Source: a virus
Virus record (IMG/VR): IMGVR_UViG_3300037264_008423
Coordinates: 174,437-238,436 of that record
Direction: 5' to 3' (one strand)
Length of the DNA: 64,000 nt
Below the pieces are notes generated by a model, which had not been told where the DNA came from, ran no database searches, and worked only from the letters and a program-made list of their open reading frames with translations. A program made the position numbers and the translations under genes. Each line of letters opens with the position of its first letter. Position 1 is the first letter of the stretch. Positions 1 to 64,000 of this stretch are shown here, in pieces.

Positions 1-652
1 TGATCTGGCCCGACCGGAACAGCTTATAGCCGATAATCCAGGAGCCTGCGGTGATTTCAGAGCTAAGGAGCAAGCTTTCAAAATCCTGCTTGGCGATCTC
101 TGTTCCCATCATCCGGTCAAGGCTGCGGATGTCAAACGTTCCGTATTGACGCTGACAGGCCGCCGCGAAGACTTTGACCTGGCGCACGGCATGCTCCGTG
201 GTCAAGACTCTGGCGTGGAAATTTTCATCGGGCCGGGACTGCGCCCAGCCGGTCATGTTGGCCAGGATAAACAGTTTAACAGAAGTGCCACTCTGGCGCG
301 CCCTGGCCAGGACCAGATCGCGCTGGCGGCCCACCCGACCGGGCGCTCGGTGCTCGAAGACCCATTCGTGGCATAGCGCGTAAACATGTTCCAGGTCCGC
401 CGCGTCGGGGTCCAGGCTGTAAACATCTCCGTGCTCGTAGCGATGCAGGGTATAGGGCACAAAGTTAAACTCGGCCCGGTGGAGGGGCACGCGCCGCGCC
501 AAGTGGCCCATGAGTTCCGCGCAGGCGGCGCGATGGGGGCATACGGGACAGGCGGGGTTATCCCGGTTTTGTTCCAGCCCGAAGCAGGGCAGCGGCGGAT
601 CGTAGGCTTGTCTTTCCACAGCCTTAAAGAACGATTTGGTTCTAGCCCTCAT
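1..652 (-). CDS. Unknown protein with CFG-x-CxxCx5C cluster (partial)
   Basis: Open reading frame on the minus strand that starts at ATG 652 and runs off the left edge, so the C-terminus is missing (about 217 residues seen). Near the N-terminus is CFGLEQNRDNPACPVCPHRAAC, i.e. Cys-Phe-Gly followed by C-x2-C-x5-C, a probable Zn or Fe-S ligand set. A very similar CFG...CxxC...C cluster occurs in the sigma-like protein at 55003-56490. Its start codon overlaps the divergent start of the DNA polymerase gene, so both promoters must lie inside the opposite gene. Function unknown. The reading is supported by codon bias; no domain was recognised beyond the Cys cluster. Confidence 0.6.
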   Translation of the reverse strand, partial: MRARTKSFFKAVERQAYDPPLPCFGLEQNRDNPACPVCPHRAACAELMGHLARRVPLHRAEFNFVPYTLHRYEHGDVYSLDPDAADLEHVYALCHEWVFEHRAPGRVGRQRDLVLARARQSGTSVKLFILANMTGWAQSRPDENFHARVLTTEHAVRQVKVFAAACQRQYGTFDIRSLDRMMGTEIAKQDFESLLLSSEITAGSWIIGYKLFRSGQI

Positions 653-3600
653 GCCAGAAAATGAGCAAGTCGATGCGGAGACCAAAAAACCACGGGCACC
701 CCTGCGGGTTTTTCGCACCCACGCGGGTGAGCCGGTCAGCTACACGGGGGTCAAAAAGTTTTTTAAGGACATCATCACCTACCACAACGGCTCCCGGATG
801 GAGGGCAAGCGCGAGCTGGTGGAGCTGGCGGACCCCAACCTGCCGTTAGGCGACCGTCCGCTGATACCCGGCAGGCACAGCCCGGTGTGCGCCGCGTGCG
901 GCCTGGACCAGATGGGAGCCAAGCGGCCCTACCTGGAATATGCGGGGCCAGACCGACCGGTGGTCACGATCCTGGTGGAATGCGTGTCTAAAAGGGACGA
1001 TGATCGGGGACAGATCGGGGTGGGCAACCCTATCGCCTACCTGTCCAGCCTCATCTACCGGCTGGAATCGGTCCATAAGGTAAGCCTGGGCGAGATCCGC
1101 TGGGTTCCCATCACACGGTGCGCCTACCGGGAGGGAAAACCTCCCAACTACAAAACGAAAGGCAATTGGTGCCGTTACCACGCCATCCAAGACCTGATCC
1201 TCCATCCGCCCAAAGTGGTCATTCCCGTGGGCACGGACGTGCTGGGCCTTCTATCCCACAAAAGCAACGCCCAAGACTGGAGCGGACGGCTTTTAACCTG
1301 GCGGGGCTGGCCTGATGACTGGCTCACGGAACCGGACTACATACTGGACCGGACCGATCCCGCGCACAAGGAAGGCACGGTGCGCGGACACCCTATCTTT
1401 GGACCGGCCCCCCAGGTAAGGATACCAATGGTGCCACTGCAAAGTCAGCGAATCGTGCTGGCCGCGCAGAACGAAGTGGTCACCCGGCGCTGGGTGGACC
1501 ATTTGATTTACGCGCTTAAGGTGGGAAAAATGGAAATCCCGCCTCCCGACTATATCCGGCCCTGGTATCACCTTAGCCTCGATCCGCAGGAGATTATCCA
1601 AATCTTGCAGACGGTGATTCAGTATGCTAATGCGCACCCGCCCTTTCGCGTGGCTTACGACACCGAAACTACCGGGTTGAAGGCATGGGCTTACTATAAG
1701 CGCGTGAGCGCCGATGAGGTCACCCGCTCCGCTGATCCCCGCATTGTGTTCATGATGTTCCGCTGGGTTAACCCGGAAACACAGCAGCCGGAATCGCTGG
1801 GCTTTCCCTGGGACTACCCGGAGAGCGAGCTGAAGCCGTTTTTACAGGCCATCACACCCTACGTGGTCGAACTGCTGGCCACGGCCAGCATCGTGGGCCA
1901 CAACTTGACCTTCGATGAATTGTTCACCATCGCGACGGTGGGCACCGAGCCAGCCGAGCACGAGCCTTTTACGCCGGACGGCGCGCTCAATCCATCCTGG
2001 CTGTGGCTGCAAGACCGAATTAACCTGCTCGCAAGCGCGATGGGCTGGGATACCTGGCACATGGCTTTCACCGTTCAGAAGCGACGCGGGAGCTTGGGTC
2101 TGGAAGTCATTACTTATGGCTACGCCCCTGATTTGGCCGGTTACGAGGAGGACATGACCCTGCTGATTGATCTGCATGGCGATCTGATGAACCCCGCCAA
2201 TAATAAGGGAGGCCACTACGCCAATTGTCCCAAGCCTCTGTGGGAGACTCACTTAAAACCCTACGTGATGGGCGACGTGGAAGCGACCTATCGGGCCAGG
2301 GACGCGCTGGCCGTGGAACTGAGCCAGACCCAAGGCTACCGTATCCCGATGGCCAAGCCAGGGGTTCCCGGACGCTTCCGCTACTACACCTGTCCCAACC
2401 GGGAGTGGGTTTACCAAAATATCATGGTCCCCGCCTCGCGAACGCTCACCAAAATAATGGCCAGGGGTATGCACATCGACGCCGAGGAACTGATCACCCA
2501 GGAACAGGTTTACCCCGAACGCGTGGAAGCCGCCAAGCGCGAATTGCGCGACGTGGACCCGGCCATTAGCGCCTGGTGCCAGACCAAACTGAGCGAATCC
2601 CAGCAGGTGAAAGAGGGCCAGTCCTCCGAGGATCGGGTGCTGTGGGAACTGGATCTGGAAAATAAAAGTCAGTTGAAGGAGCTGCTGTTCCAGGTCTTAA
2701 AGTGTCCCATCCAACGCATGACAAAGAGCGGACGTAAAATTTATGGCGATGAACTCGCTGGCTGGGAACACCTGGAATGCGCGATCAAGCTCGAATACGC
2801 GGCAGTGGACAAATACACCCTGAACCGGCTAGCCGTGGATCACCCCAACCTGCGTCCGCTCCAGCAATATCGTAAAGAGTTCAAGCTCTATTCCACCTAT
2901 GTGCGGCCTTTGCGCAACATGATGGCCGAGCGCCTGGACAAAAAGCAGCGGGTCAAGGAGCCACACCTGTCCGTGGACCACTGCATTCATGCTCAATTTA
3001 TGCTGACCGGGACACGGGGAGGGCGTCTGTCCTGCCGCGACCCCAACCTGCAACAGCTTCCGAATGACGGCAAGGTGAAGCGCCTTTTTAGTTCCCGATT
3101 TGGCTCTCGTGGCTGTATCTATGCCGCCGATCTCAGCCAGATCGAGCTGCGCCTTATGGCGGCGGCCTGTGGTGACGCGTCAATGGTTGGCGCGTATTTG
3201 AACGATGTTGATCTTCACTCCTTGACCGCCAGCAAAATCGCCTGGAGCGACGGTAAGATCTCCTACGAGGAGTTCACGAAGAAGCACATGGAGAAGCTCC
3301 AGCACGAGGGCCACGCGGACCAGGCCAAGGATTTGGAACTGAAGCGTAAGATCGCAAAAACCGTAAACTTTTTAACGGGTTACGGCGGCGGTGCTTTTGG
3401 TTTACAAAATGTTCTTGCGAACAACCAGGTTTACATTACGCTGGAAGAGTGCGAGCACATTATCGACTCGTTCTTTGAAGCTTATCCCGCGCTTCAGCGT
3501 TTCCTGGGGGTTTACAAGGATTTCATCTTAACCAACGCGTGCGCCGTGTCGCTCTTTGGCCGGGTGCGCTTTTTCGAGGAAGTCCGGGGCGAAGACCAGG

Positions 3601-3983
3601 AGGCGACCAGCAAGGCGCTTCGCGCTGGCTGCAACCACCTGATTCAAAGCACGGCCAGCGACATGATGCTGCTGTGCCTGATCACTATCGAGGCGCTCAT
3701 GCGCGATGCCGGATTAAATTCCCTGCTGGTTTCCACGGTCCACGACAGCTTGGTTGTGGATGCGCTGCGCGAAGAGTTGCCGCAGATCCATGACATCGCG
3801 TATGGGGTGATGAACGACATCCCCACGGTCATTCAGTCCATGCTGCCTGGCTACGATACGTCCTGGATGATTGTGCCGCTGGCCGGGGATAGCGAAGTGG
3901 GCTTGAACTACCTGGAAACCAATAAAATATCCGGGTCCAACCCGGACTGGGAGGCTCTGCTGCAACCCTGGAAGAAGGGATAG
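651..3983 (+). CDS. Family-A DNA polymerase with N-terminal UDG-like module
   Basis: Replicative DNA polymerase of about 1110 residues. Residues ~75-260 resemble a family-4 uracil-DNA glycosylase: CAAC near 80-84, then TRCAY near 157 and WCRYH near 174, the spacing of the four 4Fe-4S cysteines in UDG4; the catalytic GEAPG motif is not present. The 3'-5' exonuclease follows (YDTETTGL near 335, GHNLTFDE near 415, GDVEATYRARD near 539). Then come polymerase motif A (ADLSQIELR near 825), motif B (KRKIAKTVNFLTGYGGG near 898) and motif C (VHDSLVVD near 1030). UDG-like modules fused to phage PolA are known in SPO1. I chose ATG 651 over an upstream TTG at 636; a GTTCTA element lies about 10 nt upstream. 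Confidence 0.95.
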   Translation: MPENEQVDAETKKPRAPLRVFRTHAGEPVSYTGVKKFFKDIITYHNGSRMEGKRELVELADPNLPLGDRPLIPGRHSPVCAACGLDQMGAKRPYLEYAGPDRPVVTILVECVSKRDDDRGQIGVGNPIAYLSSLIYRLESVHKVSLGEIRWVPITRCAYREGKPPNYKTKGNWCRYHAIQDLILHPPKVVIPVGTDVLGLLSHKSNAQDWSGRLLTWRGWPDDWLTEPDYILDRTDPAHKEGTVRGHPIFGPAPQVRIPMVPLQSQRIVLAAQNEVVTRRWVDHLIYALKVGKMEIPPPDYIRPWYHLSLDPQEIIQILQTVIQYANAHPPFRVAYDTETTGLKAWAYYKRVSADEVTRSADPRIVFMMFRWVNPETQQPESLGFPWDYPESELKPFLQAITPYVVELLATASIVGHNLTFDELFTIATVGTEPAEHEPFTPDGALNPSWLWLQDRINLLASAMGWDTWHMAFTVQKRRGSLGLEVITYGYAPDLAGYEEDMTLLIDLHGDLMNPANNKGGHYANCPKPLWETHLKPYVMGDVEATYRARDALAVELSQTQGYRIPMAKPGVPGRFRYYTCPNREWVYQNIMVPASRTLTKIMARGMHIDAEELITQEQVYPERVEAAKRELRDVDPAISAWCQTKLSESQQVKEGQSSEDRVLWELDLENKSQLKELLFQVLKCPIQRMTKSGRKIYGDELAGWEHLECAIKLEYAAVDKYTLNRLAVDHPNLRPLQQYRKEFKLYSTYVRPLRNMMAERLDKKQRVKEPHLSVDHCIHAQFMLTGTRGGRLSCRDPNLQQLPNDGKVKRLFSSRFGSRGCIYAADLSQIELRLMAAACGDASMVGAYLNDVDLHSLTASKIAWSDGKISYEEFTKKHMEKLQHEGHADQAKDLELKRKIAKTVNFLTGYGGGAFGLQNVLANNQVYITLEECEHIIDSFFEAYPALQRFLGVYKDFILTNACAVSLFGRVRFFEEVRGEDQEATSKALRAGCNHLIQSTASDMMLLCLITIEALMRDAGLNSLLVSTVHDSLVVDALREELPQIHDIAYGVMNDIPTVIQSMLPGYDTSWMIVPLAGDSEVGLNYLETNKISGSNPDWEALLQPWKKG

Positions 3984-3993
3984 TAATTAGAGT

Positions 3994-4908
3994 GTGAATG
4001 CGAGATTGATCATCGAAAAGTTGGCGGCTCTGGATGAAGCACCGGTCGCACCAGAAGTTGAGCCGGATGTGAAACCGGGAGTGGAGCCAGATGCGCCTCC
4101 CGCGCCGTCACGTCCCAGGCGGACTGAACCGGCGCGGCCCACGCGCCCTTCCCCCAGCCCGTGGACGGTGCCCCCGGACTACGAGCCGGGCACTTTTCCG
4201 AGGCCCAAGGCGGAGGACGAATCCGAATCGATTGAATCCTGGCTGGAAGTGACCCAGCAGCCGATCCGCGATTGGGAGTGGGATGGCAATCATCTGCGAT
4301 TGATCATGCTGGACGGCTCCGTGGAGACCTACACCCGCGATCAACTGTCTGAATTTGGCGTGTTTGACTCCGGGGAAAGCCAGGCTTTCGCGGAGAGCCA
4401 GGACGACGATGATGACGACGCTGGCCAGGCGGAGGCAGAAGAGGATGATACCGAGGATGAAGAGGGCGCTGCCGAGAGTCCTTTTGGCGATGAGGGAGAG
4501 AGCTTAGATTCCTGCCCTTGTCCCGCTGGAGCGCCTTCCGGGCCGGACAGCACCATCCAGAGCATTCTAGGGGGTGAGGACACGCAAGTTATCACCGGCG
4601 AGCCAGCCGAGCGCCTCGCCTCGGCGGTGAGTGACGTAGTTTCGGCGATTATCGGATTGGTCACCGGCGACAGTCCGCCTGCGGGTGATCCCACAGGTGA
4701 TTCCGCCTGCGGCGCGGCTTCAGGAGAATTAGATTTGGCCGCCTCGGATCAGCGGCCCGACGAGGATTACGACCAGGGCCAACTGGCCCAAGGCGTCGAA
4801 GTGGAGCAGGAGCACACCCAGGACATGGACGAGGCCAAAAAGATCGCCAAAGACCACCTGGACGAGGACCCGCGTTACTACACCAAACTTAACCAGATGG
4901 AGGGCTGA
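3994..4908 (+). CDS. Acidic protein of unknown function
   Basis: GTG start ten bases after the polymerase stop; 304 residues. The N-terminus is a short helix (NARLIIEKLAALDE) with a possible prohead-protease site IIE. It is followed by a Pro/Glu-rich linker, a small folded-looking segment around residues 75-125 (WLEVTQQPIRDWEWDGNHLRL), a stretch of about seven consecutive Asp, and a C-terminal acidic helix. Its stop overlaps the next start (TGATG), so translation is probably coupled. No family recognised. It could be a virion or replication accessory protein. Confidence 0.75.
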   Translation: MNARLIIEKLAALDEAPVAPEVEPDVKPGVEPDAPPAPSRPRRTEPARPTRPSPSPWTVPPDYEPGTFPRPKAEDESESIESWLEVTQQPIRDWEWDGNHLRLIMLDGSVETYTRDQLSEFGVFDSGESQAFAESQDDDDDDAGQAEAEEDDTEDEEGAAESPFGDEGESLDSCPCPAGAPSGPDSTIQSILGGEDTQVITGEPAERLASAVSDVVSAIIGLVTGDSPPAGDPTGDSACGAASGELDLAASDQRPDEDYDQGQLAQGVEVEQEHTQDMDEAKKIAKDHLDEDPRYYTKLNQMEG

Positions 4909-6149
4909 TGCGCGCTTGGGAAATCATCGAGGCCATCGACGACCCCAGCGGCCTGATCCACCCGGAAAAGCATCAGGCCATCGGCGGTCGCACCCACCCG
5001 CTGGGCAGGCACCCCGCTTACCCGGAGCACACGCCTGGACCCGAGGAGCGCACGACCAACTACGAGGAAGTGCTGGCCAGCCGTCAATGGCAGAAGATTT
5101 TGCAAAAGGGCCAGCGTTACCTGGGGGTTCCCTTGACGCGGCAAGCGTTGCCGGTTATCCAGCGCAAGCTGATCCAGGCCATGCAGTTGATTGCCCAGGC
5201 GGAGGCCGAGCATAAGGAGGAGCTGGAAGCCCTGGCCATCGAGCTGGTGTTCGAGCTGCCGGAGTTTAAAAGCGCCCGGCAAGCGTATGAGTCCAACCAG
5301 ATTGTCATTGACGCTCAACTGACCGATGAACCCAGTCTGGAGGGGACCCTGACGAGCGACGAGCCGGAGGCTCAGGCTCCCCTGCACCAAGAGCGAACGC
5401 CTGCTGAAAAAGAGTGGATCAACAAGATGATCCAGCGGCGGCACTTTACCAACGCCATGATCCAAGGCTCCGCTGTCTCCAACAACTACCTGTTCGAGTT
5501 GGCTGGGCAAGCCCTGGACCGCATTCATCCTCAACTGCGCCAAGCCTATGGCACGCTCATGGTCGCCACGGAGACCGGCTACTGGATGTTCCCGCAAAGC
5601 GCCGTCATTCAAGGGGCGCGCGCTCAAACTCAGGTAGGTTCCACCAAAGTGGATTTTACGGACGAGCAGGAAATGGACCAGGACGAGCCGGAGGCTACCC
5701 CCGCCCAGCGCCGACCTAAAGTAAGCGCCCAGGCGCTTCATTTTCCCGTTTTGATTCAGGAAATCATCAAAGGCTTGACGGAATTAGCCTCGCTGCCCAG
5801 CCTGCCGCGTGACCCGGATGAACGCCAGGAAGTCATGAACAAAGCCGACCTGGTGGACATGGAGGCGTGGCACATGATCCTGGGTCCACAGCTTTGGGAC
5901 CAGTTCGTGGCCGCTACGGACGCCGAAAACGAGCGCGAGCTGACTTTTCACCTTTATCGCTATATCCAACAGATGGATGTGGACCAGTTCAACTCTTTCA
6001 TGCGCGAAATCTACGCCAAGACACCCAGGGGCATCCAATTGTTGCGCCAACTGGCGCAGCGGGTAAAGGCGGATCTACAGGCGTACGAGGAGGGCCAGGC
6101 AGGCATGGGTGAGTCCGTGCGCTGGCTGATTCGCGCGCTCATTGATTAA
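4908..6149 (+). CDS. Unknown protein, alpha-helical
   Basis: ATG overlaps the previous stop codon (TGATG). The product has 413 residues, mainly amphipathic helices and no membrane segment. It begins RAWEIIEAIDDPS, another short N-terminal helix with an (I/L)xE site. Residues ~15-45 contain an His/Pro-rich segment (GGRTHPLGRHPAYPEHTPG). No catalytic motif recognised. It converges with the minus-strand gene 6146-6544, sharing four bases at the stops. Confidence 0.75.
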   Translation: MRAWEIIEAIDDPSGLIHPEKHQAIGGRTHPLGRHPAYPEHTPGPEERTTNYEEVLASRQWQKILQKGQRYLGVPLTRQALPVIQRKLIQAMQLIAQAEAEHKEELEALAIELVFELPEFKSARQAYESNQIVIDAQLTDEPSLEGTLTSDEPEAQAPLHQERTPAEKEWINKMIQRRHFTNAMIQGSAVSNNYLFELAGQALDRIHPQLRQAYGTLMVATETGYWMFPQSAVIQGARAQTQVGSTKVDFTDEQEMDQDEPEATPAQRRPKVSAQALHFPVLIQEIIKGLTELASLPSLPRDPDERQEVMNKADLVDMEAWHMILGPQLWDQFVAATDAENERELTFHLYRYIQQMDVDQFNSFMREIYAKTPRGIQLLRQLAQRVKADLQAYEEGQAGMGESVRWLIRALID

Positions 6150-6544
6150 ACTTTGACCTCCACTACCGCGCCACAGTGTTCGCATTTGTAGCGCATTTCC
6201 GTTTTACCGTTCGCCGATTGCACGCGGGTCGCCGCGCTCTTAATGCTTTTCCGGCACGCGCCGCAAAGCAGGACAAAATCCGCAGGAATTTCCGGCTGCG
6301 GCTTGGGGGGTGGGGCCGGGCTGGGTTCCGGTTCTAGCGGGGGTAGGACTTGAGCGGCGGGAGCATTAATCGAAATCGAGGAAGTGGTGACAGGCTCAGC
6401 CGGGTTCATCCAGACATGTGTCTGCGTCGCGGACCGGCTGCCCCGCACGAAGTCGTAAGCCAATTTTAGCAGGACCACGGTCAAGGTCAATAGCCAGGCT
6501 GCGCCGCAGATCCAAAAAGTTTGAGCGCAAATATTTTTAAGCAT
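6146..6544 (-). CDS. Membrane-anchored zinc-ribbon protein
   Basis: 132 residues. A hydrophobic segment spans about residues 8-30 (WICGAAWLLTLTVVLLKLAY), followed by a Pro-rich spacer (about 70-90) and a C-terminal zinc ribbon with CGAC...CEHC. This suggests a protein anchored in the host inner membrane with a cytoplasmic or periplasmic metal-binding head. It is divergent from the ligase gene; the 59-bp gap between them contains TTGTTTACAA. Function unknown. Confidence 0.7.
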   Translation of the reverse strand: MLKNICAQTFWICGAAWLLTLTVVLLKLAYDFVRGSRSATQTHVWMNPAEPVTTSSISINAPAAQVLPPLEPEPSPAPPPKPQPEIPADFVLLCGACRKSIKSAATRVQSANGKTEMRYKCEHCGAVVEVKV

Positions 6545-6603
6545 AATTATTTTTGTTTACAAATTCTACCCCATGCATCATCTTAATGGAAAGAACCGAA
6601 TAT

Positions 6604-8673
6604 ATGACCATAACTGACGCCCAACGGATCGTGGCTCTTAGAACTGAACTCACTGACCACGCCTATCGCTATTACATCGCCAACTCGCCTTTTATTTCCG
6701 ATGACGAGTATGACCTGAAGTTTAAACAGCTCGTGGAAATGGAGAATCAGCACCCCGAAATGTTCGACCCCAATTCGCCCACTCAGCGCGTTGGTTCGCC
6801 AATTCCCGGAGAGCAGCGCAAAATGCATCACCGGGTGCGTATGCTGTCGCTGGATAACACGAACAGTCTTGACGAAGCGATGGATTTTCTGTCGGGTCAA
6901 GAGGGGAGAGAAGTGACTTTGGAGATGAAAATTGACGGCCTGAGCCTGCACCTGGACTACGAAAAAGGCAGGCTGGTCCGCGCCATCACGCGCGGCGATG
7001 GATCGGATGGCCAGGACGTGACGGAAAACGCGCGCACCATCCATACCCTCCCCCTGGTGCTGCGCCGACCCGTGGACATTTCAGTGCGCGGCGAGGTTTA
7101 TTGGAGTCTGACCCAGTTTGAAAAGTATAACACGACGGTCGCCGAGGGAGACCGGTTTGCCAATCCGCGCAATGGGGCTTCCGGCAGTCTTCAGCTCAAG
7201 GATTCCAGGGAAGTGGCGCGCCGCCACTTGAGTTTTGTGGCCTACAGCGTCCCCACGGATCTTCCCCCAGCCGTTACCACCCAGGAGGCCCTGCTGGAAT
7301 ATCTGGAAAGCCTGGGATTTATCAGCACCATGACGCTGCCGGTGCGCGCGGACATGGCCGGGCTGCCCTACTTGACCAGCGTGATTCAGCGGGAGGAGTT
7401 AGAGCGCGCGATTGGGTTTCTGAAAGAGTATCGGGCAAGCTTGGACCTGGAGACCGATGGCCTGGTGATTAAGCTTTCCTCCCTGGCGCTTCAGCGCGAT
7501 TTAGGCGAGGGCACGCGCGCGCCTAAATGGGCGGCGGCCTACAAATTTCCCCCGGAGAGCAAAGAGGCGCTGCTCCTGTCCATCGCTCCGCAACTAGGTC
7601 GAACGGGACAAATTACGCCCGTAGCTAAAATCGAACCTGTGACGCTGGATGGCGTGGTGGTTCAGAGCGTGTCCCTGTGCAATCAGGACGAACTGGACCG
7701 GCTGGGCATTGATATCGGCGACTATGTTCAGGTCCAGCGCAGCGGCAAAGTGATTCCCAAGATCGTGGGCCTGGCGCGGCCCTCTCCTTCCAAGTCCAGC
7801 CCCCATCAGAGTTTTCAACTTCCCAAAACCTGTCCGTGTTGCGCCACAACTTTGATCCGCCCCCAGGGCATGGTCCACCTATACTGCCCCAACCCGGACT
7901 GCCCGGATCAGGTTTACGCTCGCCTGGTTTACGCCCTGGGCAAAGAGGCGCTGGACATTGACGGTTGCGGGGACATTACCGTGCGCTTGCTGGTGGAAAA
8001 AGCAGGTGTGAAGAAACTGTCCGATCTGTTCGCTTTAACCGAGTTTGGATTCATTAAGGGCGCGGCCCAGCGCAAGCTGAAGGAGGGTATCGAGGCCGCC
8101 AAGAAAGCTCCGCTTTGGCGCAAGTTGGCGGCGCTCAGCATCGAAGAAGTGGGCAGGGTCAAGTGCCAGGACTTGGCCACTAAATTCAGCCAACCGGTGC
8201 CTGCGGATGAATTACAAAAAGAGGAGACGGCGGAAAAGCCGGAAGACCAGCTCAACCCCATCCTGCGCATGATGAACTACTCCGGGCAGGTCGAACGCCT
8301 GATCGGCGCATCAGCTAAAGACCAGCTTATCAACTATCTGTATGACCATATCGACGAGCTGGAGCGCCTGGCCGATCACGGTTTTATTTTCAGCGCGGAC
8401 GCCCGGTCTGCCGGTCCGCTCAGTGGCAAGACTTTTTGCATCACGGGCACGCTCATGAGCGGCAAGCGGGATGAAGTTAGCGCCTTGATCGAGAAGCTAG
8501 GCGGTGTGGTCAAGGGCGAGGTCACCAAGAACGTCGGGTTTTTAATTCAGGGGATGGGCGGGGGCAATAAAAAGGCGGCAGGCGCGCTCAAACACGGCAC
8601 CCGGACGATCACTGAGGAGGAACTTTATCAGATGATGGGTGTCCCTATGCCGATCATGGGAAAAATTGAGTAA
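6604..8673 (+). CDS. ligA: NAD-dependent DNA ligase
   Basis: Seals nicks in duplex DNA using NAD+. About 689 residues, close to the bacterial LigA length. The N-terminal Ia-like region (YRYYIANSPFISDDEYD) is followed by the adenylation motif KIDG near residue 108, nucleotidyltransferase motifs, an OB fold, a four-Cys zinc finger (CPCC...CPNPDC, about 406-425), helix-hairpin-helix repeats, and a complete C-terminal BRCT domain (from about 603). ATG 6604 is preferred because GGAAAG lies 10 nt upstream; in-frame starts at 6586 and TTG 6553 lack such a site. All catalytic domains appear intact. Confidence 0.96.
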   Translation: MTITDAQRIVALRTELTDHAYRYYIANSPFISDDEYDLKFKQLVEMENQHPEMFDPNSPTQRVGSPIPGEQRKMHHRVRMLSLDNTNSLDEAMDFLSGQEGREVTLEMKIDGLSLHLDYEKGRLVRAITRGDGSDGQDVTENARTIHTLPLVLRRPVDISVRGEVYWSLTQFEKYNTTVAEGDRFANPRNGASGSLQLKDSREVARRHLSFVAYSVPTDLPPAVTTQEALLEYLESLGFISTMTLPVRADMAGLPYLTSVIQREELERAIGFLKEYRASLDLETDGLVIKLSSLALQRDLGEGTRAPKWAAAYKFPPESKEALLLSIAPQLGRTGQITPVAKIEPVTLDGVVVQSVSLCNQDELDRLGIDIGDYVQVQRSGKVIPKIVGLARPSPSKSSPHQSFQLPKTCPCCATTLIRPQGMVHLYCPNPDCPDQVYARLVYALGKEALDIDGCGDITVRLLVEKAGVKKLSDLFALTEFGFIKGAAQRKLKEGIEAAKKAPLWRKLAALSIEEVGRVKCQDLATKFSQPVPADELQKEETAEKPEDQLNPILRMMNYSGQVERLIGASAKDQLINYLYDHIDELERLADHGFIFSADARSAGPLSGKTFCITGTLMSGKRDEVSALIEKLGGVVKGEVTKNVGFLIQGMGGGNKKAAGALKHGTRTITEEELYQMMGVPMPIMGKIE

Positions 8674-8841
8674 GCTGTAAAGGGTTGGCTGGCATGACTT
8701 TGCGTTGTCCGTAAAAATATTTTCATTTTTAATTTGCATTGTTTACGAAAATAATTTAGTTTCTGCTTGTCAATGAGACGTAATGTCTTTACGGTGAAAG
8801 TGCAAATCAGAATGAACTTAGAGCGTCACATGTCAGTCAAT
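8674..8841. other. A/T-rich intergenic segment after ligase
   Basis: The stretch 8690-8770 is much richer in A/T than its surroundings and contains GTTTAC at 8740. It may hold a promoter reading right or a terminator of ligA. A 64-codon plus frame from about 8767 is open but not convincing. I see no further gene here. Confidence 0.4.
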
Positions 8842-8985
8842 TTAAAACCCGCCAATTCGGGACGGCATTATGCTGCCCTGATTCAAGGGTGGGATAGTGC
8901 CGCCGTGTTGTGCTTTAGCGCCCGTAGCACACGCGAACCAGGTCAGGAGGTAGCAGGATAGGGTCGCACTCCAAAGAATTTTCAT
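8842..8985 (-). CDS. Small exported peptide
   Basis: 47 residues, starting MKILWSATLSCYLLTWFACA, a typical signal peptide with predicted cleavage near AKA-Q; the mature part is Pro/Gly-rich. The start codon follows GAGGTAGCAGG, a good Shine-Dalgarno. The site and ATG lie in one arm of a perfect 13-bp inverted repeat whose other arm (8944-8956 region) is inside the coding sequence. Function unknown. Confidence 0.5.
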   Translation of the reverse strand: MKILWSATLSCYLLTWFACATGAKAQHGGTIPPLNQGSIMPSRIGGF

Positions 8986-8996
8986 CCTGCTACCTC
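8943..8996 (-). promoter_or_regulatory. Hairpin sequestering RBS and start codon
   Basis: GAGGTAGCAGGAT and its exact reverse complement ATCCTGCTACCTC are separated by about 24 nt. On the minus transcript the hairpin covers the ribosome-binding site and part of the ATG of the 47-residue exported peptide, so it could block its translation until opened. Confidence 0.55.
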
Positions 8997-9134
8997 GAAA
9001 GAAGTCAGCAGGATTTTTCATTTTATGCCCCAGTGGGGACGAGAGCCAGGCCGTTAATCTGGTAAACGCCACAGTTAAAGACCCGTGGGTTCAACTCAGA
9101 CTTGAGATCGTAGGTGTGTGTTCTTTGTTGAAAG

Positions 9135-9185
9135 GCCCCACGGCCTGTAGCCGCAAGCCGGTGACCGCCGTGGGGCTTTTATTTT
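9135..9185 (+). terminator. Intrinsic terminator
   Basis: GCCCCACGG (9135-9143) pairs perfectly with CCGTGGGGC (9168-9176) and is followed by TTTTATTTT. The loop itself can form a small internal hairpin. It ends whatever rightward transcript precedes the tRNA array. Confidence 0.75.
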
Positions 9186-9260
9186 AAACCGTATTTAGAG
9201 AAAGAAAATTATGCCGACGCGCCAAGCCGAATCACAGAAGATCGCAGCCGCCGCGCGCAC

Positions 9261-9334
9261 GCGGGTATGGTCTAACAGCAGAACGAGGCGGTGCCAGCGC
9301 TTAGGTGGGGGTGCGATTCCCCCTACCCGCTCCA
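9261..9334 (+). tRNA. tRNA-Gly (GCC)
   Basis: Acceptor GCGGGTA/TACCCGC, T73, encoded CCA. Anticodon stem AGGCG/CGCTT with loop GTGCCAG. D-loop contains AGCA; T-loop is TGCGATT, i.e. G at position 55 instead of T. Confidence 0.9.
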
Positions 9335-9344
9335 AATTTAGAAT

Positions 9345-9412
9345 GCTACCGGTCTCAACGGTGACGTGATTCAGACCACTGAGTCATCCGAGTTCTATCC
9401 TCGGCGGCTGCA
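9345..9412 (+). other. tRNA-like element, anticodon not assignable
   Basis: The T-arm CCGAG-TTCTATC-CTCGG is perfect and canonical, the D-arm is GTC...GAC with GG in the loop, and the acceptor GCTACCG/CGGCTGC has two mismatches. Where the anticodon arm should be, an 8-bp hairpin with a 4-nt loop forms instead. No CCA is encoded. It is probably a decayed or specialised tRNA. Confidence 0.4.
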
Positions 9413-9416
9413 CCGT

Positions 9417-9492
9417 GGGGGCGCATGTTCCGTAGCGGCGAGATTGCCTTGCAAGCAAACTGGGTCGGGTGCGACTCCCGTCACCTCCACCA
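9417..9492 (+). tRNA. tRNA-Ala (TGC)
   Basis: Acceptor GGGGGCG/CACCTCC with one mismatch, A73, encoded CCA. Anticodon loop CTTGCAA. D-loop contains TAGC; T-loop TGCGACT (G55). Confidence 0.8.
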
Positions 9493-9532
9493 AATCTTTT
9501 GACAGATTTTTTTGCGCGCGGTAAGGTCAAGT

Positions 9533-9721
9533 ATGAAACGTAAACACTTTCTATATGGCCTGCTCGCAGGCGCGGCGTCCACTTTAATGCTGGTCTTGTT
9601 CCTAGGCGCGGCAGATCCCACTTGGCTGGACATCGCAAGCAGCCTGAAGCGGATCGCCCATTCCCTGGAGATGATCTCCGGCCAGCGGCCCGGTTGGAAA
9701 ATTCCATACGCGGGTAAATGA
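9533..9721 (+). CDS. Small single-pass membrane protein
   Basis: 62 residues from ATG 9533. A basic start (MKRKHF) precedes a hydrophobic segment at about 8-28 (LLAGAASTLMLVLFLG); an amphipathic helix follows. It sits between two tRNA genes, with its stop six bases before tRNA-Ala(CGC). Function unknown; codon choice and membrane topology make it credible. Confidence 0.5.
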   Translation: MKRKHFLYGLLAGAASTLMLVLFLGAADPTWLDIASSLKRIAHSLEMISGQRPGWKIPYAGK

Positions 9722-9726
9722 CCTTC

Positions 9727-9800
9727 GGGGCCATAGCTCAATAGCAGAGCGGGTCGTTCGCAACGACTAGATCGGGGTGCGACTCCCCGTGGTTCCACCA
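9727..9800 (+). tRNA. tRNA-Ala (CGC)
   Basis: Acceptor GGGGCCA/TGGTTCC, A73, encoded CCA. Anticodon loop TTCGCAA. D-loop AATAGCA, T-loop TGCGACT: C19 and G55 in place of G19 and T55. Confidence 0.88.
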
Positions 9801-9806
9801 GATTTC

Positions 9807-9880
9807 GGCTGCGTAGCTCAATAGCAGAGCGTGCGCGTCACATGCACAAGGAACCCGTGCGATTCGGGCGTGGCCGACCA
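9807..9880 (+). tRNA. tRNA-Val (CAC)
   Basis: Acceptor arms CGGCTGC/GTGGCCG with G-U pairs, encoded CCA. Anticodon loop GTCACAT with one C-A mismatch in the stem. D-loop AATAGCA, T-loop TGCGATT. The exact acceptor register is uncertain by one base. Confidence 0.75.
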
Positions 9881-9896
9881 TTTTGTTCTAAAGCTT

Positions 9897-10340
9897 GTGA
9901 TCAATAGTAAACAAATCAAAGCTGAATTAGCCGTCATAAAGGTGCAGGAAGCGGCACTTAAAATGGGCCGGATATGCAGCAAACCTGTCATTGAAGGGAC
10001 GCGCTACGATTTGATAGTTGATGACGGTAAGCGTCTTATGCGCGTTCAAGTCAAATACTGTGGTGGTTATTACGATGGCGTTGTTGCGGTTAAACTTAAA
10101 AGTTATGGTAGGCAGGGGGCAGACCGTAGCTATTGCGCCAGTGAAATCGACGCCGTTATAGCCTATTCTGATGTGAATGACCGGCTTTATTGTCTGCCGA
10201 TTACTATGCTAGCGGACAAAACAACCATCCGCTTGCGCCATGCTCGTCCTAGAAACAATCAAAAGCAGCGGATTTGGCAGGCAGAAGACTTTATATGGGG
10301 CTGTAGCTCAAATAGGCAGAGCAGCACGATGGCATCGTGA
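9897..10340 (+). CDS. PD-(D/E)XK homing-type endonuclease
   Basis: About 147 residues from GTG 9897. It begins INSKQIKAELAVIKVQEAALKMG and has the nuclease core GTRYDLIVDDG...RVQVKY (D, then Q-V-K), as in the small PD-(D/E)XK family often tied to group I introns (PDDEXK_5 type). A paralogue lies at 11244-11666. A GTTCTA element precedes the start. The stop codon lies inside the downstream tRNA-Ala(GGC), overlapping it by 44 bp. This suggests a free-standing endonuclease that spreads within the tRNA cluster. Confidence 0.75.
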   Translation: MINSKQIKAELAVIKVQEAALKMGRICSKPVIEGTRYDLIVDDGKRLMRVQVKYCGGYYDGVVAVKLKSYGRQGADRSYCASEIDAVIAYSDVNDRLYCLPITMLADKTTIRLRHARPRNNQKQRIWQAEDFIWGCSSNRQSSTMAS

Positions 10341-10373
10341 AGGTTGAGGGTGCGATTCCCTTCGGTTCCACCA
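10297..10373 (+). tRNA. tRNA-Ala (GGC)
   Basis: Acceptor GGGGCTG/CGGTTCC, A73, CCA. Anticodon loop ATGGCAT. D-loop contains GGCA, T-loop TGCGATT. The 3' end of the preceding endonuclease gene overlaps its 5' half. Confidence 0.85.
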
Positions 10374-10387
10374 ATTTTTGCCAATAA

Positions 10388-10580
10388 GCTGGGCGGTTGA
10401 TCGAGACTTCCGTCTGGCCGAACGCGGTTACGATCAGCCGGGGGAACCGGTAAAACCTACGGCTGTTGGGAGCGAGGCTTGCCGAGCAGCAGGCCGCTTT
10501 GGCAGTATTTCACGGCACCCAACGTGGGACGGCGGCAGGCCGGTCGTGCGGTCTGTAAACGCGACTCCGCCCGTCAGCGT
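10388..10580 (+). ncRNA. Possible structured RNA, unknown
   Basis: This 200-bp gap between tRNA genes has no good ORF. Its ends can pair: GCTG-GGCGG with CCGCC-CGT-CAGC, nine pairs with a 3-nt bulge. Inside is a tRNA-Ser-like D-arm segment (GCCGAGCAGCAGGC). It may be an RNA gene; I cannot name it. Confidence 0.3.
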
Positions 10581-10598
10581 AAAACAGGTGCCGTGTTT

Positions 10599-10674
10599 AC
10601 GGCAGTAGCTCAATTAGCAGAGCGGCGGTCTCCAAAACCGTTGGTTGGGGGTGCGAGTCCTCCCTGCCGTGCCA
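10599..10674 (+). tRNA. tRNA-Trp (CCA)
   Basis: Acceptor ACGGCAG/CTGCCGT perfect, G73, CCA. Anticodon loop CTCCAAA. D-loop AATTAGCA, T-loop TGCGAGT. Confidence 0.92.
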
Positions 10675-10677
10675 TTT

Positions 10678-10917
10678 TTAGCGCGCGGGTTTTACTTTGC
10701 GCCGGGCGCGCGCCTTGCTTTTAGCAATGGGCGCTTGTTGGACATAACTCGGACACTTCGGGTTTTCGCAGTGACCGCCTTTTTTCACCAACCAGCCGCA
10801 AGCGCATTGGCTGAAGCAGTCACATTTTAAGAATCCCTGGGTGCCGCACGTGGGACAGACCACCGTGGCATCGATCAGGCGCTCAATGGCGCTCAAAGGT
10901 TTAGTTTGCATCGGCAT
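10678..10917 (-). CDS. Small Cys-rich zinc-binding protein
   Basis: 79 residues with CPTC, CDC, CAC and CENPKC spaced like two zinc ribbons (about residues 21-55), and a basic C-terminal tail. It is transcribed leftward, against the tRNA array. A variant GATTCTA element lies upstream. Function unknown; nucleic-acid binding is likely. Confidence 0.6.
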   Translation of the reverse strand: MPMQTKPLSAIERLIDATVVCPTCGTQGFLKCDCFSQCACGWLVKKGGHCENPKCPSYVQQAPIAKSKARARRKVKPAR

Positions 10918-10949
10918 ACACTAAGTCATAGAATCAATTTTACCCACAG

Positions 10950-11032
10950 TCCAGAAAGAGTGGAGGAAGGTCCCTACGCGCCACAGCGGAAGTAACGGGG
11001 CCAGGACCACAGTGGTTTGGACTGGGGTGAAC
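10950..11032 (+). ncRNA. Segment resembling part of RNase P RNA
   Basis: GTGGAGGAAGGTCCC followed by CGCCACAGCGGAAGTAACGG recalls the GAGGAAAGUCC and adjacent conserved block of bacterial RNase P RNA. The rest of an RNase P RNA is not visible because tRNA-Tyr follows immediately. It may be a remnant or chance. Confidence 0.25.
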
Positions 11033-11120
11033 GGGCGTGTGACCGGAGCAGCAATCGGCACGGGCTGTAAACCCGTCGGCCTAAAAACCTACGCAGGTGC
11101 GAGTCCTGCCACGCCCCCCA
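11033..11120 (+). tRNA. tRNA-Tyr (GTA)
   Basis: Type II tRNA: acceptor GGGCGTG/CACGCCC, CCA, anticodon loop CTGTAAA and a long variable arm. D-loop contains AGCAGCA, T-loop TGCGAGT. Confidence 0.9.
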
Positions 11121-11126
11121 TTTTAA

Positions 11127-11214
11127 GCGCCGTAGCTCAGAGGCAGAGCAAACCCAAAGCCTGTAACCAGGTGAGCGGTGGGGATGAGAGGTTCGAGTCC
11201 AATCCGGCGCACCA
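11127..11214 (+). other. tRNA-like gene with disrupted anticodon arm
   Basis: Acceptor GCGCCG/CGGCGC, A73, CCA, and a normal D-arm with GG in the loop; T-loop TTCGAGT is canonical. The central part is about 10 nt too long and forms GCCTG-TAAC-CAGGT rather than a 7-nt anticodon loop. It could contain a small insertion, so no anticodon can be given. Confidence 0.45.
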
Positions 11215-11243
11215 TTCTTCCGTCTGGCGGTGTAATTAAAGGC

Positions 11244-11666
11244 ATGAACAGCAAGATTATCGGGGATATTTCCGAAGCATCCGTAATTGCGGCTCTTTTA
11301 AAATCGGGTTTGAACGTGTTAATGCCTTTCGGTGACAGGAACAGGTATGATATCGTGATTGAACATGACGGAAAATTTGAACGTGTGCAGATAAAAACAG
11401 GTAGGCAGCGCGGGAGAGTTATAGTCTATAATACACAGAGTTCAACTCGCGTTAACGGCAAACGGTGTGAATTAGGCTACCAAGGCCAAGTTGAAACTTT
11501 TGCGGTTTATCACCGTGAGCTGGATCGGGTCTATATGGTTCCTGTCGGTAAAGCAGCTACCGGTAAAGGGAGTTTGCGCTTGGGGCCTAAAGGCGGTTCT
11601 GGTGTAGGACCAAGATGCCTTTACGCTGATGACTATATTTTAAGGAGCGTTAGCTCAGTCCAGTAG
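11244..11666 (+). CDS. PD-(D/E)XK homing-type endonuclease (second copy)
   Basis: 140 residues from ATG 11244 (NSKIIGDISEASVIAALLKSG). The nuclease core is DRNRYDIVIEHDGKFERVQIKTG, with D, then Q-I-K. It is a paralogue of the protein at 9897-10340. The TAG stop lies in the D-arm of the downstream tRNA-Asp, an overlap of 23 bp, the same arrangement as its paralogue. It is likely a mobile nuclease targeting tRNA genes. Confidence 0.75.
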   Translation: MNSKIIGDISEASVIAALLKSGLNVLMPFGDRNRYDIVIEHDGKFERVQIKTGRQRGRVIVYNTQSSTRVNGKRCELGYQGQVETFAVYHRELDRVYMVPVGKAATGKGSLRLGPKGGSGVGPRCLYADDYILRSVSSVQ

Positions 11667-11720
11667 AGCAATCGACTGTCTATCGAAAGGTCAGGGGAGC
11701 AAAGCCCCTACGCTCCGCCA
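11644..11720 (+). tRNA. tRNA-Asp (GTC)
   Basis: Acceptor GGAGCGT/ACGCTCC perfect, G73, CCA. Anticodon loop CTGTCTA. T-loop AGCAAAG lacks both T54 and T55. Confidence 0.88.
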
Positions 11721-11721
11721 T

Positions 11722-11834
11722 TTTTGCTTCCACAGCGCCGCCCCTGAAAGCGGCGACTGTTACGATCCAGACAGGACAGATCGAGCCGGTTAAATAGAGT
11801 CCTTCTTTAATTGGCGGACAGCATGGAAGCAATT
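11722..11834 (+). ncRNA. Possible structured RNA closed by 9-bp helix
   Basis: TTGCTTCCA near 11725 pairs perfectly with TGGAAGCAA near 11824, and CGCCG...CGGCG forms an inner hairpin. No ORF fits. The right arm runs into the promoter-like element of the UDG gene. Function unknown. Confidence 0.35.
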
Positions 11835-11848
11835 TGTTCTTACGCGGT

Positions 11849-12463
11849 ATGACGAAACAGGAACAGCTACAGGCCCTTTCTTACCGCGTGATCCGCTGCC
11901 GCCAGTGTCCGCACCTGGTCCTATCCAGGACGCAGACCGTGTTTGGCACCGGTAATCCCGACGCGGAGTTCATGTTCGTAGGAGAGGCACCCGGCAAAGA
12001 TGAAGACCGGATCGGCGAGCCGTTTGTTGGCCGCGCCGGGAAATTTTTAACCAGCTTGATCCGCCTGATGGGATTTACCCGCGATCAGGTTTACATCGCC
12101 AACGTGCTCAAGTGCCGCCCGGACGCGGAATCAGGCAATCGCAAGCCGGAAGCGGAGGAGATGGAAAACTGCCTGCCGTTTTTAAAGGAGCAGATCCAGA
12201 TCATCCAGCCCAAAGTTTTAATCGCCCTGGGCGCGACCGCCCTGGAGGGCTTGAAGGGCAAAATCGCGCCCATCAGCCAAGTGCGCGGCCACATCTATGA
12301 CTTTCACGGCACGCCCCTGGTGCCCACGTTTCACCCGGCCTACGTGCTGCGCAATTCGGCCACGGAAGTCCGCAGCCTGGTCTGGCGGGATTGCTGCCGC
12401 GCAATGGACTTGGCCGGTTATGACACCCTGGACCGGCGCGAATGGGTGCCGGACATGGCTTAG
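11849..12463 (+). CDS. Family-4 uracil-DNA glycosylase
   Basis: Removes uracil from DNA. 204 residues from ATG 11849; a GTTCTT element precedes it. It has all UDG4 hallmarks: CRQC near residue 18-21, GEAPG near 46, PFVGRAGKFL, the VLKCRP cysteine, PKVLIALGATAL, and HPAYVL near the C-terminus. Unlike the UDG-like module fused to the polymerase, the catalytic motif is intact, so this is the active repair enzyme of the pair. It converges with the minus-strand gene 12460-13792 (4-bp overlap). Confidence 0.93.
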   Translation: MTKQEQLQALSYRVIRCRQCPHLVLSRTQTVFGTGNPDAEFMFVGEAPGKDEDRIGEPFVGRAGKFLTSLIRLMGFTRDQVYIANVLKCRPDAESGNRKPEAEEMENCLPFLKEQIQIIQPKVLIALGATALEGLKGKIAPISQVRGHIYDFHGTPLVPTFHPAYVLRNSATEVRSLVWRDCCRAMDLAGYDTLDRREWVPDMA

Positions 12464-13792
12464 GATTGAGCGATGAAATTAAGGCTGGCGTAAATGGTTT
12501 CCCCAGCGCCAGTGAGCCTTTGCGCGCAGAGCCATAGCTCGTCGCGCCTGCCGCCGATGGACATGCCCAGCCCAAAAAAGCCCGTCATTCCAATGTTGGC
12601 CAGGCTGGTGCTGGCAATCGCGTAAGCGGCCATAACCTCCGTGCCGCTGACACACGTGTTCGTGTTGGTCGTCGCGGCGGCATACTCCACGGCGCTGTTC
12701 GGGATGGGCACCCAGGAAATCGCGCCTGCGCCGTTGATGGTTGGGTTGACCACCAGGGAGCACCGCAGCGCGGCGTTGCTGGTGCAGGCGGCGGATAAGC
12801 CCGTGGGGCTGACCGTGGCGTGGGTGCCGCTCGTCGTGAGGCGGAGGCCCAGGACCGCGTATAAATTCGCGTCGTTGCCGGTGGCAAAAGGATTAGTTCC
12901 CCGGCTCACCGCGCGCGGGTAGCCCGTATTGATAATGCCGCCCTCGCTAATGACCGTGGAGCAGATGCAGCTCAGCGTGGCCGCCGCCCCCGCGCCGCTG
13001 CTGGCGAGTTCGTAGCGCAGCGGCAAATTCGGTGAGGAGGTATAAACGTCGGTGGACTGGTTGGAGTGGTGCGCGTCATGGACCCGGACCATGTGATGGC
13101 CAAGGATAAACCCGAAATGGACCGTGCCCACCCCTAGCCACTCAAAGTCGATAAACATGATTTGCGCTTTGGACAGATCCAGCGTAATCCCGGAGGGTCC
13201 GGTCCCGTCCAGCCGGTCCATGTTCCAATCCGCCTGAGCAAACGTTTCCGCCGCCAAGCCGTTTTTCCGCAGCACAAAGGCTGGTCCGCTGGCCGTCTGC
13301 TCCAATAAAAATCCGTTGAAATCGTCGAAGTAGCCGACACGCCGGGTAATGCCGGTGGAGGCGGCTCCCATCACGAAGGTCATCATGACCAACTGCGATT
13401 TTCCGGGTTGATAATTGAATCGGCGATAGGTCTGCCGGACGCGCGTGCCAGCAGTGCTGGCCGAGACCCCCAGCAGGACTTTGGCATTGGTCCGATCATG
13501 GGTGCTGGAGGTTCCCGTGCCGCTGGTCGGCTGGTCGTCCCACAGGTGGGGCGCGGCGTCCATGAGCAGCTTGCTGTCCCATATGGTTTCGGGCTGGCTT
13601 ACCCCGCAAGCGTTGAAAGGCGTCGCGGCTCTCCGGCTCCTCGGTGACCGCTGTAAGCACCTGGGCTAAGGTGGCCTGCGTGGCCAGATTGCCCGTGGGT
13701 CCGCCCACGACCGACGTGCCCGTGGTGATAACCTGGGCGACAATGGTTCTGCCGTCCGCTCCGAGCGGATTTGGGACATATGTGATCTCCAT
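12460..13792 (-). CDS. Virion/adhesin-like protein, frame-shifted gene
   Basis: Two overlapping minus frames together make one plausible protein. The first (from ATG 13792) reads MEITYVPNPLGADG...TLAQVLTAVTEEPESR. A +1 shift near 13615-13630 then leads to ATPFNACGVSQPETIWDSKLLMD and the long frame ending at 12460. The long part (about 370 residues) is Ser/Thr/Gly-rich and beta-looking, like phage surface or tail-associated proteins that carry a TPFGE-like motif after an N-terminal coil. The shift could be programmed, a mutation or a sequence error. Function not known. Confidence 0.6.
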
Positions 13793-13812
13793 AATACGTT
13801 TTAACTACTTTT

Positions 13813-13889
13813 CAGGGTGTAGCTCAGCCTGGCGGAGCGCCTGGCCTGGGACCAGGAGGCCGTGGGATCGAAGCCCACCACCCTGACCA
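13813..13889 (+). tRNA. tRNA-Pro (TGG)
   Basis: Acceptor CAGGGTG/CACCCTG perfect, A73, CCA. Anticodon loop CCTGGGA, with C at position 33. D-loop contains GG; T-loop ATCGAAG keeps T55-C56, as expected for the GG partner. Confidence 0.88.
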
Positions 13890-13893
13890 TTTT

Positions 13894-13970
13894 CGGGCTG
13901 TAGCGTAGCCAAGTAACGCGCTTGCATGGGGTGCAAGAGATCGCCGGTGCGAATCCGGCCAGCCCGACCA
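13894..13970 (+). tRNA. tRNA-Pro (GGG)
   Basis: Acceptor CGGGCTG/CAGCCCG perfect, A73, CCA. Anticodon loop ATGGGGT. D-loop begins AGCC; T-loop TGCGAAT. Confidence 0.9.
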
Positions 13971-13976
13971 TTTTAA

Positions 13977-14051
13977 CAGCGCGTAGCCTAAAAGCCAGGC
14001 GCTTGCTTCGGGAGCAAGATCAAGCAGGAGCGTTACCTGTCGCGCTGACCA
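13977..14051 (+). tRNA. tRNA-Pro (CGG)
   Basis: Acceptor CAGCGCG/CGCGCTG perfect, A73, CCA. Anticodon loop TTCGGGA. D-loop AAAAGCC; T-loop AGCGTTA, with A54 and T58 swapped relative to the usual T54-A58. Confidence 0.88.
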
Positions 14052-14192
14052 TCTTAAACACTGGGTGGGCACAACCCCATGTGCCGCACGCATCAAGGGC
14101 GACAGAGCTAGTAGGAGGCTAATGCTGACCGTAATAGCCTGCCGTTGGCGGTGCGCTGCCCAAGAGGGTTATTGGCCCCAGGATCACTTTAT
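14052..14192 (+). other. Unexplained segment between tRNA genes
   Basis: CTGGG near 14060 can pair with CCCAG near 14177, and AGGCTA...TAGCCT forms an inner stem. It may be a degenerate or interrupted tRNA. I cannot assign an anticodon and see no ORF. Confidence 0.25.
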
Positions 14193-14268
14193 TGGCATGT
14201 AGCTCAACTGGTAGAGCACTCGGCTGTTAACCGAGACGTTGTTGGATCGTCCCCAACCATGCCAGCCA
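14193..14268 (+). tRNA. tRNA-Asn (GTT)
   Basis: Acceptor TGGCATG/CATGCCA perfect, G73, CCA. Anticodon loop CTGTTAA. D-loop AACTGGTA (GG); T-loop ATCGTCC keeps T55-C56 but has A54/T58. Confidence 0.92.
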
Positions 14269-14274
14269 TTTTAG

Positions 14275-14350
14275 GCCCCCGTAGCTCAAAATACAGAGTG
14301 CGAGACTTCTAATCTCGGCGGTGCTGGTGAGAATCCAGCCGGGGGTGCCA
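14275..14350 (+). tRNA. tRNA-Arg (TCT)
   Basis: Acceptor GCCCCCG/CGGGGGT, G73, CCA. Anticodon loop CTTCTAA. T-loop TGAGAAT: G55 and A56. Confidence 0.9.
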
Positions 14351-14369
14351 ATTTCAGAAAATGCGGCTT

Positions 14370-14440
14370 TGGCTTGTTGACTCCGGTGTGTCCGACCGTC
14401 GCTAAAGCGGCAGAAGCGGGTTCGATTCCCGCCAAGTCCA
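14370..14440 (+). other. tRNA-like element, possible CTA anticodon
   Basis: Canonical T-arm GCGGG-TTCGATT-CCCGC and a D-arm with GG. The acceptor pairs TGGCTTG with CAAG-T-CCA around a bulged T. The anticodon loop reads either CGCTAAA (anticodon CTA, but G33) or a tetraloop TAAA. No CCA after the stem. It could be a pseudogene. Confidence 0.35.
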
Positions 14441-14557
14441 TCGCTTGCGGCACAAAGTGCGCAGTGCTGCCGTTTTCTGATTTAAGGCCGTGTCCGGCAA
14501 TTCGTGAGCCGGGCTAATCACTCGCGCTATCTTGGGCGGGGCGGCGCTTACTTTATA
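14441..14557 (+). other. Gap without gene
   Basis: A GC-rich 117-bp segment between tRNA-like genes. Short complementary blocks (GCCGTG...GGGCGGC) are present, but no tRNA or ORF can be supported. Confidence 0.2.
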
Positions 14558-14632
14558 GCTCGCGTGGCGCAATCACAGCGCGGGGACCTCCTAAGTCCCA
14601 GGTTGCGGGTGAGATTCCTGCCGCGAGCGCCA
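14558..14632 (+). tRNA. tRNA-Arg (CCT)
   Basis: Acceptor GCTCGCG/CGCGAGC perfect, G73, CCA. Anticodon loop CTCCTAA. D-loop AATCACA; T-loop TGAGATT (G55, A56). Confidence 0.92.
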
Positions 14633-14634
14633 GC

Positions 14635-15114
14635 TTAACGCCTGGGTGTAAACGGGTGACCGCAGGCTTGGAACATTTCCTGGTTGAGGCGGCGGATGGG
14701 GCAGTCGTCTGTGCCGCACTGGGGCAGGATAAATCCGACGAAACCATTGTCATCGACCCGATCCACCAAAGTCAGGGCCAGCGTGGACGATCCATCTCTG
14801 TGCTGATAACGGTGCCAGTGCGAAATTTTTTTATCCGTCTGAATGAACACCCGCCAGACTTCCATCGCCGAGGCGCGGTCCTCTGGATGAATAACAATGG
14901 GCCATTTTCCGTCTTGTAGTTCATCGAGCGTTCTGCCGGTCAGCTCCCGGTAGGCTGGATTGATATAGACAATCGAAATCCCGTCCGAGCCAGTGATGAA
15001 CGCAGGCAGCGGACAGCGTTCTGCTACGGCCATGTAGCGGTGCATTTTTTCGCGATCCGCCTGAAACTTGTTGAGCAGGTGGAAGGCTATGCTGTTGTTA
15101 TACGTTACTTCCAT
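14635..15114 (-). CDS. PAS-domain protein
   Basis: 159 residues forming essentially one PAS sensor fold: helix to about 30, then PAFITGSDGISIVYINPAYRELTGRTLDELQDG (about 35-68), WPIVIHPEDR and a terminal sheet WHRYQHRDGSS...GFIL. A C-terminal CGTDDCP follows. No kinase or output domain is attached, so it probably binds a ligand or partner. It is encoded against the tRNA genes and ends two bases from tRNA-Arg(CCT). Confidence 0.85.
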   Translation of the reverse strand: MEVTYNNSIAFHLLNKFQADREKMHRYMAVAERCPLPAFITGSDGISIVYINPAYRELTGRTLDELQDGKWPIVIHPEDRASAMEVWRVFIQTDKKISHWHRYQHRDGSSTLALTLVDRVDDNGFVGFILPQCGTDDCPIRRLNQEMFQACGHPFTPRR

Positions 15115-15162
15115 TAATCTAGTTACTTTGACTTTAGCGGAAGACTGCCGGAACGCAAATTT

Positions 15163-15249
15163 GGCTCCGTAGCATTAAAGCAATGCCCCTGTCCTGAAAA
15201 CAGAGTGCGGGTAACACCGGTAGGGGTGCGAGTCCCCTCGGAGCCGTCA
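15163..15249 (+). tRNA. tRNA-Ser (TGA)
   Basis: Type II: acceptor GGCTCCG/CGGAGCC perfect, long variable arm, anticodon loop CCTGAAA (C33). D-loop contains AGCA; T-loop TGCGAGT. The 3' end reads GTCA, so CCA is not intact in the gene. Confidence 0.85.
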
Positions 15250-15267
15250 TCTTGTTCTATTCCAGTT

Positions 15268-15594
15268 ATGACAGCAAGGCATGATCGAACAAGTGGGGAA
15301 GGATGGTTGGCCGAGCAGCAAGGCTCCCGGTTGGAAGCCGGAGGACTGGGTAACACCAGCGCGGGTGCGATCCCTGCACCATCCGCCAAAAAGATAGGGC
15401 CTCCCCGGCCTGGAACTAAATTTGTTTACCAAGGTATCGACTACCGTTTCCGGTCTTTCAGCGTTGAGTATCAGGTCTTAAAATTGGACCCGGACGAGCG
15501 CCTGATCCACCTAAGCCGCCGTAAGCGCATTACCTACGAGGCATGGCAGACCTTGATGACGCATTATAGGGCTGCGATTACTTTTGTTAGTTGA
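15268..15594 (+). CDS. Small protein whose frame spans a tRNA gene
   Basis: An in-frame ATG at 15268, preceded by CTTGTTCTATTCCAGTT, opens a 108-codon frame that runs through all of tRNA-Ser(GGA) and continues to 15594. The C-terminal 65 residues (KFVYQGIDYRFRSFSVEYQVLKLDPD...) look like a real small folded protein. Translation may instead begin after the tRNA at a non-ATG codon. Function unknown. Confidence 0.45.
   Translation: MTARHDRTSGEGWLAEQQGSRLEAGGLGNTSAGAIPAPSAKKIGPPRPGTKFVYQGIDYRFRSFSVEYQVLKLDPDERLIHLSRRKRITYEAWQTLMTHYRAAITFVS
15301..15388 (+). tRNA. tRNA-Ser (GGA)
   Basis: Type II: acceptor GGATGGT/ACCATCC perfect, G73, CCA, long variable arm. Anticodon loop TTGGAAG. D-loop AGCAGCAA; T-loop TGCGATC. 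Confidence 0.92.
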
Positions 15595-15600
15595 ATTTTG

Positions 15601-15673
15601 ACGGGCCGATTGGCTGTGGGTTATCTTCACTTGAAATGAAGCGATACGTGTTCAACTCACGTCCGTGGCTCCA
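15601..15673 (+). other. tRNA-like element (TGA loop), broken acceptor
   Basis: Perfect anticodon arm CTTCA-CTTGAAA-TGAAG and T-arm ACGTG-TTCAACT-CACGT, then CCGTGGC-T-CCA. Only ACGG of the upstream strand can pair with CCGT. The full complement GCCACGG lies just downstream at 15678. It is either a damaged tRNA or one needing rearrangement. Confidence 0.4.
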
Positions 15674-15732
15674 TGTGCCACGGCCTCGGAGGTAGCAAAA
15701 ATTCCACGCCGCCCCTTGTCCGTCAATTAAAT

Positions 15733-15859
15733 CGCAGGGAAGTAAAACGGCAAAAACCCGTGACCATCCCTTGTCCGGTAACGGGCCGACCGGAAACGGT
15801 TATCATACATCAACCTAAAGAGTTGAAATTAGGAGGTTCGACTCCTCCCCCTGCGACCA
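15733..15859 (+). tRNA. tRNA interrupted in the D-arm region (loop CTAAAGA)
   Basis: Acceptor CGCAGGG (15733-15739) pairs perfectly with CCCTGCG (15849-15855), followed by A and CCA. Anticodon arm TCAAC-CTAAAGA-GTTGA and T-arm GGAGG-TTCGACT-CCTCC are perfect. Between the 5' acceptor strand and the anticodon arm are about 70 nt instead of about 19. The extra part folds as CCCGT...ACGGG and ACCG-GAAA-CGGT. Anticodon AAA would be unusual. Confidence 0.5.
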
Positions 15860-15863
15860 TTTT

Positions 15864-15951
15864 GGAAGGTGACCGGATACACGAGGACCCTGGCCCGAAC
15901 CCAGGCGCGGTGAAATACCCGTCGTGAGTGGAAATCTCACACCTTCCGCCA
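15864..15951 (+). tRNA. tRNA-Ser (CGA)
   Basis: Type II: acceptor GGAAGGT/ACCTTCC perfect, G73, CCA. Anticodon loop CCCGAAC (C33). T-loop TGGAAAT: G55 and G56. Confidence 0.9.
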
Positions 15952-15958
15952 TTTTAAC

Positions 15959-16032
15959 GGCCCGTTAGCTCAAAAATAGAGCACCCGGCTGATAACCGGG
16001 AGACGCCGGAGTGTTACCGGCATGGGCTACCA
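15959..16032 (+). tRNA. tRNA-Ile (GAT)
   Basis: Acceptor GGCCCGT/ATGGGCT, A73, CCA. Anticodon arm CCCGG-CTGATAA-CCGGG. T-loop AGTGTTA, with A54/T58. Confidence 0.9.
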
Positions 16033-16186
16033 TTTCATTCGGGGCCGATGAAAAGTGGGAAGTATGGACGTGGCAAAGATACCAGACCTGGGCGACCGGG
16101 CTGTTTTTCACGGCGCGCACGAGCATCTGATAGTGCTTCAGCACCCGATTTGGCTCACTTTCCGGCTGTATGCTGGTTGACTGCAT
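15965..16186 (-). CDS. Possible small protein overlapping tRNA-Ile
   Basis: A 73-codon minus frame (MQSTSIQPESEPNRVLKHYQ...) that looks protein-like for about 55 residues and then runs into tRNA-Ile on the opposite strand. The ATG lies in a perfect 10-bp inverted repeat. No good Shine-Dalgarno. Function unknown; may not be expressed. Confidence 0.35.
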   Translation of the reverse strand: MQSTSIQPESEPNRVLKHYQMLVRAVKNSPVAQVWYLCHVHTSHFSSAPNEMVAHAGNTPASPGYQPGALFLS

Positions 16187-16191
16187 ACAGC
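16162..16191 (-). promoter_or_regulatory. Inverted repeat over a start codon
   Basis: GGCTGTATGC and GCATACAGCC are perfect complements separated by 9 nt. On the minus strand the ATG of the 73-codon ORF sits inside the stem, as in two other small genes of the window. Confidence 0.45.
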
Positions 16192-16246
16192 CTAATATAT
16201 CAAATAAGAATTACCAATGCTATAGGGTCTTTACCCCATATTTTGG

Positions 16247-16289
16247 CTTAATTTGTGTTGATATTGACTTGGAACTATAAGTAAACATT
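16247..16289 (+). promoter_or_regulatory. Promoter candidate before tRNA cluster
   Basis: An A/T-rich stretch with TTGTGT, 17 nt, TATAAG, followed by GTAAAC. It lies directly upstream of a tRNA fragment and tRNA-Glu. Confidence 0.4.
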
Positions 16290-16293
16290 TAAG

Positions 16294-16347
16294 CCTGGAT
16301 AGCTCAGAAGTAGAGCGCAGTCAGATTAACTGTTGTTTTAGTTCTAT
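16294..16347 (+). pseudogene. 3'-truncated tRNA
   Basis: GCCTGGA, a normal D-arm (GCTCAGAAGTAGAGC) and an anticodon arm GCAGT-CAGATTA-ACTGT are present. The T-arm and 3' acceptor are missing and the sequence runs into TTTTAGTTCTAT just before tRNA-Glu. Confidence 0.45.
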
Positions 16348-16422
16348 AGCGCATTAGACTAACAGCAAGGTCGCCGGTCTTTCTAACCGGAAGCGCGGGG
16401 GCAGCACCCGCATGCGCTGCCA
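16348..16422 (+). tRNA. tRNA-Glu (TTC)
   Basis: Acceptor AGCGCAT/ATGCGCT perfect, G73, CCA. Anticodon loop CTTTCTA. D-loop AACAGCAA, T-loop GGCAGCA. A GTTCTA element abuts its 5' end. Confidence 0.9.
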
Positions 16423-16425
16423 TTT

Positions 16426-16501
16426 GCCCCCGTAGCTCAGTCTATAGAGCGTCCGCCTCCGAAGCGGAAGGCCGCTGGTGAGATTCCAGCCGGGGGTACC
16501 A
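16426..16501 (+). tRNA. tRNA-Arg (CCG)
   Basis: Acceptor GCCCCCG/CGGGGGT, A73, CCA. Anticodon arm TCCGC-CTCCGAA-GCGGA. T-loop TGAGATT, the same as tRNA-Arg(CCT). Confidence 0.92.
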
Positions 16502-16573
16502 ATTTGAAACCCGCTAGGCGCGCTGTTTGGCGACCAGGGCCTTGGCTTTGTGATAGGCGGCCTGGCGGCACAG

Positions 16574-16774
16574 TCACTTAAGCTGAGGCATATGCTTGGT
16601 GTGCCCGGAAAAAGAGGCGTAGCAACTGGCTGCGGCGAGATTGGCGACCATGCTGGGAAAGAGGCTCCAGTTGAAAGCCTGACCCCGCATGCGGGGGTCC
16701 TGCAAATCCTGATACATGTGCTCGGCCCAGTGGATGCCCACTTCCTTAGCTTTGTCACGGTTGGTTCTTGCCAT
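16574..16774 (-). CDS. Small protein with possible UGA readthrough
   Basis: 66 residues from ATG 16774 (MARTNRDKAKEVGIHWAEHM...). A GTTCTA element under an A-run lies about 7 nt upstream of the start. The TGA stop at 16574-16576 is followed in frame by 19 sense codons, LCRQAAYHKAKALVAKQRA, and a TAG at 16514. The extension is protein-like and continues the same helical style, so UGA readthrough (context UGA-CUG) or a recent nonsense mutation is possible. Function unknown. Confidence 0.55.
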   Translation of the reverse strand: MARTNRDKAKEVGIHWAEHMYQDLQDPRMRGQAFNWSLFPSMVANLAAASCYASFSGHTKHMPQLK

Positions 16775-16793
16775 AAACTGTAGAACATTTTTC

Positions 16794-16869
16794 GCTCCCA
16801 AGGTGTAAGAATCTGCACGCTTCCCTGCGAAGGAAGAGGCTCGTGGTGTGAATCCACGTGGGAGCGCCA
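16794..16869 (+). tRNA. tRNA-Arg (GCG)
   Basis: Acceptor GCTCCCA/TGGGAGC perfect, G73, CCA. Anticodon arm CTTCC-CTGCGAA-GGAAG. T-loop TGTGAAT (G55, T56). GCG is unusual, as bacteria normally read this box with ACG. Confidence 0.85.
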
Positions 16870-16875
16870 TTTTAC

Positions 16876-17004
16876 GGGGACGTAGCTTAATCTGGTAGAG
16901 CGCCAGGGTGAAAACCTGGAGGTGCGGGTTCAAATCCCGTTGTAATTACCCTCCTACAATCCTTGCCTGAAAGGGCCGAACTATGAGGATTATCGTCCCC
17001 GCCA
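16876..17004 (+). tRNA. tRNA-Phe (GAA) with 53-nt insertion
   Basis: GGGGACG, a D-arm with TGG, anticodon arm CCAGG-GTGAAAA-CCTGG and T-arm GCGGG-TTCAAAT-CCCGT are canonical. The 3' acceptor strand CGTCCCC with G73 and CCA comes only after a 53-nt insertion (16941-16993). In the insertion AATCCT pairs with AGGATT. This would be an intron-like insertion between positions 65 and 66. Confidence 0.75.
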
Positions 17005-17007
17005 TTT

Positions 17008-17039
17008 AAAAAGCGCAGCCCCGAATCCGGTTCGGGGCT
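17008..17039 (-). terminator. Intrinsic terminator (leftward)
   Basis: AGCCCCGAA/TTCGGGGCT form a 9-bp stem. On the minus strand it is followed by GCGC and a T-run, placing it after the methyltransferase gene 17109-17822. Confidence 0.7.
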
Positions 17040-17040
17040 G

Positions 17041-17106
17041 GCCTGGCTAACTATGATGACTGAATCGAACGACTATCGGCAACCGCGCAACTCACACGGT
17101 CCGCAC
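17041..17106 (+). other. Possible tRNA-like remnant
   Basis: The segment ends in CGCACCATT, like the 3' ends of neighbouring tRNAs, and has CCG...CGG pairing, but no acceptor strand or anticodon arm could be built. Unexplained. Confidence 0.2.
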
Positions 17107-17108
17107 CA

Positions 17109-17822
17109 TTAACTACCGGGCTTGAGGGCCACGACAAAGTGAACCTCGTTACGGAGCCTCGTTTCGCAGCCGAGCGCCGCCAGCAGATCCATGATGGGGC
17201 GCGTTTTTTCAGGCGGGACCACGGGATCGTAGCAGTTGAGCGTGGCATGGCGCAGGACAGTAAAACCCGCTTGGGTTAAAATGGCGCGCAGGTCATTGAT
17301 GGAAAGCTCGCGCACATGCATCTCGTAGGAAAAGGGACTGCCCCCGGCCATGACCCGCCAGAGCGTGTTGAGCGAGCTTAAGTTAGGCGTGGTCAGAAAC
17401 ATTTTTCCGCCCGGTTTGAGGCAGGCGTAGCAGGTGTTTACAAAATTTTTCAGGCCATCGCCCACGTAGGAGTCGCGGTGAAGCACGTCCTGGACCTCCA
17501 GGTCCTTGATATGCTCGATGACCTCCATGTTCAGCAGCAGGTCATAGTGGTTGGTCTTGTCGGTGAAGACGGTGCGCAGGTCCGTGCTGGTGTTTTCAAC
17601 CGGCAGGTCCGGGAAGAGCAACCGCAGTCCGTCCGTGAAGGCTCCGGGAGAGCCGACCTCCAAAACAGAGCTGGCCTCCGCTAACTCCTGCTCGATAAAA
17701 AGCATCGAGTTGACGTAACGCTGGCAGTGGGGAATGACCCAGGGGTTTCGGCTGTGAGGACTGTCGTGCGGCACGAACTCCAAAAAATATTTCTCAACTC
17801 TGGCTTTAAAGATTTCACCCAT
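17109..17822 (-). CDS. SAM-dependent methyltransferase
   Basis: 237 residues from ATG 17822 (MGEIFKARVEKYFLEF). The Rossmann-type SAM site is SSVLEVGSPGAFTDGL (about 50-65), then motif II-like NHYDLLLNMEVIEHI (about 92-106) and LKPGGKMFLTTPN (about 137-149), all typical of class I methyltransferases. The substrate is unknown; nearby glycosyltransferases suggest sugar or small-molecule modification. Upstream on the minus strand are GTTTAC and GGTTCTG elements. Confidence 0.85.
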   Translation of the reverse strand: MGEIFKARVEKYFLEFVPHDSPHSRNPWVIPHCQRYVNSMLFIEQELAEASSVLEVGSPGAFTDGLRLLFPDLPVENTSTDLRTVFTDKTNHYDLLLNMEVIEHIKDLEVQDVLHRDSYVGDGLKNFVNTCYACLKPGGKMFLTTPNLSSLNTLWRVMAGGSPFSYEMHVRELSINDLRAILTQAGFTVLRHATLNCYDPVVPPEKTRPIMDLLAALGCETRLRNEVHFVVALKPGS

Positions 17823-17861
17823 ATGAAAGCCAGAACCAATTTTTAGTGTAAACAAATTTAA

Positions 17862-17938
17862 GGAAGCATAGCTCAATCACGAAGAGCGGGAGTCCTACCC
17901 ACTCAAGGTTGCTGGTGCGAGTCCGGCTGCTTCCACCA
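17862..17938 (+). tRNA. tRNA-Val (TAC)
   Basis: Acceptor GGAAGCA/TGCTTCC perfect, A73, CCA. Anticodon loop CCTACCC (C33). D-loop contains CACGA, T-loop TGCGAGT. Confidence 0.88.
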
Positions 17939-17960
17939 TTTTGTTCCAGTAGCCGGGTAT

Positions 17961-18461
17961 ATGGATGGTATTAGTGATGAGAACATGGGCTATATAGTTA
18001 AACTGATGAAAAAATTAGCCAAGCTCATTAGCTGGCTGATCGAACTTGCTTTTCGGCGCGGATACCGTGAAGGCCGGAAGATCGGTAAACTTGGGTTCTG
18101 TTTTCGAGTGGGACCCGTAACCAATAAGAAACCTATGCCATTAGAATTAAAGCTAACAACGGAGCAGCAAGTCGCTGTGCGCATTAAGCCGACCACGCCT
18201 AAAGGCCAACCCGCCCAGTTGGACGGGCTTCCGGCCTGGTCTGTGGCGGTCGGAGACGTAACCCTGCAACCCAGCCAGGACGGCCTGTCTTGCGTGATTG
18301 TCAGCGCGGACACAGCGGGGTTGAGCCAGGTGCTTGTGACCGCCGACGCCGACCTGGGTGAGGGCGTGGAAACGGTCAGCGATACCATCGCGGTGGACGT
18401 GGCCAGCCCTCGCGCGACGAATTTGGGCCTGGCGGCGGACCCGCCCGAACTCAAGCCTTAA
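17961..18461 (+). CDS. Ig-like structural protein with N-terminal helix
   Basis: 166 residues if translated from ATG 17961. The N-terminal ~55 residues are helical and basic (YIVKLMKKLAKLISWLIELAFRRGYREG). The rest (from MPLELKLTTEQQVAVRI, ATG 18135) is a small beta domain common in phages, with DGLPAWSVAVGD and a STAG/DTAG-type strand, related to Ig-like big folds. Translation could start at 18135, leaving the helix as a separate peptide. A GTTCCA element precedes 17961, and a terminator follows. Confidence 0.65.
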   Translation: MDGISDENMGYIVKLMKKLAKLISWLIELAFRRGYREGRKIGKLGFCFRVGPVTNKKPMPLELKLTTEQQVAVRIKPTTPKGQPAQLDGLPAWSVAVGDVTLQPSQDGLSCVIVSADTAGLSQVLVTADADLGEGVETVSDTIAVDVASPRATNLGLAADPPELKP

Positions 18462-18489
18462 GCGCCGCAGGGCGCAACTCCTTGATTGC

Positions 18490-18515
18490 AGCCCGGAAGT
18501 ATTCCGGGCTTTTTG
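18490..18515 (+). terminator. Intrinsic terminator
   Basis: AGCCCGGAA and TTCCGGGCT form a 9-bp stem with a 3-nt loop, followed by TTTTTG. It ends the Ig-like gene; the tail overlaps a GTTCTT element. Confidence 0.85.
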
Positions 18516-18553
18516 TTCTTAGGGGTGGAATCCATAAACCAAAGGACACCCCT

Positions 18554-19153
18554 ATGACAGAGAATACTCTTGCTGGCAAGCTGGTCGCGCTGATCCGCGA
18601 AACCGAAGCTCCGGCTCACACGGAAACAGTCAAAGCCGTCATCCGGCTTTTGAAAGAGGCGGTGGTAATACTGGCCCCCAAAATCATCAATCCCACCCAG
18701 GACGATTTTAAGACCACCGCTGAAATCGCGGCGGCTACGGGGATCGACCTGTCTCCCTTGATTCAAACCACCGGGGACCGGAGTCAGATTAAGATAAAGA
18801 CCGATCTGCTCGACTATTTCACCACCAACGACTTCAAAGACGATCCGCAGCCTTTTGTCGTCTGTCTGCCCATGCCGGGATTTAACCCCTCGGTAGTTTA
18901 TCCTGGCCAGGAGGCGGCTCCCTACAATCCTGGTTATCCCATTCGGGACGGGGCCACACTTTGGCTGGATTCGCAGGAGCCAGTGGCCGCGCCGAACGCG
19001 ATTTGCTGCGAGATCTATCAGCCCAAAATGGGCGGCCTATTCATGTTTGTCCGGCCCTTTGCCACGCAGAACTCGCGGCGCGTGGGCTTCAAGTTTACCC
19101 TGAAAGGGAATGGCCGGAAAACCACCGTGGACATGGTGAGCGCCTACTCGTAA
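18554..19153 (+). CDS. Unknown protein
   Basis: 199 residues from ATG 18554; AAAGGAC lies about 8 nt upstream. An N-terminal helical half (LAGKLVALIRETEAPAH) is followed by a beta-rich half. No motif recognised. It is monocistronic, between a terminator and tRNA-Thr(CGT), whose acceptor begins 9 nt after the stop. Confidence 0.7.
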   Translation: MTENTLAGKLVALIRETEAPAHTETVKAVIRLLKEAVVILAPKIINPTQDDFKTTAEIAAATGIDLSPLIQTTGDRSQIKIKTDLLDYFTTNDFKDDPQPFVVCLPMPGFNPSVVYPGQEAAPYNPGYPIRDGATLWLDSQEPVAAPNAICCEIYQPKMGGLFMFVRPFATQNSRRVGFKFTLKGNGRKTTVDMVSAYS

Positions 19154-19161
19154 ACAATTTC

Positions 19162-19237
19162 GCCTCGCACGCACAGACAGCGGTGCGCCGGTTTCGTAAA
19201 CCGGAGATGGCCGGTGCGATTCCGGCGCGAGGCTCCA
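19162..19237 (+). tRNA. tRNA-Thr (CGT)
   Basis: Acceptor GCCTCGC/GCGAGGC perfect, T73, CCA. Anticodon loop TTCGTAA. D-loop AGACAGCG, T-loop TGCGATT. Confidence 0.93.
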
Positions 19238-19248
19238 GTCGTAGCATG

Positions 19249-19325
19249 GTGCGTGTAGCATAATCAGTTAGTGCCCTTGATTGTGAATCAAGACTGTGCC
19301 GGTGCAACTCCGGTCACGCACCCCA
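19249..19325 (+). tRNA. tRNA-His (GTG)
   Basis: Acceptor GTGCGTG/CACGCAC perfect, C73, CCA. The base before the stem is G, giving the G-1:C73 identity pair. Anticodon loop TTGTGAA. T-loop TGCAACT. The minus-strand HNH gene overlaps its 3' half. Confidence 0.93.
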
Positions 19326-19851
19326 AAGTGACAGCGTAACCAGCGTGTTTTACGACTTTTAGGCACATAGCTACAAACTCATTGTAGCTAAAGTCAGCTT
19401 TGGCTTTGTTCACGGGTTTGCAGGTCAGTCCCAGGTTCAGAAGGGAGTTATCCCCTCCCTTCGATACGGGTATGGTATGGTCAAAAGCATAATCATCCGA
19501 AAGCAGGTCTATCGGAGTGCCCGTGAGGTAACACACTGGATCAGACTTGAGCTTATTCCAAAGCATTTTAGCTGTGAACCGGCTTGACAGCTTGCTGCGC
19601 CGCCCCTTGACTGCTCTGTCGAAATTCTTTTTTCTTTCTCTGAACCGGCTGAGCTTCACGGAAAATCTTTTCAGTTTACGGAACTTTTTCACGCGTATAA
19701 TGGTCTGGCTTTTGACTTGGTTGGACAAGTGATACCGGACTGTGCTCGGTGGTAATTTGGTTTCACGGCTGATTCTTTTCACGCCCCAGTCAGGGTGTTC
19801 GCGTTTGACTGTTTCTATTAATTTCTTATTTAATACACGGGTCGTATCCAT
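19288..19851 (-). CDS. HNH homing-type endonuclease
   Basis: 187 residues from ATG 19851. The N-terminal helix-turn-helix-like part (IETVKREHPDWGVKRISRETKLPPSTVRYHL) is followed by a basic linker and an HNH nuclease core: CYLTG...FDHTIPVSKGGDNSLLNLGLTC (about 115-150). It lies antisense to the tRNA cluster and its 3' end overlaps tRNA-His by 38 bp. Likely a free-standing mobile endonuclease. Confidence 0.85.
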   Translation of the reverse strand: MDTTRVLNKKLIETVKREHPDWGVKRISRETKLPPSTVRYHLSNQVKSQTIIRVKKFRKLKRFSVKLSRFRERKKNFDRAVKGRRSKLSSRFTAKMLWNKLKSDPVCYLTGTPIDLLSDDYAFDHTIPVSKGGDNSLLNLGLTCKPVNKAKADFSYNEFVAMCLKVVKHAGYAVTLGCVTGVAPAQS

Positions 19852-19883
19852 ACCGTAAATACAGTTACGACCCGTAAGAACAT

Positions 19884-19959
19884 GTTCGGCGACCGAGCTA
19901 GTGACCGGAATGGTCTGCAAAACCAATGTTGTAGAGTGCGATCCTCTAGCCGAACTCCA
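19884..19959 (+). tRNA. tRNA-Cys (GCA)
   Basis: Acceptor GTTCGGC/GCCGAAC perfect, T73, CCA. Anticodon loop CTGCAAA. D-arm CCG...CGG with AGC in the loop; T-loop TGCGATC. Confidence 0.92.
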
Positions 19960-19970
19960 GTATTTAAAGC

Positions 19971-20258
19971 ATGCGGGAAAGCATGGCATCTTTGGCGTCT
20001 CAAATTGTCGCCTACCTTTTGGAGTATGAAGTGGTTCGAGTCTGCGCGTCTTGTGAACAGGAAATGGGGCGGCGCGTCAAGGTCGAGCCAGGTCAGCACC
20101 GCAGCCACGGCTATTGCAGGCGACATATGCTGGAATACTACCGGCAGGCAGATATTGATCCTGGTCCCGTAGCGGCTAAGGACGACCGGATGTTCTGCCC
20201 GGATCTGCGCGAGCACCCGGAAATACCCACCGTCCCGATGGAAAATAACGAGCTATGA
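19971..20258 (+). CDS. Small zinc-finger-like protein
   Basis: 95 residues (or 91 from the second ATG). The central part CASCEQEMGRRVKVEPGQ...GYCRRH has C-x2-C and C-x2-H ligands, typical of a single treble-clef or zinc finger. Its stop overlaps the next start (ATGA). Function unknown. Confidence 0.65.
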   Translation: MRESMASLASQIVAYLLEYEVVRVCASCEQEMGRRVKVEPGQHRSHGYCRRHMLEYYRQADIDPGPVAAKDDRMFCPDLREHPEIPTVPMENNEL

Positions 20259-20422
20259 TCTACTACTGGCTTTTCCACCGGGCCAGCCGGAATCGGTGGG
20301 CGCTGTGGGCCTGGCGCAAATGGTCCAGCTTGATCACAGTTCACAAGCACGTGCGCCGGGGTAATTGGGCGCAGGCATGGATCTGGACAAGAAATTTAAC
20401 GCGGCATTATCCCAACAGCTAA
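20255..20422 (+). CDS. Trp-rich micro-protein
   Basis: 55 residues starting MIYYWLFHRASRNRWALWAW, with eight Trp and many Arg/Lys. The start overlaps the upstream stop, so it is probably co-translated. The 3' part runs into the tRNA-Gly-like element at 20401. Function unknown. Confidence 0.45.
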   Translation: MIYYWLFHRASRNRWALWAWRKWSSLITVHKHVRRGNWAQAWIWTRNLTRHYPNS

Positions 20423-20463
20423 GGAGTCTGCCTTCCAAGCAGAAAAAGTCGGGGCAGCCCACC
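20401..20463 (+). pseudogene. tRNA-Gly (TCC) lacking 3' acceptor
   Basis: GCGGCAT, D-arm with AACAGCTA, and a good anticodon arm TCTGC-CTTCCAA-GCAGA are present. The T-arm is shortened (GGGGCAGCCC) and no strand complementary to GCGGCAT follows, although the segment ends ACCA. Truncated, or one part of a split tRNA. Confidence 0.45.
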
Positions 20464-20470
20464 ATTTTTA

Positions 20471-20476
20471 GTTCTA
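20471..20476 (+). promoter_or_regulatory. GTTCTA element
   Basis: TTTTTAGTTCTATGGGCGT immediately precedes ATG 20484. This is one of the clearest examples of the repeated A/T-run plus GTTCTA element found before isolated genes. Confidence 0.4.
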
Positions 20477-20483
20477 TGGGCGT

Positions 20484-21086
20484 ATGATTAACTTGATCGC
20501 GATGTATTACGACCCGACCCGCGCTGATATCGCGCAGATTGCGATACCCGCCGCTACGGCGTTTGCGCAGGCAAACGGCTATGACCTGATCATTCGGGCT
20601 ACGGAAGCATTTCCAGACGCGAACACGGCCATGTTTTACAAGCCGCTGCTGATCGCCGAGCAACTGCCTCCGTGCGCGAAGCTGATTTACGTGGACGTTG
20701 ACATACTGTTCCGGCCCGGCGCTACCGACCAGGAACTCTTCCGAAGTGACCTTAACGTATCCTGCGACTTCAATGGTTTGTGCGTGGGCTTCATGGCGCT
20801 CCGTAATACTGAGACGGTGCGTCGCGCGATCCAGGTTTGGAATGAATTAGGACCCCTCAAGGGAGCGCCGCAGCACGACCAGACCACCTTCAAGTGGCTG
20901 GTAGAGAATGTTCCCTGGATTACAGGTATGACCTCGCTGATCCCAATGGGCCTGGTGTCCAATCCACGGCACCCGGTTCCGGGCACGGTCGCGCATCACT
21001 TCTGGAGCCAACACTCCGGTAAAGAGTGGATCGCCAAGTCAATGGCGGAATATCGATTTGAGCCGGTGCTTCCAGCGAAGGTCTGA
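20484..21086 (+). CDS. GT-A type glycosyltransferase
   Basis: 200 residues. A nucleotide-sugar binding start (INLIAMYYDPTRADIAQIAIP) leads to the metal-binding DVD motif in KLIYVDVDILFRPG (about 68-80) and a catalytic QHDQTTFKWL region (about 133), as in the galactosyl/mannosyltransferase-like GT-A families. The acceptor is unknown. The last eight codons lie inside tRNA-Thr(TGT). Confidence 0.8.
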   Translation: MINLIAMYYDPTRADIAQIAIPAATAFAQANGYDLIIRATEAFPDANTAMFYKPLLIAEQLPPCAKLIYVDVDILFRPGATDQELFRSDLNVSCDFNGLCVGFMALRNTETVRRAIQVWNELGPLKGAPQHDQTTFKWLVENVPWITGMTSLIPMGLVSNPRHPVPGTVAHHFWSQHSGKEWIAKSMAEYRFEPVLPAKV

Positions 21087-21133
21087 GTCCTGTAAACTTA
21101 GGCAGGTGAGGGCGGCACTCACCACCGGCTCCA
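21062..21133 (+). tRNA. tRNA-Thr (TGT)
   Basis: Acceptor GCCGGTG/CACCGGC perfect, T73, CCA. Anticodon arm TGAGT-CCTGTAA-ACTTA (C33). D-loop AGCGA; T-loop GGCGGCA. It overlaps the end of the glycosyltransferase gene. Confidence 0.85.
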
Positions 21134-21232
21134 CAAGCTAGGCCGCTCTAGCAGGCGGTCGGCGGCGGACTCCAGGGTAGTGCCCATCATTTTGTCCTCT
21201 TCCTCGGTATCGCCCTTGTGCCGAAAAGCGCG

Positions 21233-21403
21233 TTAGCCGGGTAGAAGCCATTTGCCTGTGATCGGTTCCTGCATTCCCTTCCAGGAACACTTTTGGCAGT
21301 AGTCAAAGCACACATCCGTGTGATTGGTGCCAATCATCTGCTCATGGCCGCAAAGCGTGCATTCGTAGCGCCGAGGTTCGTGGGGTAGGCCGAAAAAAGG
21401 CAT
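21233..21403 (-). CDS. Small zinc-ribbon protein
   Basis: 56 residues: MPFFGLPHEPRRYECTLCGH, then CFDYCQKCSWKG. The two CxxC pairs form a zinc ribbon. It lies three bases downstream of the Cys-rich gene 21407-22135, probably in one leftward operon. Function unknown. Confidence 0.6.
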   Translation of the reverse strand: MPFFGLPHEPRRYECTLCGHEQMIGTNHTDVCFDYCQKCSWKGMQEPITGKWLLPG

Positions 21404-21406
21404 AAG

Positions 21407-22135
21407 CTAAGCTGAGGTTACACCCCCGCCATCGCTGGGATAGAAAGAGGCTTTAGAGGGCGGCAGATAGCGGTCCGAGCGCCGTAGCTTTTGGCGAGGA
21501 TTAAGGGTTGTGGCCCGGATGTAAGCGCCGCGATCTTCCCGGAACAGGCCGGAGTCTAGCGCGTCCGACGCGCAGGTGTCACAGAAGAGGGTGCCCTTTT
21601 CGTCGGCCATGTCCACCCGGATCAGGTTGGTCTTGGCGCGCTTAGCGCACCGACCGCCGCAGGCGGGACAGCCAGGATCGGAGCACTCGCAACGGCCAAA
21701 TGGGCGCGACTCGCTTACGGGTGGAACCGGCTGCCAAGTGTGGCCCTTGTCGCGTGTAGTGAACCACCGCTCCAATTGGCATCTATGGCAACGCCAAAGC
21801 ACTTTTTCTCCAGGCTGATAGTGGTGCCCGTGCGACTGGACCTCGATCCACCGGTGCTCGCACTTAGCCTGGTCCTCCGGGCAATGGCCGCAATGCTCCA
21901 AAAGGTTGTCGGCGCGCCGCTGGGTGATGATTCCCTCGTAAGTGCGCGAGGGATCAAACTTGGGCGCAGGCATCAAGATCATGAGCGCCTGGTTATAGAC
22001 ATCCCGCTCCGCCGCCTCGCGGGTGTCCCAGGGCGCGGAGGCGATCCGCTTTCCGCCCGGCAGAAACGCAATGCTGACGAAGCTGTCCGCGTGCGGATAG
22101 GTCTCAACTTCGATCTGGTAATCGCCCACTTTCAT
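21407..22135 (-). CDS. Cys-rich protein with several zinc motifs
   Basis: 242 residues. An N-terminal beta segment (VGDYQIEVETYPHADSFVSI) is followed by CGHC, CHRC, CECSDPGCPACGGRC and CDTC pairs, so several zinc sites are likely. No family recognised. Divergent from the methyltransferase at 22163; the 27-bp gap holds the GTTCTA element. Confidence 0.65.
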   Translation of the reverse strand: MKVGDYQIEVETYPHADSFVSIAFLPGGKRIASAPWDTREAAERDVYNQALMILMPAPKFDPSRTYEGIITQRRADNLLEHCGHCPEDQAKCEHRWIEVQSHGHHYQPGEKVLWRCHRCQLERWFTTRDKGHTWQPVPPVSESRPFGRCECSDPGCPACGGRCAKRAKTNLIRVDMADEKGTLFCDTCASDALDSGLFREDRGAYIRATTLNPRQKLRRSDRYLPPSKASFYPSDGGGVTSA

Positions 22136-22154
22136 ATGTTAGCTACTCTTTTCA

Positions 22155-22160
22155 GTTCTA
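22155..22160 (+). promoter_or_regulatory. GTTCTA element
   Basis: CTTTTCAGTTCTAGC lies directly before ATG 22163. Confidence 0.35.
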
Positions 22161-22162
22161 GC

Positions 22163-22744
22163 ATGCGCATGAAAACATTACAGGAAATATATCAGAACCA
22201 TCTGCAATCGGATAAAGGCACGTTTCACAGCTACATAGAAGTTTACGAGCGGATTTTTAGTTCACTTAGATTGGCGGCCAAAAAGGTGTTGGAAATTGGG
22301 ATTGCCGGGGGAGCGTCATTACAAATGTTCGAGGAATATTTTCAAGGAGCCGAGGTCTATGGCGTTGATGCCAGAATTAAACCAACTGGCCCTTTTGGAA
22401 ACTGCGACCTGACCGAGCTTATTGAAACCGGGATGCACCGGATCAGGATTTTAAACGCCAAGGTCAAAGCTCAAGTGGAACTCCACTTTAAGGGCGTAGA
22501 GTTCGATGTCATTATCGATGACGCCAGTCATGACTTGGAGAGCCAGTTAACGGTCTATTCTAATTTCAAAGACAAGCTGTCAGCAAACGGTCTATATGTG
22601 ATAGAAGATGTTTACGAATTAGAACAGCGACGCGCCAGCTATGAGCGCATGGACCCTGAAAAAAATGTAACCATTTACGACCTGCGTCCGATAAAACACC
22701 GAGTAGATGACGTGTTAGTGGTCCTCGGACAGCACAGACAGTAG
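22163..22744 (+). CDS. SAM-dependent methyltransferase (sugar or macrocin-type)
   Basis: 193 residues from ATG 22163 (a second in-frame ATG is at 22169). The SAM site is KKVLEIGIAGGASLQMFEEYF (about 42-62), followed by acidic motif GVDARI and FDVIIDDASHD (about 117-127), typical of macrocin O-methyltransferase-like and cephalosporin hydroxylase-like folds. Substrate unknown. Convergent with the glycosyltransferase at 22715 (30-bp overlap). Confidence 0.8.
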   Translation: MRMKTLQEIYQNHLQSDKGTFHSYIEVYERIFSSLRLAAKKVLEIGIAGGASLQMFEEYFQGAEVYGVDARIKPTGPFGNCDLTELIETGMHRIRILNAKVKAQVELHFKGVEFDVIIDDASHDLESQLTVYSNFKDKLSANGLYVIEDVYELEQRRASYERMDPEKNVTIYDLRPIKHRVDDVLVVLGQHRQ

Positions 22745-23710
22745 AACTTCAGTCAGGACGCGCACGGTATGCTCCGCCTTTAGAAATGACGGAAAAGCTG
22801 GATTAGGCTTCGGTTGAAGGGCGAGTAAGTCGCAGGCGATACGGCTGGCGTCCGCGTCGGTGGTAAAAGATCCATCCGCGCGCTGAGCCACTTTAAAGTC
22901 CATCAAGGTGCCCCCTAGATGCTGGGCGTGCTCCGCCTGGGAGGGACAATGCTTGGAAACAACAACATGACAGCCGAGCGCGGCGGCTTCGCTCAACAGC
23001 CGGGAATAACCGTCCCATATGGAGGGGTAAAAGAAAATTCGGGTCCGGCTCAGCTTATGCCACAAGTCCGTTTTAGACAGACCTTGCATCATTCCGGCGA
23101 ACCGGCCTCCCTGAACAACAATTTCTCGCATTACCTGTTCTGCGAGCGGCTGACTTTTCCGATTACCAATGCCACTGCTGGCCACGTCGAACTCTTTTAA
23201 AGGGCAACAGTAGGGCTGAATCCCGGTGTAATTTATTCCGCTTGGTATCCACTGGGCGCGCCGACAGAGCTTGGCTACCGCTTCCAGATTCGTCTGAAGC
23301 ATGGGCAGGATTACGTCCATCTGCTGAATAATCTGCGGGTAGTTGAAAAAACCGAACAAGTTAGCGTCACCGTGCAACCACCATACTCGTTTTTTGGCGC
23401 GAATGGGCAAATAGCAGGCGTTGTTCGGATCAAAGCATGTGGCAAGGGCCGAGGGCCAGGTGTTGAAGAAAAGGCAGTCCGTCGTTAAAGAGGGGAGCGC
23501 TTCTCCGTTTTTAGTGCCAATGAAATCAACACCGCGCTTGGTTACACGGCCTGAAACATCATAAGTCGCGCAGAGTAAGGTGCATTCGTGGCCCATAGCG
23601 GCTAATGCTTCCAGGACGGTTAGCACGACGAAGTTACAGGGGTCGGTGTCGTTTACCTTAGTCCACACGTCCCAGGTGTTGGCGTATTGAATTTCAGCGA
23701 TAAATTTCAT
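22715..23710 (-). CDS. GT-B glycosyltransferase
   Basis: 331 residues. N-terminal Rossmann domain (GHECTLLCATYD...) and C-terminal GT4-like nucleotide-sugar site FYPSIWDGYSRLLSEAAALGCHVVVS (about 230-255), including the acidic-to-Glu catalytic region. It overlaps the upstream minus gene by 4 bp, so the two are one operon. Probably modifies surface glycans or hypermodified DNA bases; neither can be shown here. Confidence 0.8.
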   Translation of the reverse strand: MKFIAEIQYANTWDVWTKVNDTDPCNFVVLTVLEALAAMGHECTLLCATYDVSGRVTKRGVDFIGTKNGEALPSLTTDCLFFNTWPSALATCFDPNNACYLPIRAKKRVWWLHGDANLFGFFNYPQIIQQMDVILPMLQTNLEAVAKLCRRAQWIPSGINYTGIQPYCCPLKEFDVASSGIGNRKSQPLAEQVMREIVVQGGRFAGMMQGLSKTDLWHKLSRTRIFFYPSIWDGYSRLLSEAAALGCHVVVSKHCPSQAEHAQHLGGTLMDFKVAQRADGSFTTDADASRIACDLLALQPKPNPAFPSFLKAEHTVRVLTEVLLSVLSEDH

Positions 23711-24360
23711 AAGCTTTCGCGTTCAAATCCCAATCCGGCTGCAATATAGTCCGAACTCCAGAACTCCAGTTGTCGGCTGTAGAGGATACGGTGCATGCGC
23801 TTCCAGGAAAACCAAACGATCCCCTGCACCACGTTCGGGATCAGGCTTTGTTCGGCTCCGATCTGGCGGATGTCCTCCGCAACCGCGTCGTAAAAACCTG
23901 CGCGCAGCTTTTGGGCCGCCGAGGCCAAGGAGATGCGCACGCCGGTCCAGGCGTTAAAAATGTGCCCGTCCACGGTAACCGGTTGCGGATCTTCGGGATT
24001 CATGATGTTCAGGTAGAAGCTGCGGGTCTTGGGAAACACCAGCAGGTCCAGCGGTTTTTCGCCGTGCGCGATCCGCCAGGCTTTGCGCTTATTATTGCCG
24101 TAAGTGGACACCTTGAAGTCCTCCAGATTCATACCGGCACGCGCGCTGGCTAAGAGCCGGTTCGTGTCGCGCAGGTTGCCCAGGTAGTCGTTGTTAGGGC
24201 TGAGGGCAGCAAAGACGGCGGCTCCGGTGGAGGCGCTATACCCATGCTTGGCCGCGATACCGCCGACGATACGCCGGTAGCGAAACCAAGACTCATGGGC
24301 CAATTCGATGTCCCAGGGAGTAGCCTGGTCCATGACGTTCAGGAGGTTGACCTTGCTCAT
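23707..24360 (-). CDS. Conserved phage protein (DUF7178-like)
   Basis: 217 residues. AALSPNNDYLGNLRDTNRLL, VSTYGNNKRKAW and PVTVDGHIFNAWTG recall a family widespread in phages and sometimes compared with helix-hairpin-helix DNA glycosylases; the assignment is from memory. Function unknown. Upstream on the minus strand is ATGTTCTAATGGAG. Confidence 0.65.
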   Translation of the reverse strand: MSKVNLLNVMDQATPWDIELAHESWFRYRRIVGGIAAKHGYSASTGAAVFAALSPNNDYLGNLRDTNRLLASARAGMNLEDFKVSTYGNNKRKAWRIAHGEKPLDLLVFPKTRSFYLNIMNPEDPQPVTVDGHIFNAWTGVRISLASAAQKLRAGFYDAVAEDIRQIGAEQSLIPNVVQGIVWFSWKRMHRILYSRQLEFWSSDYIAAGLGFERESL

Positions 24361-24371
24361 AGTTGCTCCAT

Positions 24372-24377
24372 TAGAAC
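24372..24377 (-). promoter_or_regulatory. GTTCTA element (minus)
   Basis: On the minus strand GTTCTA lies 12 nt before the start at 24360. It is also only 9 bp from the 5' end of tRNA-Arg(TCG) on the plus strand. Confidence 0.35.
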
Positions 24378-24385
24378 ATACTTTT

Positions 24386-24460
24386 GCCCCGGTAGTGAAA
24401 CCACAATCACGCGAGTCCTCGAAACTTGAATTGCGGGTGGGAGTCCCGCCTGGGGTGCCA
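24386..24460 (+). tRNA. tRNA-Arg (TCG)
   Basis: Acceptor GCCCCGG/CTGGGGT with G-U pairs, G73, CCA. Anticodon arm CGAGT-CCTCGAA-ACTTG (C33). D-arm GTGA/TCAC with loop AACCACAA; T-loop TGGGAGT (G55, G56). Confidence 0.88.
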
Positions 24461-24488
24461 GTATTTAAAGTAGTATGCAGGAAAATGT

Positions 24489-26042
24489 ATGACTCTTGAC
24501 GGGATAGATCAGACCGCGATTGATACAGTCCTATTGACGCTCTTGGAGAGTGACGAGGACGAGGAGTGGATTGGAGTAGATCTGGACGGAACGCTAGCCG
24601 AGTATGACGAGTGGGAAGGTCCGACCAAGATTGGCAAACCGGTCCCCGCGATGGCGCGCCGCATCCGCAACTGGGTAGGCCGCCGCAAGAAAGTTAAAAT
24701 ATTTACCGCCAGGGCCGATGACGAGCGGTCGGTCAACGCCATTAAAAAGTGGCTGAAGGATAACGAGCTGCCTGATCTGGAAATTACGAACCTAAAAGAC
24801 TGCCACATGGCCGAGCTATGGGATGACCGGGCAGTCGCCGTCGAACAGAACACCGGCAAGCTAAAAGAAGCTTACGGGGCGGATGACAAACCCGGCTACG
24901 CTTTTCACGACGATGATGACACCGAGTTGGAGGTCGCGGCTCGGTCGCCTTTCACGGCCCATGACTTGGCGCTCCGGCGCAACAAGCACCATCCGAAGCT
25001 GTGGCAGCGGGTTAAAGGCTCTCCCTACGAGCGGGAATATCGCAAGAAATTTAACCCGACCGAGGCCCTTATCAGCCATCTGCTGGAAGACGATATTGAT
25101 ACTCCGTGGCACCCGCTTTGGCGGCCTCACCCGATGCAGGTGCTCTGGTTTCAACGGCTGCTGTCAAGACTCAGTGTCCGTGCCACTTGGGAAATGCCCG
25201 GCACTGGACAAAAGTATCTGGTCGATAAGGCGAACTACACGGTGACTCTGATCCACGGTGATCCGCGCGATGAGAAGCACTGGCACGATAAAAACAAAAT
25301 AATTCTTAATCTGCTGGGTTTTCGCGTGATTGACGGCACGGAGCCTCCCCCCGATGAGATGACCGTGACGGAGGCGCTGGTCCAGGCATTGCTGGAGGAC
25401 GGGGTAGATGAAGCGCTCAGTCGGCGTGGATTTCTTAATCTTCTAGGCAAATCGGCGACCGCAGCTATGATGGTCAATTCAGTCGGTTTAGCCAAGCACC
25501 TGGTTGGCAGCCCGGCCATGTCGGACGCGGTTAATGACCAACAGCACGACTGGCAAAAATTTTGCGTGCGTTGCCACGCCCCTGTCCCGCGTGCTATGCT
25601 TCCGATTTGCTCTAAGTGTAGCGAATGGTATGCTAAAACTCACGCGGAACAATTGGAAAAAAGCAAGTCAGACCCGGTGCGTCCTGAATCTGAAAGAGGG
25701 TCACGCTTTGACTATGCAGGAGGCAGCGAAGATGCGGACTATTCAAAATACGCGGAATCCCGGTTTAGTTGCCACAGCAAAGCTCTAATCCACGAGTCGC
25801 CGCGTTTTGATGCGCTCAAAAGCAACCGCGTGGACTTGGAACCGGAAGAGCGCCGCCAGGTCATGGCAGCCAAAGCGGTGTGGCCCTTCGGCAAAAAGGG
25901 CGCGGACACGCCAGCCATCCACAAGTCAGTCGTTAAGGGCAAGACCTGGTATTGGAGCAGCACACACCGCTGCTACCAGGCTGATTCCACGCTCAAGAGC
26001 GCAATTAAGTCCTACCATGATACCGTAGAGCCGAGCGCATGA
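24489..26042 (+). CDS. HAD-like phosphatase fused to repeats and a Tat-like segment
   Basis: 517 residues. Residues ~28-130 are a HAD-fold hydrolase: WIGVDLDGTLAEYD (nucleophile Asp), VKIFTARA and WDDRAVAVEQNTG. Three (L)LE sites follow similar leaders (VLLTLLESDE, LISHLLEDDI, ALVQALLEDGV), resembling prohead-protease processing sites. Around residue 312 is SRRGFLNLLGKSATAAMM, identical in form to a twin-arginine signal but internal. Then come a CVRCHAP...CSKC zinc site and a C-terminal domain (KTWYWSSTHRCYQ). It may be a polyprotein-like virion protein cut into pieces; function of the parts unknown. Confidence 0.7.
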   Translation: MTLDGIDQTAIDTVLLTLLESDEDEEWIGVDLDGTLAEYDEWEGPTKIGKPVPAMARRIRNWVGRRKKVKIFTARADDERSVNAIKKWLKDNELPDLEITNLKDCHMAELWDDRAVAVEQNTGKLKEAYGADDKPGYAFHDDDDTELEVAARSPFTAHDLALRRNKHHPKLWQRVKGSPYEREYRKKFNPTEALISHLLEDDIDTPWHPLWRPHPMQVLWFQRLLSRLSVRATWEMPGTGQKYLVDKANYTVTLIHGDPRDEKHWHDKNKIILNLLGFRVIDGTEPPPDEMTVTEALVQALLEDGVDEALSRRGFLNLLGKSATAAMMVNSVGLAKHLVGSPAMSDAVNDQQHDWQKFCVRCHAPVPRAMLPICSKCSEWYAKTHAEQLEKSKSDPVRPESERGSRFDYAGGSEDADYSKYAESRFSCHSKALIHESPRFDALKSNRVDLEPEERRQVMAAKAVWPFGKKGADTPAIHKSVVKGKTWYWSSTHRCYQADSTLKSAIKSYHDTVEPSA

Positions 26043-26065
26043 GCCGTGTCTGGTGGAAAGTTTAA

Positions 26066-26149
26066 GGGCATGTGGTTTACTCGGAATAGCAGACGAGACT
26101 CCCTCAGAAGGAGCCAGCCTTGGGAGTGCAATTCTCCCCATGCCCACCG
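26066..26149 (+). tRNA. tRNA-Leu (CAG)
   Basis: Type II: acceptor GGGCATG/CATGCCC perfect, then ACCG instead of ACCA. Anticodon arm CTCC-CTCAGAA-GGAG. D-loop contains AATAGCA, T-loop TGCAATT. Confidence 0.9.
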
Positions 26150-26156
26150 ATTTAAA

Positions 26157-26237
26157 GCGCGACTGATTAAGCCAGAATAGCAGATGGTCCGCGTTTAGAG
26201 CGAGGGAGCCTTCAAGGTGCAAGTCCCTGGTCGCGCA
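26157..26237 (+). tRNA. tRNA-Leu (TAG)
   Basis: Acceptor GCGCGAC/GTCGCGC perfect; the 3' end reads ACTC, so CCA must be added. Anticodon loop TTTAGAG with one stem mismatch. D-loop AATAGCA, T-loop TGCAAGT. Confidence 0.8.
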
Positions 26238-26241
26238 CTCA

Positions 26242-26502
26242 TTACTTAAAGTTGACCAAAGGATGGCCGGTCATGCCCAGCAGGAAGTTGATAAAAGCGA
26301 CTGCGACCAACAGGACAAAAATAGCGGTCCAGACGGTGAAGGCTAGCGGCGGCGGCGCTCCGAATTTCTGCATAAAGTAGCGCCCCAGGAACCAGATGAC
26401 TCCCAGGCAGATGCCGATGATCAAGACATAGAGCAAAGACTGCACCATACCATCGCCGCTAACATTCACAGCGGCTACGAACACCGAATTTAAAGCATTC
26501 AT
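26242..26502 (-). CDS. Small membrane protein, holin-like topology
   Basis: 86 residues with two hydrophobic helices (about 22-42, LLYVLIIGICLGVIWFLG, and 55-77, VWTAIFVLLVAVAFINFLLG). Proteins of this shape are common in phages and may act as holins, but no lysin is adjacent. Function not proven. Confidence 0.65.
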   Translation of the reverse strand: MNALNSVFVAAVNVSGDGMVQSLLYVLIIGICLGVIWFLGRYFMQKFGAPPPLAFTVWTAIFVLLVAVAFINFLLGMTGHPLVNFK

Positions 26503-26537
26503 TATACTTTATACACGCCATTACCCGGTCGAATGGA

Positions 26538-27335
26538 CTAGCGCCGGTAGCGGTAAAGGCGCTCCACCACTTTTTGGCGGCCGGGGCCGTTAGGGATGTT
26601 TCGATGGCTTTCAAAGTCGCCCACCACGGTCCACGGTCCCTGGTCATAAAAAGCGTGCGGGTAGTGGGTGAGAAAGATATCCGCGTGTTTGGTCGCGCGC
26701 ACGGCTTCCACAAAAGTTACGTGGTTGAAAGCGTCATTCTCGTAGGCTGAGTTGTGACCTGCGGACTTGGGCCGGGATTCTTCCAGGTAGGGTGGGTCCA
26801 CCAGGTGCAGGATACCGGGATCATCCAATCGGGCCAGGCACTCATCCACGGGCCACTGGGACACTTGAACCTTGGCAAAACGAGCGGCGATGGTCCGCAG
26901 GTGCTCCGGCATGCTGGCCCAGCGCCCAGGCTTGTTGGCTTGCTTGGCGGCGCGCCCGTCCACGCTGTAAGACCAGCCGGTCTTGCCCGGCACCACGGCC
27001 ATCTGCATACGGATGAAAAAAGCCCATGCCTGGTCCACCGGACTTTCACCGGGTTGCCAAGCGGCCTTAAACTCTTCTCTGGCGTAGGGAGTGAGCGCCA
27101 CTCGGTCAATCAGTTCCGCGCCCCATTCCGGGTCGCGCAAGACTCGAAAAAAGTTTACTACCTCGTGATAGACATCGTTGACGGTCTCGAACATGGCTGG
27201 AGGCTTGGCCGCCATTACGGCGGCGCAACCGGCGCAAGTCTCCACGAAGTGGTTGTGTGGAGGCAGGCGCTCAATAATCCAAGGGGCCATGCGCACCTTG
27301 GCACCCCAGTAGCGGAAAGGAGCCATGTGTTTCAT
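26538..27335 (-). CDS. Dam-like DNA adenine methyltransferase
   Basis: About 265 residues from ATG 27335. The D12-class adenine N6-methyltransferase motifs are clear: FRYWGAKVRMAPWI and ETCAGCAAVMAAKPP (SAM binding, with a Cys-rich variant of the FxGxG motif) and the catalytic DPPY at LHLVDPPYLEES (about 181-192). It could protect phage DNA from host restriction. A GGTTCTATACC element lies upstream. Confidence 0.9.
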   Translation of the reverse strand: MKHMAPFRYWGAKVRMAPWIIERLPPHNHFVETCAGCAAVMAAKPPAMFETVNDVYHEVVNFFRVLRDPEWGAELIDRVALTPYAREEFKAAWQPGESPVDQAWAFFIRMQMAVVPGKTGWSYSVDGRAAKQANKPGRWASMPEHLRTIAARFAKVQVSQWPVDECLARLDDPGILHLVDPPYLEESRPKSAGHNSAYENDAFNHVTFVEAVRATKHADIFLTHYPHAFYDQGPWTVVGDFESHRNIPNGPGRQKVVERLYRYRR

Positions 27336-27344
27336 CTTGGGGTA

Positions 27345-27350
27345 TAGAAC
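27345..27350 (-). promoter_or_regulatory. GTTCTA element (minus)
   Basis: On the minus strand, CTTTGGTTCTATACCCCAAG precedes the start of the Dam-like gene. Confidence 0.35.
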
Positions 27351-27362
27351 CAAAGCAATTTA

Positions 27363-27447
27363 GCCAGCGTGGTTAAGGTGGAATGAGCAGACCCCTGCGA
27401 CTTAAAATCGCGGAGCCTTGGGGGTGCGAGTCCCCCCGCTGGCACCA
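27363..27447 (+). tRNA. tRNA-Leu (TAA)
   Basis: Acceptor GCCAGCG/CGCTGGC perfect, A73, CCA. Anticodon arm TGCGA-CTTAAAA-TCGCG. D-loop contains GAGCA, T-loop TGCGAGT. The next tRNA begins on the following base. Confidence 0.93.
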
Positions 27448-27531
27448 CGGCGCGTGGTTTACCAGGAACAGCAGACTGGCGAGTTTCAAAAACTCTGAGC
27501 CTTGAGAGTGCAATTCTCTCTGCGCCGACCA
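27448..27531 (+). tRNA. tRNA-Leu (CAA)
   Basis: Acceptor CGGCGCG/TGCGCCG, A73, CCA. Anticodon arm GAGT-TTCAAAA-ACTC. D-loop AACAGCA, T-loop TGCAATT. No spacer from the preceding tRNA. Confidence 0.9.
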
Positions 27532-27553
27532 TTTCAAGACAAACAAAAAATGT

Positions 27554-27596
27554 TTACATTTTAATTTGACACCCGTTCCGCTATTTAATAGAGTCA
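27554..27596 (+). promoter_or_regulatory. Promoter GTTTAC-N8-TTGACA-N17-TAGAGT
   Basis: GTTTAC (27554) is followed after eight bases by a consensus -35 TTGACA (27568-27573), 17 bases, and -10-like TAGAGT (27591-27596). It drives the lipoprotein gene. Identical layout occurs at 28348 and 36262. Confidence 0.8.
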
Positions 27597-27637
27597 GCGC
27601 CGTTCTTTGAGCAAATGCTCGAAGTGTCAGTTTTCAT

Positions 27638-28285
27638 ATGAAAAAACTATCTATGTTAGCGGTCGGAGCCATTCTGGTCGCTATGTTTGCGACAGGATGC
27701 AGCACGACTCATTCTAAAAGCACGACTCCGCTTTCGGAGCCGGTAACGGTCAGTGGACCCGTTAATGTCACAGGTCCCGTCACAGTCAGCGGACCCGTTT
27801 CTGTTACCAGCGGCCAGTCGTCCTCCCTGTCGGGAGGCGCGGCGCAACCCGCTTTACAGTCTGCGCGATCCACCGCCACGGGCGCTGCGGTGGGCGCTAC
27901 GGTGGGTGCTACAGCGGTGAATGGCGAGGGCACGGTCCTGGAGCTTAAGAAAGAGACCGCCACAGCGCAAAAGACGACCGTCAGCAACGGCAAAGCGGTC
28001 ATCCGAAAAAATGTCATCACCGAGCAGGTGAGTGTGCCGGTCCAGACCCGGCGAGAAGAGTTTACGGTGGAGGAGATCGCGGACGATGCCGCGCCCACCA
28101 CATCCTGGGGCGAGGCCCAGACGGTATTTGAGCTACCCTTAACCAGGGAATCGGCTTCGATTGTCATTACCCCGCGCGTGTATAAGCGGGTCAAGATCAA
28201 TAAAACGGCCACGGTGGACCAGGGCGCGGTAACGGGATCAGTTCGCACGGAAAACGTGGAAGTGGTCAAGCAGCCTGCCCCGTAG
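27638..28285 (+). CDS. Lipoprotein with DUF2382-like domain
   Basis: 215 residues. Signal peptide MKKLSMLAVGAILVAMFATG ends in lipobox ATG-C, so Cys21 should be lipidated. Residues ~35-60 are a four-fold VTVSGPV repeat. The C-terminal half has two QTRREEF/TPRVYKRV-like blocks as in DUF2382/stress-linked proteins (VITEQVSVPVQTRREEFTVEEI). It may alter the host envelope or act in superinfection exclusion, by inference only. It has its own strong promoter and a 12-bp hairpin after it. Confidence 0.8.
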   Translation: MKKLSMLAVGAILVAMFATGCSTTHSKSTTPLSEPVTVSGPVNVTGPVTVSGPVSVTSGQSSSLSGGAAQPALQSARSTATGAAVGATVGATAVNGEGTVLELKKETATAQKTTVSNGKAVIRKNVITEQVSVPVQTRREEFTVEEIADDAAPTTSWGEAQTVFELPLTRESASIVITPRVYKRVKINKTATVDQGAVTGSVRTENVEVVKQPAP

Positions 28286-28300
28286 ATTCAGCGGCAAGGG

Positions 28301-28330
28301 CACCTGGAACGGGTAAAACCGTTCCAGGTG
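28301..28330 (+). terminator. Strong hairpin after lipoprotein gene
   Basis: CACCTGGAACGG and CCGTTCCAGGTG form a perfect 12-bp stem with a 6-nt loop. The T-run is weak, so it may be a partial terminator or a stabiliser. Confidence 0.6.
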
Positions 28331-28347
28331 AAGATTTAAACAAAAAA

Positions 28348-28390
28348 GTTTACAATATTATTTGACACAGGGCTGAGCAGTGGTTAAGGT
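28348..28390 (+). promoter_or_regulatory. Promoter GTTTAC-N8-TTGACA-N17-TAAGGT
   Basis: TTGACA at 28362-28367, 17-bp spacer, TAAGGT at 28385-28390; GTTTAC begins at 28348. Reads into the tRNA-like element, initiator tRNA and tmRNA. Confidence 0.8.
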
Positions 28391-28411
28391 AGGCGCAGAT
28401 TTTTGAAAAAT

Positions 28412-28478
28412 GCTCGTGCGAGCCAATTGAGCTAACGGTTCATGCTTGAATCCGGTGCTCCGGTAAGCACGAGCGCCA
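28412..28478 (+). other. Short CCA-ending tRNA-like element
   Basis: Acceptor GCTCGTG/CACGAGC perfect, then G and CCA, but only 67 nt long. The interior folds as AGC...GCT, TTCA-TGCT-TGAA and CCGG-TGCT-CCGG, so loops are four bases. A GCT anticodon (Ser) is possible in one register. It may be a minimal or decayed tRNA. Confidence 0.45.
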
Positions 28479-28481
28479 AGT

Positions 28482-28557
28482 CGCGGGGTGGCGCAGATGG
28501 TAGCGCGCTAGGCTCATAACCTAGAGGTCGCCGGTTCAAGTCCGGCCCCTGCAACCA
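28482..28557 (+). tRNA. Initiator tRNA-fMet (CAT)
   Basis: Very close to bacterial initiator tRNA: CGCGGGG at the 5' end with the diagnostic C1-A72 mismatch, D-loop AGATGGTA, anticodon loop CTCATAA, canonical T-loop TTCAAGT, AACCA end. The three G-C pairs of the anticodon stem are replaced by CTAGG/CCTAG. Confidence 0.95.
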
Positions 28558-28561
28558 ATTT

Positions 28562-28577
28562 ATCCGGGGACACCCGG
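28562..28577 (+). terminator. Hairpin after initiator tRNA
   Basis: TCCGGG-GACA-CCCGGA, followed by TTTAAA. Processing site or weak terminator. Confidence 0.4.
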
Positions 28578-28774
28578 ATTTAAAGCAGGCGAAAGGGCTA
28601 GTTGAAGCGATTAAGAGTCGGGAGATGTCTCAGCTCAACGTTAAACCGGGTCCGTGTAGCCTGTAGCTTTAAACGTGGTGAAGTTTTAGTAGCCCAGGTC
28701 GCACCGGTAAGCGGCGTGCGAGAGGATTTTTTACCGGTCCTCTTGACGTTTCTTGGAATTTGATCTTTGACAGT
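28578..28774 (+). other. Unassigned structured segment before tmRNA
   Basis: No ORF. ACCGGTAA pairs with TTACCGGT (8 bp) and AGAGGA with TCCTCT near 28710-28745. It may be the tmRNA leader or another small RNA. Confidence 0.3.
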
Positions 28775-29205
28775 GGGGGCGTATTAGACTCGATCTAGTG
28801 CCCTGAACGCTTAGCGACAGCCGAGGATGGTGGTTGGACCTCGATAATACCTCCACCGAAAACATCAAATGCCGAAAGCACTGATGATACGGCTCTCTTA
28901 GCCCAAGCCGAAGCGATCTTCGCCGACCCGGATGAAGTCCTCGCCAAGACCGGCTATGCAGAGCCAGCTTTGGCCTAGCGCCAAACCGTCCACCCTCTGA
29001 CGCCTGCTACGGGGTGTGGGCGTAACCAGCAGGCAAAAACGCGGTCTCTTCCCGTGAACCGCGCCGTAGATCACGTGAGTGTGGCCGGGGTGATGTCTTG
29101 CCGTTCTCTTACCCGGTCATTCTAAATAAAGAAGCGGAGATGCCTGTGGATGCTCGCGCAAGGACTATTAGAGACAGGAGGGGCAGTGCCTCCTCGCCTC
29201 CACCA
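28775..29205 (+). ncRNA. ssrA: Phage tmRNA with 35-codon tag
   Basis: Transfer-messenger RNA for rescuing stalled ribosomes. The tRNA-like ends pair: GGGGGCG (28775-28781) with CGCCTCC (29195-29201), then A and CCA. The 3' part has a T-arm (GGAGG/CCTCC). After ACATCAAAT a resume codon GCC (28871) opens a 35-codon tag, AESTDDTALL...TGYAEPALA, ending at TAG 28976-28978; the ALA end fits protease-targeting tags. Pseudoknot-like G/C-rich stems follow. About 431 nt, longer than the E. coli molecule. No smpB gene is seen in this window. Confidence 0.88.
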
Positions 29206-29239
29206 ATTTCCGCCTCCACTGTTTACAGTTCTGTAATCC

Positions 29240-29854
29240 ATGAACGTGGCTCTGAACTGTAAACAGTGTGGTGATTCTTTCGAGATCCGAAAGGCCGAGC
29301 ATAACCGGCAGCTTAAAAAAGGCAGGCAGCACTTTTTCTGTAGCCTTTCCTGTTGCGCCGCTTATGGCAACACAGCAAGGATCGCACCAGTCATAAAGAA
29401 AAACTGTAAGCATTGCGGTGGAGAGTTTGAGACAAAACAGGATCGGCATGAAGCTGACTTTTGCGGTAAACGATGCGCTTCGCTGGGAAGCGTAACTGCG
29501 TATCGTCGAGCCAGAGCGAGGCTGTCGGGACAGGCGCATGCCAATAATTTTAGCAACGCTAAGGCGCTGCTTGGTAGAGAAAATAAGAAATATAGGCTGC
29601 TGATTCCTTTGCTGACCGAAAGACAGATTAGGTATGAGTTTGAAAAAAGGATCGATAAGTTTGTATTTGACTTGGCGCTCGAAGACCAGAGGGTTTTGAT
29701 CGAGTTTGACGGTCCAGAGCACCGCACGCCTAAAGGGACCGAGCGAGATGCGGTCAGGGACAGGTCCGCCGAGCTGCTGGGTTGGAAGGTTTTAAGGATA
29801 CCGGTGAAAACCGGTCAGATTATTCCAGCTTCCATGCTGGAAGCTGTTCTTTGA
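29240..29854 (+). CDS. Vsr/DUF559-like endonuclease with zinc fingers
   Basis: 204 residues. Two N-terminal treble-clef zinc units (CKQCGDSF...FFCSLSC and CKHCGGEF...FCGKRC). The C-terminal nuclease (IRYEFEKRIDKFVFDLALEDQRVLIEFDGPEHR...RDRSAELLGWKVLRIPV) has the PD-(D/E)XK fold of Vsr-like endonucleases. It lies 34 bp after the tmRNA, consistent with a homing nuclease inserted next to a conserved RNA gene. Preceded by GTTTACAGTTCTG. Confidence 0.85.
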   Translation: MNVALNCKQCGDSFEIRKAEHNRQLKKGRQHFFCSLSCCAAYGNTARIAPVIKKNCKHCGGEFETKQDRHEADFCGKRCASLGSVTAYRRARARLSGQAHANNFSNAKALLGRENKKYRLLIPLLTERQIRYEFEKRIDKFVFDLALEDQRVLIEFDGPEHRTPKGTERDAVRDRSAELLGWKVLRIPVKTGQIIPASMLEAVL

Positions 29855-30098
29855 TAAATTTTGCGCCGGTCTGGCCAAGATCGTTCGTAGCGTTTGTGTA
29901 ACGGAACTTGTCTTTCATTCTCCAGACTGGCGCGATCTTTTTAATTTGACGGGTCGTTTGATGTCGGTTATCAGCACCAAAATCATAAGTTGGAAATTGT
30001 GGCGTAACAACCACCAGGGGCACCATCAGCTCACGCGCGTCGTGGTCTGAATTGCCCCTGAAGCTAAAATCAAAACGATGTCGCTTTTTATCCGTCAA
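29820..30098 (-). CDS. Unknown small protein
   Basis: Up to 92 residues from a TTG start; no ATG before residue ~25. KKIAPVWRMKDKFRYTNATNDLGQTGAKFIKEQ near the C-terminus looks like a genuine protein. It overlaps the 3' end of the endonuclease gene on the other strand. Function unknown. Confidence 0.4.
   Translation of the reverse strand: MTDKKRHRFDFSFRGNSDHDARELMVPLVVVTPQFPTYDFGADNRHQTTRQIKKIAPVWRMKDKFRYTNATNDLGQTGAKFIKEQLPAWKLE
29826..29852. terminator. Hairpin at the endonuclease 3' end
   Basis: CAGCTTCC and GGAAGCTG form an 8-bp stem within the last codons, followed by TTCTTTG. Possible terminator of the rightward transcript. Confidence 0.45.
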
Positions 30099-30106
30099 AA
30101 CTTTTT

Positions 30107-30268
30107 AGCGCGCGAACCGCGCGGGTCGAATGTGATTGGTTACCATCAAACCGTTGGTTATTGGTGCAAATCCAATCCGGTCCGCAAGGGCCGGTAGCTC
30201 AATCAGCAGAGCAGCGGTTCCCGTAAGGGATTTCCGATCCTGAGCCTTACCCGTGCGGTTCGCGCGCT
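30107..30268 (+). ncRNA. YrlA-type Y RNA candidate (tRNA-like, permuted)
   Basis: The ends form an uninterrupted 20-bp helix, 30107-30126 with 30249-30268 (one G-U). Inside is a tRNA-like domain in permuted order: T-arm ATTGG-TGCAAAT-CCAAT, acceptor strand CCGGTCC, loop GCAA, acceptor strand GGGCCGG (7 pairs), then TA and D-arm GCTC-AATCAGCA-GAGC. The long helix stands where an anticodon stem would be. Bacterial YrlA RNAs combine a Ro-binding end helix with a tRNA-like module, and the Ro gene begins 0.8 kb downstream. A GGTCGAATG follows the 5' helix strand and resembles Ro-contact sequence; that resemblance is from memory. Confidence 0.7.
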
Positions 30269-30313
30269 CATTTTGGTTCTACAGTGGAGATTAAAAGTAA
30301 ACAAAGCAAAACT

Positions 30314-30880
30314 ATGCTCGATAAAAATAATATCCTCTCTGTGGTGCAAGCCAACCTGTTTGAACCAGTTAACGACGCTAACCGCGAGGCTACCCGGCAG
30401 CGCATCGCTTCCGGTTTGAATCTCGGCCCGGACAAAGTGCTCCTGGGCCGTGAGGCCATCACGATCATTGATGATCAGGAAGTTCATCAGGTCCAGATCG
30501 GCACGGATGGTCAAGCCGTGCTCCTGGGAAACGCCATCGACCGCGCTCTCGGCTTCCTCAACGATCTGTTCAACTGCGACCCCATCGCGATCTGGCTGGC
30601 TTGCTGCAACCGTATTCCGATCAGTGAGAGGGTGAGCCGGGAAAATGTCATGCAGCCGGTGAGCCACGTCCGCGCCGACGGCACGTCTTACTCCCTCAGC
30701 GGTTTGGACCTGGTGAACGGCGTGCTGGCCGCCATGACGGGCAGATACCTGGAAATTGATTTCGTGAAGCCCGAGGAGGGCCGTCCGCCGACCGCGATGA
30801 AGGGCTTTAAAATTCACAGGGAGGCCCTCCAGTCTTCTGAGCCTGCCGCAAATTTAGGCGGCGAGTCCCATACCGATTAG
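30314..30880 (+). CDS. Unknown protein upstream of Ro
   Basis: 188 residues from ATG 30314, preceded by GCAAAACT, the same pre-start sequence as other genes here; GTG 30284 is an alternative. No motif recognised. It lies between the Y-RNA candidate and the Ro gene, so a role with either is possible but unproven. A GGTTCTAC element is upstream. Confidence 0.65.
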   Translation: MLDKNNILSVVQANLFEPVNDANREATRQRIASGLNLGPDKVLLGREAITIIDDQEVHQVQIGTDGQAVLLGNAIDRALGFLNDLFNCDPIAIWLACCNRIPISERVSRENVMQPVSHVRADGTSYSLSGLDLVNGVLAAMTGRYLEIDFVKPEEGRPPTAMKGFKIHREALQSSEPAANLGGESHTD

Positions 30881-30992
30881 CTGCTTTTGATGCCACGAGC
30901 CGAACAGGACCGCGCCCTTGAGTGAGGGGGCTGTCGATGTTTCATGGCGCGCTTCCCGCGCCGTCCAACTTGCTCGTTGCCGTTAGAAAGTC
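30881..30992 (+). other. Non-coding gap with hairpin
   Basis: GGCGCG-CTTCC-CGCGCC forms a hairpin near 30946. No ORF. It may belong to the 3' untranslated region or be a small RNA ending at the terminator that follows. Confidence 0.3.
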
Positions 30993-31015
30993 AGGCCGCA
31001 CGCAGCGGCCTTTTT
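30993..31015 (+). terminator. Intrinsic terminator
   Basis: AGGCCGC and GCGGCCT form a 7-bp stem with loop ACGCA, followed by TTTTT. It separates the upstream gene from the Ro gene. Confidence 0.85.
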
Positions 31016-31058
31016 GCTGCCACATGGTTGGGGGCAGACTGCGCTGAAAGGAAAAACC

Positions 31059-32708
31059 ATGAGTGTTTACCAGACGGTTAGCCGTAAGGCAACCCCGCAA
31101 AATCAACCCATTCCCGGTTCCAAGCAGGTGAAGAACTCCGCAGGTGGTTACACCTGGCTCCTGGATGACTGGAGCCGCCTGCGCCGATTCCTGGTGCTTG
31201 GCTCCCAGGGTGGAACGTATTACGTCAAGGAACAGGATCTCGTCAAGGCCAACGCGGAAGTGGTTGACCGGTGCTTGGGTCTTGACGCGGCCAGGACGAT
31301 TCAGCAAATCGTGGAAGTTTCGGATAAGGGCCTGGCCTATCGCAACGAGGCGGCGCTCTTCGCGCTGGCCAAGGCCGCCGCCGACCAGAATGAAAAGTCA
31401 CGAGCGTTGGCTCTTGACGCGCTGCCGCAAGTGGCGCGCACCGGCACCCACCTGTTTCACTGGGCAAACTATGTTCAGTCGATGCGGGGCTGGGGCCGCG
31501 CCCTGAGAAAGGCGGTCGGGCACTGGTATAACCAGTGGACGGCGGACGAGCTGGCCTACCAGGTCGTCAAGTATCAGCAGCGCGATGGCTGGTCCCACCG
31601 GGACCTGCTCCGCCTGGCGCACCCGGTCGCCGAGACCGAGGGGCACGACGCGGTATTCCGCTGGGTCCTGGGCGGCCAGGAGGCCCTGGCGGCGCGCACG
31701 GTGAAGCGCCAGCGTCCCGGTCAAGAGGTAAAGCCTGAATACACCTACCCGGATCTGGCTTTCCACCTGCCGCAGTTCATCGAGATCTTTGAAAAGGCCA
31801 AGACGGCGGACGCCAAGACGCTTGTCAAGCTGATCACCGAGCGCAGCCTGCCCCGCGAGGCGATCCCCACGGAGCAGTTGAACTGCCCGGAGGTTTGGGA
31901 GGCGCTCTTAGTCAACATGCCAGCCACGGCCCTGGTCCGCAACCTGGGCAAGATGACCAGCATCGGGCTGGTCAAGACGCTTTCCAAGGCGTCCAAGACC
32001 ATTGTGGACAAGCTGGGTAACGCCGCGTGGCTCAAGAAGTCCCGCGTCCACCCGATGCAGTTTTTGATCGCGGCCAAGGTGTATGCCCAGGGTCACGGGG
32101 AAAAGGGCAAGCTCGCCTGGACGCCGGATCAGTCGGTGGTCTCGGCCCTGGAGCGCGCCTTCTACGCCTCTTTTGGCAACGTCAAGCCCATCGGCAACAA
32201 CGTGCTGATCTCGCTGGATATCTCCAGTTCGATGGGACATACGATGGAAGGCACCTGCTTGTCCTGCTACGAGGCGGAAGCGGCCCTGGCGCTAATCCAT
32301 GTCAGCATTGAGGACACCGTGGGGGTCATGGGTTTCGCCACAAACTACCGGGAAATCAAGATCCGCAAGGGCATGAGCCTGGTGGACGCGATGCAGCACG
32401 TCGCCGGTCAGGGCTTCGGCGGCACGGACTGCTCGCTGCCGTTTCGCTGGGCGGGAACGGAGCGGATGGATGTGAACTCATTTATCACGGTCACGGACAA
32501 TGAATCATGGCACGGCGGTGTTCACCCGTCCCAGGCGCTCAACGCCTATCGCCAGGCTTCCGGCAATCAGGCCCGGTCGGTCGTCATGGGCATGACGAGC
32601 ACGGGCTTTACTATCGCGGACCCCAATGACGCGGGTTCGCTCGACGTGGTGGGCTTTGACGCCTCCGCGCCTGCGCTCATCTCGGATTTCTGCCGGGGTG
32701 ATGTCTAA
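31059..32708 (+). CDS. rsr: Ro60/Rsr (TROVE-domain) protein
   Basis: 549 residues; ATG follows GAAAGGAAAAACC, a good ribosome site. Residues ~20-345 are the TROVE HEAT-repeat ring (GGYTWLLDDWSRLRRFLVLGS, ...RNEAALFALAKAAAD..., HPMQFLIAAKVYAQGHGEKG). The C-terminal von Willebrand A domain has the MIDAS motif DISSSMG near 388 and FGGTDCSLP near 452. Bacterial Ro binds Y RNAs and helps exonucleases in RNA decay and rRNA maturation. The nearby Y-RNA candidates support that role here. Ro proteins are rare in phages. Confidence 0.95.
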   Translation: MSVYQTVSRKATPQNQPIPGSKQVKNSAGGYTWLLDDWSRLRRFLVLGSQGGTYYVKEQDLVKANAEVVDRCLGLDAARTIQQIVEVSDKGLAYRNEAALFALAKAAADQNEKSRALALDALPQVARTGTHLFHWANYVQSMRGWGRALRKAVGHWYNQWTADELAYQVVKYQQRDGWSHRDLLRLAHPVAETEGHDAVFRWVLGGQEALAARTVKRQRPGQEVKPEYTYPDLAFHLPQFIEIFEKAKTADAKTLVKLITERSLPREAIPTEQLNCPEVWEALLVNMPATALVRNLGKMTSIGLVKTLSKASKTIVDKLGNAAWLKKSRVHPMQFLIAAKVYAQGHGEKGKLAWTPDQSVVSALERAFYASFGNVKPIGNNVLISLDISSSMGHTMEGTCLSCYEAEAALALIHVSIEDTVGVMGFATNYREIKIRKGMSLVDAMQHVAGQGFGGTDCSLPFRWAGTERMDVNSFITVTDNESWHGGVHPSQALNAYRQASGNQARSVVMGMTSTGFTIADPNDAGSLDVVGFDASAPALISDFCRGDV

Positions 32709-32712
32709 TTCA

Positions 32713-32752
32713 CGGAACCGCGCCCTGGGTGACCGGGACGCGGTTCTACTCT
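32713..32752 (+). promoter_or_regulatory. Hairpin plus GTTCTA before methyltransferase
   Basis: GAACCGCG and CGCGGTTC form an 8-bp stem directly after the Ro stop. The second arm ends in GGTTCTA, 11 nt before ATG 32758. It could be both terminator and promoter. Confidence 0.5.
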
Positions 32753-32757
32753 TTACT

Positions 32758-33285
32758 ATGGGTGCTAATCGTCACTGTGTGATTGACTGTTTCGAGTTTG
32801 AGCCAGATAGCAATATCGTGGAAATTGGAACCGATCAGGGCGGGGGTTCCACTCGATTTTTGGCGGACTACGCGCGAGCGCGCCGTTTGAATTTTTGGAC
32901 CGTGGACATCAATCCCCAGCGCATTGATCAGGCCGCCCGGCTGGGCTGCCACGCGGTTTGCGCCAAGGGGGAGGATTTTCTGATCGACTTTGGCAGGCCG
33001 ATTCACTTTGCCTATCTGGACAATCTGGACTGGATGGGCGGCGGCATGGAGGTCCCCGCCAACGTGGCCAGCGCCCAGGCTCACCTGCTTCAAGCGCGGC
33101 GTTTGCTCCAATGGATGACAGCGGGGGTCATCGTCATTGATGATACCTGGCTTAGCCAGGGATTTGGCAAGGGTTATTACGCCGCTCAATTTCTGGCTGA
33201 TTCCGGTTTTACGGTGGAATCGGGACCCGGCTGGCTGGTCCTGGTTCGGAGCATGGCCGCTGGCCGCCGTCTATCGGAAAAGTAA
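32758..33285 (+). CDS. SAM-dependent methyltransferase
   Basis: 175 residues from ATG 32758 (an upstream ATG at 32701 overlapping Ro is possible). The SAM motif is SNIVEIGTDQGGGSTRFLAD (about 20-40), followed by WTVDINPQRI and FAYLDNLDWMGGG, and VIVIDDTW near 128. Class I Rossmann fold; substrate unknown. Confidence 0.75.
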   Translation: MGANRHCVIDCFEFEPDSNIVEIGTDQGGGSTRFLADYARARRLNFWTVDINPQRIDQAARLGCHAVCAKGEDFLIDFGRPIHFAYLDNLDWMGGGMEVPANVASAQAHLLQARRLLQWMTAGVIVIDDTWLSQGFGKGYYAAQFLADSGFTVESGPGWLVLVRSMAAGRRLSEK

Positions 33286-33297
33286 TCGCTTTCAATT

Positions 33298-33486
33298 ATG
33301 GCCTACCTCAATAAGATTGTAAACGGACACCGGGTTCGAGTGAAGTTGCTCAGTCCCGCCGCCTTGCGGAAGCTGAAAAAAGAAGAACTGGAGTTGGTGC
33401 GAGAGATGTCCGGTCTCGCCGATGAATTGATCGCCGAAAGGCGCACGGAAAGCAAACCGGTCAAGCGTGCCGGGACTGTCCGCTAA
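33298..33486 (+). CDS. Small basic helical protein
   Basis: 62 residues: MAYLNKIVNGHRVRVKLLSP, then a charged helix (ALRKLKKEELELVREMSGLADELI). No motif. Its stop lies just before a 3' tRNA fragment. Plausible but unproven. Confidence 0.5.
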   Translation: MAYLNKIVNGHRVRVKLLSPAALRKLKKEELELVREMSGLADELIAERRTESKPVKRAGTVR

Positions 33487-33537
33487 ACAGCTCGCCCCTT
33501 CACTGCGGGTGTGGTGCAAGTCCACTGCTTTCCGCCA
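33482..33537 (+). pseudogene. 3' part of a tRNA
   Basis: T-arm TGTGG-TGCAAGT-CCACT, strand GCTTTCC, G and CCA are good, and CCCC...CGGG may be the anticodon stem. No matching 5' acceptor strand adjoins it; GGAAA at 33276, before the small ORF, could pair. Truncated, or interrupted by the ORF. Confidence 0.4.
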
Positions 33538-33543
33538 TTTTAT

Positions 33544-33635
33544 GGCCCCTTGGTGTAACAGTAACACGACCGTCTTATACACGGGAAGTCCTAGATGTGG
33601 GCACGATGCTGGTGCAAATCCGGCAGGGGCTACCA
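33544..33635 (+). tRNA. tRNA with anticodon TAT and long variable arm
   Basis: Acceptor GGCCCCT/AGGGGCT, A73, CCA. Anticodon arm (A)CCGT-CTTATAC-ACGG gives TAT (Ile AUA), yet the variable region is about 20 nt with a stem, as in Leu/Ser/Tyr tRNAs. T-loop TGCAAAT. Amino-acid identity is uncertain. Confidence 0.75.
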
Positions 33636-33644
33636 CTATTTAGA

Positions 33645-34682
33645 CTATTGGTTTACAGGCACTTGAGCTACGCTCATTGTGGTTTTGACTTGGGATTTGT
33701 AGATCTGTCTCGAAACACCACTGAGACGATACAGATCCCATAGCGCAGTGCTAATAGCCTTGGCAGTGGGGCGATCCAGTTTGCTGTTATCACTTTTTTT
33801 CCATTCAGGCCGACTTGCCACGTATTGGTGGATGATCTCCACAACATGCGCCATGTGGTTCAGAGTGAGCTGATCGAGCCACCGCTCAAAACTTTCACGA
33901 GGATTTTGCGCGGCTTCTTTACCAAAGAAGAAGTCCCACACCCAAGCCATGCAGATGTTTATTTGACGACTGCCATGCTTATACTTGTTCTCGTAGGCCC
34001 GGTTGATGCAATTGGTAAGATCTTCGGCCCAATCCAGGTAGCGGGTAAGCGTGGGAGACTCCAGCCTCTTCAAGAATTTACCACGGTATTCGTAGTCCAC
34101 GATTTGCCAGTCGTTAAAACCGTGGCTACTAAGCCACGTGAGTATCTCGTAACCGCTAAAATGCCTGGCGCGCGCAAAGCCAGCGGCCACGGTGCTTGCC
34201 AGCGTGCAGATGACACTGGATCTGTGGAGTCCCTTAACCAGATTTTTAGCGTTGGATTCGTTAATTTGAGTATTAATGGGTTGGCTCAGATCAAGGCTAA
34301 CCGTGCTTGCATTTCTCAGTGTTACGGAGGTAAGTTGCGAGATCGGAGGATTAGGGCTAGGGGCCTGAACGCGCACTTCAACTTGTTGGACGCGCACTTC
34401 AGCTTGTTGCGAGGATTTCTGTGTGCCCTCTCTGTAACCTTGAACAAAGCCTTCATGAAAGCCTTTAGTATAGCCCGTCTTTTTTCCATTTCGCTCGCCC
34501 ACGGTCTTACCGTAATCGAAGCCCTCCTCCCAGGCTACGTGAACCTGCTGGTTCGTTATTGTATTAATGATCAGCGCGTTCCTGTTGACGCTTTCAATGC
34601 CCTTCTCTAGTTTTTGAAAAGCTTCATCAGGCTCTTTGGTTTGCGGTGGGGGTTCGTTTTTGAGATTTAATTCAGCATTCAT
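33645..34682 (-). CDS. Unknown protein
   Basis: 345 residues from ATG 34682. The N-terminus is Pro/Glu-rich; residues ~55-95 are Gly/Tyr-rich repeats (GFDYGKTVGERNGKKTGYTKGFHEGFVQGYREG); about 105-112 repeat VRVQ; the C-terminal half is helical with Trp/Tyr. No family recognised. A CGTTCTAAATGAAACT element precedes the start. Confidence 0.7.
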   Translation of the reverse strand: MNAELNLKNEPPPQTKEPDEAFQKLEKGIESVNRNALIINTITNQQVHVAWEEGFDYGKTVGERNGKKTGYTKGFHEGFVQGYREGTQKSSQQAEVRVQQVEVRVQAPSPNPPISQLTSVTLRNASTVSLDLSQPINTQINESNAKNLVKGLHRSSVICTLASTVAAGFARARHFSGYEILTWLSSHGFNDWQIVDYEYRGKFLKRLESPTLTRYLDWAEDLTNCINRAYENKYKHGSRQINICMAWVWDFFFGKEAAQNPRESFERWLDQLTLNHMAHVVEIIHQYVASRPEWKKSDNSKLDRPTAKAISTALWDLYRLSGVSRQIYKSQVKTTMSVAQVPVNQ

Positions 34683-34691
34683 AGTTTCATT

Positions 34692-34710
34692 TAGAACGAA
34701 AAAAGTTCTA
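34692..34710. promoter_or_regulatory. Bidirectional GTTCTA element
   Basis: TAGAACGAAAAAAGTTCTA: GTTCTA faces outward on both strands, 10 and 7 nt from divergent start codons (34682 minus, 34717 plus), in a 34-bp gap. The clearest instance of this repeated element. Confidence 0.6.
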
Positions 34711-34716
34711 TGGGTC

Positions 34717-35334
34717 ATGATTCGTCAAAGCAGCATCGACGCTTACCGTGAAGCTCAGGAGAGCGGCCTGGTCGCCCAGTGCCAGATCCTTGTGCTGGAA
34801 ACCGTGTTCAACCACCATCCGGTTACGGCCAATGAAGTTTTAGACATCCTCTACCAGCAGAACCAGCGTGTGTCTCAAAACACCATCAACACGCGCTTCA
34901 GCGAGTTGGAGGGCATGGGTTTGATCAAGACGGTGGAGCGCAAGCAGGACAAGGTGACTGGCAAGCTCAATAACGCCTGGGTGCCCTGCCCGGAGTTCAG
35001 TGACGAGCAGATTCAGGCTTACAAGCAGGCGCGCCAGCAGGCCGTCAAAGAGAGGCAATCCAACGTGGCGCGCCTGGAGGCGGAGTGCGCCAACCTGCGC
35101 GCCGAGGTTCAACGTTTAAGCCGCCACGCTACGGTGAGCACCGCTTTCACACCGGTCGCCGCCCCCGCCGCTGGCGCTCAGCGGTATGAGCTTTACGCCA
35201 AAGACAAGCCGGGCATGACCGTCAGCAGCCTGGAGCGCGCCAAATCGGAAAAGATGATGCTTTTCTACTGCGAGGCTTTTCAGGTCCCGATGATCCAGGT
35301 TAAGATCAGAAAATTAGCGGTTATCCCGGAATAA
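34717..35334 (+). CDS. Winged-helix-like protein with coiled coil
   Basis: 205 residues from ATG 34717. Residues ~20-80 look like a winged helix (ILVLETVFNHHPVTANEVLDILYQ...VSQNTINTRFSELEGMGLIKTVERK), as in phage or plasmid regulators. A coiled-coil helix follows (KERQSNVARLEAECANLRAEVQRL) and then a C-terminal basic domain. Likely a DNA-binding regulator. Confidence 0.7.
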   Translation: MIRQSSIDAYREAQESGLVAQCQILVLETVFNHHPVTANEVLDILYQQNQRVSQNTINTRFSELEGMGLIKTVERKQDKVTGKLNNAWVPCPEFSDEQIQAYKQARQQAVKERQSNVARLEAECANLRAEVQRLSRHATVSTAFTPVAAPAAGAQRYELYAKDKPGMTVSSLERAKSEKMMLFYCEAFQVPMIQVKIRKLAVIPE

Positions 35335-35345
35335 ACAGGCACCCT

Positions 35346-35651
35346 ATGACACATCCTATCATTGAGGCTTTTCGGATCGAACAATGCACGATGGGCGGCT
35401 CGGCGTTTCTGCCCACGGTTTACCTGGACAAGGCGGTTGCGACCAGCATCGCCCAAAGTAAAAACGAGGAATTTGTTGACTATAAAGTCAGGCCAGTGCG
35501 CGTGAGGCGCTTTGGAAAAACCGAGTGCGTGGCGGTTGAGAATATTTTAACCCTGGACGAAACGACCGAGCCGGAGCATGCGCGCCGGAACGCTTTAAAG
35601 AAACTGACTCCCTCGGACCGGAAGGCGCTGGGGTTAACCCCTTTAAAATAA
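35346..35651 (+). CDS. Unknown small protein
   Basis: 101 residues starting 11 bases after the previous stop. A beta-type middle (KVRPVRVRRFGKTECVAVENI) and a C-terminal LTPSDRKALGLTP helix. Function unknown; probably co-transcribed with its neighbours. Confidence 0.65.
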   Translation: MTHPIIEAFRIEQCTMGGSAFLPTVYLDKAVATSIAQSKNEEFVDYKVRPVRVRRFGKTECVAVENILTLDETTEPEHARRNALKKLTPSDRKALGLTPLK

Positions 35652-35660
35652 AAACGAGCT

Positions 35661-35993
35661 ATGTATGGTTTTTCCGATTCCTGGCACACGCTGGTCATTG
35701 ACTTTGGCGCGGAAGAGCGCCTTCAGCGCGCCGCGCAGGAGCAGACGATTGGCACGGAGATCGTAACGCTTACCGTTGACGGTTTCAGACAGCGTTACAT
35801 CGAAGAGAGCGACCTTCATTTTTTAGAAAACGATCCCCGCTGGCAGAGACTCAAAGCGGTGTTTAGGCCGGGGGACGTGCTAGTCAAGTTTAATAGCAGC
35901 GAGGCGAGCTGGGCAGCGTTAGCCGGACGCGCTGGATACGCGGTTGTGCGCGACGGCCAAGCGGTGGATAGTTACTTGACTCGGTTATCTTAG
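35661..35993 (+). CDS. Unknown small protein ending at tRNA-Leu
   Basis: 110 residues. RPGDVLVKFNSSEASWAALAGRAGYAVVRDG near the end resembles small phage proteins with a barrel fold. Its TAG stop shares one base with the start of tRNA-Leu(GAG). Function unknown. Confidence 0.65.
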   Translation: MYGFSDSWHTLVIDFGAEERLQRAAQEQTIGTEIVTLTVDGFRQRYIEESDLHFLENDPRWQRLKAVFRPGDVLVKFNSSEASWAALAGRAGYAVVRDGQAVDSYLTRLS

Positions 35994-36076
35994 GGCGCGT
36001 GGTTTACCCGGAACAGCAGACGGGCCTGGTCGAGAACCAGTGAGCCTTGGAAGTGCAATTCTTCTCGCGCCCACCA
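35993..36076 (+). tRNA. tRNA-Leu (GAG)
   Basis: Acceptor GGGCGCG/CGCGCCC perfect, A73, CCA. Anticodon arm CTGG-TCGAGAA-CCAG (C33). D-loop AACAGCA, T-loop TGCAATT. Confidence 0.9.
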
Positions 36077-36083
36077 TTTTTAA

Positions 36084-36159
36084 GCTGACGTAACTCAATT
36101 GGCAGAGTAACGGACTTTTAATCCGTAAGTTACGGGATCGTGGCCCGTCGTCAGCACCA
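36084..36159 (+). tRNA. tRNA-Lys (TTT)
   Basis: Acceptor GCTGACG/CGTCAGC perfect, A73, CCA. Anticodon loop CTTTTAA. D-loop AATTGGCA (GG) with T-loop ATCGTGG (T55-C56), again the canonical pair with A54/T58. Confidence 0.93.
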
Positions 36160-36166
36160 ATTTTAC

Positions 36167-36240
36167 AGCCCAGTAGCACAATGCGGTGCGGCTCCCTTTG
36201 AAGGAGACGGATGGGGGTGCGAATCCCTCCTGGGCTACCA
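36167..36240 (+). tRNA. tRNA-Gln (TTG)
   Basis: Acceptor AGCCCAG/CTGGGCT perfect, A73, CCA. Anticodon arm CTCC-CTTTGAA-GGAG. D-loop AATGCG, T-loop TGCGAAT. Confidence 0.92.
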
Positions 36241-36261
36241 TTTTTAAGCTAAAAATAAAAA

Positions 36262-36304
36262 GTTTACTTTTTATTTTGACAGCCAGGTCACTTTCTTTTA
36301 AGTT
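36262..36304 (+). promoter_or_regulatory. Promoter GTTTAC-N8-TTGACA-N17-TAAGTT
   Basis: TTGACA at 36276-36281 and TAAGTT at 36299-36304 with a 17-bp spacer; GTTTAC 14 nt upstream of the -35. Drives the gene at 36335. Confidence 0.8.
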
Positions 36305-36334
36305 CTGGCTCAACGAACAGAAAGACAAAAACCA

Positions 36335-37099
36335 GTGAAACCAAAACTACATGAACTCCTGGCGGCGGAGACGAACCTGGACAACCAGGCGAATAAGTGC
36401 CGCACTGACTTGGTGGACACCCTGACCAAGAAACGGCACCACTTTGAGGAAAAAAAGACGGTGTTTATCCCGAATACGGAAGGCGCGACGCCGATGGTGG
36501 AAGCGCAGTCCGACATCGTGACCACCGTGCGCAAGGAGCTGGACTGGATCAAGGGCCATCTCACCAAAGCTTTGGACGCCGCGTTCCAGATTGCGGAGAC
36601 CAACATGGTCGCGCGCGGCGACGTGGTGATCGATGATGACGCGGCGACGGTTCTGCTCACGGGGATTCCAGCCACGGCGCTCCTGGAACTGGAAAAGCGC
36701 GCCGTTGAGATCAAGCAGCTAGTCGAGGCGATCCCCACGCTGGACCCCGCCAAAGGTTTCCAGTCCGACGAACAGCGGGGCGATGGATTCTTCAAGGCCA
36801 GGGACGTGGCGAAAACGCGCACCAAGAAAGAGAAGAAAGTCATCGTGCTCCACGCGCCGACCAAAGAGCATCCGGCCCAGGTGCAGTTGATCGATGTGGA
36901 TGTGCCGGTGGGCGCTTTGCAGGAGCAGGAATGGTCCAGCCTGATCACCACCGCCCAAAAAGCGGACATGCTGGATCGGGCAGAGAAAGTGGTTCGCGCG
37001 CTCAAGAAAGCGCGCTCGCGTGCCAATGACACGGAAGTGGACACGACCAAGAAGCTGGGCAACCGGCTGCTGAGCTACGTGTTTGATGGAAAAGTGTAA
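36335..37099 (+). CDS. Conserved phage/bacterial protein (DUF7873-like)
   Basis: 254 residues from GTG 36335. Helical N-terminus (LHELLAAETNLDNQANK), then a segment IPTLDPAKGFQSDEQRGDGFF, and VQLIDVDVPVGALQEQEW...MLDRAEKVVRALKKAR. This order recalls a family found in actinobacteria and phages, known to me only as unknown function. It has its own strong promoter, so it is probably abundant or early. Confidence 0.7.
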   Translation: MKPKLHELLAAETNLDNQANKCRTDLVDTLTKKRHHFEEKKTVFIPNTEGATPMVEAQSDIVTTVRKELDWIKGHLTKALDAAFQIAETNMVARGDVVIDDDAATVLLTGIPATALLELEKRAVEIKQLVEAIPTLDPAKGFQSDEQRGDGFFKARDVAKTRTKKEKKVIVLHAPTKEHPAQVQLIDVDVPVGALQEQEWSSLITTAQKADMLDRAEKVVRALKKARSRANDTEVDTTKKLGNRLLSYVFDGKV

Positions 37100-37223
37100 A
37101 CAATTTCGGGTGTGGAAAGCGGCCTCCGGGTTGCTTTCCTAGCTCAAAGCTCAAGGTGAAGCTCAGATTCAGGGTTACAGGTCAGGCTATCACCCGAAGG
37201 CTCAAAACCCTAAGCGAAAGGAA
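37100..37223 (+). other. Structured non-coding segment
   Basis: TTCGGGTG pairs with CACCCGAA (about 37107 and 37192), GGAAAGC with GCTTTCC, and GGGTT with AACCC. No ORF. It is either a 3' UTR or the first part of a larger RNA that includes the permuted element downstream. Confidence 0.35.
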
Positions 37224-37352
37224 CGTTGAAAGGTAGCGCCACTCCAACTGAGGTCGGGGGTTCAAATCCCTCCTCCGCCCCCAAAATCATATGGCGGAGT
37301 AGCTCAGCGGTAGAGCATCAGGATCAGGCTAACGGCGCTAAGCGTTTTGACG
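37224..37352 (+). ncRNA. Second permuted tRNA / Y-RNA-like element
   Basis: Order along the strand: CTGA, T-arm GGGGG-TTCAAAT-CCCTC, acceptor strand CTCCGCC, C, CCA, a 9-nt linker, acceptor strand GGCGGAG, TA, D-arm GCTC-AGCGGTA-GAGC, TCAG. The acceptor strands pair perfectly (37273-37279 with 37293-37299). CTGA/TCAG form the anticodon-stem position, extended by TAGCGCC/GGCGCTA and GTTGAAA/TTTTGAC around internal loops. It is either a permuted tRNA gene needing splicing or a second YrlA-like RNA. Confidence 0.65.
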
Positions 37353-37386
37353 AACAGAGCTAAAAAGCTTCGCTTAATAAAACCAA

Positions 37387-37423
37387 GGGCCACTCGCGTG
37401 GAAGCGGGTGGCCCCCATTATTT
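37387..37423 (+). terminator. Intrinsic terminator-like hairpin
   Basis: GGGCCAC and GTGGCCC with further CGC/GCG pairing form a strong stem, followed by CCATTATTTC. Confidence 0.55.
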
Positions 37424-37432
37424 CAAAGTTCT

Positions 37433-37675
37433 ATGATCGATCAGTCTCCCCCTACGGAAGCCATTGAGGCGTTTCACCGGCATTTGGATCGCTGTGAGCA
37501 GTGCCGGGACCGGCCCTTTGAATTATGCGCGGTGGGCCAGCCTCTTTTGCTGGCAGCCGCCAACCAGGACCAACTGGGGCCGCAGCCGCCGCCTAATCCC
37601 TATAATCACGAAGAGTGCTTGCTCGCGGCAGTGGGCTGGCTCATACTCAACCGTAAACGATTTATTGCCGGGTAG
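37433..37675 (+). CDS. Small zinc-finger-like phage protein
   Basis: 80 residues. FHRHLDRCEQCRDRPFELCAVGQPLL (about 14-39) has the H-x3-C-x2-C layout of small anti-sigma-type zinc proteins, and the C-terminal helix has HEECLLAAVGWLIL. AAAGTTCT abuts the ATG. The TAG stop is supplied by positions 8-10 of tRNA-Gln(CTG). Confidence 0.65.
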   Translation: MIDQSPPTEAIEAFHRHLDRCEQCRDRPFELCAVGQPLLLAAANQDQLGPQPPPNPYNHEECLLAAVGWLILNRKRFIAG

Positions 37676-37741
37676 TTCAAGTAGTGGAACGCGGGTCTCT
37701 GAAACCCGATGGTGCTGGTGCGAGTCCAGCCCCGGCAACCA
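37666..37741 (+). tRNA. tRNA-Gln (CTG)
   Basis: Acceptor TGCCGGG/CCCGGCA perfect, A73, CCA. Anticodon arm CGGGT-CTCTGAA-ACCCG. T-loop TGCGAGT; the D-loop AAGTAGT lacks both GG and GC. Confidence 0.92.
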
Positions 37742-37783
37742 CTTTCAACAAAGACACACACGCCAAAATAATTAGCGGGAAAA

Positions 37784-38389
37784 ATGTCTATGAAGAGCAT
37801 ACTCCAAGAGGAAGTCCTGGTCTTGAACCGGGGCTGGCAGGCGATTGACACTACCGATGTCGCCACGGCGCTGTGCGATTTATTTCGGGGCGTGGCCACG
37901 GCCATTGATACCGGTAACGAGGATAGCGGCATGCAGGCGGTCACCCTTGAAGAGTGGCTGACCCTGCCGATTCGACCCGCTCGGCCAGGGCACGCGGCGG
38001 ACAAGTGGATTGGCACGGTGCGCAGCAAAGTGCGCGTGCCCACGGTGATCGTAAAGGCCAGCTACAGCGACATCCCCAAAAGACGGCCCAAGCTGGATAA
38101 CCGGGGCATCCGCGACCGCGACCGCTGCCGGTGCCAGGTCACTGGCGATCTCTGCCCGGACGGCTCGGTGGATCACCTGGTTCCTCGCAGCCGGGGCGGC
38201 GCGAAGAAGTCCTGGACCAACATGGTCTGGATGCGCCGCGACCTGAATGGCAAAAAGGGCGACCGCACGCTGGAGGAAATGGGCTGGAAACTGCGCCGAC
38301 CGCCCAAGGAGCCAATGGCTGTTCCGGTGAGTATCACGATTCGTCGGCGCGAGGATAAGCCTGACTGGAATCATTTCTTGATTCACTAA
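37784..38389 (+). CDS. HNH endonuclease family protein
   Basis: 201 residues. Opens VLVLNRGWQAIDTTDVATAL, the usual start of a bacterial HNH family; the nuclease core is RCRCQVTGDLCPDGSVDHLVPRSRGGAKKSWTNMVWM (about 115-150), with the DH and N residues present. It ends RRREDKPDWNHFL. More like the stand-alone bacterial HNH family than a homing enzyme. Followed by a strong terminator. Confidence 0.85.
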   Translation: MSMKSILQEEVLVLNRGWQAIDTTDVATALCDLFRGVATAIDTGNEDSGMQAVTLEEWLTLPIRPARPGHAADKWIGTVRSKVRVPTVIVKASYSDIPKRRPKLDNRGIRDRDRCRCQVTGDLCPDGSVDHLVPRSRGGAKKSWTNMVWMRRDLNGKKGDRTLEEMGWKLRRPPKEPMAVPVSITIRRREDKPDWNHFLIH

Positions 38390-38394
38390 CCGAC

Positions 38395-38427
38395 TGCCCC
38401 CAGGACATCACCTGGGGGCGGTTTTTT
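38395..38427 (+). terminator. Intrinsic terminator
   Basis: GCCCCCAGG-ACATCA-CCTGGGGGC, 9-bp stem, followed by GGTTTTTTG. Confidence 0.9.
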
Positions 38428-38447
38428 GTTTTCGAGGTAGTTACGAT

Positions 38448-39692
38448 GTGCAAGTGGAAAGCGATACCAAACAACTGATTAACCGGCTCATGGAATCGGA
38501 GGGCATACACGCCTTTGTCCTGATTAGCGAAGCAGCGGACAAATATTTGCCGATCATCGACAGCTTGACGGTGCGGCTGGCCAACGATCAGCAGGTCAAG
38601 GCCACCGCGTTGCAGCCGGAAGTCGCCCAAAAGGTCGATGAAACCCGCAGGACGCTCAAGCGGGAAGACCGGATCATGTGGGCCCTGCGTTTCTACAAGA
38701 AAGCTTTGATCGAGGAGCTGCTCTGGATGGTTATTAACGAGCCAAAATTTTTTATCAAAAAAGCCGGATTTCCAGCCAGTGTGGAGCAGCCGCAACTCAA
38801 CCGGCAGTTGCAGAAACTCGCCGATGTGGACTTGGCCCCTTTCCAAGAGAGCGACCCGGATGATCTTGAATCCATCAGTCCCGCCTACACGGGCTACGGG
38901 GTGATCGACGGTATTAACGCGACCCTGGGCCAGTATTTGAAGATCCACGAGAGCTACGGCGAGCACGAGCCGCATAACCCCATTAACCGCTTGAGGCTAC
39001 AGCGGCAGCCTTTCGGGGAAGTAATCTATTTTTACCGGCGCGGCGCGGTAGAGTTGATGCGCCGGTATGGCGCGGCCATCGAAATCGTTCCCCAACCGCG
39101 CCAGCAGGCGGCCAGGGGCGGGTCTTTCTCGGATATGCGGGACAAGGAAGGCCCCCTGGAAACCATTGTTCAATTTCCCAACGGCTGGCGCTGGTTCAAT
39201 CTGCACCGCAATTGCAGCGAGATCCGCAGCGATCCCGGTGTGCATGGACCCAGGGCCATTACCGGTCACTGTGCCAATACCGCCGCCAAAGGCGACGTGG
39301 AGTGCCTGGAACTGGCTGAACCGCTGGGCGGAAACCGCTGGCGACACCATGCCCTGTTTATTCTCCATCGCGATGGCACCCTGGGCGAAATGAAGGGCCG
39401 GGAAAACCAAAAGCCCTCCCACCGTTTGCACAAATATATTTTTGGGCTACTGCGGCAGTATTCGCAGATCAAGGGGCTGGAAGGTGAGGGGTATAACGCC
39501 TCCAATAATTTTTACCTGAAAGAGCTACCCCGCCCCTACTTGGAGCAGTTGGCCGCCGCGCGCCCGGAACTTTGGCGGAACTCTGCGGAAAACCAACTAC
39601 CCGAGGAGCCAGATCCCCGCCCAGCGCTCCCTGGAGGCGCGGCCCAGGGTCGGCCTATTCCCGGCCAGATTGGTCCAGGCCAGCCAGCTTGA
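38448..39692 (+). CDS. Unknown conserved phage protein (PcfJ-like feel)
   Basis: 414 residues from GTG 38448. Helical N-terminal half (ADKYLPIIDSLTVRLANDQQ...). The C-terminal half has GWRWFNLHRNCSEIRSDPGV, ITGHCANTAAKGDVECLELAE, HALFILHRDGTLGEMKGRENQKPSHRLHKYI, a pattern I associate with PcfJ-like phage and plasmid proteins of unknown function. Ends in a Pro/Gly-rich tail. Assignment is tentative. Confidence 0.65.
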   Translation: MQVESDTKQLINRLMESEGIHAFVLISEAADKYLPIIDSLTVRLANDQQVKATALQPEVAQKVDETRRTLKREDRIMWALRFYKKALIEELLWMVINEPKFFIKKAGFPASVEQPQLNRQLQKLADVDLAPFQESDPDDLESISPAYTGYGVIDGINATLGQYLKIHESYGEHEPHNPINRLRLQRQPFGEVIYFYRRGAVELMRRYGAAIEIVPQPRQQAARGGSFSDMRDKEGPLETIVQFPNGWRWFNLHRNCSEIRSDPGVHGPRAITGHCANTAAKGDVECLELAEPLGGNRWRHHALFILHRDGTLGEMKGRENQKPSHRLHKYIFGLLRQYSQIKGLEGEGYNASNNFYLKELPRPYLEQLAAARPELWRNSAENQLPEEPDPRPALPGGAAQGRPIPGQIGPGQPA

Positions 39693-39699
39693 AGCTGTT

Positions 39700-39737
39700 T
39701 ACAATTTAGAGAAAAACTTGTTTACTTATTTGCATTC
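39700..39737 (+). promoter_or_regulatory. Tandem GTTTAC region
   Basis: GTTTACAATTTAGAG and TTGTTTACTTATTTGC place two GTTTAC copies within 25 bp upstream of the hairpin-covered start at 39738. No clear -35 TTGACA follows. Confidence 0.4.
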
Positions 39738-39767
39738 ATGGTCGATGTTGTGCCCATGAATGCAAAT
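39728..39767 (+). promoter_or_regulatory. 14-bp inverted repeat over a start codon
   Basis: ATTTGCATTCATGG (39728-39741) and CCATGAATGCAAAT (39754-39767) are perfect complements. ATG 39738 and a second in-frame ATG 39756 are both inside the stem. Could be an operator or a translation-blocking hairpin. Confidence 0.6.
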
Positions 39768-39965
39768 ATAAACGCATACGCACCCAGGGAACAGGGGAGT
39801 GCGCACAAGTCTCCTTGCTTTTGCGAGATCTGCGTGCCGGTGTGGGCTGACCTAGACCGGTTGCCGATTCAGGTAGAGCCTCCCGCAGAAGAGACGGAGG
39901 AGGACACCGTGCCAGTAAATCGGCTAACGGGACGGCGCGCTCCAGTTTTAACTCGCCGATTCTAA
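39738..39965 (+). CDS. Small protein under hairpin control
   Basis: 75 residues (69 if started at 39756). CFCEICVPVW gives one C-x-C-x2-C group, and the C-terminus is basic. Its last bases overlap the convergent gene at 39962. Function unknown. Confidence 0.5.
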   Translation: MVDVVPMNANINAYAPREQGSAHKSPCFCEICVPVWADLDRLPIQVEPPAEETEEDTVPVNRLTGRRAPVLTRRF

Positions 39966-40756
39966 GCCGGAGGAGGCTTACAGAAACCTCCAAATGCTTG
40001 AGGATGCGCCGGTGCCGCGAGAACAGGCGTCTTGTCCACCTGTATCCCGTCTTTTAGCAGCCCTTCCCGGTCCGAATAGAAGATCTCCAGTGTAGCCAGG
40101 ACCAGTCCCCGCTGAAAATAAGCCTGAGTGACGCAATCGGTCGCCGCCGATCCGTAGCCAGTGCCCAGGTTGAAGTCTGGCGCGCTACAGCAGGCGTTGA
40201 ACGCTTGCGCAGGTGTATGTTTGCTGGAAGTAAGGCATCTCTCTACCGGGGTGCCGAGGGTCTCCTCCAGACTAGCGGTCAGTCCTTGGCTGGCACAGGT
40301 GGTGTATTCTTTGAAGATCGAGGGCTTGGCTGTAGGCCAGTCATAGGGCAAGACCGGCGTTACGAGGACTGGCGCAGGCGGCTGCTCGGCATACACCAGC
40401 ACACCGATTACTCCGCAATTCTGTTGTCCTTGGGTTTTACCCGCGTAGCTGCCGCTGCGGTCGGTAAACTCAAACTGGCGAACTTCGGTCATGGAAGTCC
40501 GCCAGCCCCGCACAGTAAGCGAGCTGTAGCCTTGGACCACGTAGCCTGACGAGTTGCCGTGGGCGGGTTGGCCCTCCACTGTGCTCAGGCCATCCACGCT
40601 GGGAACCACCAGGACGCGCTCCGGTCGGTTATTGCGGAATTTGATTTGATAGTAGTGGCCTTTTCTACCGGCCACGTAAGTGAGACCCTTGTGCCCGTAT
40701 TCGGGGATGCGGCTGCCATTAACCTCAACGGACAGCTCGAAGCCATTAACAAACAT
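39962..40756 (-). CDS. Conserved phage protein of unknown function
   Basis: 264 residues from ATG 40756, with AAAGG six bases upstream. FVNGFELSVEVNGSRIPEYGHKGLTYVAGRKGHYYQI, VVPSVDGLSTVEG, SGYVVQGYSSLTVRGWR and VGVIGVLVY-like strands are shared by a family common in phages and large plasmids (recognised by pattern, no function known to me). It contains many Cys in its C-terminal half. GTTCTATC lies about 80 nt upstream on the minus strand. Confidence 0.7.
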   Translation of the reverse strand: MFVNGFELSVEVNGSRIPEYGHKGLTYVAGRKGHYYQIKFRNNRPERVLVVPSVDGLSTVEGQPAHGNSSGYVVQGYSSLTVRGWRTSMTEVRQFEFTDRSGSYAGKTQGQQNCGVIGVLVYAEQPPAPVLVTPVLPYDWPTAKPSIFKEYTTCASQGLTASLEETLGTPVERCLTSSKHTPAQAFNACCSAPDFNLGTGYGSAATDCVTQAYFQRGLVLATLEIFYSDREGLLKDGIQVDKTPVLAAPAHPQAFGGFCKPPPA

Positions 40757-40838
40757 AGGAACCTTTCTATTGCCGCTTCGCGGACTTTTAACGCCCGGCA
40801 TCATTGCCGGACTGATTTAGCTACTCCCGATAGAACTT

Positions 40839-40858
40839 TTCCACGTGGAACTTTTTTT
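40839..40858 (+). terminator. Palindrome with T-run
   Basis: TTCCACGTGGAA followed by C and seven T, with TTTT on the other side. May act in both directions between the convergent and divergent genes here. Confidence 0.55.
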
Positions 40859-40927
40859 GTTTACATTTTATATCCAATTCGCTACGTTGAGCGATATTTA
40901 TCGATACGGTTTAAAAACGAACAATTT

Positions 40928-41527
40928 ATGCCTAAGCTGGGTGATAAAATTCACGGCTGCTGGTTCGAGTGCCTTGTCTGTCGAAAAGCATTCTGGCGAG
41001 TAAACGCTTGGTTGAGAAAGTCAGGCAATCCCAAAACTTGTAGTTTGGAATGCAGGAAGCGTTTTTTAAGTGGAATAATTGGGCAAGAAGACGAGATTCT
41101 CTCGGATTACAGGTCTGGAAGCAGTCTTACACGCCTATGTGAAAGCTACCGGTCAGATAATAAAACACTGCGTGATTTTCTCGTTAGAAACGGAGAATTT
41201 GTGAGACCTAATGGGTTTTATCAAGAGGGGTCGCGCAACAAGAACTGGAAAGGCGGACACATCACAAAAGAGGGTTATCGGCGCATTGGGCACCGCTTTG
41301 AGCACCGGATTGTCATGGAGCAGATCATCGGTAGGAAATTATTAAGAAATGAACACGTTCACCACCTTAACGGTATTAAGCTCGATAATCGTCCAGAAAA
41401 TCTGGCTTTACACTCACCACACGCGCACGGAGAACTTCATGCGAAACAATTCAGAGATTTGCAAGAAATGTATTATGCTCGGATTCGTTTTCTTGAGCAT
41501 AGACTTCAAAGTATCGGGCAGCAGTGA
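40928..41527 (+). CDS. HNH_3-type homing endonuclease
   Basis: 199 residues from ATG 40928. N-terminal treble-clef zinc unit (CWFECLVCRKAFWR...CSLECRK), a helix-turn-helix-like middle (LTRLCESYRSDNKTLRDFLV), and an HNH core RIGHRFEHRIVMEQIIGRKLLRNEHVHHLNGIKLDNRPENL (about 140-180). The A/T-rich composition differs from neighbours, suggesting recent transfer. It overlaps the hydrolase gene. Confidence 0.88.
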   Translation: MPKLGDKIHGCWFECLVCRKAFWRVNAWLRKSGNPKTCSLECRKRFLSGIIGQEDEILSDYRSGSSLTRLCESYRSDNKTLRDFLVRNGEFVRPNGFYQEGSRNKNWKGGHITKEGYRRIGHRFEHRIVMEQIIGRKLLRNEHVHHLNGIKLDNRPENLALHSPHAHGELHAKQFRDLQEMYYARIRFLEHRLQSIGQQ

Positions 41528-41912
41528 AACTTATGGTCAGAGGATAGTGGCCAGCGTTCTATGCGCTGAAGCCGGTAATCAAGGCATGATCGGCATGACT
41601 GCCGTAGCGGAAGTCATCCGCAATAGGTCCAAGGCTACAGGCAGCACACCGCTGGAAGTGGTGACCAAGCGCAAACAATTTTCCTGCCTGAACGGAGTGG
41701 GGCCGGACAAGCTCTACCAGCGTTATGCCCGGCAGCGGCAATTCAGCCTGGCCCTGCGGATCGCCCGGACGTGCTGCGACGTTCCCCATCAGCTTCCCAA
41801 CCGCACCCGAGGAGCCACTTACTACGACCAAAAAGCCAACCGGCCTCCGTGGCTCAGCCAGATGAAACTGGTTGCAACGATTGGCAATCATAGCTTTTAC
41901 ACGCTTAAATGA
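41475..41912 (+). CDS. SleB-like cell-wall hydrolase
   Basis: 145 residues from ATG 41475. The Hydrolase_2/SleB fold is recognisable: VASVLCAEAGNQGMIGMTAVAEVIRNRSKATG (catalytic Glu in AEAGNQG), VVTKRKQFSCLN and a C-terminal AVATIGNHSFY-like strand (VATIGNHSFYTL). It probably cleaves peptidoglycan for lysis or entry. A short hydrophobic N-terminus (MLGFVFLSIDF) precedes it. The start overlaps the HNH gene by 53 bp, hinting that the HNH gene was inserted. Confidence 0.85.
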   Translation: MLGFVFLSIDFKVSGSSETYGQRIVASVLCAEAGNQGMIGMTAVAEVIRNRSKATGSTPLEVVTKRKQFSCLNGVGPDKLYQRYARQRQFSLALRIARTCCDVPHQLPNRTRGATYYDQKANRPPWLSQMKLVATIGNHSFYTLK

Positions 41913-42012
41913 CGTTTAAGCTTGACACGAGACCGGTCTATCCGCACACTGAACTGACCAACGCGCCGAACACGTTTCAGTAAGACGTGTGCCTATACCA
42001 TTCTATGGGCAC

Positions 42013-42300
42013 ATGGAGCTACCGGAAAAGATAAACGAGTTAGCGGCAGCCAACGATGAAGCGATCACCTTTGACGGCTACGAGGACGCGCTGATCGGCA
42101 TATGCCATCAGTTCGGTCGCCCTCCGGTCGCCTGCTACGACCTGGACAAGTGCCTTAAGATTCTGCAAGAACGCGACGGCATGACCGAGGAAGACGCGCT
42201 GGAGTTTTTTGATTTCAATACCCTGGGCTGCTCGGTGGGTGACAGCACGCCAGTTTTCATTAAATTGTTTACATGCCAGACCAACGGCCATGAGTTGTAG
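42013..42300 (+). CDS. Conserved small phage protein
   Basis: 95 residues from ATG 42013, preceded by CATTCTATGGGCAC. ALIGICHQFGRPPVACYDLDKCLKILQERDGMTEEDALEFFDFNTLGCSVGDSTPVF is a pattern found in many T4-like and jumbo phages, function unknown. Confidence 0.8.
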   Translation: MELPEKINELAAANDEAITFDGYEDALIGICHQFGRPPVACYDLDKCLKILQERDGMTEEDALEFFDFNTLGCSVGDSTPVFIKLFTCQTNGHEL

Positions 42301-42307
42301 CTAAGTC

Positions 42308-42886
42308 ATGGATAATAATTCGTGGTCCGTAGCTGGTCAGTCCGTAGCGGTTGGAAGCGTGTATGGTCGGCTTACTGTCGTTCGTATTTTTAGGCGAGAG
42401 GGCAAAGTTATGGCTGAAGCTGTTTGCCTTTGCGGTAAAACTATTACTACGCGCGCCTACCATCTCGTTAAAAGCCAATCAACAAGCTGTGGCTGCACAC
42501 GAGCGGCGATCACTGCTTCTGTAAACGCTATTAAGCGGCGGAAGACTTACGGCTGGGCTTCAATGATCCAAGTTTACAATTCTTATCGGGCTGGAGCCAG
42601 ACGTAGAAATGTGGATTTTACAATCTCTAAAGAATTGTTTTCCGTTCTTTCTAAGCAAAACTGCCACTACTGTGGTAAAGAACCGGATAATGTAAACAAG
42701 GCAGCTCGTCGCTATGGTGAATACGTCTATAGTGGAATCGACAGGGTGGATAATTCGATTGGCTATGTGCCGTCGAATGTTGTTCCAGCATGCTATACCT
42801 GTAACCGGGCGAAGGGCACCAAGTCAAAAAATGATTTTTTAGCATGGGTCCTGACTGTAGCCAAATACTATGAACAAAGAAGCTGA
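42308..42886 (+). CDS. HNH homing endonuclease
   Basis: 192 residues. N-terminal beta/zinc part (GSVYGRLTVVRIFRREG...CLCGKTITTRAYHLVKSQSTSCGC), then Y-rich helices and an HNH core NCHYCGKEPDNVNKAARRYGE...GIDRVDNSIGYVPSNVVPACYTCNRAKGTKSKNDF (about 115-175). Typical of free-standing phage HNH nucleases. It overlaps the next gene by 17 bp. Confidence 0.9.
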   Translation: MDNNSWSVAGQSVAVGSVYGRLTVVRIFRREGKVMAEAVCLCGKTITTRAYHLVKSQSTSCGCTRAAITASVNAIKRRKTYGWASMIQVYNSYRAGARRRNVDFTISKELFSVLSKQNCHYCGKEPDNVNKAARRYGEYVYSGIDRVDNSIGYVPSNVVPACYTCNRAKGTKSKNDFLAWVLTVAKYYEQRS

Positions 42887-44024
42887 TCCAGCCTGCACCA
42901 AGGTCGTCGGTTATTTTAACCCCAACTCCTGGTCCATCTATTTTGAAGTGTCGGAGCTGAACCTCCGTTGCGAGCTTAAACCAAACCAGTATATCACGGA
43001 TCGAGCTGGCCACTATATCAACGATCCGGTGTTCGAGGACTACGTGCAGCCCAAGGGTTTGAGCCGGGCCACAGGCACCCAGGATTTGCCCTTCAATTAT
43101 GTGCCGCGCGTCGTCAAAAGTGCCCGGCCCATCCACGCGGTCACCCAGGCGTCTGGTTTCGTGCGCACTGCGGATGGATCGGTAATGCCCACCTATACCA
43201 CACCACCGCCCACTGTGGCCGTCGAGACTCCCGCCAATAAAGCTCCCATTTTGGGTATGTCGATGACCAAGGCGCGTGAGTTGGGCCTGGTCGGCAAACC
43301 TCGTCTGGTGCCAGAGGATTACGGAGTGGCCGATTCCTCCGGCGCACCAGACTCCTCCGCTAAAATTCCCGACATTCGCTATTCCATCGAATCGAATCCC
43401 AAAGTAAGGACCGCCGCGCCGCTGACGCCTGAGCTAATGGAGGCGGACGCGCGCTTGTCGCCACAAGAAGCCGCTCACCGCGCGGTATTGCAGCAGAGCT
43501 TAAATCAGGTCGCTAACCAGCCCATGGACGAGTTTAATCCTGCCGCCGTGGGTCCAACCCCGGTTTCCGCCGTAGCGGCTGCCCCGGTCGCCGTGGCCCG
43601 GCGCGTTTCCGCCGCCGCCCCTCCCCTCCCCGAAATTCCCGCGCCGGTGCGCATGCGAGCGCCCAAGGAGCCTGCCCCGATCAGGGTGCCCAGCGCCGCC
43701 CACCCCCTGCCCGAAATTCCCCAGCGAGTGCTGGCGCAGCGCGTGGCGACTGTGGTTGCCCCCCGGTCAGAGGAGGAGTTTGAGCCAGCGGAGGCATCGG
43801 GGGTAATGCAGCCTTTAAGCGAAGGCCAGGAGATGCCCAATCCAATTCTGGGCACGCCCCCGGTTTCCCAGCCGGACGGCGACACGGAAAAGCGTTTTGT
43901 TTGCGCGGCTGACGGCAGGCCGTTCCACTACCGCTCGGAGCTGGATCGGTATGTCCGGCGCAAGTATCCCACCCAATACGAACAATTGATGAGCGCCTAT
44001 CCTGCCGAGCACCAGCCCGGCTAG
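42870..44024 (+). CDS. Unknown protein with long disordered middle
   Basis: 384 residues. The N-terminal 90 residues look folded (KVVGYFNPNSWSIYFEVSELNLRCELKPNQYI). The middle is Pro/Ala-rich with two AAxPLPEIP repeats. The C-terminus is a small zinc-finger-like tail FVCAADGRPFHYRSELDRYVRRKYP. Function unknown. Confidence 0.65.
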   Translation: MNKEADPACTKVVGYFNPNSWSIYFEVSELNLRCELKPNQYITDRAGHYINDPVFEDYVQPKGLSRATGTQDLPFNYVPRVVKSARPIHAVTQASGFVRTADGSVMPTYTTPPPTVAVETPANKAPILGMSMTKARELGLVGKPRLVPEDYGVADSSGAPDSSAKIPDIRYSIESNPKVRTAAPLTPELMEADARLSPQEAAHRAVLQQSLNQVANQPMDEFNPAAVGPTPVSAVAAAPVAVARRVSAAAPPLPEIPAPVRMRAPKEPAPIRVPSAAHPLPEIPQRVLAQRVATVVAPRSEEEFEPAEASGVMQPLSEGQEMPNPILGTPPVSQPDGDTEKRFVCAADGRPFHYRSELDRYVRRKYPTQYEQLMSAYPAEHQPG

Positions 44025-44031
44025 TTAGGAC

Positions 44032-44793
44032 ATGGTAACAAGTAACGCGATGCAGCCGGTAAAGTCGTCGCAGCAGTCTCCCGACACGCTGCCGATGACC
44101 GGCTTTACCTGCGACCAGTTGACTGACTACATCTTCCGGCAACTTGGCTCTCCGACCTGGCAGGTAGAATTAACCCGCCAGCAGGTGCTTGACGCGATTC
44201 AAGACGCGCTTCAACTGTGCGGCCAATGGCGGCCCACGATTCGCGTGGGCAACGTGCAGTTGAGCCGGGGAATTTTCGAGTATCTCAGCGGTGCCAACGT
44301 TTTCCTGGGGATCGCGGATGTTCAGTTCGTGGAACCCAACCCGGTTCCGACCGAGCTATTTTACGGCAACCTTATTAACCCAGCGCCGCTTTTCCGCACC
44401 GGACTGGATGAATACGACAGCTTTCTGCGCTGGCGCAAAGTATGGCAGCGGGTGACCTCGATTCAGCCCAATTGGTTCTACGATGACGGGCGCAAGTGCC
44501 TTTACATCCACAATCCCATCGAACGCTATCAGGCGGGGGTGTTCATGTATGCCCCTTATGACCGGACTCAGGACTTGGATTTTACGGGCGCTCAGTGGGT
44601 CAAGGAGTATTCGCTGGAGCAGGCGCGCTACCTTTACGGAGAAGTCCTGGCCAAGTATAGTGGCGCGGTGCCCGGTCCGCTGCAAGCACTCGTGCTGGAC
44701 CAGAATAAGCGCCAAAACGCCGAGGAAAGGCTCAAAGCACTCAGGTTAAAACTGGAGGGGATGCAGCTAATTCCTCCCATCAGTGTGGACTAG
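44032..44793 (+). CDS. Probable virion neck protein
   Basis: 253 residues. LTRQQVLDAIQDALQLCGQWRP near 50-70, FWRKVWQR-like RWRKVWQRVTSIQPNWFYDD (about 125-145), and the ARYLYGEVLAKYSGAVPGPLQALVLD region (about 200-225) resemble structural neck/head-completion proteins of T4-like and cyanophages. It is a single gene here, followed by convergent small genes. Role inferred. Confidence 0.5.
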   Translation: MVTSNAMQPVKSSQQSPDTLPMTGFTCDQLTDYIFRQLGSPTWQVELTRQQVLDAIQDALQLCGQWRPTIRVGNVQLSRGIFEYLSGANVFLGIADVQFVEPNPVPTELFYGNLINPAPLFRTGLDEYDSFLRWRKVWQRVTSIQPNWFYDDGRKCLYIHNPIERYQAGVFMYAPYDRTQDLDFTGAQWVKEYSLEQARYLYGEVLAKYSGAVPGPLQALVLDQNKRQNAEERLKALRLKLEGMQLIPPISVD

Positions 44794-45080
44794 CTGGTAG
44801 CCCTATCTATCAGGCCACAGGCGGCAAGGACCAGCTTTCCCCTGGATTCACGAACAAACACGCCAAGGCACTCCACCTTGGCGTCATTTTTTCGGGTGGA
44901 GACTTCTTCGGAATGGAATAGGCGGCACTCCACGGGCACTCCCTCCCACACCGGAGCAACGCTCTGTTTTAATCCTAGCGCGACCAGGGCTACCGGCGCA
45001 ACCACAATTTTATCCGGCAGCCGACCGTGGACTGCTAGAAACCGCCGCACCATTAAGCTTAGGACTTTCTTCTCGCTCAT
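44790..45080 (-). CDS. Unknown small protein
   Basis: 96 residues; N-terminal helix (VLSLMVRRFLAVHGRLPDKIVVAPVALVAL) and beta C-terminus. Its start overlaps the upstream minus gene by 71 bp. No family recognised. Confidence 0.55.
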   Translation of the reverse strand: MSEKKVLSLMVRRFLAVHGRLPDKIVVAPVALVALGLKQSVAPVWEGVPVECRLFHSEEVSTRKNDAKVECLGVFVRESRGKLVLAACGLIDRATS

Positions 45081-45243
45081 TTTTAAAATTTTCGGTCAGC
45101 TCGGCGACGAGGCGGACAAGCTGCTGGTTAAGGTTCACGGCCTCCTGGAGCAAAGCCGACGCCATGATTAAGGGCGCGGCTTTGGCCGCCAATCGGGCGC
45201 TCTGCTGTTGCAGGGCCAAACTCTTTTGATCCAACTCCGACAT
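45010..45243 (-). CDS. Small coiled-coil protein
   Basis: 77 residues, mainly one helix (LDQKSLALQQQSARLAAKAAPLIMASALLQEAVNLNQQLVRLVAEL). Likely oligomeric. In one leftward unit with 44790-45080. The overlap is large, so one of the two may be wrong. Confidence 0.5.
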   Translation of the reverse strand: MSELDQKSLALQQQSARLAAKAAPLIMASALLQEAVNLNQQLVRLVAELTENFKNEREESPKLNGAAVSSSPRSAAG

Positions 45244-45288
45244 ACGTCACGTTCTATTCTTCTAAACTGTATGAAGATATAGAACGAT

Positions 45289-46836
45289 ATGACCCAACCA
45301 ATATTCAGCTTAGCTTACACCAGCGCGCGCCCGGACGATATTTTTTCCGTGGTCGAGCTTTGGAGAAAAACCGCCACAGGCCGCTATCCCATCGAAGTGG
45401 TGATCTCGGTGGACGCACCGAATGCCAGGGCTTTAGAGCAGGCGCGCCGCGTGCCGGAAGCCCTGGCGGTGGTGCAGGAGAAAGCGCCCTTTAACTGCGT
45501 TCGGGGCTGGAACGCGGCAGCCGCCGCGACCAGCGGCAAAGTGATCATCGCCGTGGCGGACGACTTCAAACCGTGCCAGGACTGGGATGATAAATTGTTT
45601 ACATTAAAAACCGGCTGGATGGAGGAAGACTGGACGGTCCACACGGAGGATGGCTACGTGCATAACCTCATGGTCCTGGCTATCCTGACCCGCAAACGCT
45701 ACGAGCGGTTCGGCTACCTTTTTTATCCCAACTATGAAAGCATTTTCTGCGATACGGAGTTTACGGAGGTCGCTTACGCCGAGGGCCGCGTGATCAACGC
45801 CAAGCATATCTTGATGGAGCACCTGCACCCGGACTGCCACAAGCGGCCCAGGGACGCGGTGGATCTGAGCCACGCCAGTGAGGAACGCTGGCGGCGCGGC
45901 GAGATGTTGTTCAATTACCGGAAACATCGCCAATTTCCTAACGATATCAAGCTCGAAACGACACCCACGGCCTCCGCTGGTCCGACTCTGAGCGGAGCTT
46001 ACGGCGACTACGCCGTCTATATGCAGGCCAATCGAAACGATTTCTGTTTGATGGAAGTAGTGCAGCGCCTTTTTGAGGAGGGTCTGCGCAATTTCTTTTT
46101 CTGTATTCCTAATGAATACTGGTCGGGCAAGCCCAGCAGTGCCCCGGAGATGGACCAGGTGTTGGCCGCTGCCGAGTATTTGAACCACCTGGGGGCCAAG
46201 GCCCAGTCCAAAATATTCAATGTCGCTGACTTCCGCTTCCCAGGGGACACGCGCATTACCGTGGAAACGCGCGTGCGCAACGACGCCCTGGCCTGGGTGC
46301 GCCAGCAGGGCTTTCAGCAGATCTGCGTTGTGGACAGCGACGAACTATGGCCCAAAGGCAGTCTGGCCGTTGTAAGTGGTATTGTAAACAAAGTAAATCC
46401 ACTGGCTATCTCCCTGCCTATGATTCCGGTGGTGGGGCTGCCGGGGTATCCTATTGGCGGGGCCACGGACCGAGTGATCTCCTACGTGGGTCAAGGCTGC
46501 CAGTTGCGGGACTGCCGCACCCCCGTGGGTCAAGTCCACTACGAGAACAGCATCAAGGTATATCACTTTACCGGCACGCGGCGGACGATGGCCGAGACCA
46601 TTGAGAAACACCGGCAGAGCGGACATTTCGATGATCCTGAGTATTTATTTGAAGAATGGCTGGAAAACGTTCTGCCAAATATAAAACCAGGATTCGACTA
46701 CCAATGGAAAAACGGAATGAAAGGACTGCACATGTATTCAAAGTATCAAATATGGCCAGCGTGTCGCGCATGGACGGCACAGGAGTTGGAACACATTCCG
46801 AAGTCCATTCATCCTTACCTCGGTATTGGCTCATAA
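45289..46836 (+). CDS. Two-domain glycosyltransferase
   Basis: 515 residues. Residues 1-170 are a GT2-like domain (FSLAYTSARPDDIFSVVELWRK...VEVVISVDAPN, IIAVADDFKP with the DD motif). From about 290 a second GT-A-like domain follows (IFNVADFRFPGDTRITVETRVRNDALAWVRQQGFQQICVVDSDELWP with DSDE). It could add two sugars in sequence. Targets unknown; several other glycosyltransferases are in the window. Confidence 0.8.
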   Translation: MTQPIFSLAYTSARPDDIFSVVELWRKTATGRYPIEVVISVDAPNARALEQARRVPEALAVVQEKAPFNCVRGWNAAAAATSGKVIIAVADDFKPCQDWDDKLFTLKTGWMEEDWTVHTEDGYVHNLMVLAILTRKRYERFGYLFYPNYESIFCDTEFTEVAYAEGRVINAKHILMEHLHPDCHKRPRDAVDLSHASEERWRRGEMLFNYRKHRQFPNDIKLETTPTASAGPTLSGAYGDYAVYMQANRNDFCLMEVVQRLFEEGLRNFFFCIPNEYWSGKPSSAPEMDQVLAAAEYLNHLGAKAQSKIFNVADFRFPGDTRITVETRVRNDALAWVRQQGFQQICVVDSDELWPKGSLAVVSGIVNKVNPLAISLPMIPVVGLPGYPIGGATDRVISYVGQGCQLRDCRTPVGQVHYENSIKVYHFTGTRRTMAETIEKHRQSGHFDDPEYLFEEWLENVLPNIKPGFDYQWKNGMKGLHMYSKYQIWPACRAWTAQELEHIPKSIHPYLGIGS

Positions 46837-46886
46837 AAGGCGATCCAATAGCCCGTGCGGAAGCTAAACGGAGTTACGGGCGGCAG

Positions 46887-47435
46887 ATGTATCGTAAACA
46901 TTTTGACAAAAACAGGGACCAGCGCAATGCCAAAATTAGAAGGCGCAGACGAGAAATCAGTGCCAGGCGCAAGCGGGAGCGGCGCTACCGCCTCAACCAC
47001 TTGGAAAAAGTCCGGGCTTCGGGGCGAGCTTGCTACCGCAAACGGCGTGTTTATTACGTTAATAAGTCAAAAAAATACGCGAGGGAACATCGACATGAAC
47101 GAGCTGAGAGAATGAAAAGCTGCTATGCCAAAAATCCGCAGGCAAAACTGGCGCACGCTCTGCGCACGCGGCTTAATAGAGTGCTGTCTGGCCGAGCTAA
47201 AACAAGTAGCGCCCTGGACTTGCTGGGATGCAGCATTGTTAGCTTTAAAAATTACATTGAATCGCTTTTTAAGCCGGGCATGTCTTGGAAGGACAGGCAC
47301 CTTTGGCACTTGGATCATATTAGGCCGTGCGCTTCGTTTAATCTTAACTGCAAATCGGAATTACGTTCTTGTTTTCATTGGTCTAACTTTCAACCGCTTT
47401 GGAAGAAGGAAAATCTCATAAAATGGGCACATTGA
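46887..47435 (+). CDS. HNH endonuclease with basic repeats
   Basis: About 182 residues from ATG 46887 (frame also open upstream inside the glycosyltransferase). A run of Arg/Lys-rich helices (RRRREISARRKRERRYRLNHLEK...YAREHRHERAERMKS) precedes an HNH-like core with RHLWHLDHIRPCASFNL and CFHWSNFQPLWKKENLIKW. Members of this family are mobile phage/intron nucleases. The next gene starts inside its last codons. Confidence 0.8.
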   Translation: MYRKHFDKNRDQRNAKIRRRRREISARRKRERRYRLNHLEKVRASGRACYRKRRVYYVNKSKKYAREHRHERAERMKSCYAKNPQAKLAHALRTRLNRVLSGRAKTSSALDLLGCSIVSFKNYIESLFKPGMSWKDRHLWHLDHIRPCASFNLNCKSELRSCFHWSNFQPLWKKENLIKWAH

Positions 47436-47704
47436 TTGAAGCTCAAGTCTCCTTTTCCGACGATATTCTGGACTACCTGCGCGTCCGGCGCGGCACGCTG
47501 GTGTGCATGATGGACATGATCGATGACCTGACCCGGCGCATTAATGACCGCAGCGAGTCGCGCCGCCTGCGCGGAAGGCTGTTATCCGATCTTTCCCTCT
47601 TGACGCGACAGAAAAAGGTCATTCGCTATCGGCGCGTCAGCATGGTCAAGCGCCTACCCCGCTCGGCTCAGGGCTTGCTGCGAATCTCCGAACTACACGC
47701 TTGA
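47423..47704 (+). CDS. Small helical protein
   Basis: 93 residues from ATG 47423, overlapping the HNH stop. Charged and helical (DYLRVRRGTLVCMMDMIDDLTRRINDRSESRRLRGRL). Function unknown. Confidence 0.55.
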   Translation: MGTLIEAQVSFSDDILDYLRVRRGTLVCMMDMIDDLTRRINDRSESRRLRGRLLSDLSLLTRQKKVIRYRRVSMVKRLPRSAQGLLRISELHA

Positions 47705-47728
47705 CGCTTCCCTATTGACGATTAAATT

Positions 47729-48988
47729 ATGACCCCAAGAAAACCTCACAACGCGCGCTGGGCGGTAGTCTCCGTCAACCGGCCCATGCTGATGCGCCGG
47801 TCCGACGAGGAAACCTGGCTGCTCAATCCCCGCCGCCGCTATATCCTGAACACCGATGTGTTGGACGAGCTAACCCCCTATATTGATCGCATGTCCGACC
47901 TGGCCGGGTGCTCGGCGTTTAATCCCCTGGTTCAAGCGCCCAAGGTCCGGCTTCCCGGCTCCTCTGTGCTGATTGACCGGTATCGGGATCGGGGCATCGG
48001 AGATCTGCTTTTCACCACCGGCCCCCTGGCTTACATGCACCACGTCACGGGCGGCACCGCCTCGCTTTATTTTTACGCGTATGCCGAGCGGGGAGCGGTG
48101 CTCAATAAGTGCCCATACCTGATGGATAACAGTCCCCTGGTGGGACCCATCCTTTACAGCGACCTGGCCGAGTATGACTATCACTGGTTCGTGGAGACGG
48201 TGACCGAGTTTAACGAACAGGCCGACCAGTTAAATGTCTATGACGCGCTTTACGCCAGTTTGGGCATTGATCCGTCCACCGTGGACCGGCGCTTCAAGCG
48301 TCCCTACGTGCAACTGTATGATTCGGAAATTAAACACCTGGACGACTTCTTTTATTGGGTTTTCGTCAATACTCGTGTCAAAATGGACCTGCGGCACACC
48401 GGCTACTACGTGGTAGCTCCCCTGGCCAACAGCGCCCTCCGCTGCGCCCCCTACGCGCTGTGGCTCGAAGTCATCGCCGCGCTGTCCGAGAAACGACCGG
48501 TCCTGGTCGTGGGCGCGCTACGGGATCGGATGCCCCCGGCAGGCATGTCGGTGGGAGATTTTGGAGCGCGCCTGGATAGTGACCTAGTGGCCACGGGCCG
48601 GGTGCTCAACCTGATGGGCAAGACGCAGTTGCGCCATCTCATGGAAATCATCTCCAAAGCAACCGCTGTGCTTAGCTTGGATTCAGCCTCCCTCTACCTC
48701 GCGCAGGCGTTTCGGACCCCTTGCGTGTCCCTGTGGGGCAGCCACGATCCGCAGGTTCGCCTGGGCTACGATACGGAATACATGAGCACGGCCATCTGGC
48801 AAAAGTCCGCCTGTCGCCATAGCCCTTGTTTTGCGTGGCAGGGCTTTCCCGTCAACCGGTGCCCCTTGGGTGAGGCGCAGTCGGTGTGTCACTGTCAGTT
48901 GGCCGTGGAGCCGACCGACATCCTCCAAATGGTCCAAAGAATCGAAGACCAAACTCCCAGCTTCATTACTGTTCCCCCCGCCCCATGA
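47729..48988 (+). CDS. GT9 heptosyltransferase-like protein
   Basis: 419 residues. The C-terminal half fits ADP-heptose:LPS heptosyltransferases: LVVGALRDRMPPAG, LNLMGKTQLRHLMEIISKATAVLSLDSASLYLAQAF (about 290-325), CVSLWGSHDPQVRLGY. C-terminal CPLG...CHCQ cysteines are extra. It overlaps the next gene (ATGA). It may alter the host or virion glycan. Confidence 0.8.
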   Translation: MTPRKPHNARWAVVSVNRPMLMRRSDEETWLLNPRRRYILNTDVLDELTPYIDRMSDLAGCSAFNPLVQAPKVRLPGSSVLIDRYRDRGIGDLLFTTGPLAYMHHVTGGTASLYFYAYAERGAVLNKCPYLMDNSPLVGPILYSDLAEYDYHWFVETVTEFNEQADQLNVYDALYASLGIDPSTVDRRFKRPYVQLYDSEIKHLDDFFYWVFVNTRVKMDLRHTGYYVVAPLANSALRCAPYALWLEVIAALSEKRPVLVVGALRDRMPPAGMSVGDFGARLDSDLVATGRVLNLMGKTQLRHLMEIISKATAVLSLDSASLYLAQAFRTPCVSLWGSHDPQVRLGYDTEYMSTAIWQKSACRHSPCFAWQGFPVNRCPLGEAQSVCHCQLAVEPTDILQMVQRIEDQTPSFITVPPAP

Positions 48989-49485
48989 AAAGAAAACCTG
49001 TTCATGCCCCGCCAGAAATGGAGATCCGCGAGCGTATTGACCCGGAAACGCCCGTGCTGGATGCCATCGACAACGAGTTGATCGGCATCAACGTGGATAA
49101 GTGGTTTAAAAAATCATACCCTCTTGACTTCGGCCTGGCCCACATCGAGATCTCGTCCGTTTTAGAGGAAATCAACTGCGCTATTCAGCGCACCGCAATC
49201 TATGTGTATGACTCCAAAGCCGACGCCGAGCGCCTGGAGTCGGCAAAGCTGCTAAAATTGCGTCAAGAGTGGAGCACTCTCTATCAGGATAAAATGACCG
49301 TGGAGACCCTCAAAGCCGTGTTGGCCCAGGATGAGGAGATCCTTGCCGCCTGGCACCGGCACCACGTTCTTAAGGGATACTTGGCGCGCTTTGAAAACAT
49401 GATGGAAAACTTGAGGCTGAAGCTGGGGGCCATGCGCTCCTTTGAGGCAACCCGCCGCAAGATCATCGATGACGATCCGCGCTAA
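48985..49485 (+). CDS. Putative UvsY-like recombination mediator
   Basis: 166 residues, mostly helical, with TLYQDKMTVETLKAVLAQDEEI, NMMENLRLKLGAMRSFEATRRKIIDDDPR near the C-terminus. Its size, helical make-up and position just before the ssDNA-binding and RecA-like genes fit T4 UvsY, which loads UvsX onto gp32-coated DNA. No unique motif proves it. Confidence 0.5.
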   Translation: MKRKPVHAPPEMEIRERIDPETPVLDAIDNELIGINVDKWFKKSYPLDFGLAHIEISSVLEEINCAIQRTAIYVYDSKADAERLESAKLLKLRQEWSTLYQDKMTVETLKAVLAQDEEILAAWHRHHVLKGYLARFENMMENLRLKLGAMRSFEATRRKIIDDDPR

Positions 49486-49514
49486 AAATTAAATGTAAAC
49501 AGCAGACTAAAACT

Positions 49515-51122
49515 ATGAATGACATTAGCCCGACAGCCATGATGCGCTACATGGAAGAAGATGAGGCCGTGGTAGCCTCCCTGACCAAATCGGTCCGGCG
49601 CGTAAAAATCGAACTTAACCACACCTGGAACTTGCGTTTGCTGCCGGTCCAGATCGGGGCCGACAAAATGCCTTACGTGCGTGTCGCCCAGCACTGGCGG
49701 AACAACAAGCCGCTGCATTGTCCCCGGCACACCCCCAAATCTTGGGGCGGTGATCCCGAACGTGTCTGTCCCGTGTGCGAGTTGTCCGAGCGGCTTTCCG
49801 AAAGTGGTTCAGAGGCCGTGCGTGATTTTGGTTACCAAGCCAAGTGCGTGCTTCGCTTTCGCTTCTGGTGCGTGGTCTTCGACAAGGAGGATCAGCGCGG
49901 ACGCATTGAGGAAATGCCCTGGAACGAAATCATCAATCCCTACGAGTTCGACATGTATAAGACCACCTGGGAGGATTTCAAAAAATGGCAGCGGTGGGCC
50001 ACAACCCGGCGCAAAAACGCTTCGGACTGGGGTATCATGGACCTGGAAGCGGGTTGCAATGTCCTGGCAACTCACACCACGAAAGGCGTCAAGCTGGATC
50101 GTAATGATCCGGGTCCGATTTTTGACCTGGAGGGCCAGGCGTTGGACGATGCCATTGCCAAAGTATGGACGCGCATCCGCAAGCCCGTCATTCCCATGCC
50201 CACCGAGAAACAGCTCGTGGAGATGTCGGTAAAGTTTGAAGAGGATTCGGAAGGAGGAGGCCGAGGGCGCTCTCGCCGTAGCCGGGATGAAGATGACGAC
50301 AGCCGGGGCGGACGCTTCCGGGGTCGCCGGGAAGGGGATGATGAAGGCTACGGTCGCGCGCGCCGCTCAGGCGGTGACGAGGGTGCCGGTCGCGGTCGTT
50401 ACCGGGGTGACGACGACGAAGAGCCAGTGCGCGGTCAGCGCAGTCGCTACACCGGTGAAGACGAGGACGAGTCCTCCCCGCCTAACAATGGTCGCCGTCG
50501 CTACGCCGGAGAGGACGAGTCGGGGACGGAACCGGCTACCCGGCGCGGGAGCGCGAGCGCGGAAGCGGAAGCGGATTCCACCCCGCTGCCCCCGCCCCGC
50601 CGCCGCGAACAGCCTGCCAGCGCGCGGGAGAGCGGAGAACGCGCGGAAGCGGATTCCACCCCGCTGCCCCCGCCCCGCCGCCGCGAACAGCCGGTAACGC
50701 CGGAAGAGCTGGACGAGGACCAAATTCCGGGCGCTGAGTATCCGGCTCGGAACCCGGTTCCGACCACGCGTCGCGCGCCTCCCGCTGAGGAAGCCGACAA
50801 TACCGCCGTGCCGCCCCCGCCCCGCCGCGTCGCCGCTCCGGCCAGAGACGACAGCAAACCCGCCAGAGCGAGCAAGGAACCCCCTGCCGAGGAGAATACC
50901 GTTGCTCCGCCTCCGCCCCGGCGCAGCGCGCCGCCTGCTACGGGAGTGAGCGAAGAGGAAGACACCGCGCCCGAAGAGCGGCGTGATCCGGCCCCGCCCC
51001 TCAAGGAAAAGGTAGAAGACGCCCCCACTCCTGTCAGCGCCAGCGCCCCCGCCCCGGCGCGTGCCGTGACCGAATCCATGCTTAAAAACCGGCTCGGTCG
51101 CCTTACCAATCGTGGACAATAG
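49515..51122 (+). CDS. gp32-like single-stranded DNA-binding protein
   Basis: 535 residues; start preceded by GACTAAAACT. Residues ~30-240 are the OB/zinc core, with HCPRHTPKSWGGDPERVCPVC (about 73-93) as a gp32-type zinc site, and aromatic RFRFWCVVFD. The C-terminal 290 residues are low complexity: Arg/Gly/Asp-rich, then Pro/Arg repeats, far longer than the T4 acidic tail. The tail includes a perfect 50-bp DNA duplication. It coats ssDNA in replication and recombination. Confidence 0.85.
   Translation: MNDISPTAMMRYMEEDEAVVASLTKSVRRVKIELNHTWNLRLLPVQIGADKMPYVRVAQHWRNNKPLHCPRHTPKSWGGDPERVCPVCELSERLSESGSEAVRDFGYQAKCVLRFRFWCVVFDKEDQRGRIEEMPWNEIINPYEFDMYKTTWEDFKKWQRWATTRRKNASDWGIMDLEAGCNVLATHTTKGVKLDRNDPGPIFDLEGQALDDAIAKVWTRIRKPVIPMPTEKQLVEMSVKFEEDSEGGGRGRSRRSRDEDDDSRGGRFRGRREGDDEGYGRARRSGGDEGAGRGRYRGDDDEEPVRGQRSRYTGEDEDESSPPNNGRRRYAGEDESGTEPATRRGSASAEAEADSTPLPPPRRREQPASARESGERAEADSTPLPPPRRREQPVTPEELDEDQIPGAEYPARNPVPTTRRAPPAEEADNTAVPPPPRRVAAPARDDSKPARASKEPPAEENTVAPPPPRRSAPPATGVSEEEDTAPEERRDPAPPLKEKVEDAPTPVSASAPAPARAVTESMLKNRLGRLTNRGQ
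50565..50692 (+). repeat. Perfect 50-bp direct repeat
   Basis: 50565-50614 and 50643-50692 are identical, inside the ssDNA-binding protein tail, encoding twice a DSTPLPPPRRREQP-type segment. The unit has an unbroken frame, so the tail can grow or shrink in 26-codon steps. Confidence 0.8.
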
Positions 51123-51124
51123 CT

Positions 51125-52630
51125 ATGGCCAAATCTGCAAAAGAAGAGCGCGATCTCACGTCCTCTTTTGTGGCATCCATGACGAAGCGGCGGCCCTACA
51201 AAGCAGGGGCCGCCACATTTGACATTGTGATGTCCGACAAAACGATCCTGGGAGATGTGCGCTACGTGCTGCTCACCGGCATTGACGCCTTCGACAAAAT
51301 CGTGGGCGGCTTTCCTTTTGGCCGTATCAACGAGGTTTTTGGCCTGGAAAATTGCGGCAAGACCGCCATGATGATCCGGGCCATGTGCCGCTTCCAGGCT
51401 AATCACATCTACGAAGTAATCGACCGACAGGGATTTGTTTATTCATTAAGGAGGGTCAATTCCAAAAAGACCCGGCAAATTCGAGCTTACGTGGACAACG
51501 AGCACTCGCTGGAGCGTGGTTTTAAAATTACGATCAACGATGTGACTTACAACGAGGCGGGAGAAGAAGTTTCTGAGCGCGTGGAAATGAAAACCGCACT
51601 CATGATGTGCGACACCGTGGACCAGATCTTCGAGGCTGTGGACCACTTCATTGATTTGATTAAAGCCGCCGAAATACAAGAAAAAGAGCGCGAGAAAGAT
51701 GAGAAAGGCTCAGGCCGCATGGTCTTCGGCTTGTTTTTAGTGGACACCGTTGCGGGAACCAGTAGCAAAGAAGAGTTGGAGCGTGAGTGGGGCAAGCGGG
51801 ACTATCCGCGCCACGCTCAGCAGATTAGCGAGGGTTTCCGCTGCATGACCAACGAGATCAGCCGCCATAACGTCGCCATGATCTGCACCAACCAGGTGCG
51901 CACCAAGTTTAAGGATTTGCAGCAAGGCAGAGGTCATCAGGCGCGTTTTAATACGCCGCAGGCTGATGATTTTTCGACTTTCGGCGGCAAAGCCCTGTCT
52001 TACTATTCCACCCATCGGGTCTTCATGTTCAGGATGCCGATCAAATACACCCTGGTCAAAGGAGCGCAGTTTCCCGCTGGCTACTTGATTGGATTTAGGA
52101 CGGACAAAAACCGCTTGCGCAAGCCAGGCCGGGAGGGGCGCATCGTGCTTTTGTTTGACGAGGAAAAGGGCGGACTACACGACGCTCTGAGCATATTGGA
52201 ATCAATGATATTCCTCCGCGTTGCGAAAATGCAAGAGGGCGGCGGCGCGATCAGTTTTCTGTTCCGCAAGCACGGGATCACCACGACCACCTTCGCGGAG
52301 AACATCATACTGGACGCGTCTGACCAAGCTCTGTCAGTAAAACCGGCCAAGCGGGTCAAAGATCCACAGATCGACGGTCGCTACGAGTGGCTTAGCTTCT
52401 ACAAAGCCCATCGTTCTGACTTGAATCTACTGTGGGACGCAGCGATGCGAAAAGCCTATGAAACCGAGGGATTGGGTGAATTTTACGCACCTCCCGACGA
52501 TGATGATGATGATGATGACACTGCCGCCGAGGATGAGGATTACGGCGAGGATGAGGCCGAGGCGGTGTCCCGACCGGCAGCACCCCGCCGAAAACCATCC
52601 ATTCCCACTATCAGTGACGAGGATTTATGA
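51125..52630 (+). CDS. uvsX: UvsX/RecA-like recombinase
   Basis: 501 residues. Walker A is GLENCGKTAM (about 78-87); Walker B FGLFLVDTVAG (about 203-213); FGGKALSYYSTHRVFMFR (about 282-300) corresponds to the RecA/UvsX DNA-binding region. It pairs homologous DNA strands with the preceding ssDNA-binding protein. The C-terminus has a run of about nine Asp. Three bases separate it from the upstream gene and the next start overlaps (ATGA). Longer than T4 UvsX (about 390). Confidence 0.93.
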   Translation: MAKSAKEERDLTSSFVASMTKRRPYKAGAATFDIVMSDKTILGDVRYVLLTGIDAFDKIVGGFPFGRINEVFGLENCGKTAMMIRAMCRFQANHIYEVIDRQGFVYSLRRVNSKKTRQIRAYVDNEHSLERGFKITINDVTYNEAGEEVSERVEMKTALMMCDTVDQIFEAVDHFIDLIKAAEIQEKEREKDEKGSGRMVFGLFLVDTVAGTSSKEELEREWGKRDYPRHAQQISEGFRCMTNEISRHNVAMICTNQVRTKFKDLQQGRGHQARFNTPQADDFSTFGGKALSYYSTHRVFMFRMPIKYTLVKGAQFPAGYLIGFRTDKNRLRKPGREGRIVLLFDEEKGGLHDALSILESMIFLRVAKMQEGGGAISFLFRKHGITTTTFAENIILDASDQALSVKPAKRVKDPQIDGRYEWLSFYKAHRSDLNLLWDAAMRKAYETEGLGEFYAPPDDDDDDDDTAAEDEDYGEDEAEAVSRPAAPRRKPSIPTISDEDL

Positions 52631-53109
52631 TCGAATACGAGGTAAACGAAGGCTTTGACAAAGACGTGCGCCGGGTCCTGGACGATCCGAGCTTCGTCGA
52701 GTTCAACGGCATACGGGATCTTGAGGTTGTCATCTTGACCGCCTTAGTGATCCGCACCAACACCGAGGGCGAGCATCAACCGGGCAAGGGATGCCCGGTG
52801 GTTTGCAAAAAGATCTCCCCTCTTTACCAGTTGCTCACCGAGGCCCATTACATCGTCGTGGGCGAGTATTATTATTGGACTCATGTGAGCGACGTGCAGC
52901 GGGATGCTGCCATCCATCGTGCTTTGTCCACAATTCTAGTGGAAAAAGTTGACGACGCGATTAAGTTAAAAACACGGAAGCCGGATATACAGGAATTTAC
53001 AGCGACCATCGCTCGGTTTGGAGCTTGGAACGAGCCGTTATTGGATGTTAAAGAAGTTTTAAGATCGGCGGGGAAACAGTTCGCGGAAAGTCTTAAGTCG
53101 AAGGCTTAA
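52627..53109 (+). CDS. Degenerate phage metallopeptidase-like protein
   Basis: 160 residues. YQLLTEAHYIVVGEYYYWTHVSDVQRDAAIHRALSTI aligns by eye with the putative phage metallopeptidase family, in which HEL-x-H binds zinc. Here it reads IHRALS, so the zinc site is lost and the enzyme is likely inactive. The start overlaps the recombinase stop. Tentative. Confidence 0.5.
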   Translation: MIEYEVNEGFDKDVRRVLDDPSFVEFNGIRDLEVVILTALVIRTNTEGEHQPGKGCPVVCKKISPLYQLLTEAHYIVVGEYYYWTHVSDVQRDAAIHRALSTILVEKVDDAIKLKTRKPDIQEFTATIARFGAWNEPLLDVKEVLRSAGKQFAESLKSKA

Positions 53110-53172
53110 AAATTTCTAACTAAAAAAGTGGACAAAATTATTTAAGCCGTTAAATAGGATACGAACACGAGT

Positions 53173-53970
53173 ATGTCTTCAAATGTTACAGCTACTAAAA
53201 TGCAAACTAAGCCGCCTACATCGATGCGCTACGAACGGGTGCAGGAGATCCTGGACCATGAACCGGCGTTTGAGGGGCGGCTGAGTCCGCGCACGGTTCA
53301 GGTGGAAACCCGCTTTGGGGAAAAGCTCTTCTTTTCCAAGGAAACGGTGGAAATCACGGAAACCATGCACCGGGAAGGACGGGACGCGCACAAAGTGCCT
53401 AAATCCGACGTGCTGAGGGCAGCCGGTCGCTTGATCCGCGCCGTAGCGCACGGCGGCTTGTCTTCCGTAAGCGGTAACGGCAGCGCCCACGAGTCAGGCA
53501 CTCCTCCCAAGAATCCTTACGAACTGGTCGCGCCGCCGTCGCCGCCTCCTCCGCGCTCGGAGAAACCGGCCAGCGTGGCATCGGACACCAAGCTTAAGAA
53601 AAAGCCGGTCGGGGTCGCTAAACCCGTTTTGGCGGCGACCCCGAAAAAAGCGCCCGTCAAAAAATCCGAAGCATCGCCCTCCACGGTTAAGCCCAAGCCT
53701 GCCAAGCCCGGACCGGCGCTAGAGCCGGAGTTGCCTTTGAGCGAGCTTCCGCCCGAAAAGCAGCCCCTTAGTCTGCCGCCTGGTTTCGACCCCAGCAAGT
53801 ATCCGCACTACAGCGTTCAATCCAGCGTTTACTCACTGCTGCTGAGCGCGCTGGCCATGTCCGAGCAGTATGAGAAATATCCTAATCACGAGCAGCGCCA
53901 GCACAAGTTGGACGAGCTGGTGAAGGAGTATCAAGCGACTTGTGACACGCTGCGAGTGGTTCATACCTGA
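53173..53970 (+). CDS. Unknown protein
   Basis: 265 residues. Two ordered ends (residues 15-90, RYERVQEILDHEPAFEGRLSPRTVQVETRFGEKLFF; and 210-265, KYPHYSVQSSVYSLLLSALAMSEQ) are joined by a Pro/Lys-rich linker. It overlaps the next start (TGATG). Upstream A/T-rich gap 53110-53172 could hold a promoter (TGGACA, 15-17 nt, TTAAAT/AAATAG). Function unknown. Confidence 0.65.
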   Translation: MSSNVTATKMQTKPPTSMRYERVQEILDHEPAFEGRLSPRTVQVETRFGEKLFFSKETVEITETMHREGRDAHKVPKSDVLRAAGRLIRAVAHGGLSSVSGNGSAHESGTPPKNPYELVAPPSPPPPRSEKPASVASDTKLKKKPVGVAKPVLAATPKKAPVKKSEASPSTVKPKPAKPGPALEPELPLSELPPEKQPLSLPPGFDPSKYPHYSVQSSVYSLLLSALAMSEQYEKYPNHEQRQHKLDELVKEYQATCDTLRVVHT

Positions 53971-54998
53971 TGTCCAAAACTCCTGTCAAAAGTGCCGTGG
54001 TCCCGGTCGCCGGAGAGCATATTTTTCCGGCGAGCTACCTGGAGCCGCTAGCGATCCGCTGGAAAGAGCTGAATGCCAAGGGCAGGCATACCGAAGCGAT
54101 GCACGTGCTGGAGGATATCGTAGTGGGATCTACGCAGATGTTCGAGCGCCTGGCCCAGCACGAGGGCTATCACTACACCGTGGATCTGGACGTGCTGGTG
54201 GACGCCGCCCAGCAGAAAGTCGTTAAATGGCTGCTGCGCTGGCAGCGCAAGCGAGGCCGCCTCTTTGCCTGGTTTTCCAAGTGCGCCAAAAACGCGTTCC
54301 GGTCGGAATTGGTCAAGGTTAACCAATTCCGCAAACGTTACCACGTTACCAGCGATAGTTTGGAAAAGTTTTTTGGAGCGGAAGACCACACGGTGGACAA
54401 GCACGACATGGCGGCGGAAGTGCGCGCGCGCCTGGCCAACTTAACCTGTCGCTGGGGCAGCCCCCAGGAGATCGGAGCCATCCACTACCTGGTGGAGTGC
54501 ATTATCGACGAAGACCACGACAGGCAGGCGGCTATTAAAGGAGCCGCCTACGCTTTCGGGATCTCGATGGAACTTTCCAAATTTTTTTACTCCTGGGCGC
54601 TCGTGGCGCTCCGGGACCAGATGTATCGAAAAATCCGCGTGCCCTTCACTGAAGAGGATCTGGTGCGCGCGGCGATGAGCTACACGCACTTTGTAAACTT
54701 GTTCGACCTGCCCAACACACCTTTTACCTGGCCGGTTCATGGCAAGTATCTCTGCGCGGTATATGGGGGCATGCGCATTAAGATTCCAACCATTGCGCAG
54801 ATCAGTAACTTGGTGGAAGCCAAGAAGTTGTTTGATGAAATCGATAATGGCGACAAAGACCCTGAAGCGATTGCGGAAGCGGGTCAGCGCCACGGAAAGA
54901 ACGCCCGAACCGCCCAGGAGATCTACCACGAAATGGTGGAAGTCCTGGACCCGCGCCGTTCAGGTGAATACGAGGTATATGCACCGAACTCCGAATAA
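53970..54998 (+). CDS. Sigma-factor-like transcription protein
   Basis: 342 residues. WLLRWQRKRGRLFAWFSKCAKNAFRSELVKVNQFRKRYH (about 88-126) looks like sigma region 2 (-10 recognition), similar to T4 gp55-type late sigma factors. The rest is helical. It likely directs host RNA polymerase to phage promoters. Its unusual promoter elements may be the GTTCTA or GTTTAC elements; that link is inference. Confidence 0.65.
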   Translation: MSKTPVKSAVVPVAGEHIFPASYLEPLAIRWKELNAKGRHTEAMHVLEDIVVGSTQMFERLAQHEGYHYTVDLDVLVDAAQQKVVKWLLRWQRKRGRLFAWFSKCAKNAFRSELVKVNQFRKRYHVTSDSLEKFFGAEDHTVDKHDMAAEVRARLANLTCRWGSPQEIGAIHYLVECIIDEDHDRQAAIKGAAYAFGISMELSKFFYSWALVALRDQMYRKIRVPFTEEDLVRAAMSYTHFVNLFDLPNTPFTWPVHGKYLCAVYGGMRIKIPTIAQISNLVEAKKLFDEIDNGDKDPEAIAEAGQRHGKNARTAQEIYHEMVEVLDPRRSGEYEVYAPNSE

Positions 54999-55002
54999 AC
55001 TG

Positions 55003-56490
55003 ATGCCCACGGCTGCCCCGACGCAAGCCCCTGTCATTAACGTGATGGTGGTTGTCCTGCCCCCACCCCCACCCCGTCATCGTCTTTTCCTGGTCTTCCG
55101 CGAGCCGGAACTGCGGCCTCCCGTTTACGACGAGATGCTCACGGACATGACCCACGTGATCCATAAGTCGGTGGAGCCTTACGTGGACCCGTCCTGCGTG
55201 GAATTACACCACGATGAACTCGTAGCTGGCTGCTGGGCCAAGACTACCGAGATGGTTCATCGGGGCTTGATCATCCGGTGCCGCACGCGCTTGGAGTTTT
55301 TCAAACAATACAAGACCGCGATCCTGAACCATATCCGCAGCCTGGTCCAAAAGCACCGATTTACCGAAAAACGAACGGGGGTCAAGCCGCCGCCCAAGGA
55401 CCAGCGCAACATCTTCACCAATCAGTCCACCAAGCCCAAAGAGATCCGCATCGATGACCCGGATTCCGGCTTTCAGGTTGCGGATATCGACTCCGGCAAT
55501 GAGGCGATGGTCATGCGGGAGCTTATGGAGGAGATTAATTTGCGCCTTAACTGGGCGGAACGCATCGTTCTGGAACAATTGGTCTCCCCTAACGAGGAGG
55601 CGCTCCACTACGCCAGGATGGACGCGGAAATTGGACGCAAAGACGGCGATCCACTGAGCATCAGAATCCGCCAGGAGCACCTGGCCAAAGGTATAGGAGA
55701 ACAGATAAAACCTGAACTGTTTCAGGAAATCCACGATTCGATTAAAGCCAAGTGCTTGTTTATGAAGAGCCAACATGAGGACGATCCTAATAGAGCCGCT
55801 GCGATGGCCACGCTGCTGCAATTTTTCGGCATCCAAATTCCCAACGGTATCGACAGCACCACCCGCAAGCGCACCCTGATGCTGGCCGCTCAGCACCAAT
55901 TTGACCGGCTCAAGGATGACGACGGTATTAAAGAGGCCCTGGTCGCCGTGGGGGTGCCTGTGCCCTGCTTGCGCAACGACCGGTTCAAGTGCTTTGGAAT
56001 CATGTTCCAAAAGCATCACCGCACTTGCGACAACTGCGGCCTGCGGGAAAGCTGTGAACTCAAGGCGGCTAATTTCGGCCTGGGCGAGTTTACGATCAGT
56101 CACAAGCTCTTGGGTTCCCGCCACGCGCGGGTGCCGGTCTTGCAGCCCACGCGCTCCCTCCAGGACAGCGCCATTTCCGAGTCCATGCGCGACGAGGAAA
56201 TTTTGGCTTTCCTGGACGAGCATTTTAAATTAGTGCGGCACCAGGGAGACAACTATTATCGGCACAAAGACCGGCTGGAAAAGAAAGGCATGCAGTTTAT
56301 TTTTTCGACGGGCCGCCAAGAGTTTCGGCTGCGTTTCATTAATCCGACTGACGTGCTCAAAAAGTCTTTGGTGCTGGAGACCAGCCAAAAAGGCGGAAAA
56401 TCCCTTTGGTTCTTGCCCGGTCAGCTCAGTTCCGAGGAGGCGATCAACTTAATCCGCGCGCATGCCCAAGCCACTTTTGTAAACGAATAA
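55003..56490 (+). CDS. Second sigma-like protein with CFG Cys cluster
   Basis: 495 residues from ATG 55003. Residues ~55-125 (CVELHHDELVAGCWAKTTEMVHRGLIIRCRTRLEFFKQYKTAILNHIRSLVQKHRF) resemble sigma region 2. Near residue 330 is CFGIMFQKHHRTCDNCGLRESC, the same CFG-CxxCx4-5C metal-site pattern as in the protein at 1-652. The C-terminal part has a winged-helix-like ILAFLDEHFKLVRHQGDNYYRH. Tandem with the other sigma-like gene; perhaps a co-activator. Confidence 0.6.
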   Translation: MPTAAPTQAPVINVMVVVLPPPPPRHRLFLVFREPELRPPVYDEMLTDMTHVIHKSVEPYVDPSCVELHHDELVAGCWAKTTEMVHRGLIIRCRTRLEFFKQYKTAILNHIRSLVQKHRFTEKRTGVKPPPKDQRNIFTNQSTKPKEIRIDDPDSGFQVADIDSGNEAMVMRELMEEINLRLNWAERIVLEQLVSPNEEALHYARMDAEIGRKDGDPLSIRIRQEHLAKGIGEQIKPELFQEIHDSIKAKCLFMKSQHEDDPNRAAAMATLLQFFGIQIPNGIDSTTRKRTLMLAAQHQFDRLKDDDGIKEALVAVGVPVPCLRNDRFKCFGIMFQKHHRTCDNCGLRESCELKAANFGLGEFTISHKLLGSRHARVPVLQPTRSLQDSAISESMRDEEILAFLDEHFKLVRHQGDNYYRHKDRLEKKGMQFIFSTGRQEFRLRFINPTDVLKKSLVLETSQKGGKSLWFLPGQLSSEEAINLIRAHAQATFVNE

Positions 56491-56492
56491 GT

Positions 56493-56882
56493 ATGGCCGA
56501 CGCAATTCCTACCCCCGCTGGAGAGCCGCAGGCTCCGATTCAATCCACCGTCGTCATCAAATCACCGCCGCTCACGCAGTGGCAGGCGCTCAAAGAGGCA
56601 GGCTGGTGGACCCCCTATGATTGGGTCATGACGGGGCTGATCGGGCTGGTGGGGACTACGACGGCGTTCTGGCTGATCTTTAGCTCGCACGGGCCGGAAA
56701 GCGTTCCGGTGACAACGGGCCTCATCCTGGCCCTGCTGGTGAAACTGGATCTACTGGGTATCTGGATCGTTTCCCTGGCCTTTCGCTGCTCCTGGTTCGT
56801 GCTGCGCGTCCACGCGGATATCGCTATGCTGCCCCATGAGTCAGCGCGCATCGCCGCGTCGTTCTTAGCGGGTAAACAGTGA
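56493..56882 (+). CDS. Small membrane protein
   Basis: 129 residues with two hydrophobic helices (about 48-68, WVMTGLIGLVGTTTAFWLIF; 78-105, GLILALLVKLDLLGIWIVSLAF). Starts two bases after the upstream stop. Function unknown; holin-like topology is possible. Confidence 0.6.
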   Translation: MADAIPTPAGEPQAPIQSTVVIKSPPLTQWQALKEAGWWTPYDWVMTGLIGLVGTTTAFWLIFSSHGPESVPVTTGLILALLVKLDLLGIWIVSLAFRCSWFVLRVHADIAMLPHESARIAASFLAGKQ

Positions 56883-56885
56883 TTT

Positions 56886-57245
56886 ATGCGAAACCATACG
56901 ACAACCAAAATTGATCTCATCAAGTATGTGGCGAAGCAAACGGGGCAGACACAAGCGGTCGTGGAGCTTGTGATTAACGCCCTGATCAGCCAGATTGCCG
57001 GGTCACTGGCTAGTTTCCAGCGGGTGGAGTTGCGTAATTTCGGCGTTTGGGAGGTCTATATCGGCGCATCGCGTGTGGGCCGAAATCCCGCTTTACCGGA
57101 ACAGGGTCCCATCCATATCCCGCCGCGACCGACCGTTCGCTTTCGCTCCAGCCAGGAATTAAAAAGCACTGTCCAACGCTCGAACAAAGGTAAAAGCAAA
57201 GTCCTTGTGGCCGAGCCAGTGGCCGCGCCGATTACGCGCGTATGA
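56886..57245 (+). CDS. HU/IHF-family DNA-bending protein
   Basis: 119 residues. KIDLIKYVAKQTGQTQAVVELVINALISQIA is the dimerisation helix pair; VELRNFGVWEV and GRNPALPEQGPIHIPPRPTVRF form the beta arms with the Pro tip. It bends and compacts DNA, perhaps in replication or packaging. The stop overlaps the next start (ATGA). Confidence 0.93.
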   Translation: MRNHTTTKIDLIKYVAKQTGQTQAVVELVINALISQIAGSLASFQRVELRNFGVWEVYIGASRVGRNPALPEQGPIHIPPRPTVRFRSSQELKSTVQRSNKGKSKVLVAEPVAAPITRV

Positions 57246-58135
57246 AATCAGCTATCGCTATTATCACCTATAACCGACTGGGCGCGCTCCAGGAAACTCT
57301 GAAGGGCCTGACCGAGCACTGTGCTCAGTATCCTTTAGCCATATTCGAGGACTGCGGCCAAAGAGACGGGACGGAAACCTGGCTCAAAGGGCCTCAGCCA
57401 CGCTTGATCCAGGCAAGGCCGGAGATCCTGGCGGAGGAATACGACGCTAAGCACCTGGCCCCGCACGCGCAAGTGTTCCTGGGCACAACCAACCTGGGCG
57501 TGAGCGGCAACAGCAATCGGGCACTGCGCTGGTTCGCCGGGACCGATTGCGAGCACTTATGCCTGCTTAACGATGATTTGCATGTTCTAGGGGACTTTGT
57601 AAACTTTTACAAGAGTGGCCATCAAGACCTGGGCGTGGGACTGTTTTGCTTCTGCGATTTCACCCACAACAGTTACCGGTGGATGACGGTCAACTCGCGC
57701 GGCTACCGGGTAAAGCTTCTGCCGCGTATGACGGGAATCATGCTATCGCTTACCCGTGAGGTCCTGGATAAAATCGGCTACTTCGATGTGCGGTTTGGTA
57801 AATTTGGCGAGGAACACTGCGACTACACCGTGCGCGCTCGTTTTAGCGGATTCGTGAACCTGGACGGCCAGCCGCAAAACTGCTTGGACCTGGAATTTCC
57901 GCAAAGCCCCCTGCTGAAACATCAGGAAGTGGAAACCAGCGTGATTGGGCCGGAGCGCGCCGCGCGCGACCAGGAAGCCTACCAGATCATGAACTATATC
58001 TCTAAACGCTACGGCCAGGAGCCGCTGTATCGTCCTTTTTATCTGCGTCTGCCCGGCCCAGTTGGGGGTCAGGGAGGTTTAGGTACCCCATTCGATAAAC
58101 TCAAGCATTACCAGCTTGTGGATGTCCCGGCGTAA
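57242..58135 (+). CDS. GT2-family glycosyltransferase
   Basis: 297 residues. AIAIITYNRLGALQETLKGL (N-terminal strand), NDDLHV acidic motif near 113, and RMTGIMLSLTREVLDKIGYFDVRFGKFGEEHCDYTVRAR (about 160-200) with the EE/ED catalytic motif. Substrate unknown. Confidence 0.85.
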   Translation: MKSAIAIITYNRLGALQETLKGLTEHCAQYPLAIFEDCGQRDGTETWLKGPQPRLIQARPEILAEEYDAKHLAPHAQVFLGTTNLGVSGNSNRALRWFAGTDCEHLCLLNDDLHVLGDFVNFYKSGHQDLGVGLFCFCDFTHNSYRWMTVNSRGYRVKLLPRMTGIMLSLTREVLDKIGYFDVRFGKFGEEHCDYTVRARFSGFVNLDGQPQNCLDLEFPQSPLLKHQEVETSVIGPERAARDQEAYQIMNYISKRYGQEPLYRPFYLRLPGPVGGQGGLGTPFDKLKHYQLVDVPA

Positions 58136-58143
58136 TTAGGGTT

Positions 58144-58638
58144 ATGGACAGCACCATTAAGCGTATTTTAGGCGAGGCGGAGGACGATACAGAGAAGCCG
58201 GATAAGAAGAAGAAGAAAAGTCAGCCCAAGGGCAAAACTGCGCCGCCGTCTAAATCGGAATCAGAGCCAGAGACGGAGACGGATCGGGAACAGCCGGATC
58301 GCCAGGTCCCGGAAGAAGCCGAAATCGAGGAATTGGCAAATTTGTGGACCCAGGGAAATCGCAACGAAGTCGTTCGCCGGTTCATGCAGATGGACAACGA
58401 AACCGCTGTGAAGGTCGTGTTTGTCATAGGCCGGGAAGGGGCGCTGGAATTAGGGCGGATGGTGGATGATATGCTCGAACAGATGGGAGATCAGGAGGGC
58501 GTTACGCCTCCTTCCGAGTTTGGGAGTCTCCCTGCGGGTGGTCGAGCAGAAGCGCCGTCCACCGAGCCAATCTCCGTCGAGCACCCCTCCGCCGAGGAGG
58601 ACTATCCGGCACGCCAGATTATGGGCGGTTCTCGCTAA
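58144..58638 (+). CDS. Probable prohead core/internal head protein
   Basis: 164 residues, starts MDSTIKRILGEAEDD: a short helix, a possible protease site (ILGE), then an acidic/Lys-rich segment. The folded part is about 65-115 (IEELANLWTQGNRNEVVRRFMQM). It lies directly before the head protease and capsid genes, where T4 has gp67/gp68. Assignment by position. Confidence 0.5.
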   Translation: MDSTIKRILGEAEDDTEKPDKKKKKSQPKGKTAPPSKSESEPETETDREQPDRQVPEEAEIEELANLWTQGNRNEVVRRFMQMDNETAVKVVFVIGREGALELGRMVDDMLEQMGDQEGVTPPSEFGSLPAGGRAEAPSTEPISVEHPSAEEDYPARQIMGGSR

Positions 58639-58660
58639 AAACCAGTGTAATATAAGCGGT

Positions 58661-59380
58661 ATGAGCTTGGTTGATCAAATTCTAGGCCGTGCAAAAAACT
58701 TGCGCGAGGACAGCTCGGTTCCTCCTGTCATGGCTGCCAGAGCGCGGCGGCCTCAACCCGCGCGGATCGCGCCTCCCCAGGACAAGGAGGAGGACAAGTT
58801 GAGAAACAAAGCCCGGCACGGAAGTGTGGTTGCCAGTATTTTGGGCATGACGGAGAGCGAGAGCGAGGGCATTATACCTGATGACGCCACGCTGATGGAC
58901 CAGTTCGGGTCCGCCGCCGCGATTCCCGGTGTGCGCCGCGATCCTGTGCCGCGCCAGGATGAGCCTGCCGAGCCTGCCGCGACCGCACTGGTGGACGGCG
59001 AGGAACTGATCCAGCCCACAGCGGCCCTGGTCGCTCCCGATGTTACGCCCAACGCTTTGAAGCCGATTGATCCTTCTCAGGTTCCGGCTGCCCCCAGGCC
59101 AATGGCGCGCCCTATGCCGCATCCCGCCACGGGTGCGCCCGGTGGCGCGGCGGGGACAATGGATACCGTGCTGGGCCGCCAAGACCCCCAGGCGGAGATG
59201 GCTGCCAACGCGATGGCCGAAAGTTTGGCCGCTTCCGCGTATGAGCCTGACCCGGAAGTAGTGCAGGCTAAAGCGGCGGCGGCGTTGACCCCCGCTCCTG
59301 CAAATGCGTCCATTATGCCGGATCACAAGGAAGGGGACGGTAAAAGAATTTACGAGACCTTCCGCCGTTTTTCCAAATGA
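58661..59380 (+). CDS. Probable internal head protein
   Basis: 239 residues starting SLVDQILGRAKNLRED. Low-complexity Pro/Ala middle and a C-terminal KRIYETFRRFSK tail. It overlaps the next start (ATGA). Probably a processed head component; no domain recognised. Confidence 0.5.
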   Translation: MSLVDQILGRAKNLREDSSVPPVMAARARRPQPARIAPPQDKEEDKLRNKARHGSVVASILGMTESESEGIIPDDATLMDQFGSAAAIPGVRRDPVPRQDEPAEPAATALVDGEELIQPTAALVAPDVTPNALKPIDPSQVPAAPRPMARPMPHPATGAPGGAAGTMDTVLGRQDPQAEMAANAMAESLAASAYEPDPEVVQAKAAAALTPAPANASIMPDHKEGDGKRIYETFRRFSK

Positions 59381-59664
59381 CCGAAGCGCCTAAAACTGTC
59401 CTTAAGTCCCTTACCGTGCTCATCACCCGTGAGGCGTTCACGGATTTTTTCATTTTGACCGTGCCCAAGGCGGGAGGGCAGGTCTATACGGAGGAACTGG
59501 AAGTGGACGACGCCGTGGAGTGGTTTCGCCTGCGCGGTGCCGATCCGATCCTGGTGGAAAAGGCGCTTGATCACTGCTGGAATTTTTATCGGGCTTCGGT
59601 TGAGATTGTAAACTACAGAGAGCCTCCAGTCCGCGATCCGCTGCTCGCGCCCAAGCTAGACTAA
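59377..59664 (+). CDS. Unknown small head-cluster protein
   Basis: 95 residues, beta-alpha (LKSLTVLITREAFTDFFILTVP...VDDAVEWFRLRGADPILVEKALDHCWNFY). No family recognised. Between core-like and protease genes. Confidence 0.55.
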   Translation: MTEAPKTVLKSLTVLITREAFTDFFILTVPKAGGQVYTEELEVDDAVEWFRLRGADPILVEKALDHCWNFYRASVEIVNYREPPVRDPLLAPKLD

Positions 59665-59677
59665 CTACTCGTAAAAG

Positions 59678-59706
59678 TTGACTTTTATTAGCAGTGACAA
59701 GTTAAT
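59678..59706 (+). promoter_or_regulatory. Promoter candidate before head protease
   Basis: TTGACT (59678-59683), 17 bp, GTTAAT (59701-59706). Further down, GTTTAC-N9-GTAAAC forms a dyad (59766-59786) just upstream of ATG 59799, and GCGTTT...AAACGC a hairpin. No GTTTAC precedes this -35. Confidence 0.55.
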
Positions 59707-59798
59707 TTTCAATCGTCTTAGCTGCGTTTGTCCCTAAACGCGCATACGCAAGGTTGCTCCATAATGTTTACGGTAGTCTTGTAAACTATCTATAACAC

Positions 59799-61415
59799 AT
59801 GGCACGTCAATACCTTGCCGAAGGGCTGAAAGGCGCTTTTCCTTTCATTGCCGATGTTAAAAACATCGTGGTTGAAAGCTTGCCCAACGGCAAGATCCGA
59901 ACCCGAATCCCTGGTCGTTTTAGCGTATGCGATTGTGTCAACGGCAATGGTCGCCGCTACGGCAGGCATGTTTGGGAAAAGAACCTGGATACCACATCCA
60001 CCTTGATGGAGTCTATCCGGCGCAATGCCGCTTTCGGTCTGCTCGAACACCCCAAGGACGGCCAAGTTACCCTCCTGTCGCCGATCTCTCACCTGGTCAC
60101 CGAGGCCAAGTTGCAGCGGGGCCAGAACACCGCTGGTAAAGAAATTTGGGAGGTTGTCGGCGAGATTCAAGTCCTGGGCACGGAGGAAGGCAAAAAATTA
60201 ACCGCGCTCATCGAGGCCGGATATAACCCCCTGGTCTCCAGTCGCGGGTTCGGCTCCCTGGTGCGCGCCACGGACGGCGTGGATGACGTGCAGGATGACT
60301 ACGTGTGCGAAGGGTGGGATGTGGTCATTAAACCTTCCTTTGAGACCGCCGAGCTGAATCCCCCGCGCGAAACCATTTTAACCACGACCGAAGCAGCCTC
60401 CCCGCAGGCTGCTTCACCGTCTCCAGCCGCGACGATTACGGAAAATAAACCCCCCGTGGCTCCCCCCGCCGCCGCGAAACCTAATTTGGAACCTGCCGCT
60501 TGTGCGCCGGTTCCGGCTCCGGGGCCAACTCCGGTGAAAACCACAAATGAATCATCCCAAGATAAAACTATGAATCTGAATGAGATTAAACAGGCAATCG
60601 CCTCGTTCAGGAGCACGGAAGCCCGTAAGCTCCAGCCGAAGCAGTTTGCCGAAGGGATGGCTCAATTGGGTGCCCTCCACCAGGAGGTTGCGAACTACCT
60701 CGCCGAGGATACTAAACGGTCCTGGCAGGCGACGCAGCTTCAGGAAGAGATCACCGCGATTGAGGCCGCCTGGAATGAGACTCAGCTTGCTCCTGTCAAG
60801 ACCGCCGCCAAGTTGAATGAGAATAACACCAAATTGATGCACGTCATCAAAGCGGTCGCGAAAACCGGGCTGTCCTACAAAAACCAACTGGGCGAGTCAG
60901 TCAAGCAGGCTACCCGCCAGTCCGCCTTGTTAAACGAAGTAGTGGAGCGGGGCCGCGCCTGGCGTCAAGTGGCCAAGGTTAACGAGTCCGCCGCCGCCAA
61001 GTATAAGCGCCGGTTCATGATGGCTTCGGAGACCCTGACCCAGCTCGCCGACAAATACAAGAGTGACGTGGTGGAGCTGGGACGGCGCGTCATCACTTTA
61101 GAGTTTGGCGACAAGGCCCAAACTCCCGATATCCAGAAGATGCTCAAAGAGGCGACCAAGCCCAAGCGGATCGTCGAGATCCGCAACATCCTGGAAGGTA
61201 AGACTACGGCTGCCGCGTGCAACGCGTCCAAGCAGCCCACGGTGGCTCCGCCTGTCGCGGAGGGACGGAAACCTGCGGCTCCGCCAGCAGGAAACCCCGC
61301 AGCTACGGTTAGCGAAGGGGTGACGATCCTTAGCCAGGCCCCCAAAGATCCTCGTGGTCTGACGGAGGCCGTTGGCATGGTCAACCGGCTGTCCAAAGCG
61401 ATGGTCCAAGGTTGA
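59799..61415 (+). CDS. Prohead protease fused to scaffold protein
   Basis: 538 residues. Residues ~1-190 are a T4 gp21-like serine protease: GRFSVCDCVNGNGRRYGRHVWEKNL, catalytic His in FGLLEHPKDG (about 87) and Ser in YNPLVSSRGFGSL (about 150). After a Pro/Ala linker, residues ~258-538 are a helical gp22-like core scaffold (MNLNEIKQAIASFRSTEARKL...). An internal ATG at 60570 is preceded by GATAAAACT, the same sequence as before other starts, so free scaffold may be made in frame from within, as in lambda C/Nu3. Confidence 0.85.
   Translation: MARQYLAEGLKGAFPFIADVKNIVVESLPNGKIRTRIPGRFSVCDCVNGNGRRYGRHVWEKNLDTTSTLMESIRRNAAFGLLEHPKDGQVTLLSPISHLVTEAKLQRGQNTAGKEIWEVVGEIQVLGTEEGKKLTALIEAGYNPLVSSRGFGSLVRATDGVDDVQDDYVCEGWDVVIKPSFETAELNPPRETILTTTEAASPQAASPSPAATITENKPPVAPPAAAKPNLEPAACAPVPAPGPTPVKTTNESSQDKTMNLNEIKQAIASFRSTEARKLQPKQFAEGMAQLGALHQEVANYLAEDTKRSWQATQLQEEITAIEAAWNETQLAPVKTAAKLNENNTKLMHVIKAVAKTGLSYKNQLGESVKQATRQSALLNEVVERGRAWRQVAKVNESAAAKYKRRFMMASETLTQLADKYKSDVVELGRRVITLEFGDKAQTPDIQKMLKEATKPKRIVEIRNILEGKTTAAACNASKQPTVAPPVAEGRKPAAPPAGNPAATVSEGVTILSQAPKDPRGLTEAVGMVNRLSKAMVQG
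60570..61415 (+). CDS. Nested scaffold protein (internal start)
   Basis: In-frame start ATG 60570 within the protease-scaffold gene, preceded by AAGATAAAACT. It would give a 281-residue helical core protein (EIKQAIASFRST...LHQEVANYLAEDTKRSWQATQLQEEI). The AAAACTATG context matches those of 30314 and 49515. Expression is inferred, not shown. Confidence 0.5.
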   Translation: MNLNEIKQAIASFRSTEARKLQPKQFAEGMAQLGALHQEVANYLAEDTKRSWQATQLQEEITAIEAAWNETQLAPVKTAAKLNENNTKLMHVIKAVAKTGLSYKNQLGESVKQATRQSALLNEVVERGRAWRQVAKVNESAAAKYKRRFMMASETLTQLADKYKSDVVELGRRVITLEFGDKAQTPDIQKMLKEATKPKRIVEIRNILEGKTTAAACNASKQPTVAPPVAEGRKPAAPPAGNPAATVSEGVTILSQAPKDPRGLTEAVGMVNRLSKAMVQG

Positions 61416-61464
61416 GCGTTAACCAATAACCGAAACTGAACTATCAAATAAAAAGCAAAAACTT

Positions 61465-62919
61465 ATGGTTATTCAAGATGCACTAACCGGTAGGCCGATG
61501 CTGGCGACTAATGGTGGGCACATCGCCCGTTTCACCGAAACACTGGAATGGGGCTACAAGCTGGCCGAGACGCCGGTCGGAGTTACCGACAAAAATCCGA
61601 AAGGTCTTTGGGAAGCCAAGGGCTGGAAAGAGTTCGTATCGCACATGCCTGAGCACAAACAGGCATACACCGCAATCATGCTCGAAAACTGCCGGGCGCG
61701 CTTTGGCCAACTGGACGAAGTGACCCGCACCAGCAGCCTGGGCACTTTTGATAAGTGGATCTTCCCGATCATTGCCAATATGTCGGAGAACGACGTAATC
61801 GATCAACTCGTCGCTCTCCAACCGATGGCCGGGCCGGTCTCCCAAATTGTTTACATGGACATCGTGACGGGTCGGCGCAAAGGCCGCACTCCGGCTGGCG
61901 CTCCCATGTGGCGCGCTTTGCAGGGAGCGGTGGACCGTGACGATGATGCCGACGAACTCGTCCAAGACGAGACCGGAGTTCTGGCAGGTAACGCCGCGAC
62001 CCTGGAATGGTCTCCCGTGCGCGCTGGCACCTTGACGGTCACCGTGGGCAGCGACACCACGACCGATGACAGCAACGGCAATATTCTGCCTTCCGGTGTC
62101 ATCGCTGGCGGCACGGTCAACTATGTTACCGGTGCGATCACAGTTACGGGTGTAGGGGCCACGGCGACCTACAGCGTGACTTACGCGTTTAACGCGGAAG
62201 GCAACCTGAACATTCAGGACTACGAGATGAAGCTCTCCAGCACCCCGGTTACAGCCAAGGTGATGAAGCTCAAAACGCTCTGGTCCGAGGAAGCCGACCA
62301 GAACTTGCAAGCGATGTATAACATCAAAGCGGAGAGCGTCCTGCTTAACGCCTTGACCAATGCCTTGACTTACCAGAAGCACCGTCAAGTCATCTACGAC
62401 CTGCGCGCTCGCGCGGACGCCGGTTTCGTGGTTTGGGACGCGGTAGCTCCCGCTTCGGTCAACTACCAGACCCATAAATTCTCGATTATCGACGCGTTCG
62501 AGACCGCCAGCAATTTCATCTACGGCGCGACCAACATGGTCTGCGGCAACTGGCTCCTGCTGGGTCTCCAGGCGGCGACCGTTGTCGTTACCCTGCCCCA
62601 GTTCGTGGCGCGCAACGCCCGGACACAGATGCAGGGTGTGACTTACCTCGGTGATCTCGGCAACAAGAAAGTTTTTGCCGATCCTCACTTCCCCGTCAAT
62701 GAGTGGCTGGTTGGCCACAAAGGCGACCAATTTTTGACCACGGGCTACGTTCTGGCGGAATACCAGAAACTATACACCACCCCGGATGTGGTGCTGCCTG
62801 ACTTCATCCATCAACGGGGTTTTGCGACCTCGTTCGCGCGGAAGATGATCAACAGCAAGATGTATTGCCGCGGTTTAGTTCAGAACAGTCCAACTAGCTT
62901 CGGTTCGGTCATCGGCTAA
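61465..62919 (+). CDS. Major capsid protein, gp23-like
   Basis: 484 residues. FDKWIFPIIANMSENDVIDQLVALQPMAGPVSQIVYMD (about 93-132) is the gp23 signature; the HK97-fold E-loop and P-domain follow; the C-terminus has GYVLAEYQKLYTTPDVVLPDFIHQRGFATSFARKMI. A Gly/Thr-rich inserted domain (about 190-245) is probable. A possible cleavage site LWE-A lies near residue 50. Followed by a strong terminator. Confidence 0.95.
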   Translation: MVIQDALTGRPMLATNGGHIARFTETLEWGYKLAETPVGVTDKNPKGLWEAKGWKEFVSHMPEHKQAYTAIMLENCRARFGQLDEVTRTSSLGTFDKWIFPIIANMSENDVIDQLVALQPMAGPVSQIVYMDIVTGRRKGRTPAGAPMWRALQGAVDRDDDADELVQDETGVLAGNAATLEWSPVRAGTLTVTVGSDTTTDDSNGNILPSGVIAGGTVNYVTGAITVTGVGATATYSVTYAFNAEGNLNIQDYEMKLSSTPVTAKVMKLKTLWSEEADQNLQAMYNIKAESVLLNALTNALTYQKHRQVIYDLRARADAGFVVWDAVAPASVNYQTHKFSIIDAFETASNFIYGATNMVCGNWLLLGLQAATVVVTLPQFVARNARTQMQGVTYLGDLGNKKVFADPHFPVNEWLVGHKGDQFLTTGYVLAEYQKLYTTPDVVLPDFIHQRGFATSFARKMINSKMYCRGLVQNSPTSFGSVIG

Positions 62920-62956
62920 GCCCGACCCAGCCTTCGACAACTGGATATTTCCAATA

Positions 62957-62995
62957 AGATGGCCCTCGGATCTCCGAGGGCCATCTCTGTTTTTC
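62957..62995 (+). terminator. Intrinsic terminator after capsid gene
   Basis: AGATGGCCCTCGG and CCGAGGGCCATCT form a perfect 13-bp stem, followed by CTGTTTTT. It ends the head operon. Confidence 0.93.
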
Positions 62996-63017
62996 GATCA
63001 GTTGGCGCGCGCCGTGA

Positions 63018-63455
63018 TTAGTGCTTTTCCTTTTCCAGGTTCAGGGCCGAGGCCACAGTTTTTCCGTGGCCCATCGGCGTGTTCGTCTGGTCCAGTAGTT
63101 GGACCATCCAGGCACCCACCTGGTGAAAAAGGTAGCTGTCCCCTGAGATAAGAGCGCCGTCTTGCAGATTACCCAGGCAGACGGCTTGGCCCCGGTCCCC
63201 GGCATTTCGTCCGGGCTGGTCGCTGATGGGAAAATCGGTGACGGTTATGTGCCAGAGTGGCGAGCGTGCCTCCCAAAACCGGCTCCGCGCGATCACTCGC
63301 TGGGCTTCAGGATTGTCCGGTTCCTCTGGCGGTCGGCATGCGCGCCAATCCTGGGGGCTGTGGAGCAGCCGGTCCAGATCGAGAGACGCCTCGGCGGAGA
63401 TGCTTTTTCCGCTGATAAAAAGAAACATGATAAAGTGTTGAACCGGGTCCAGCAT
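63018..63455 (-). CDS. Unknown exported-looking protein
   Basis: 145 residues from ATG 63455. The N-terminus MLDPVQHFIMFLFISGKS is hydrophobic; the rest has WRACRPPEEPDNPEAQRV and HITVTDFPISDQPG. Start is two bases after the upstream stop (63458). Function unknown. Last gene of a leftward operon. Confidence 0.55.
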   Translation of the reverse strand: MLDPVQHFIMFLFISGKSISAEASLDLDRLLHSPQDWRACRPPEEPDNPEAQRVIARSRFWEARSPLWHITVTDFPISDQPGRNAGDRGQAVCLGNLQDGALISGDSYLFHQVGAWMVQLLDQTNTPMGHGKTVASALNLEKEKH

Positions 63456-63457
63456 AC

Positions 63458-63739
63458 TTAGAATCCTGTGGGAGTGTTTTGAAAACCGACCATCGGGTCC
63501 GGGTAGTTGTCCAACGGTCGTACGGGGGCCTGTCCGTCCAGCGCGCGCTTTTGGTCGGCGCAGCAAGCTGTAGCGTGCAAAAAGGCGCGGATCAGCGTCA
63601 ACGGAAAACCTTCGTGCATCAAATTGGAGGGACACCCGTGCTCAATGAGCCTGTGGAGCCGCTGTGCTTCATTTCGGACTTGTTCCGAGTCAGGGTTTAT
63701 CGGTATGGATGTGGGCATAGGTTTAGCGTGAGGGGGCAT
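63458..63739 (-). CDS. Small helical protein
   Basis: 93 residues from ATG 63739 (86 from ATG 63718). SEQVRNEAQRLHRLIEHGCPSNLMHEGFPLTLIRAFLHATACC is helical with Cys/His. It overlaps the upstream gene. Function unknown. Confidence 0.55.
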   Translation of the reverse strand: MPPHAKPMPTSIPINPDSEQVRNEAQRLHRLIEHGCPSNLMHEGFPLTLIRAFLHATACCADQKRALDGQAPVRPLDNYPDPMVGFQNTPTGF

Positions 63740-63968
63740 GGATGATAATCTCGTAGCGGTCGAAGTCGCAGAGTCGGCCTAGCTGGGTGTGGTTGATGCG
63801 GTCTCCAACTTTGAACGTTTTGTCGGCATCGGCGGAAGTCAGGCCAGGAAGGAGCACGTCGGCCCGGCCTACCAGGCTGAGCAGCGTGTAATTAGCCATC
63901 GGTCCGACATCCCCGATCCTTTCGACAACGAGCTTAATCTTGCGGCTGTTCTTAGATTTTAATGGCAT
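63723..63968 (-). CDS. Small beta protein
   Basis: 81 residues, strands KIKLVVERIGDVGPMANYTLLSLVGRADVLLPGL and KVGDRINHTQLGRLCDFDRYEIIIHAP. Resembles a small barrel. Function unknown. First complete gene of the leftward unit. Confidence 0.6.
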   Translation of the reverse strand: MPLKSKNSRKIKLVVERIGDVGPMANYTLLSLVGRADVLLPGLTSADADKTFKVGDRINHTQLGRLCDFDRYEIIIHAPSR

Positions 63969-63972
63969 GGGA

Positions 63973-64000
63973 TTAAAAGGGGGCTGGCCTGTAGAAGCCA
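63973..64000 (-). CDS. C-terminal end of a further leftward gene
   Basis: Minus frame ...GFYRPAPF followed by TAA at 63973-63975, entering from beyond the right edge. Too short to identify; supports the leftward operon. Confidence 0.3.

Follow-up and report, generated by a model that had tools for sequence, protein, structure and literature searches.

A phage tRNA set in which A18 and G55 stand in place of G18 and U55 at the elbow

The tRNA genes and their neighbours

The window, i.e. the whole stretch of 64,000 nucleotides analysed here, comes from an IMG/VR record of a 238 kb phage (labelled G000) that carries at least 39 (about 39) tRNA genes covering all 20 amino acids and encodes, beyond these, a tmRNA, Y RNA-like elements and Ro60. 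The 39 tRNA genes of the window lie between positions 9261 and 37741 and, like the other features described below, are all on the + strand. ARAGORN lists 23 of them, and 24 matches in the phage genome reach the gathering score of the Rfam model RF00005; tRNAs below that score were recognised by cloverleaf and gene order only. Since RF00005 does not require G18–U55, the altered RNAs remain members of the tRNA family. The 3′ CCA is encoded in most genes, and identity bases are present in the sequence (G3–U70 in tRNA-Ala, G-1 and C73 in tRNA-His). Amber recoding of the window was ruled out, as TAG terminates 13 of its 41 long reading frames.

As originally predicted, most of these tRNAs have G55 (34 of the 39), and 31 of the 34 combine A18–G55 with a Watson–Crick 19–56 pair (sequences are given below as D-loop/T-loop). 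A18/G55 is found in tRNA-Val(CAC) (9806–9880), Tyr(GTA) (11033–11120), Pro(GGG) (13894–13970), Ser(TGA) (15163–15249), Ser(GGA) (15301–15388), Thr(CGT) (19162–19237), Cys(GCA) (19884–19959), Leu(CAG) (26066–26149), Leu(TAG) (26157–26240), Leu(TAA) (27363–27447), Leu(CAA) (27448–27531), Ser(GCT) (33447–33537), Ile(TAT) (33544–33635) and Leu(GAG) (35993–36076), as well as in tRNA-Gly(GCC) (9261–9334; AACAGC/TGCGATT), Ala(TGC) (9417–9492; D-arm weak), Ala(CGC) (9727–9800; AATAGCA/TGCGACT; G3–U70 kept) and Trp(CCA) (10599–10674; AATTAGCA/TGCGAGT), whose collinear orthologue in the related phage G008 reads AATTGGCA/ATCGTGG. In tRNA-Ala(GGC) (10297–10373; AAATAGGCA/TGCGATT), which has G55, A18 is possible and so is GG. 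The 54–58 combination is A54–A58 in tRNA-Asp(GTC) (11644–11720; AGTCCAGTA/AGCAAAG), A54–U58 in Pro(CGG) (13977–14051) and Ile(GAT) (15959–16032; AAAAATA/AGTGTTA; A19–U56), and G54–G58 in Glu(TTC) (16348–16422; AACAGCAA/GGCAGCA) and Thr(TGT) (21062–21133), all of them A18/G55.

Several tRNAs had been set apart as exceptions. This does not hold for tRNA-His(GTG) (19249–19325; AATCAGTTA/TGCAACT; with G-1 and C73), Asp(GTC) or Gln(CTG) (37666–37741; AAGTAGTG/TGCGAGT), all of which are A18–G55 with a Watson–Crick 19–56 pair. The same is true of four of the arginine tRNAs, namely Arg(TCT) (14275–14350; AAAATACA/TGAGAAT; U19–A56), Arg(CCG) (16426–16501; AGTCTATA/TGAGATT; U19–A56), Arg(GCG) (16794–16869; AAGAATCT/TGTGAAT; A19–U56) and Arg(TCG) (24386–24460; AACCACAA/TGGGAGT; C19–G56). 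Arg(CCT) (14558–14632; G55, A56), whose 19–56 combination is not Watson–Crick, is a true exception. The other true exceptions among the 34 are tRNA-Val(TAC) (17862–17938; C18) and Gln(TTG) (36167–36240; U18, 6-nt loop). In tRNA-Ser(CGA) (15864–15951; D-arm weak), the T-loop TGGAAAT provides G55 G56 and the D-loop A18 C19. The canonical G18/U55 elbow is kept, as anticipated, by tRNA-fMet(CAT) (28482–28557; C1–A72 mismatch), Phe(GAA) (16876–17004; an insert of ~53 nt between the T-stem and the acceptor 3′ strand), Pro(TGG) (13813–13889; A54), Asn(GTT) (14193–14268; A54–U58) and Lys(TTT) (36084–36159; A54–U58).

The tmRNA (28775–29205; RF00023, 55.2 bits for a gathering score of 47) is altered as well: the GG of the Rfam consensus is AG and the T-loop is GGCAGTG, giving A18/G55. 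This elbow recurs in the tmRNA of the related phage G013, and GG/UU is found in those of G003, G006, G008 and the isolated phage LinStu. Matches to the YrlA model RF02553 score 36.6, 33.5 and 27.8 bits, under its gathering score of 69, and the elements are therefore called YrlA-like only. Most Y RNA-like elements keep the canonical elbow, including the one at 37233–37344, whose predicted GG/TTC elbow was confirmed; the element at 30152–30216 (AATCAGCA/TGCAAAT) is A18/G55. Both are below the gathering score. The Ro60 gene (31014–32708) matches the TROVE and vWA_Ro60 domains (E 2.5e-47 and 2.2e-53, respectively). Ro60 is present in G000, G006, G007, G013 and G022 and absent from G005, G012 and G015, phages with few or no tRNAs; a search of IMG/VR for Ro60 relatives by peptide patterns gave no match.

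Register and covariation of the elbow

The contact between G18 and pseudouridine-55, among the best known in RNA biology, holds the tRNA of nearly every cell in shape. Psi55 has been described as universally conserved (PMC4810234). Reading the D-loop AATAGCA as A14 A15 U16 A18 G19 C20 A21, a register fixed by canonical seven-base D-loops such as AACGGTA, the elbow change is G18·U55 to A18·G55. In the seven-base D-loops (n = 59), where the alignment is unambiguous, A stands directly 5′ of the base-56 partner in 40 of 42 G55 tRNAs, and G does so in all 16 U55 tRNAs. The base 3′ of this partner, position 20, is unrelated to base 55 (23 U, 14 C, 4 A and 1 G with G55; 7 C, 4 U, 3 A and 2 G with U55). 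Mutual information, computed on the 275 tRNAs with a unique anchor, the anchor being the 19–56 pair (as in the gene-by-gene survey), amounts to 0.749 bit for 18–55 (shuffles, at most 0.038) and to 0.017 bit, i.e. noise, for 20–55. We regard the A18–G55 covariation and its register as almost certain.

Bases 19 and 56 form a Watson–Crick pair in 57 of the 59 seven-base loops (as G–C, C–G or A–U, with U–A in longer loops), and this pair covaries in both elbow states (G–C, U–A, C–G, A–U). The topology is canonical throughout, with 18 opposite 55 and 19 opposite 56. The 54–58 pair is also swapped in a coordinated manner: the survey counted U–A 279 times, A–U 35, A–A 24, C–A 17 and G–G 14, and purine 54 goes with purine 60.

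That the D- and T-loops switch together, as the original prediction had it, is thus upheld, and more strongly genome-wide than it could then be shown. The contact it proposed, in which antiparallel G18–C56 and C19–G55 pairs supplant the canonical ones, is next to untenable: GC…GC motifs are indeed frequent, and C or U follows the base-56 partner in 28 of the 34 G55 tRNAs, but this pyrimidine is equally frequent in U55 tRNAs (p = 0.76), the C thought to stand where G19 should be is position 20, and the model fails for tRNA-Arg(TCT), Arg(CCG), Arg(TCG) and Ser(CGA), where A18–G55 holds. Base 20 does not covary with base 55; the loops had been read in the wrong register, which the prediction had itself named as a ground for rejecting it. 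Arginine tRNAs aligned as U18–A56 and C18–G56 appear to favour that pairing, an appearance that the corrected register removes.

Related phages, controls and occurrences elsewhere

In five capsid-related phages that were not selected by elbow type (142 tRNAs scored), A18/G55 occurs in 93 tRNAs, G18/U55 in 38 and mixed combinations in 3 (A/U 1, G/G 2; Fisher 8e-30). Comparison of G000 with G008 is particularly telling on how the sets changed: 33 of 35 shared anticodons are collinear (shuffle maximum, 15), and base 55 differs in 30 of these 33 genes, G55 being found in no tRNA of G008, which indicates that the set was altered gene by gene. Duplication and re-specification of a single founder tRNA is ruled out, as collinear isoacceptors carry opposite elbow states. 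For G007, the best sequence match has the same anticodon for 9–11 of 26–38 genes (chance, ~1).

Control tRNAs from three isolated phages and from Verrucomicrobia MAG contigs are G18/U55 in 85 of 85 cases. The three phages, LinStu, Milchi and Cece, have large tRNA arrays that are canonical throughout, which rules out that every large phage tRNA set behaves in this way and shows that a phage tRNA kit does not require the elbow change. Verrucomicrobia MAGs contain clustered A18/G55 arrays that adjoin Ro60, RlaP or YrlA-like genes, their remaining tRNAs being canonical. A host-like elbow as the source of the change is unsupported, since tRNAs elsewhere in three of these MAGs are canonical, although the true host may differ.

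Possible causes of the elbow change

The account we favour takes the A18/G55 RNAs to be working elongator tRNAs that would belong to a backup translation kit (tRNAs, tmRNA, Ro60 and Y RNAs). G55-N56-R57 would form a G-turn where the U-turn would be, A18 would stack between 57 and 58 and stand in for the final A of a GNRA loop, and the G55–A18 pair would be non-Watson–Crick, probably sheared. That these tRNAs function in translation is quite probable judging from their sequences: the coverage of all 20 amino acids, the identity bases of tRNA-Ala and tRNA-His, the mostly encoded CCA and a SAR11 tRNA-Phe, the sole one found in four draft genomes, which has A18/G55, were all counted in its favour.

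As to cause, the phage tRNAs would lack the T54–psi55 mark because they have lost U55 (in the window) or U54 (often in the relatives G007 and G008). Host enzymes that read the T-loop, whether putative tRNA-cleaving nucleases of defence or competition, TruB or TrmA, would not act on the phage set as they do on host tRNAs; a known CDI toxin cleaves the T-loop between T and psi (PMC9086364). No TruB was found in the phages examined, and neither TruB, RtcB nor RlaP in the genome of the window's phage. The near-uniform, gene-by-gene change to A18/G55 suggests selection against the usual elbow mark, and such selection against the canonical T-loop is a plausible cause, which we put forward tentatively. 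The escape would be incomplete, since fMet, Phe, Pro(TGG), Asn and Lys tRNAs are canonical at 18–55. On the account as a whole, structure, function and cause together, we are evenly divided. The UU T-loop retained in 15 of 43 G007 tRNAs, the mostly canonical Y RNA-like elements and the canonical LinStu, Milchi and Cece arrays were counted against it. A bolder version, in which A18–G55 would be a natural genome-wide alternative elbow code, arisen repeatedly, both in phages and in backup arrays that are mobile or chromosomal, and hiding the whole set from enzymes reading T54–psi55 with canonical Y RNAs as decoys, we hold to be unlikely.

Compensatory drift in the absence of an adversary has a real, if minority, chance of being the explanation: two steps would lead to A18–G55, an elbow nearly equivalent to the canonical one, and weakly selected accessory sets would slide between states. 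Single A18/G55 tRNAs do recur in unrelated cells (tRNA-Phe in SAR11 and Chloroflexi, tRNA-Ala and tRNA-Thr in Micrarchaeota) and within mixed phage sets, many unusual 54–58 combinations occur side by side, and sets with the same elbow state do not form a single clade on the capsid tree. However, drift acting gene by gene should more often give mixtures such as those of G024–G027, whereas the switch has reached 34 of 39 tRNAs in G000 and all 40 scored in G013, G55 is absent from the collinear G008 set, and the other large phage sets stay put (the 85 controls). Reverse self/non-self marking, whereby the phage or its kit would recognise host tRNAs by the canonical elbow and destroy them or take them over, its own set being exempt, is improbable: the phage was not found to encode an enzyme of this kind, and several canonical phage tRNAs would be hit as well, even though related phages avoid the canonical T-loop in two ways (G55 in G000, G003, G006 and G013; A54 in much of G007) and a host-like elbow persists in some Y RNA-like elements. 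That the altered RNAs are decoys or other non-translational factors, like staphylococcal cell-wall tRNA-Gly, is very improbable given the full isoacceptor set, the conserved order, stems and identity bases and the SAR11 tRNA-Phe, although the elbow change may weaken ribosomal interactions and Y RNA-like elements with tRNA-like domains share the array.

Comparison with known systems

The window's set shares with the canonical G18–psi55/G19–C56 elbow (PMC4810234) its loops, its topology with 18 opposite 55, the Watson–Crick 19–56 pair and G53–C61, but has A–G at 18–55 almost throughout, which makes psi55 impossible, and often A–U, A–A, G–G or C–A at 54–58. A54/A58 with purine 60 is known from eukaryotes, where tRNA-Ala and initiator tRNA have unusual tertiary pairs that were reported absent from bacteria and archaea (PMC7566577). 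The combination recurs in the phage set, where the change affects many isoacceptors; A18 goes unmentioned in the main text of that paper. Large phage tRNA sets have been proposed to replace damaged host tRNAs (PMC10264068, PMC11555353), and phage tRNAs to evade host tRNases via anticodon-loop changes (PMC10264068), whereas the window's change is in the elbow; the main texts of both papers are without T-loop, D-loop or elbow. Phages, plasmids and chromosomes are likewise known to carry additional tRNA genes in clustered sets, described as tRNA array units or as stress-induced trn operons, and the parts of those reports consulted do not note the A18/G55 dialect (PMC12803027; PMC10272220). In the rsr-yrlBA-rtcBA RNA repair operon (PMC7790460), Ro60 and YrlA-like RNAs likewise have tRNA-related genes as neighbours, but in the window's phage, where RtcB and RlaP were not found, these are linked to a whole tRNA set.

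A defined change of partners across near-whole sets offers a clean comparative test of the G18–psi55 contact and of the roles of the T54 and psi55 modifications. For phage–host conflict, it points to selection acting on the tRNA elbow, beyond the anticodon loop, and A18 with G55 provides a simple sequence signature by which such sets, and the proteins driving them, can be found. No description of A18/G55 or of a 'purine trap' was found in the literature searched, outside which most subscription papers lie. The Steinberg group's 'purine trap' reportedly arose from suppressor tRNAs with randomised D- and T-loops selected in vivo, in which alternative 18–55 and 54–58 combinations can work. Those were single laboratory tRNAs, whereas the set described here is natural and genome-wide.

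The tRNA stretch and its neighbours

The window, which is the final 64 kb of a virus record of 238,436 bases, carries 39 tRNA genes at 9261-37741, all on the plus strand, whose anticodons cover all 20 amino acids. ARAGORN recognized 23 tRNAs in the window and 24 matches reached the Rfam cut-off genome-wide; the remaining tRNAs in the window were identified by our own cloverleaf search and by their position in the gene order. The same stretch contains a tmRNA (28775-29205), a Ro60 gene (31014-32708) and YrlA-like elements scoring under the family cut-off (at 37233, 30152 and 14392). The virus is a tailed phage, as judged from its major capsid protein gene (61465-62919), whose product is far from that of every isolated phage (<60% identity).

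Four small nuclease genes, two PDDEXK_5, one HNH and one DUF559, lie among the tRNA genes (9831-10340, 11178-11666, 19288-19989 and 29240-29854) and are possibly homing-type elements. The tRNA-Phe gene (16876-17004) contains about 53 additional bases between the T-stem and the matching acceptor strand CGTCCCC-GCCA, which look like an insert or intron between the T-arm and the acceptor stem. In three Leu tRNAs (26066-26149, 27448-27531 and 35993-36076) the loop GAAYAGCAGA is flanked by an alternative, covarying D-stem (CTCG/CGAG, CCAG/CTGG, CCCG/CGGG). A tRNA-like element at 14370-14443 has a canonical elbow and the anticodon loop CGCTAAA (CTA, amber); CTA tRNAs are also encoded by the relatives G006, G007 and G010, and of the window's 41 long reading frames, 13 nevertheless end in TAG. 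Another tRNA-like element (15613-15670, under the Rfam cut-off), with a short or absent D-arm and the canonical T-loop TTCAACT, resembles in sequence a YrlA-like element of the related phage G008 (L068:340-469).

Bases 18 and 55 change together

Base 55 is a G in 34 of the 39 tRNAs. The five that retain U55-C56 (fMet, Phe, Pro-TGG, Asn and Lys-TTT) all retain GG in the D-loop, in agreement with the original prediction that the two loops change state together. The pairing proposed there, G18-C56/C19-G55 in place of G18-psi55/G19-C56, depends on the D-loop register. Seven-base D-loops leave no choice of numbering (14, 15, 16, 18, 19, 20 and 21), and the canonical loops of relatives (AACGGTA, AATGGCA) set the register, so that the window's AATAGCA reads A18, G19, C20. 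Among 59 seven-base D-loops from twelve genomes, the 18/55 combination is A/G in 40, G/U in 16 and other in 3, and 19-56 is Watson-Crick in 57, while base 20 is distributed roughly equally with G55 and with U55. When the comparison was extended to 275 tRNAs, using an alignment anchored on base 56 only, the mutual information between 18 and 55 was 0.749 bit (shuffles <=0.038), as against 0.017 bit between 20 and 55; purine or pyrimidine at base 20 was unrelated to base 55 (p = 0.76). The "C19" of the proposed C19-G55 pair is thus base 20, and the pair is not sustained.

Since some of these genomes had been selected by the G55 pattern, the count was repeated on the window's phage and four relatives selected by capsid protein alone. 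It gave 93 A18/G55, 38 G18/U55, 1 A/U, 2 G/G and 8 others (p = 8e-30; p-values overstate the evidence here because related sequences are not independent). The records are metagenomic fragments, in which short or odd tRNAs may have been overlooked or mis-parsed. In the controls (three isolated phages and Verrucomicrobia MAG contigs), 85 of 85 tRNAs were G18/U55. With the register corrected, the tRNAs earlier listed as exceptions (His, Asp, Gln-CTG and Arg-TCT, -CCG, -GCG and -TCG) prove to be A18/G55; the fit is incomplete in 3 of the 34 G55 tRNAs (Val-TAC, Gln-TTG and Arg-CCT), and the D-arms of Leu, Ser-CGA and Ala-TGC are ambiguous. Positions 19-56 are occupied by U-A, A-U or C-G in Arg, Ile-GAT and Ser-CGA genes of the window, showing that the tertiary Watson-Crick pair persists at its canonical position.

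Gene-by-gene change in related phages

Five capsid relatives of the window's phage (G000) bear arrays: G003, G006 and G013, which are A18/G55, and G007 and its near-copy G008, which are G18/U55 and have A54-U55 in 25 of 43 tRNAs. G000 and G008 have 35 anticodons in common, 33 of them collinear (shuffles <=15); in 30 of the 33 collinear genes the two phages disagree at base 55, indicating that the sets were altered gene by gene. For instance, the Trp elbow is AATTAGCA/TGCGAGT in G000 and AATTGGCA/ATCGTGG in G008. G006 clusters with G007/G008 on the capsid tree (99/99), separate from G000 and G003; barring an exchange of arrays, the state of the whole set has thus probably shifted at least twice.

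The 18-55 rule is repeated outside tRNAs: the tmRNA has A18 and G55 in G000 and G013, and GG and UU in G003, G006, G008 and the isolated phage LinStu. The Y-RNA-like element at 30152 has the switched elbow; those at 37233, in G006, in G008 and at locus L127 are canonical. Despite the kinship among the sequences, the switches of individual genes and those of the tmRNA are events separate from one another.

A18/G55 elbows elsewhere

When GTDB genomes were scanned by pattern, the matches listed included A18/G55 in tRNA-Phe of many SAR11 genomes, Chloroflexi Phe, Micrarchaeota Ala and Thr, and a few others. Since the A18/G55 gene is the sole tRNA-Phe found by pattern in four SAR11 drafts (records among L076-L154), tRNAs with this elbow very probably work in translation. 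IMG/VR contains mixed sets and additional whole A18/G55 sets (G022, G023). In three Verrucomicrobia MAGs, A18/G55 tRNAs form a clustered array (L089, L103, L127; contigs G018:C35, G019:C128, G019:C385, G020:C64), while the remaining tRNAs examined there are canonical. The arrays are adjoined by TROVE/Ro60 (G020:C64, G019:C385), RlaP (G018:C35, G020:C64) or a YrlA-like RNA (L127). Gly(TCC)-like tRNAs with AGTAGTA/TGCGATT-type loops, seen in L083 (Streptomyces, four tandem copies), L090, L100, L119, L144 and L147, could be non-standard tRNA-Gly; their T-stem was mostly unfolded in our finder.

Four of five array-bearing phages (the window's phage and capsid relatives) have Ro60, which is absent from all three capsid relatives with few or no tRNAs. 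It also accompanies canonical arrays, LinStu's among them, so Ro60 tracks arrays, not the A18/G55 elbow.

Proposed structure and cause

In the canonical elbow, residue 18 is stacked between 57 and 58 and contacts psi55, and 19-56 caps the corner (PMC4810234). We infer that A18 would occupy the usual place of residue 18 and contact G55, with G55-N56-R57 turning as in a GNRA loop of which A18 would be the fourth base. With G at 55, psi55 is impossible. The T-loop varies elsewhere too: in the compared tRNAs the 54-58 pair is U-A in 279, A-U in 35, A-A in 24, C-A in 17 and G-G in 14, and a purine at 54 is accompanied by a purine at 60. For eukaryotic tRNA-Ala, Westhof and colleagues described A54/A58 combined with a purine at 60; according to their report, bacteria and archaea lack such pairs (PMC7566577).

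The T54-U55 dinucleotide was lost by two routes in two lineages, through G55 or through A54, which suggests that selection acts against the canonical T-loop and not for one new fold; the main rival account is drift between two equivalent elbows. Selection of this kind can be set beside known systems: a toxin cleaves the T-loop between T and psi (PMC9086364), a role against tRNases has been proposed for phage tRNA sets (PMC10264068, PMC7824862), and Ro60/Y RNA genes are found alongside tRNA repair (PMC7790460).
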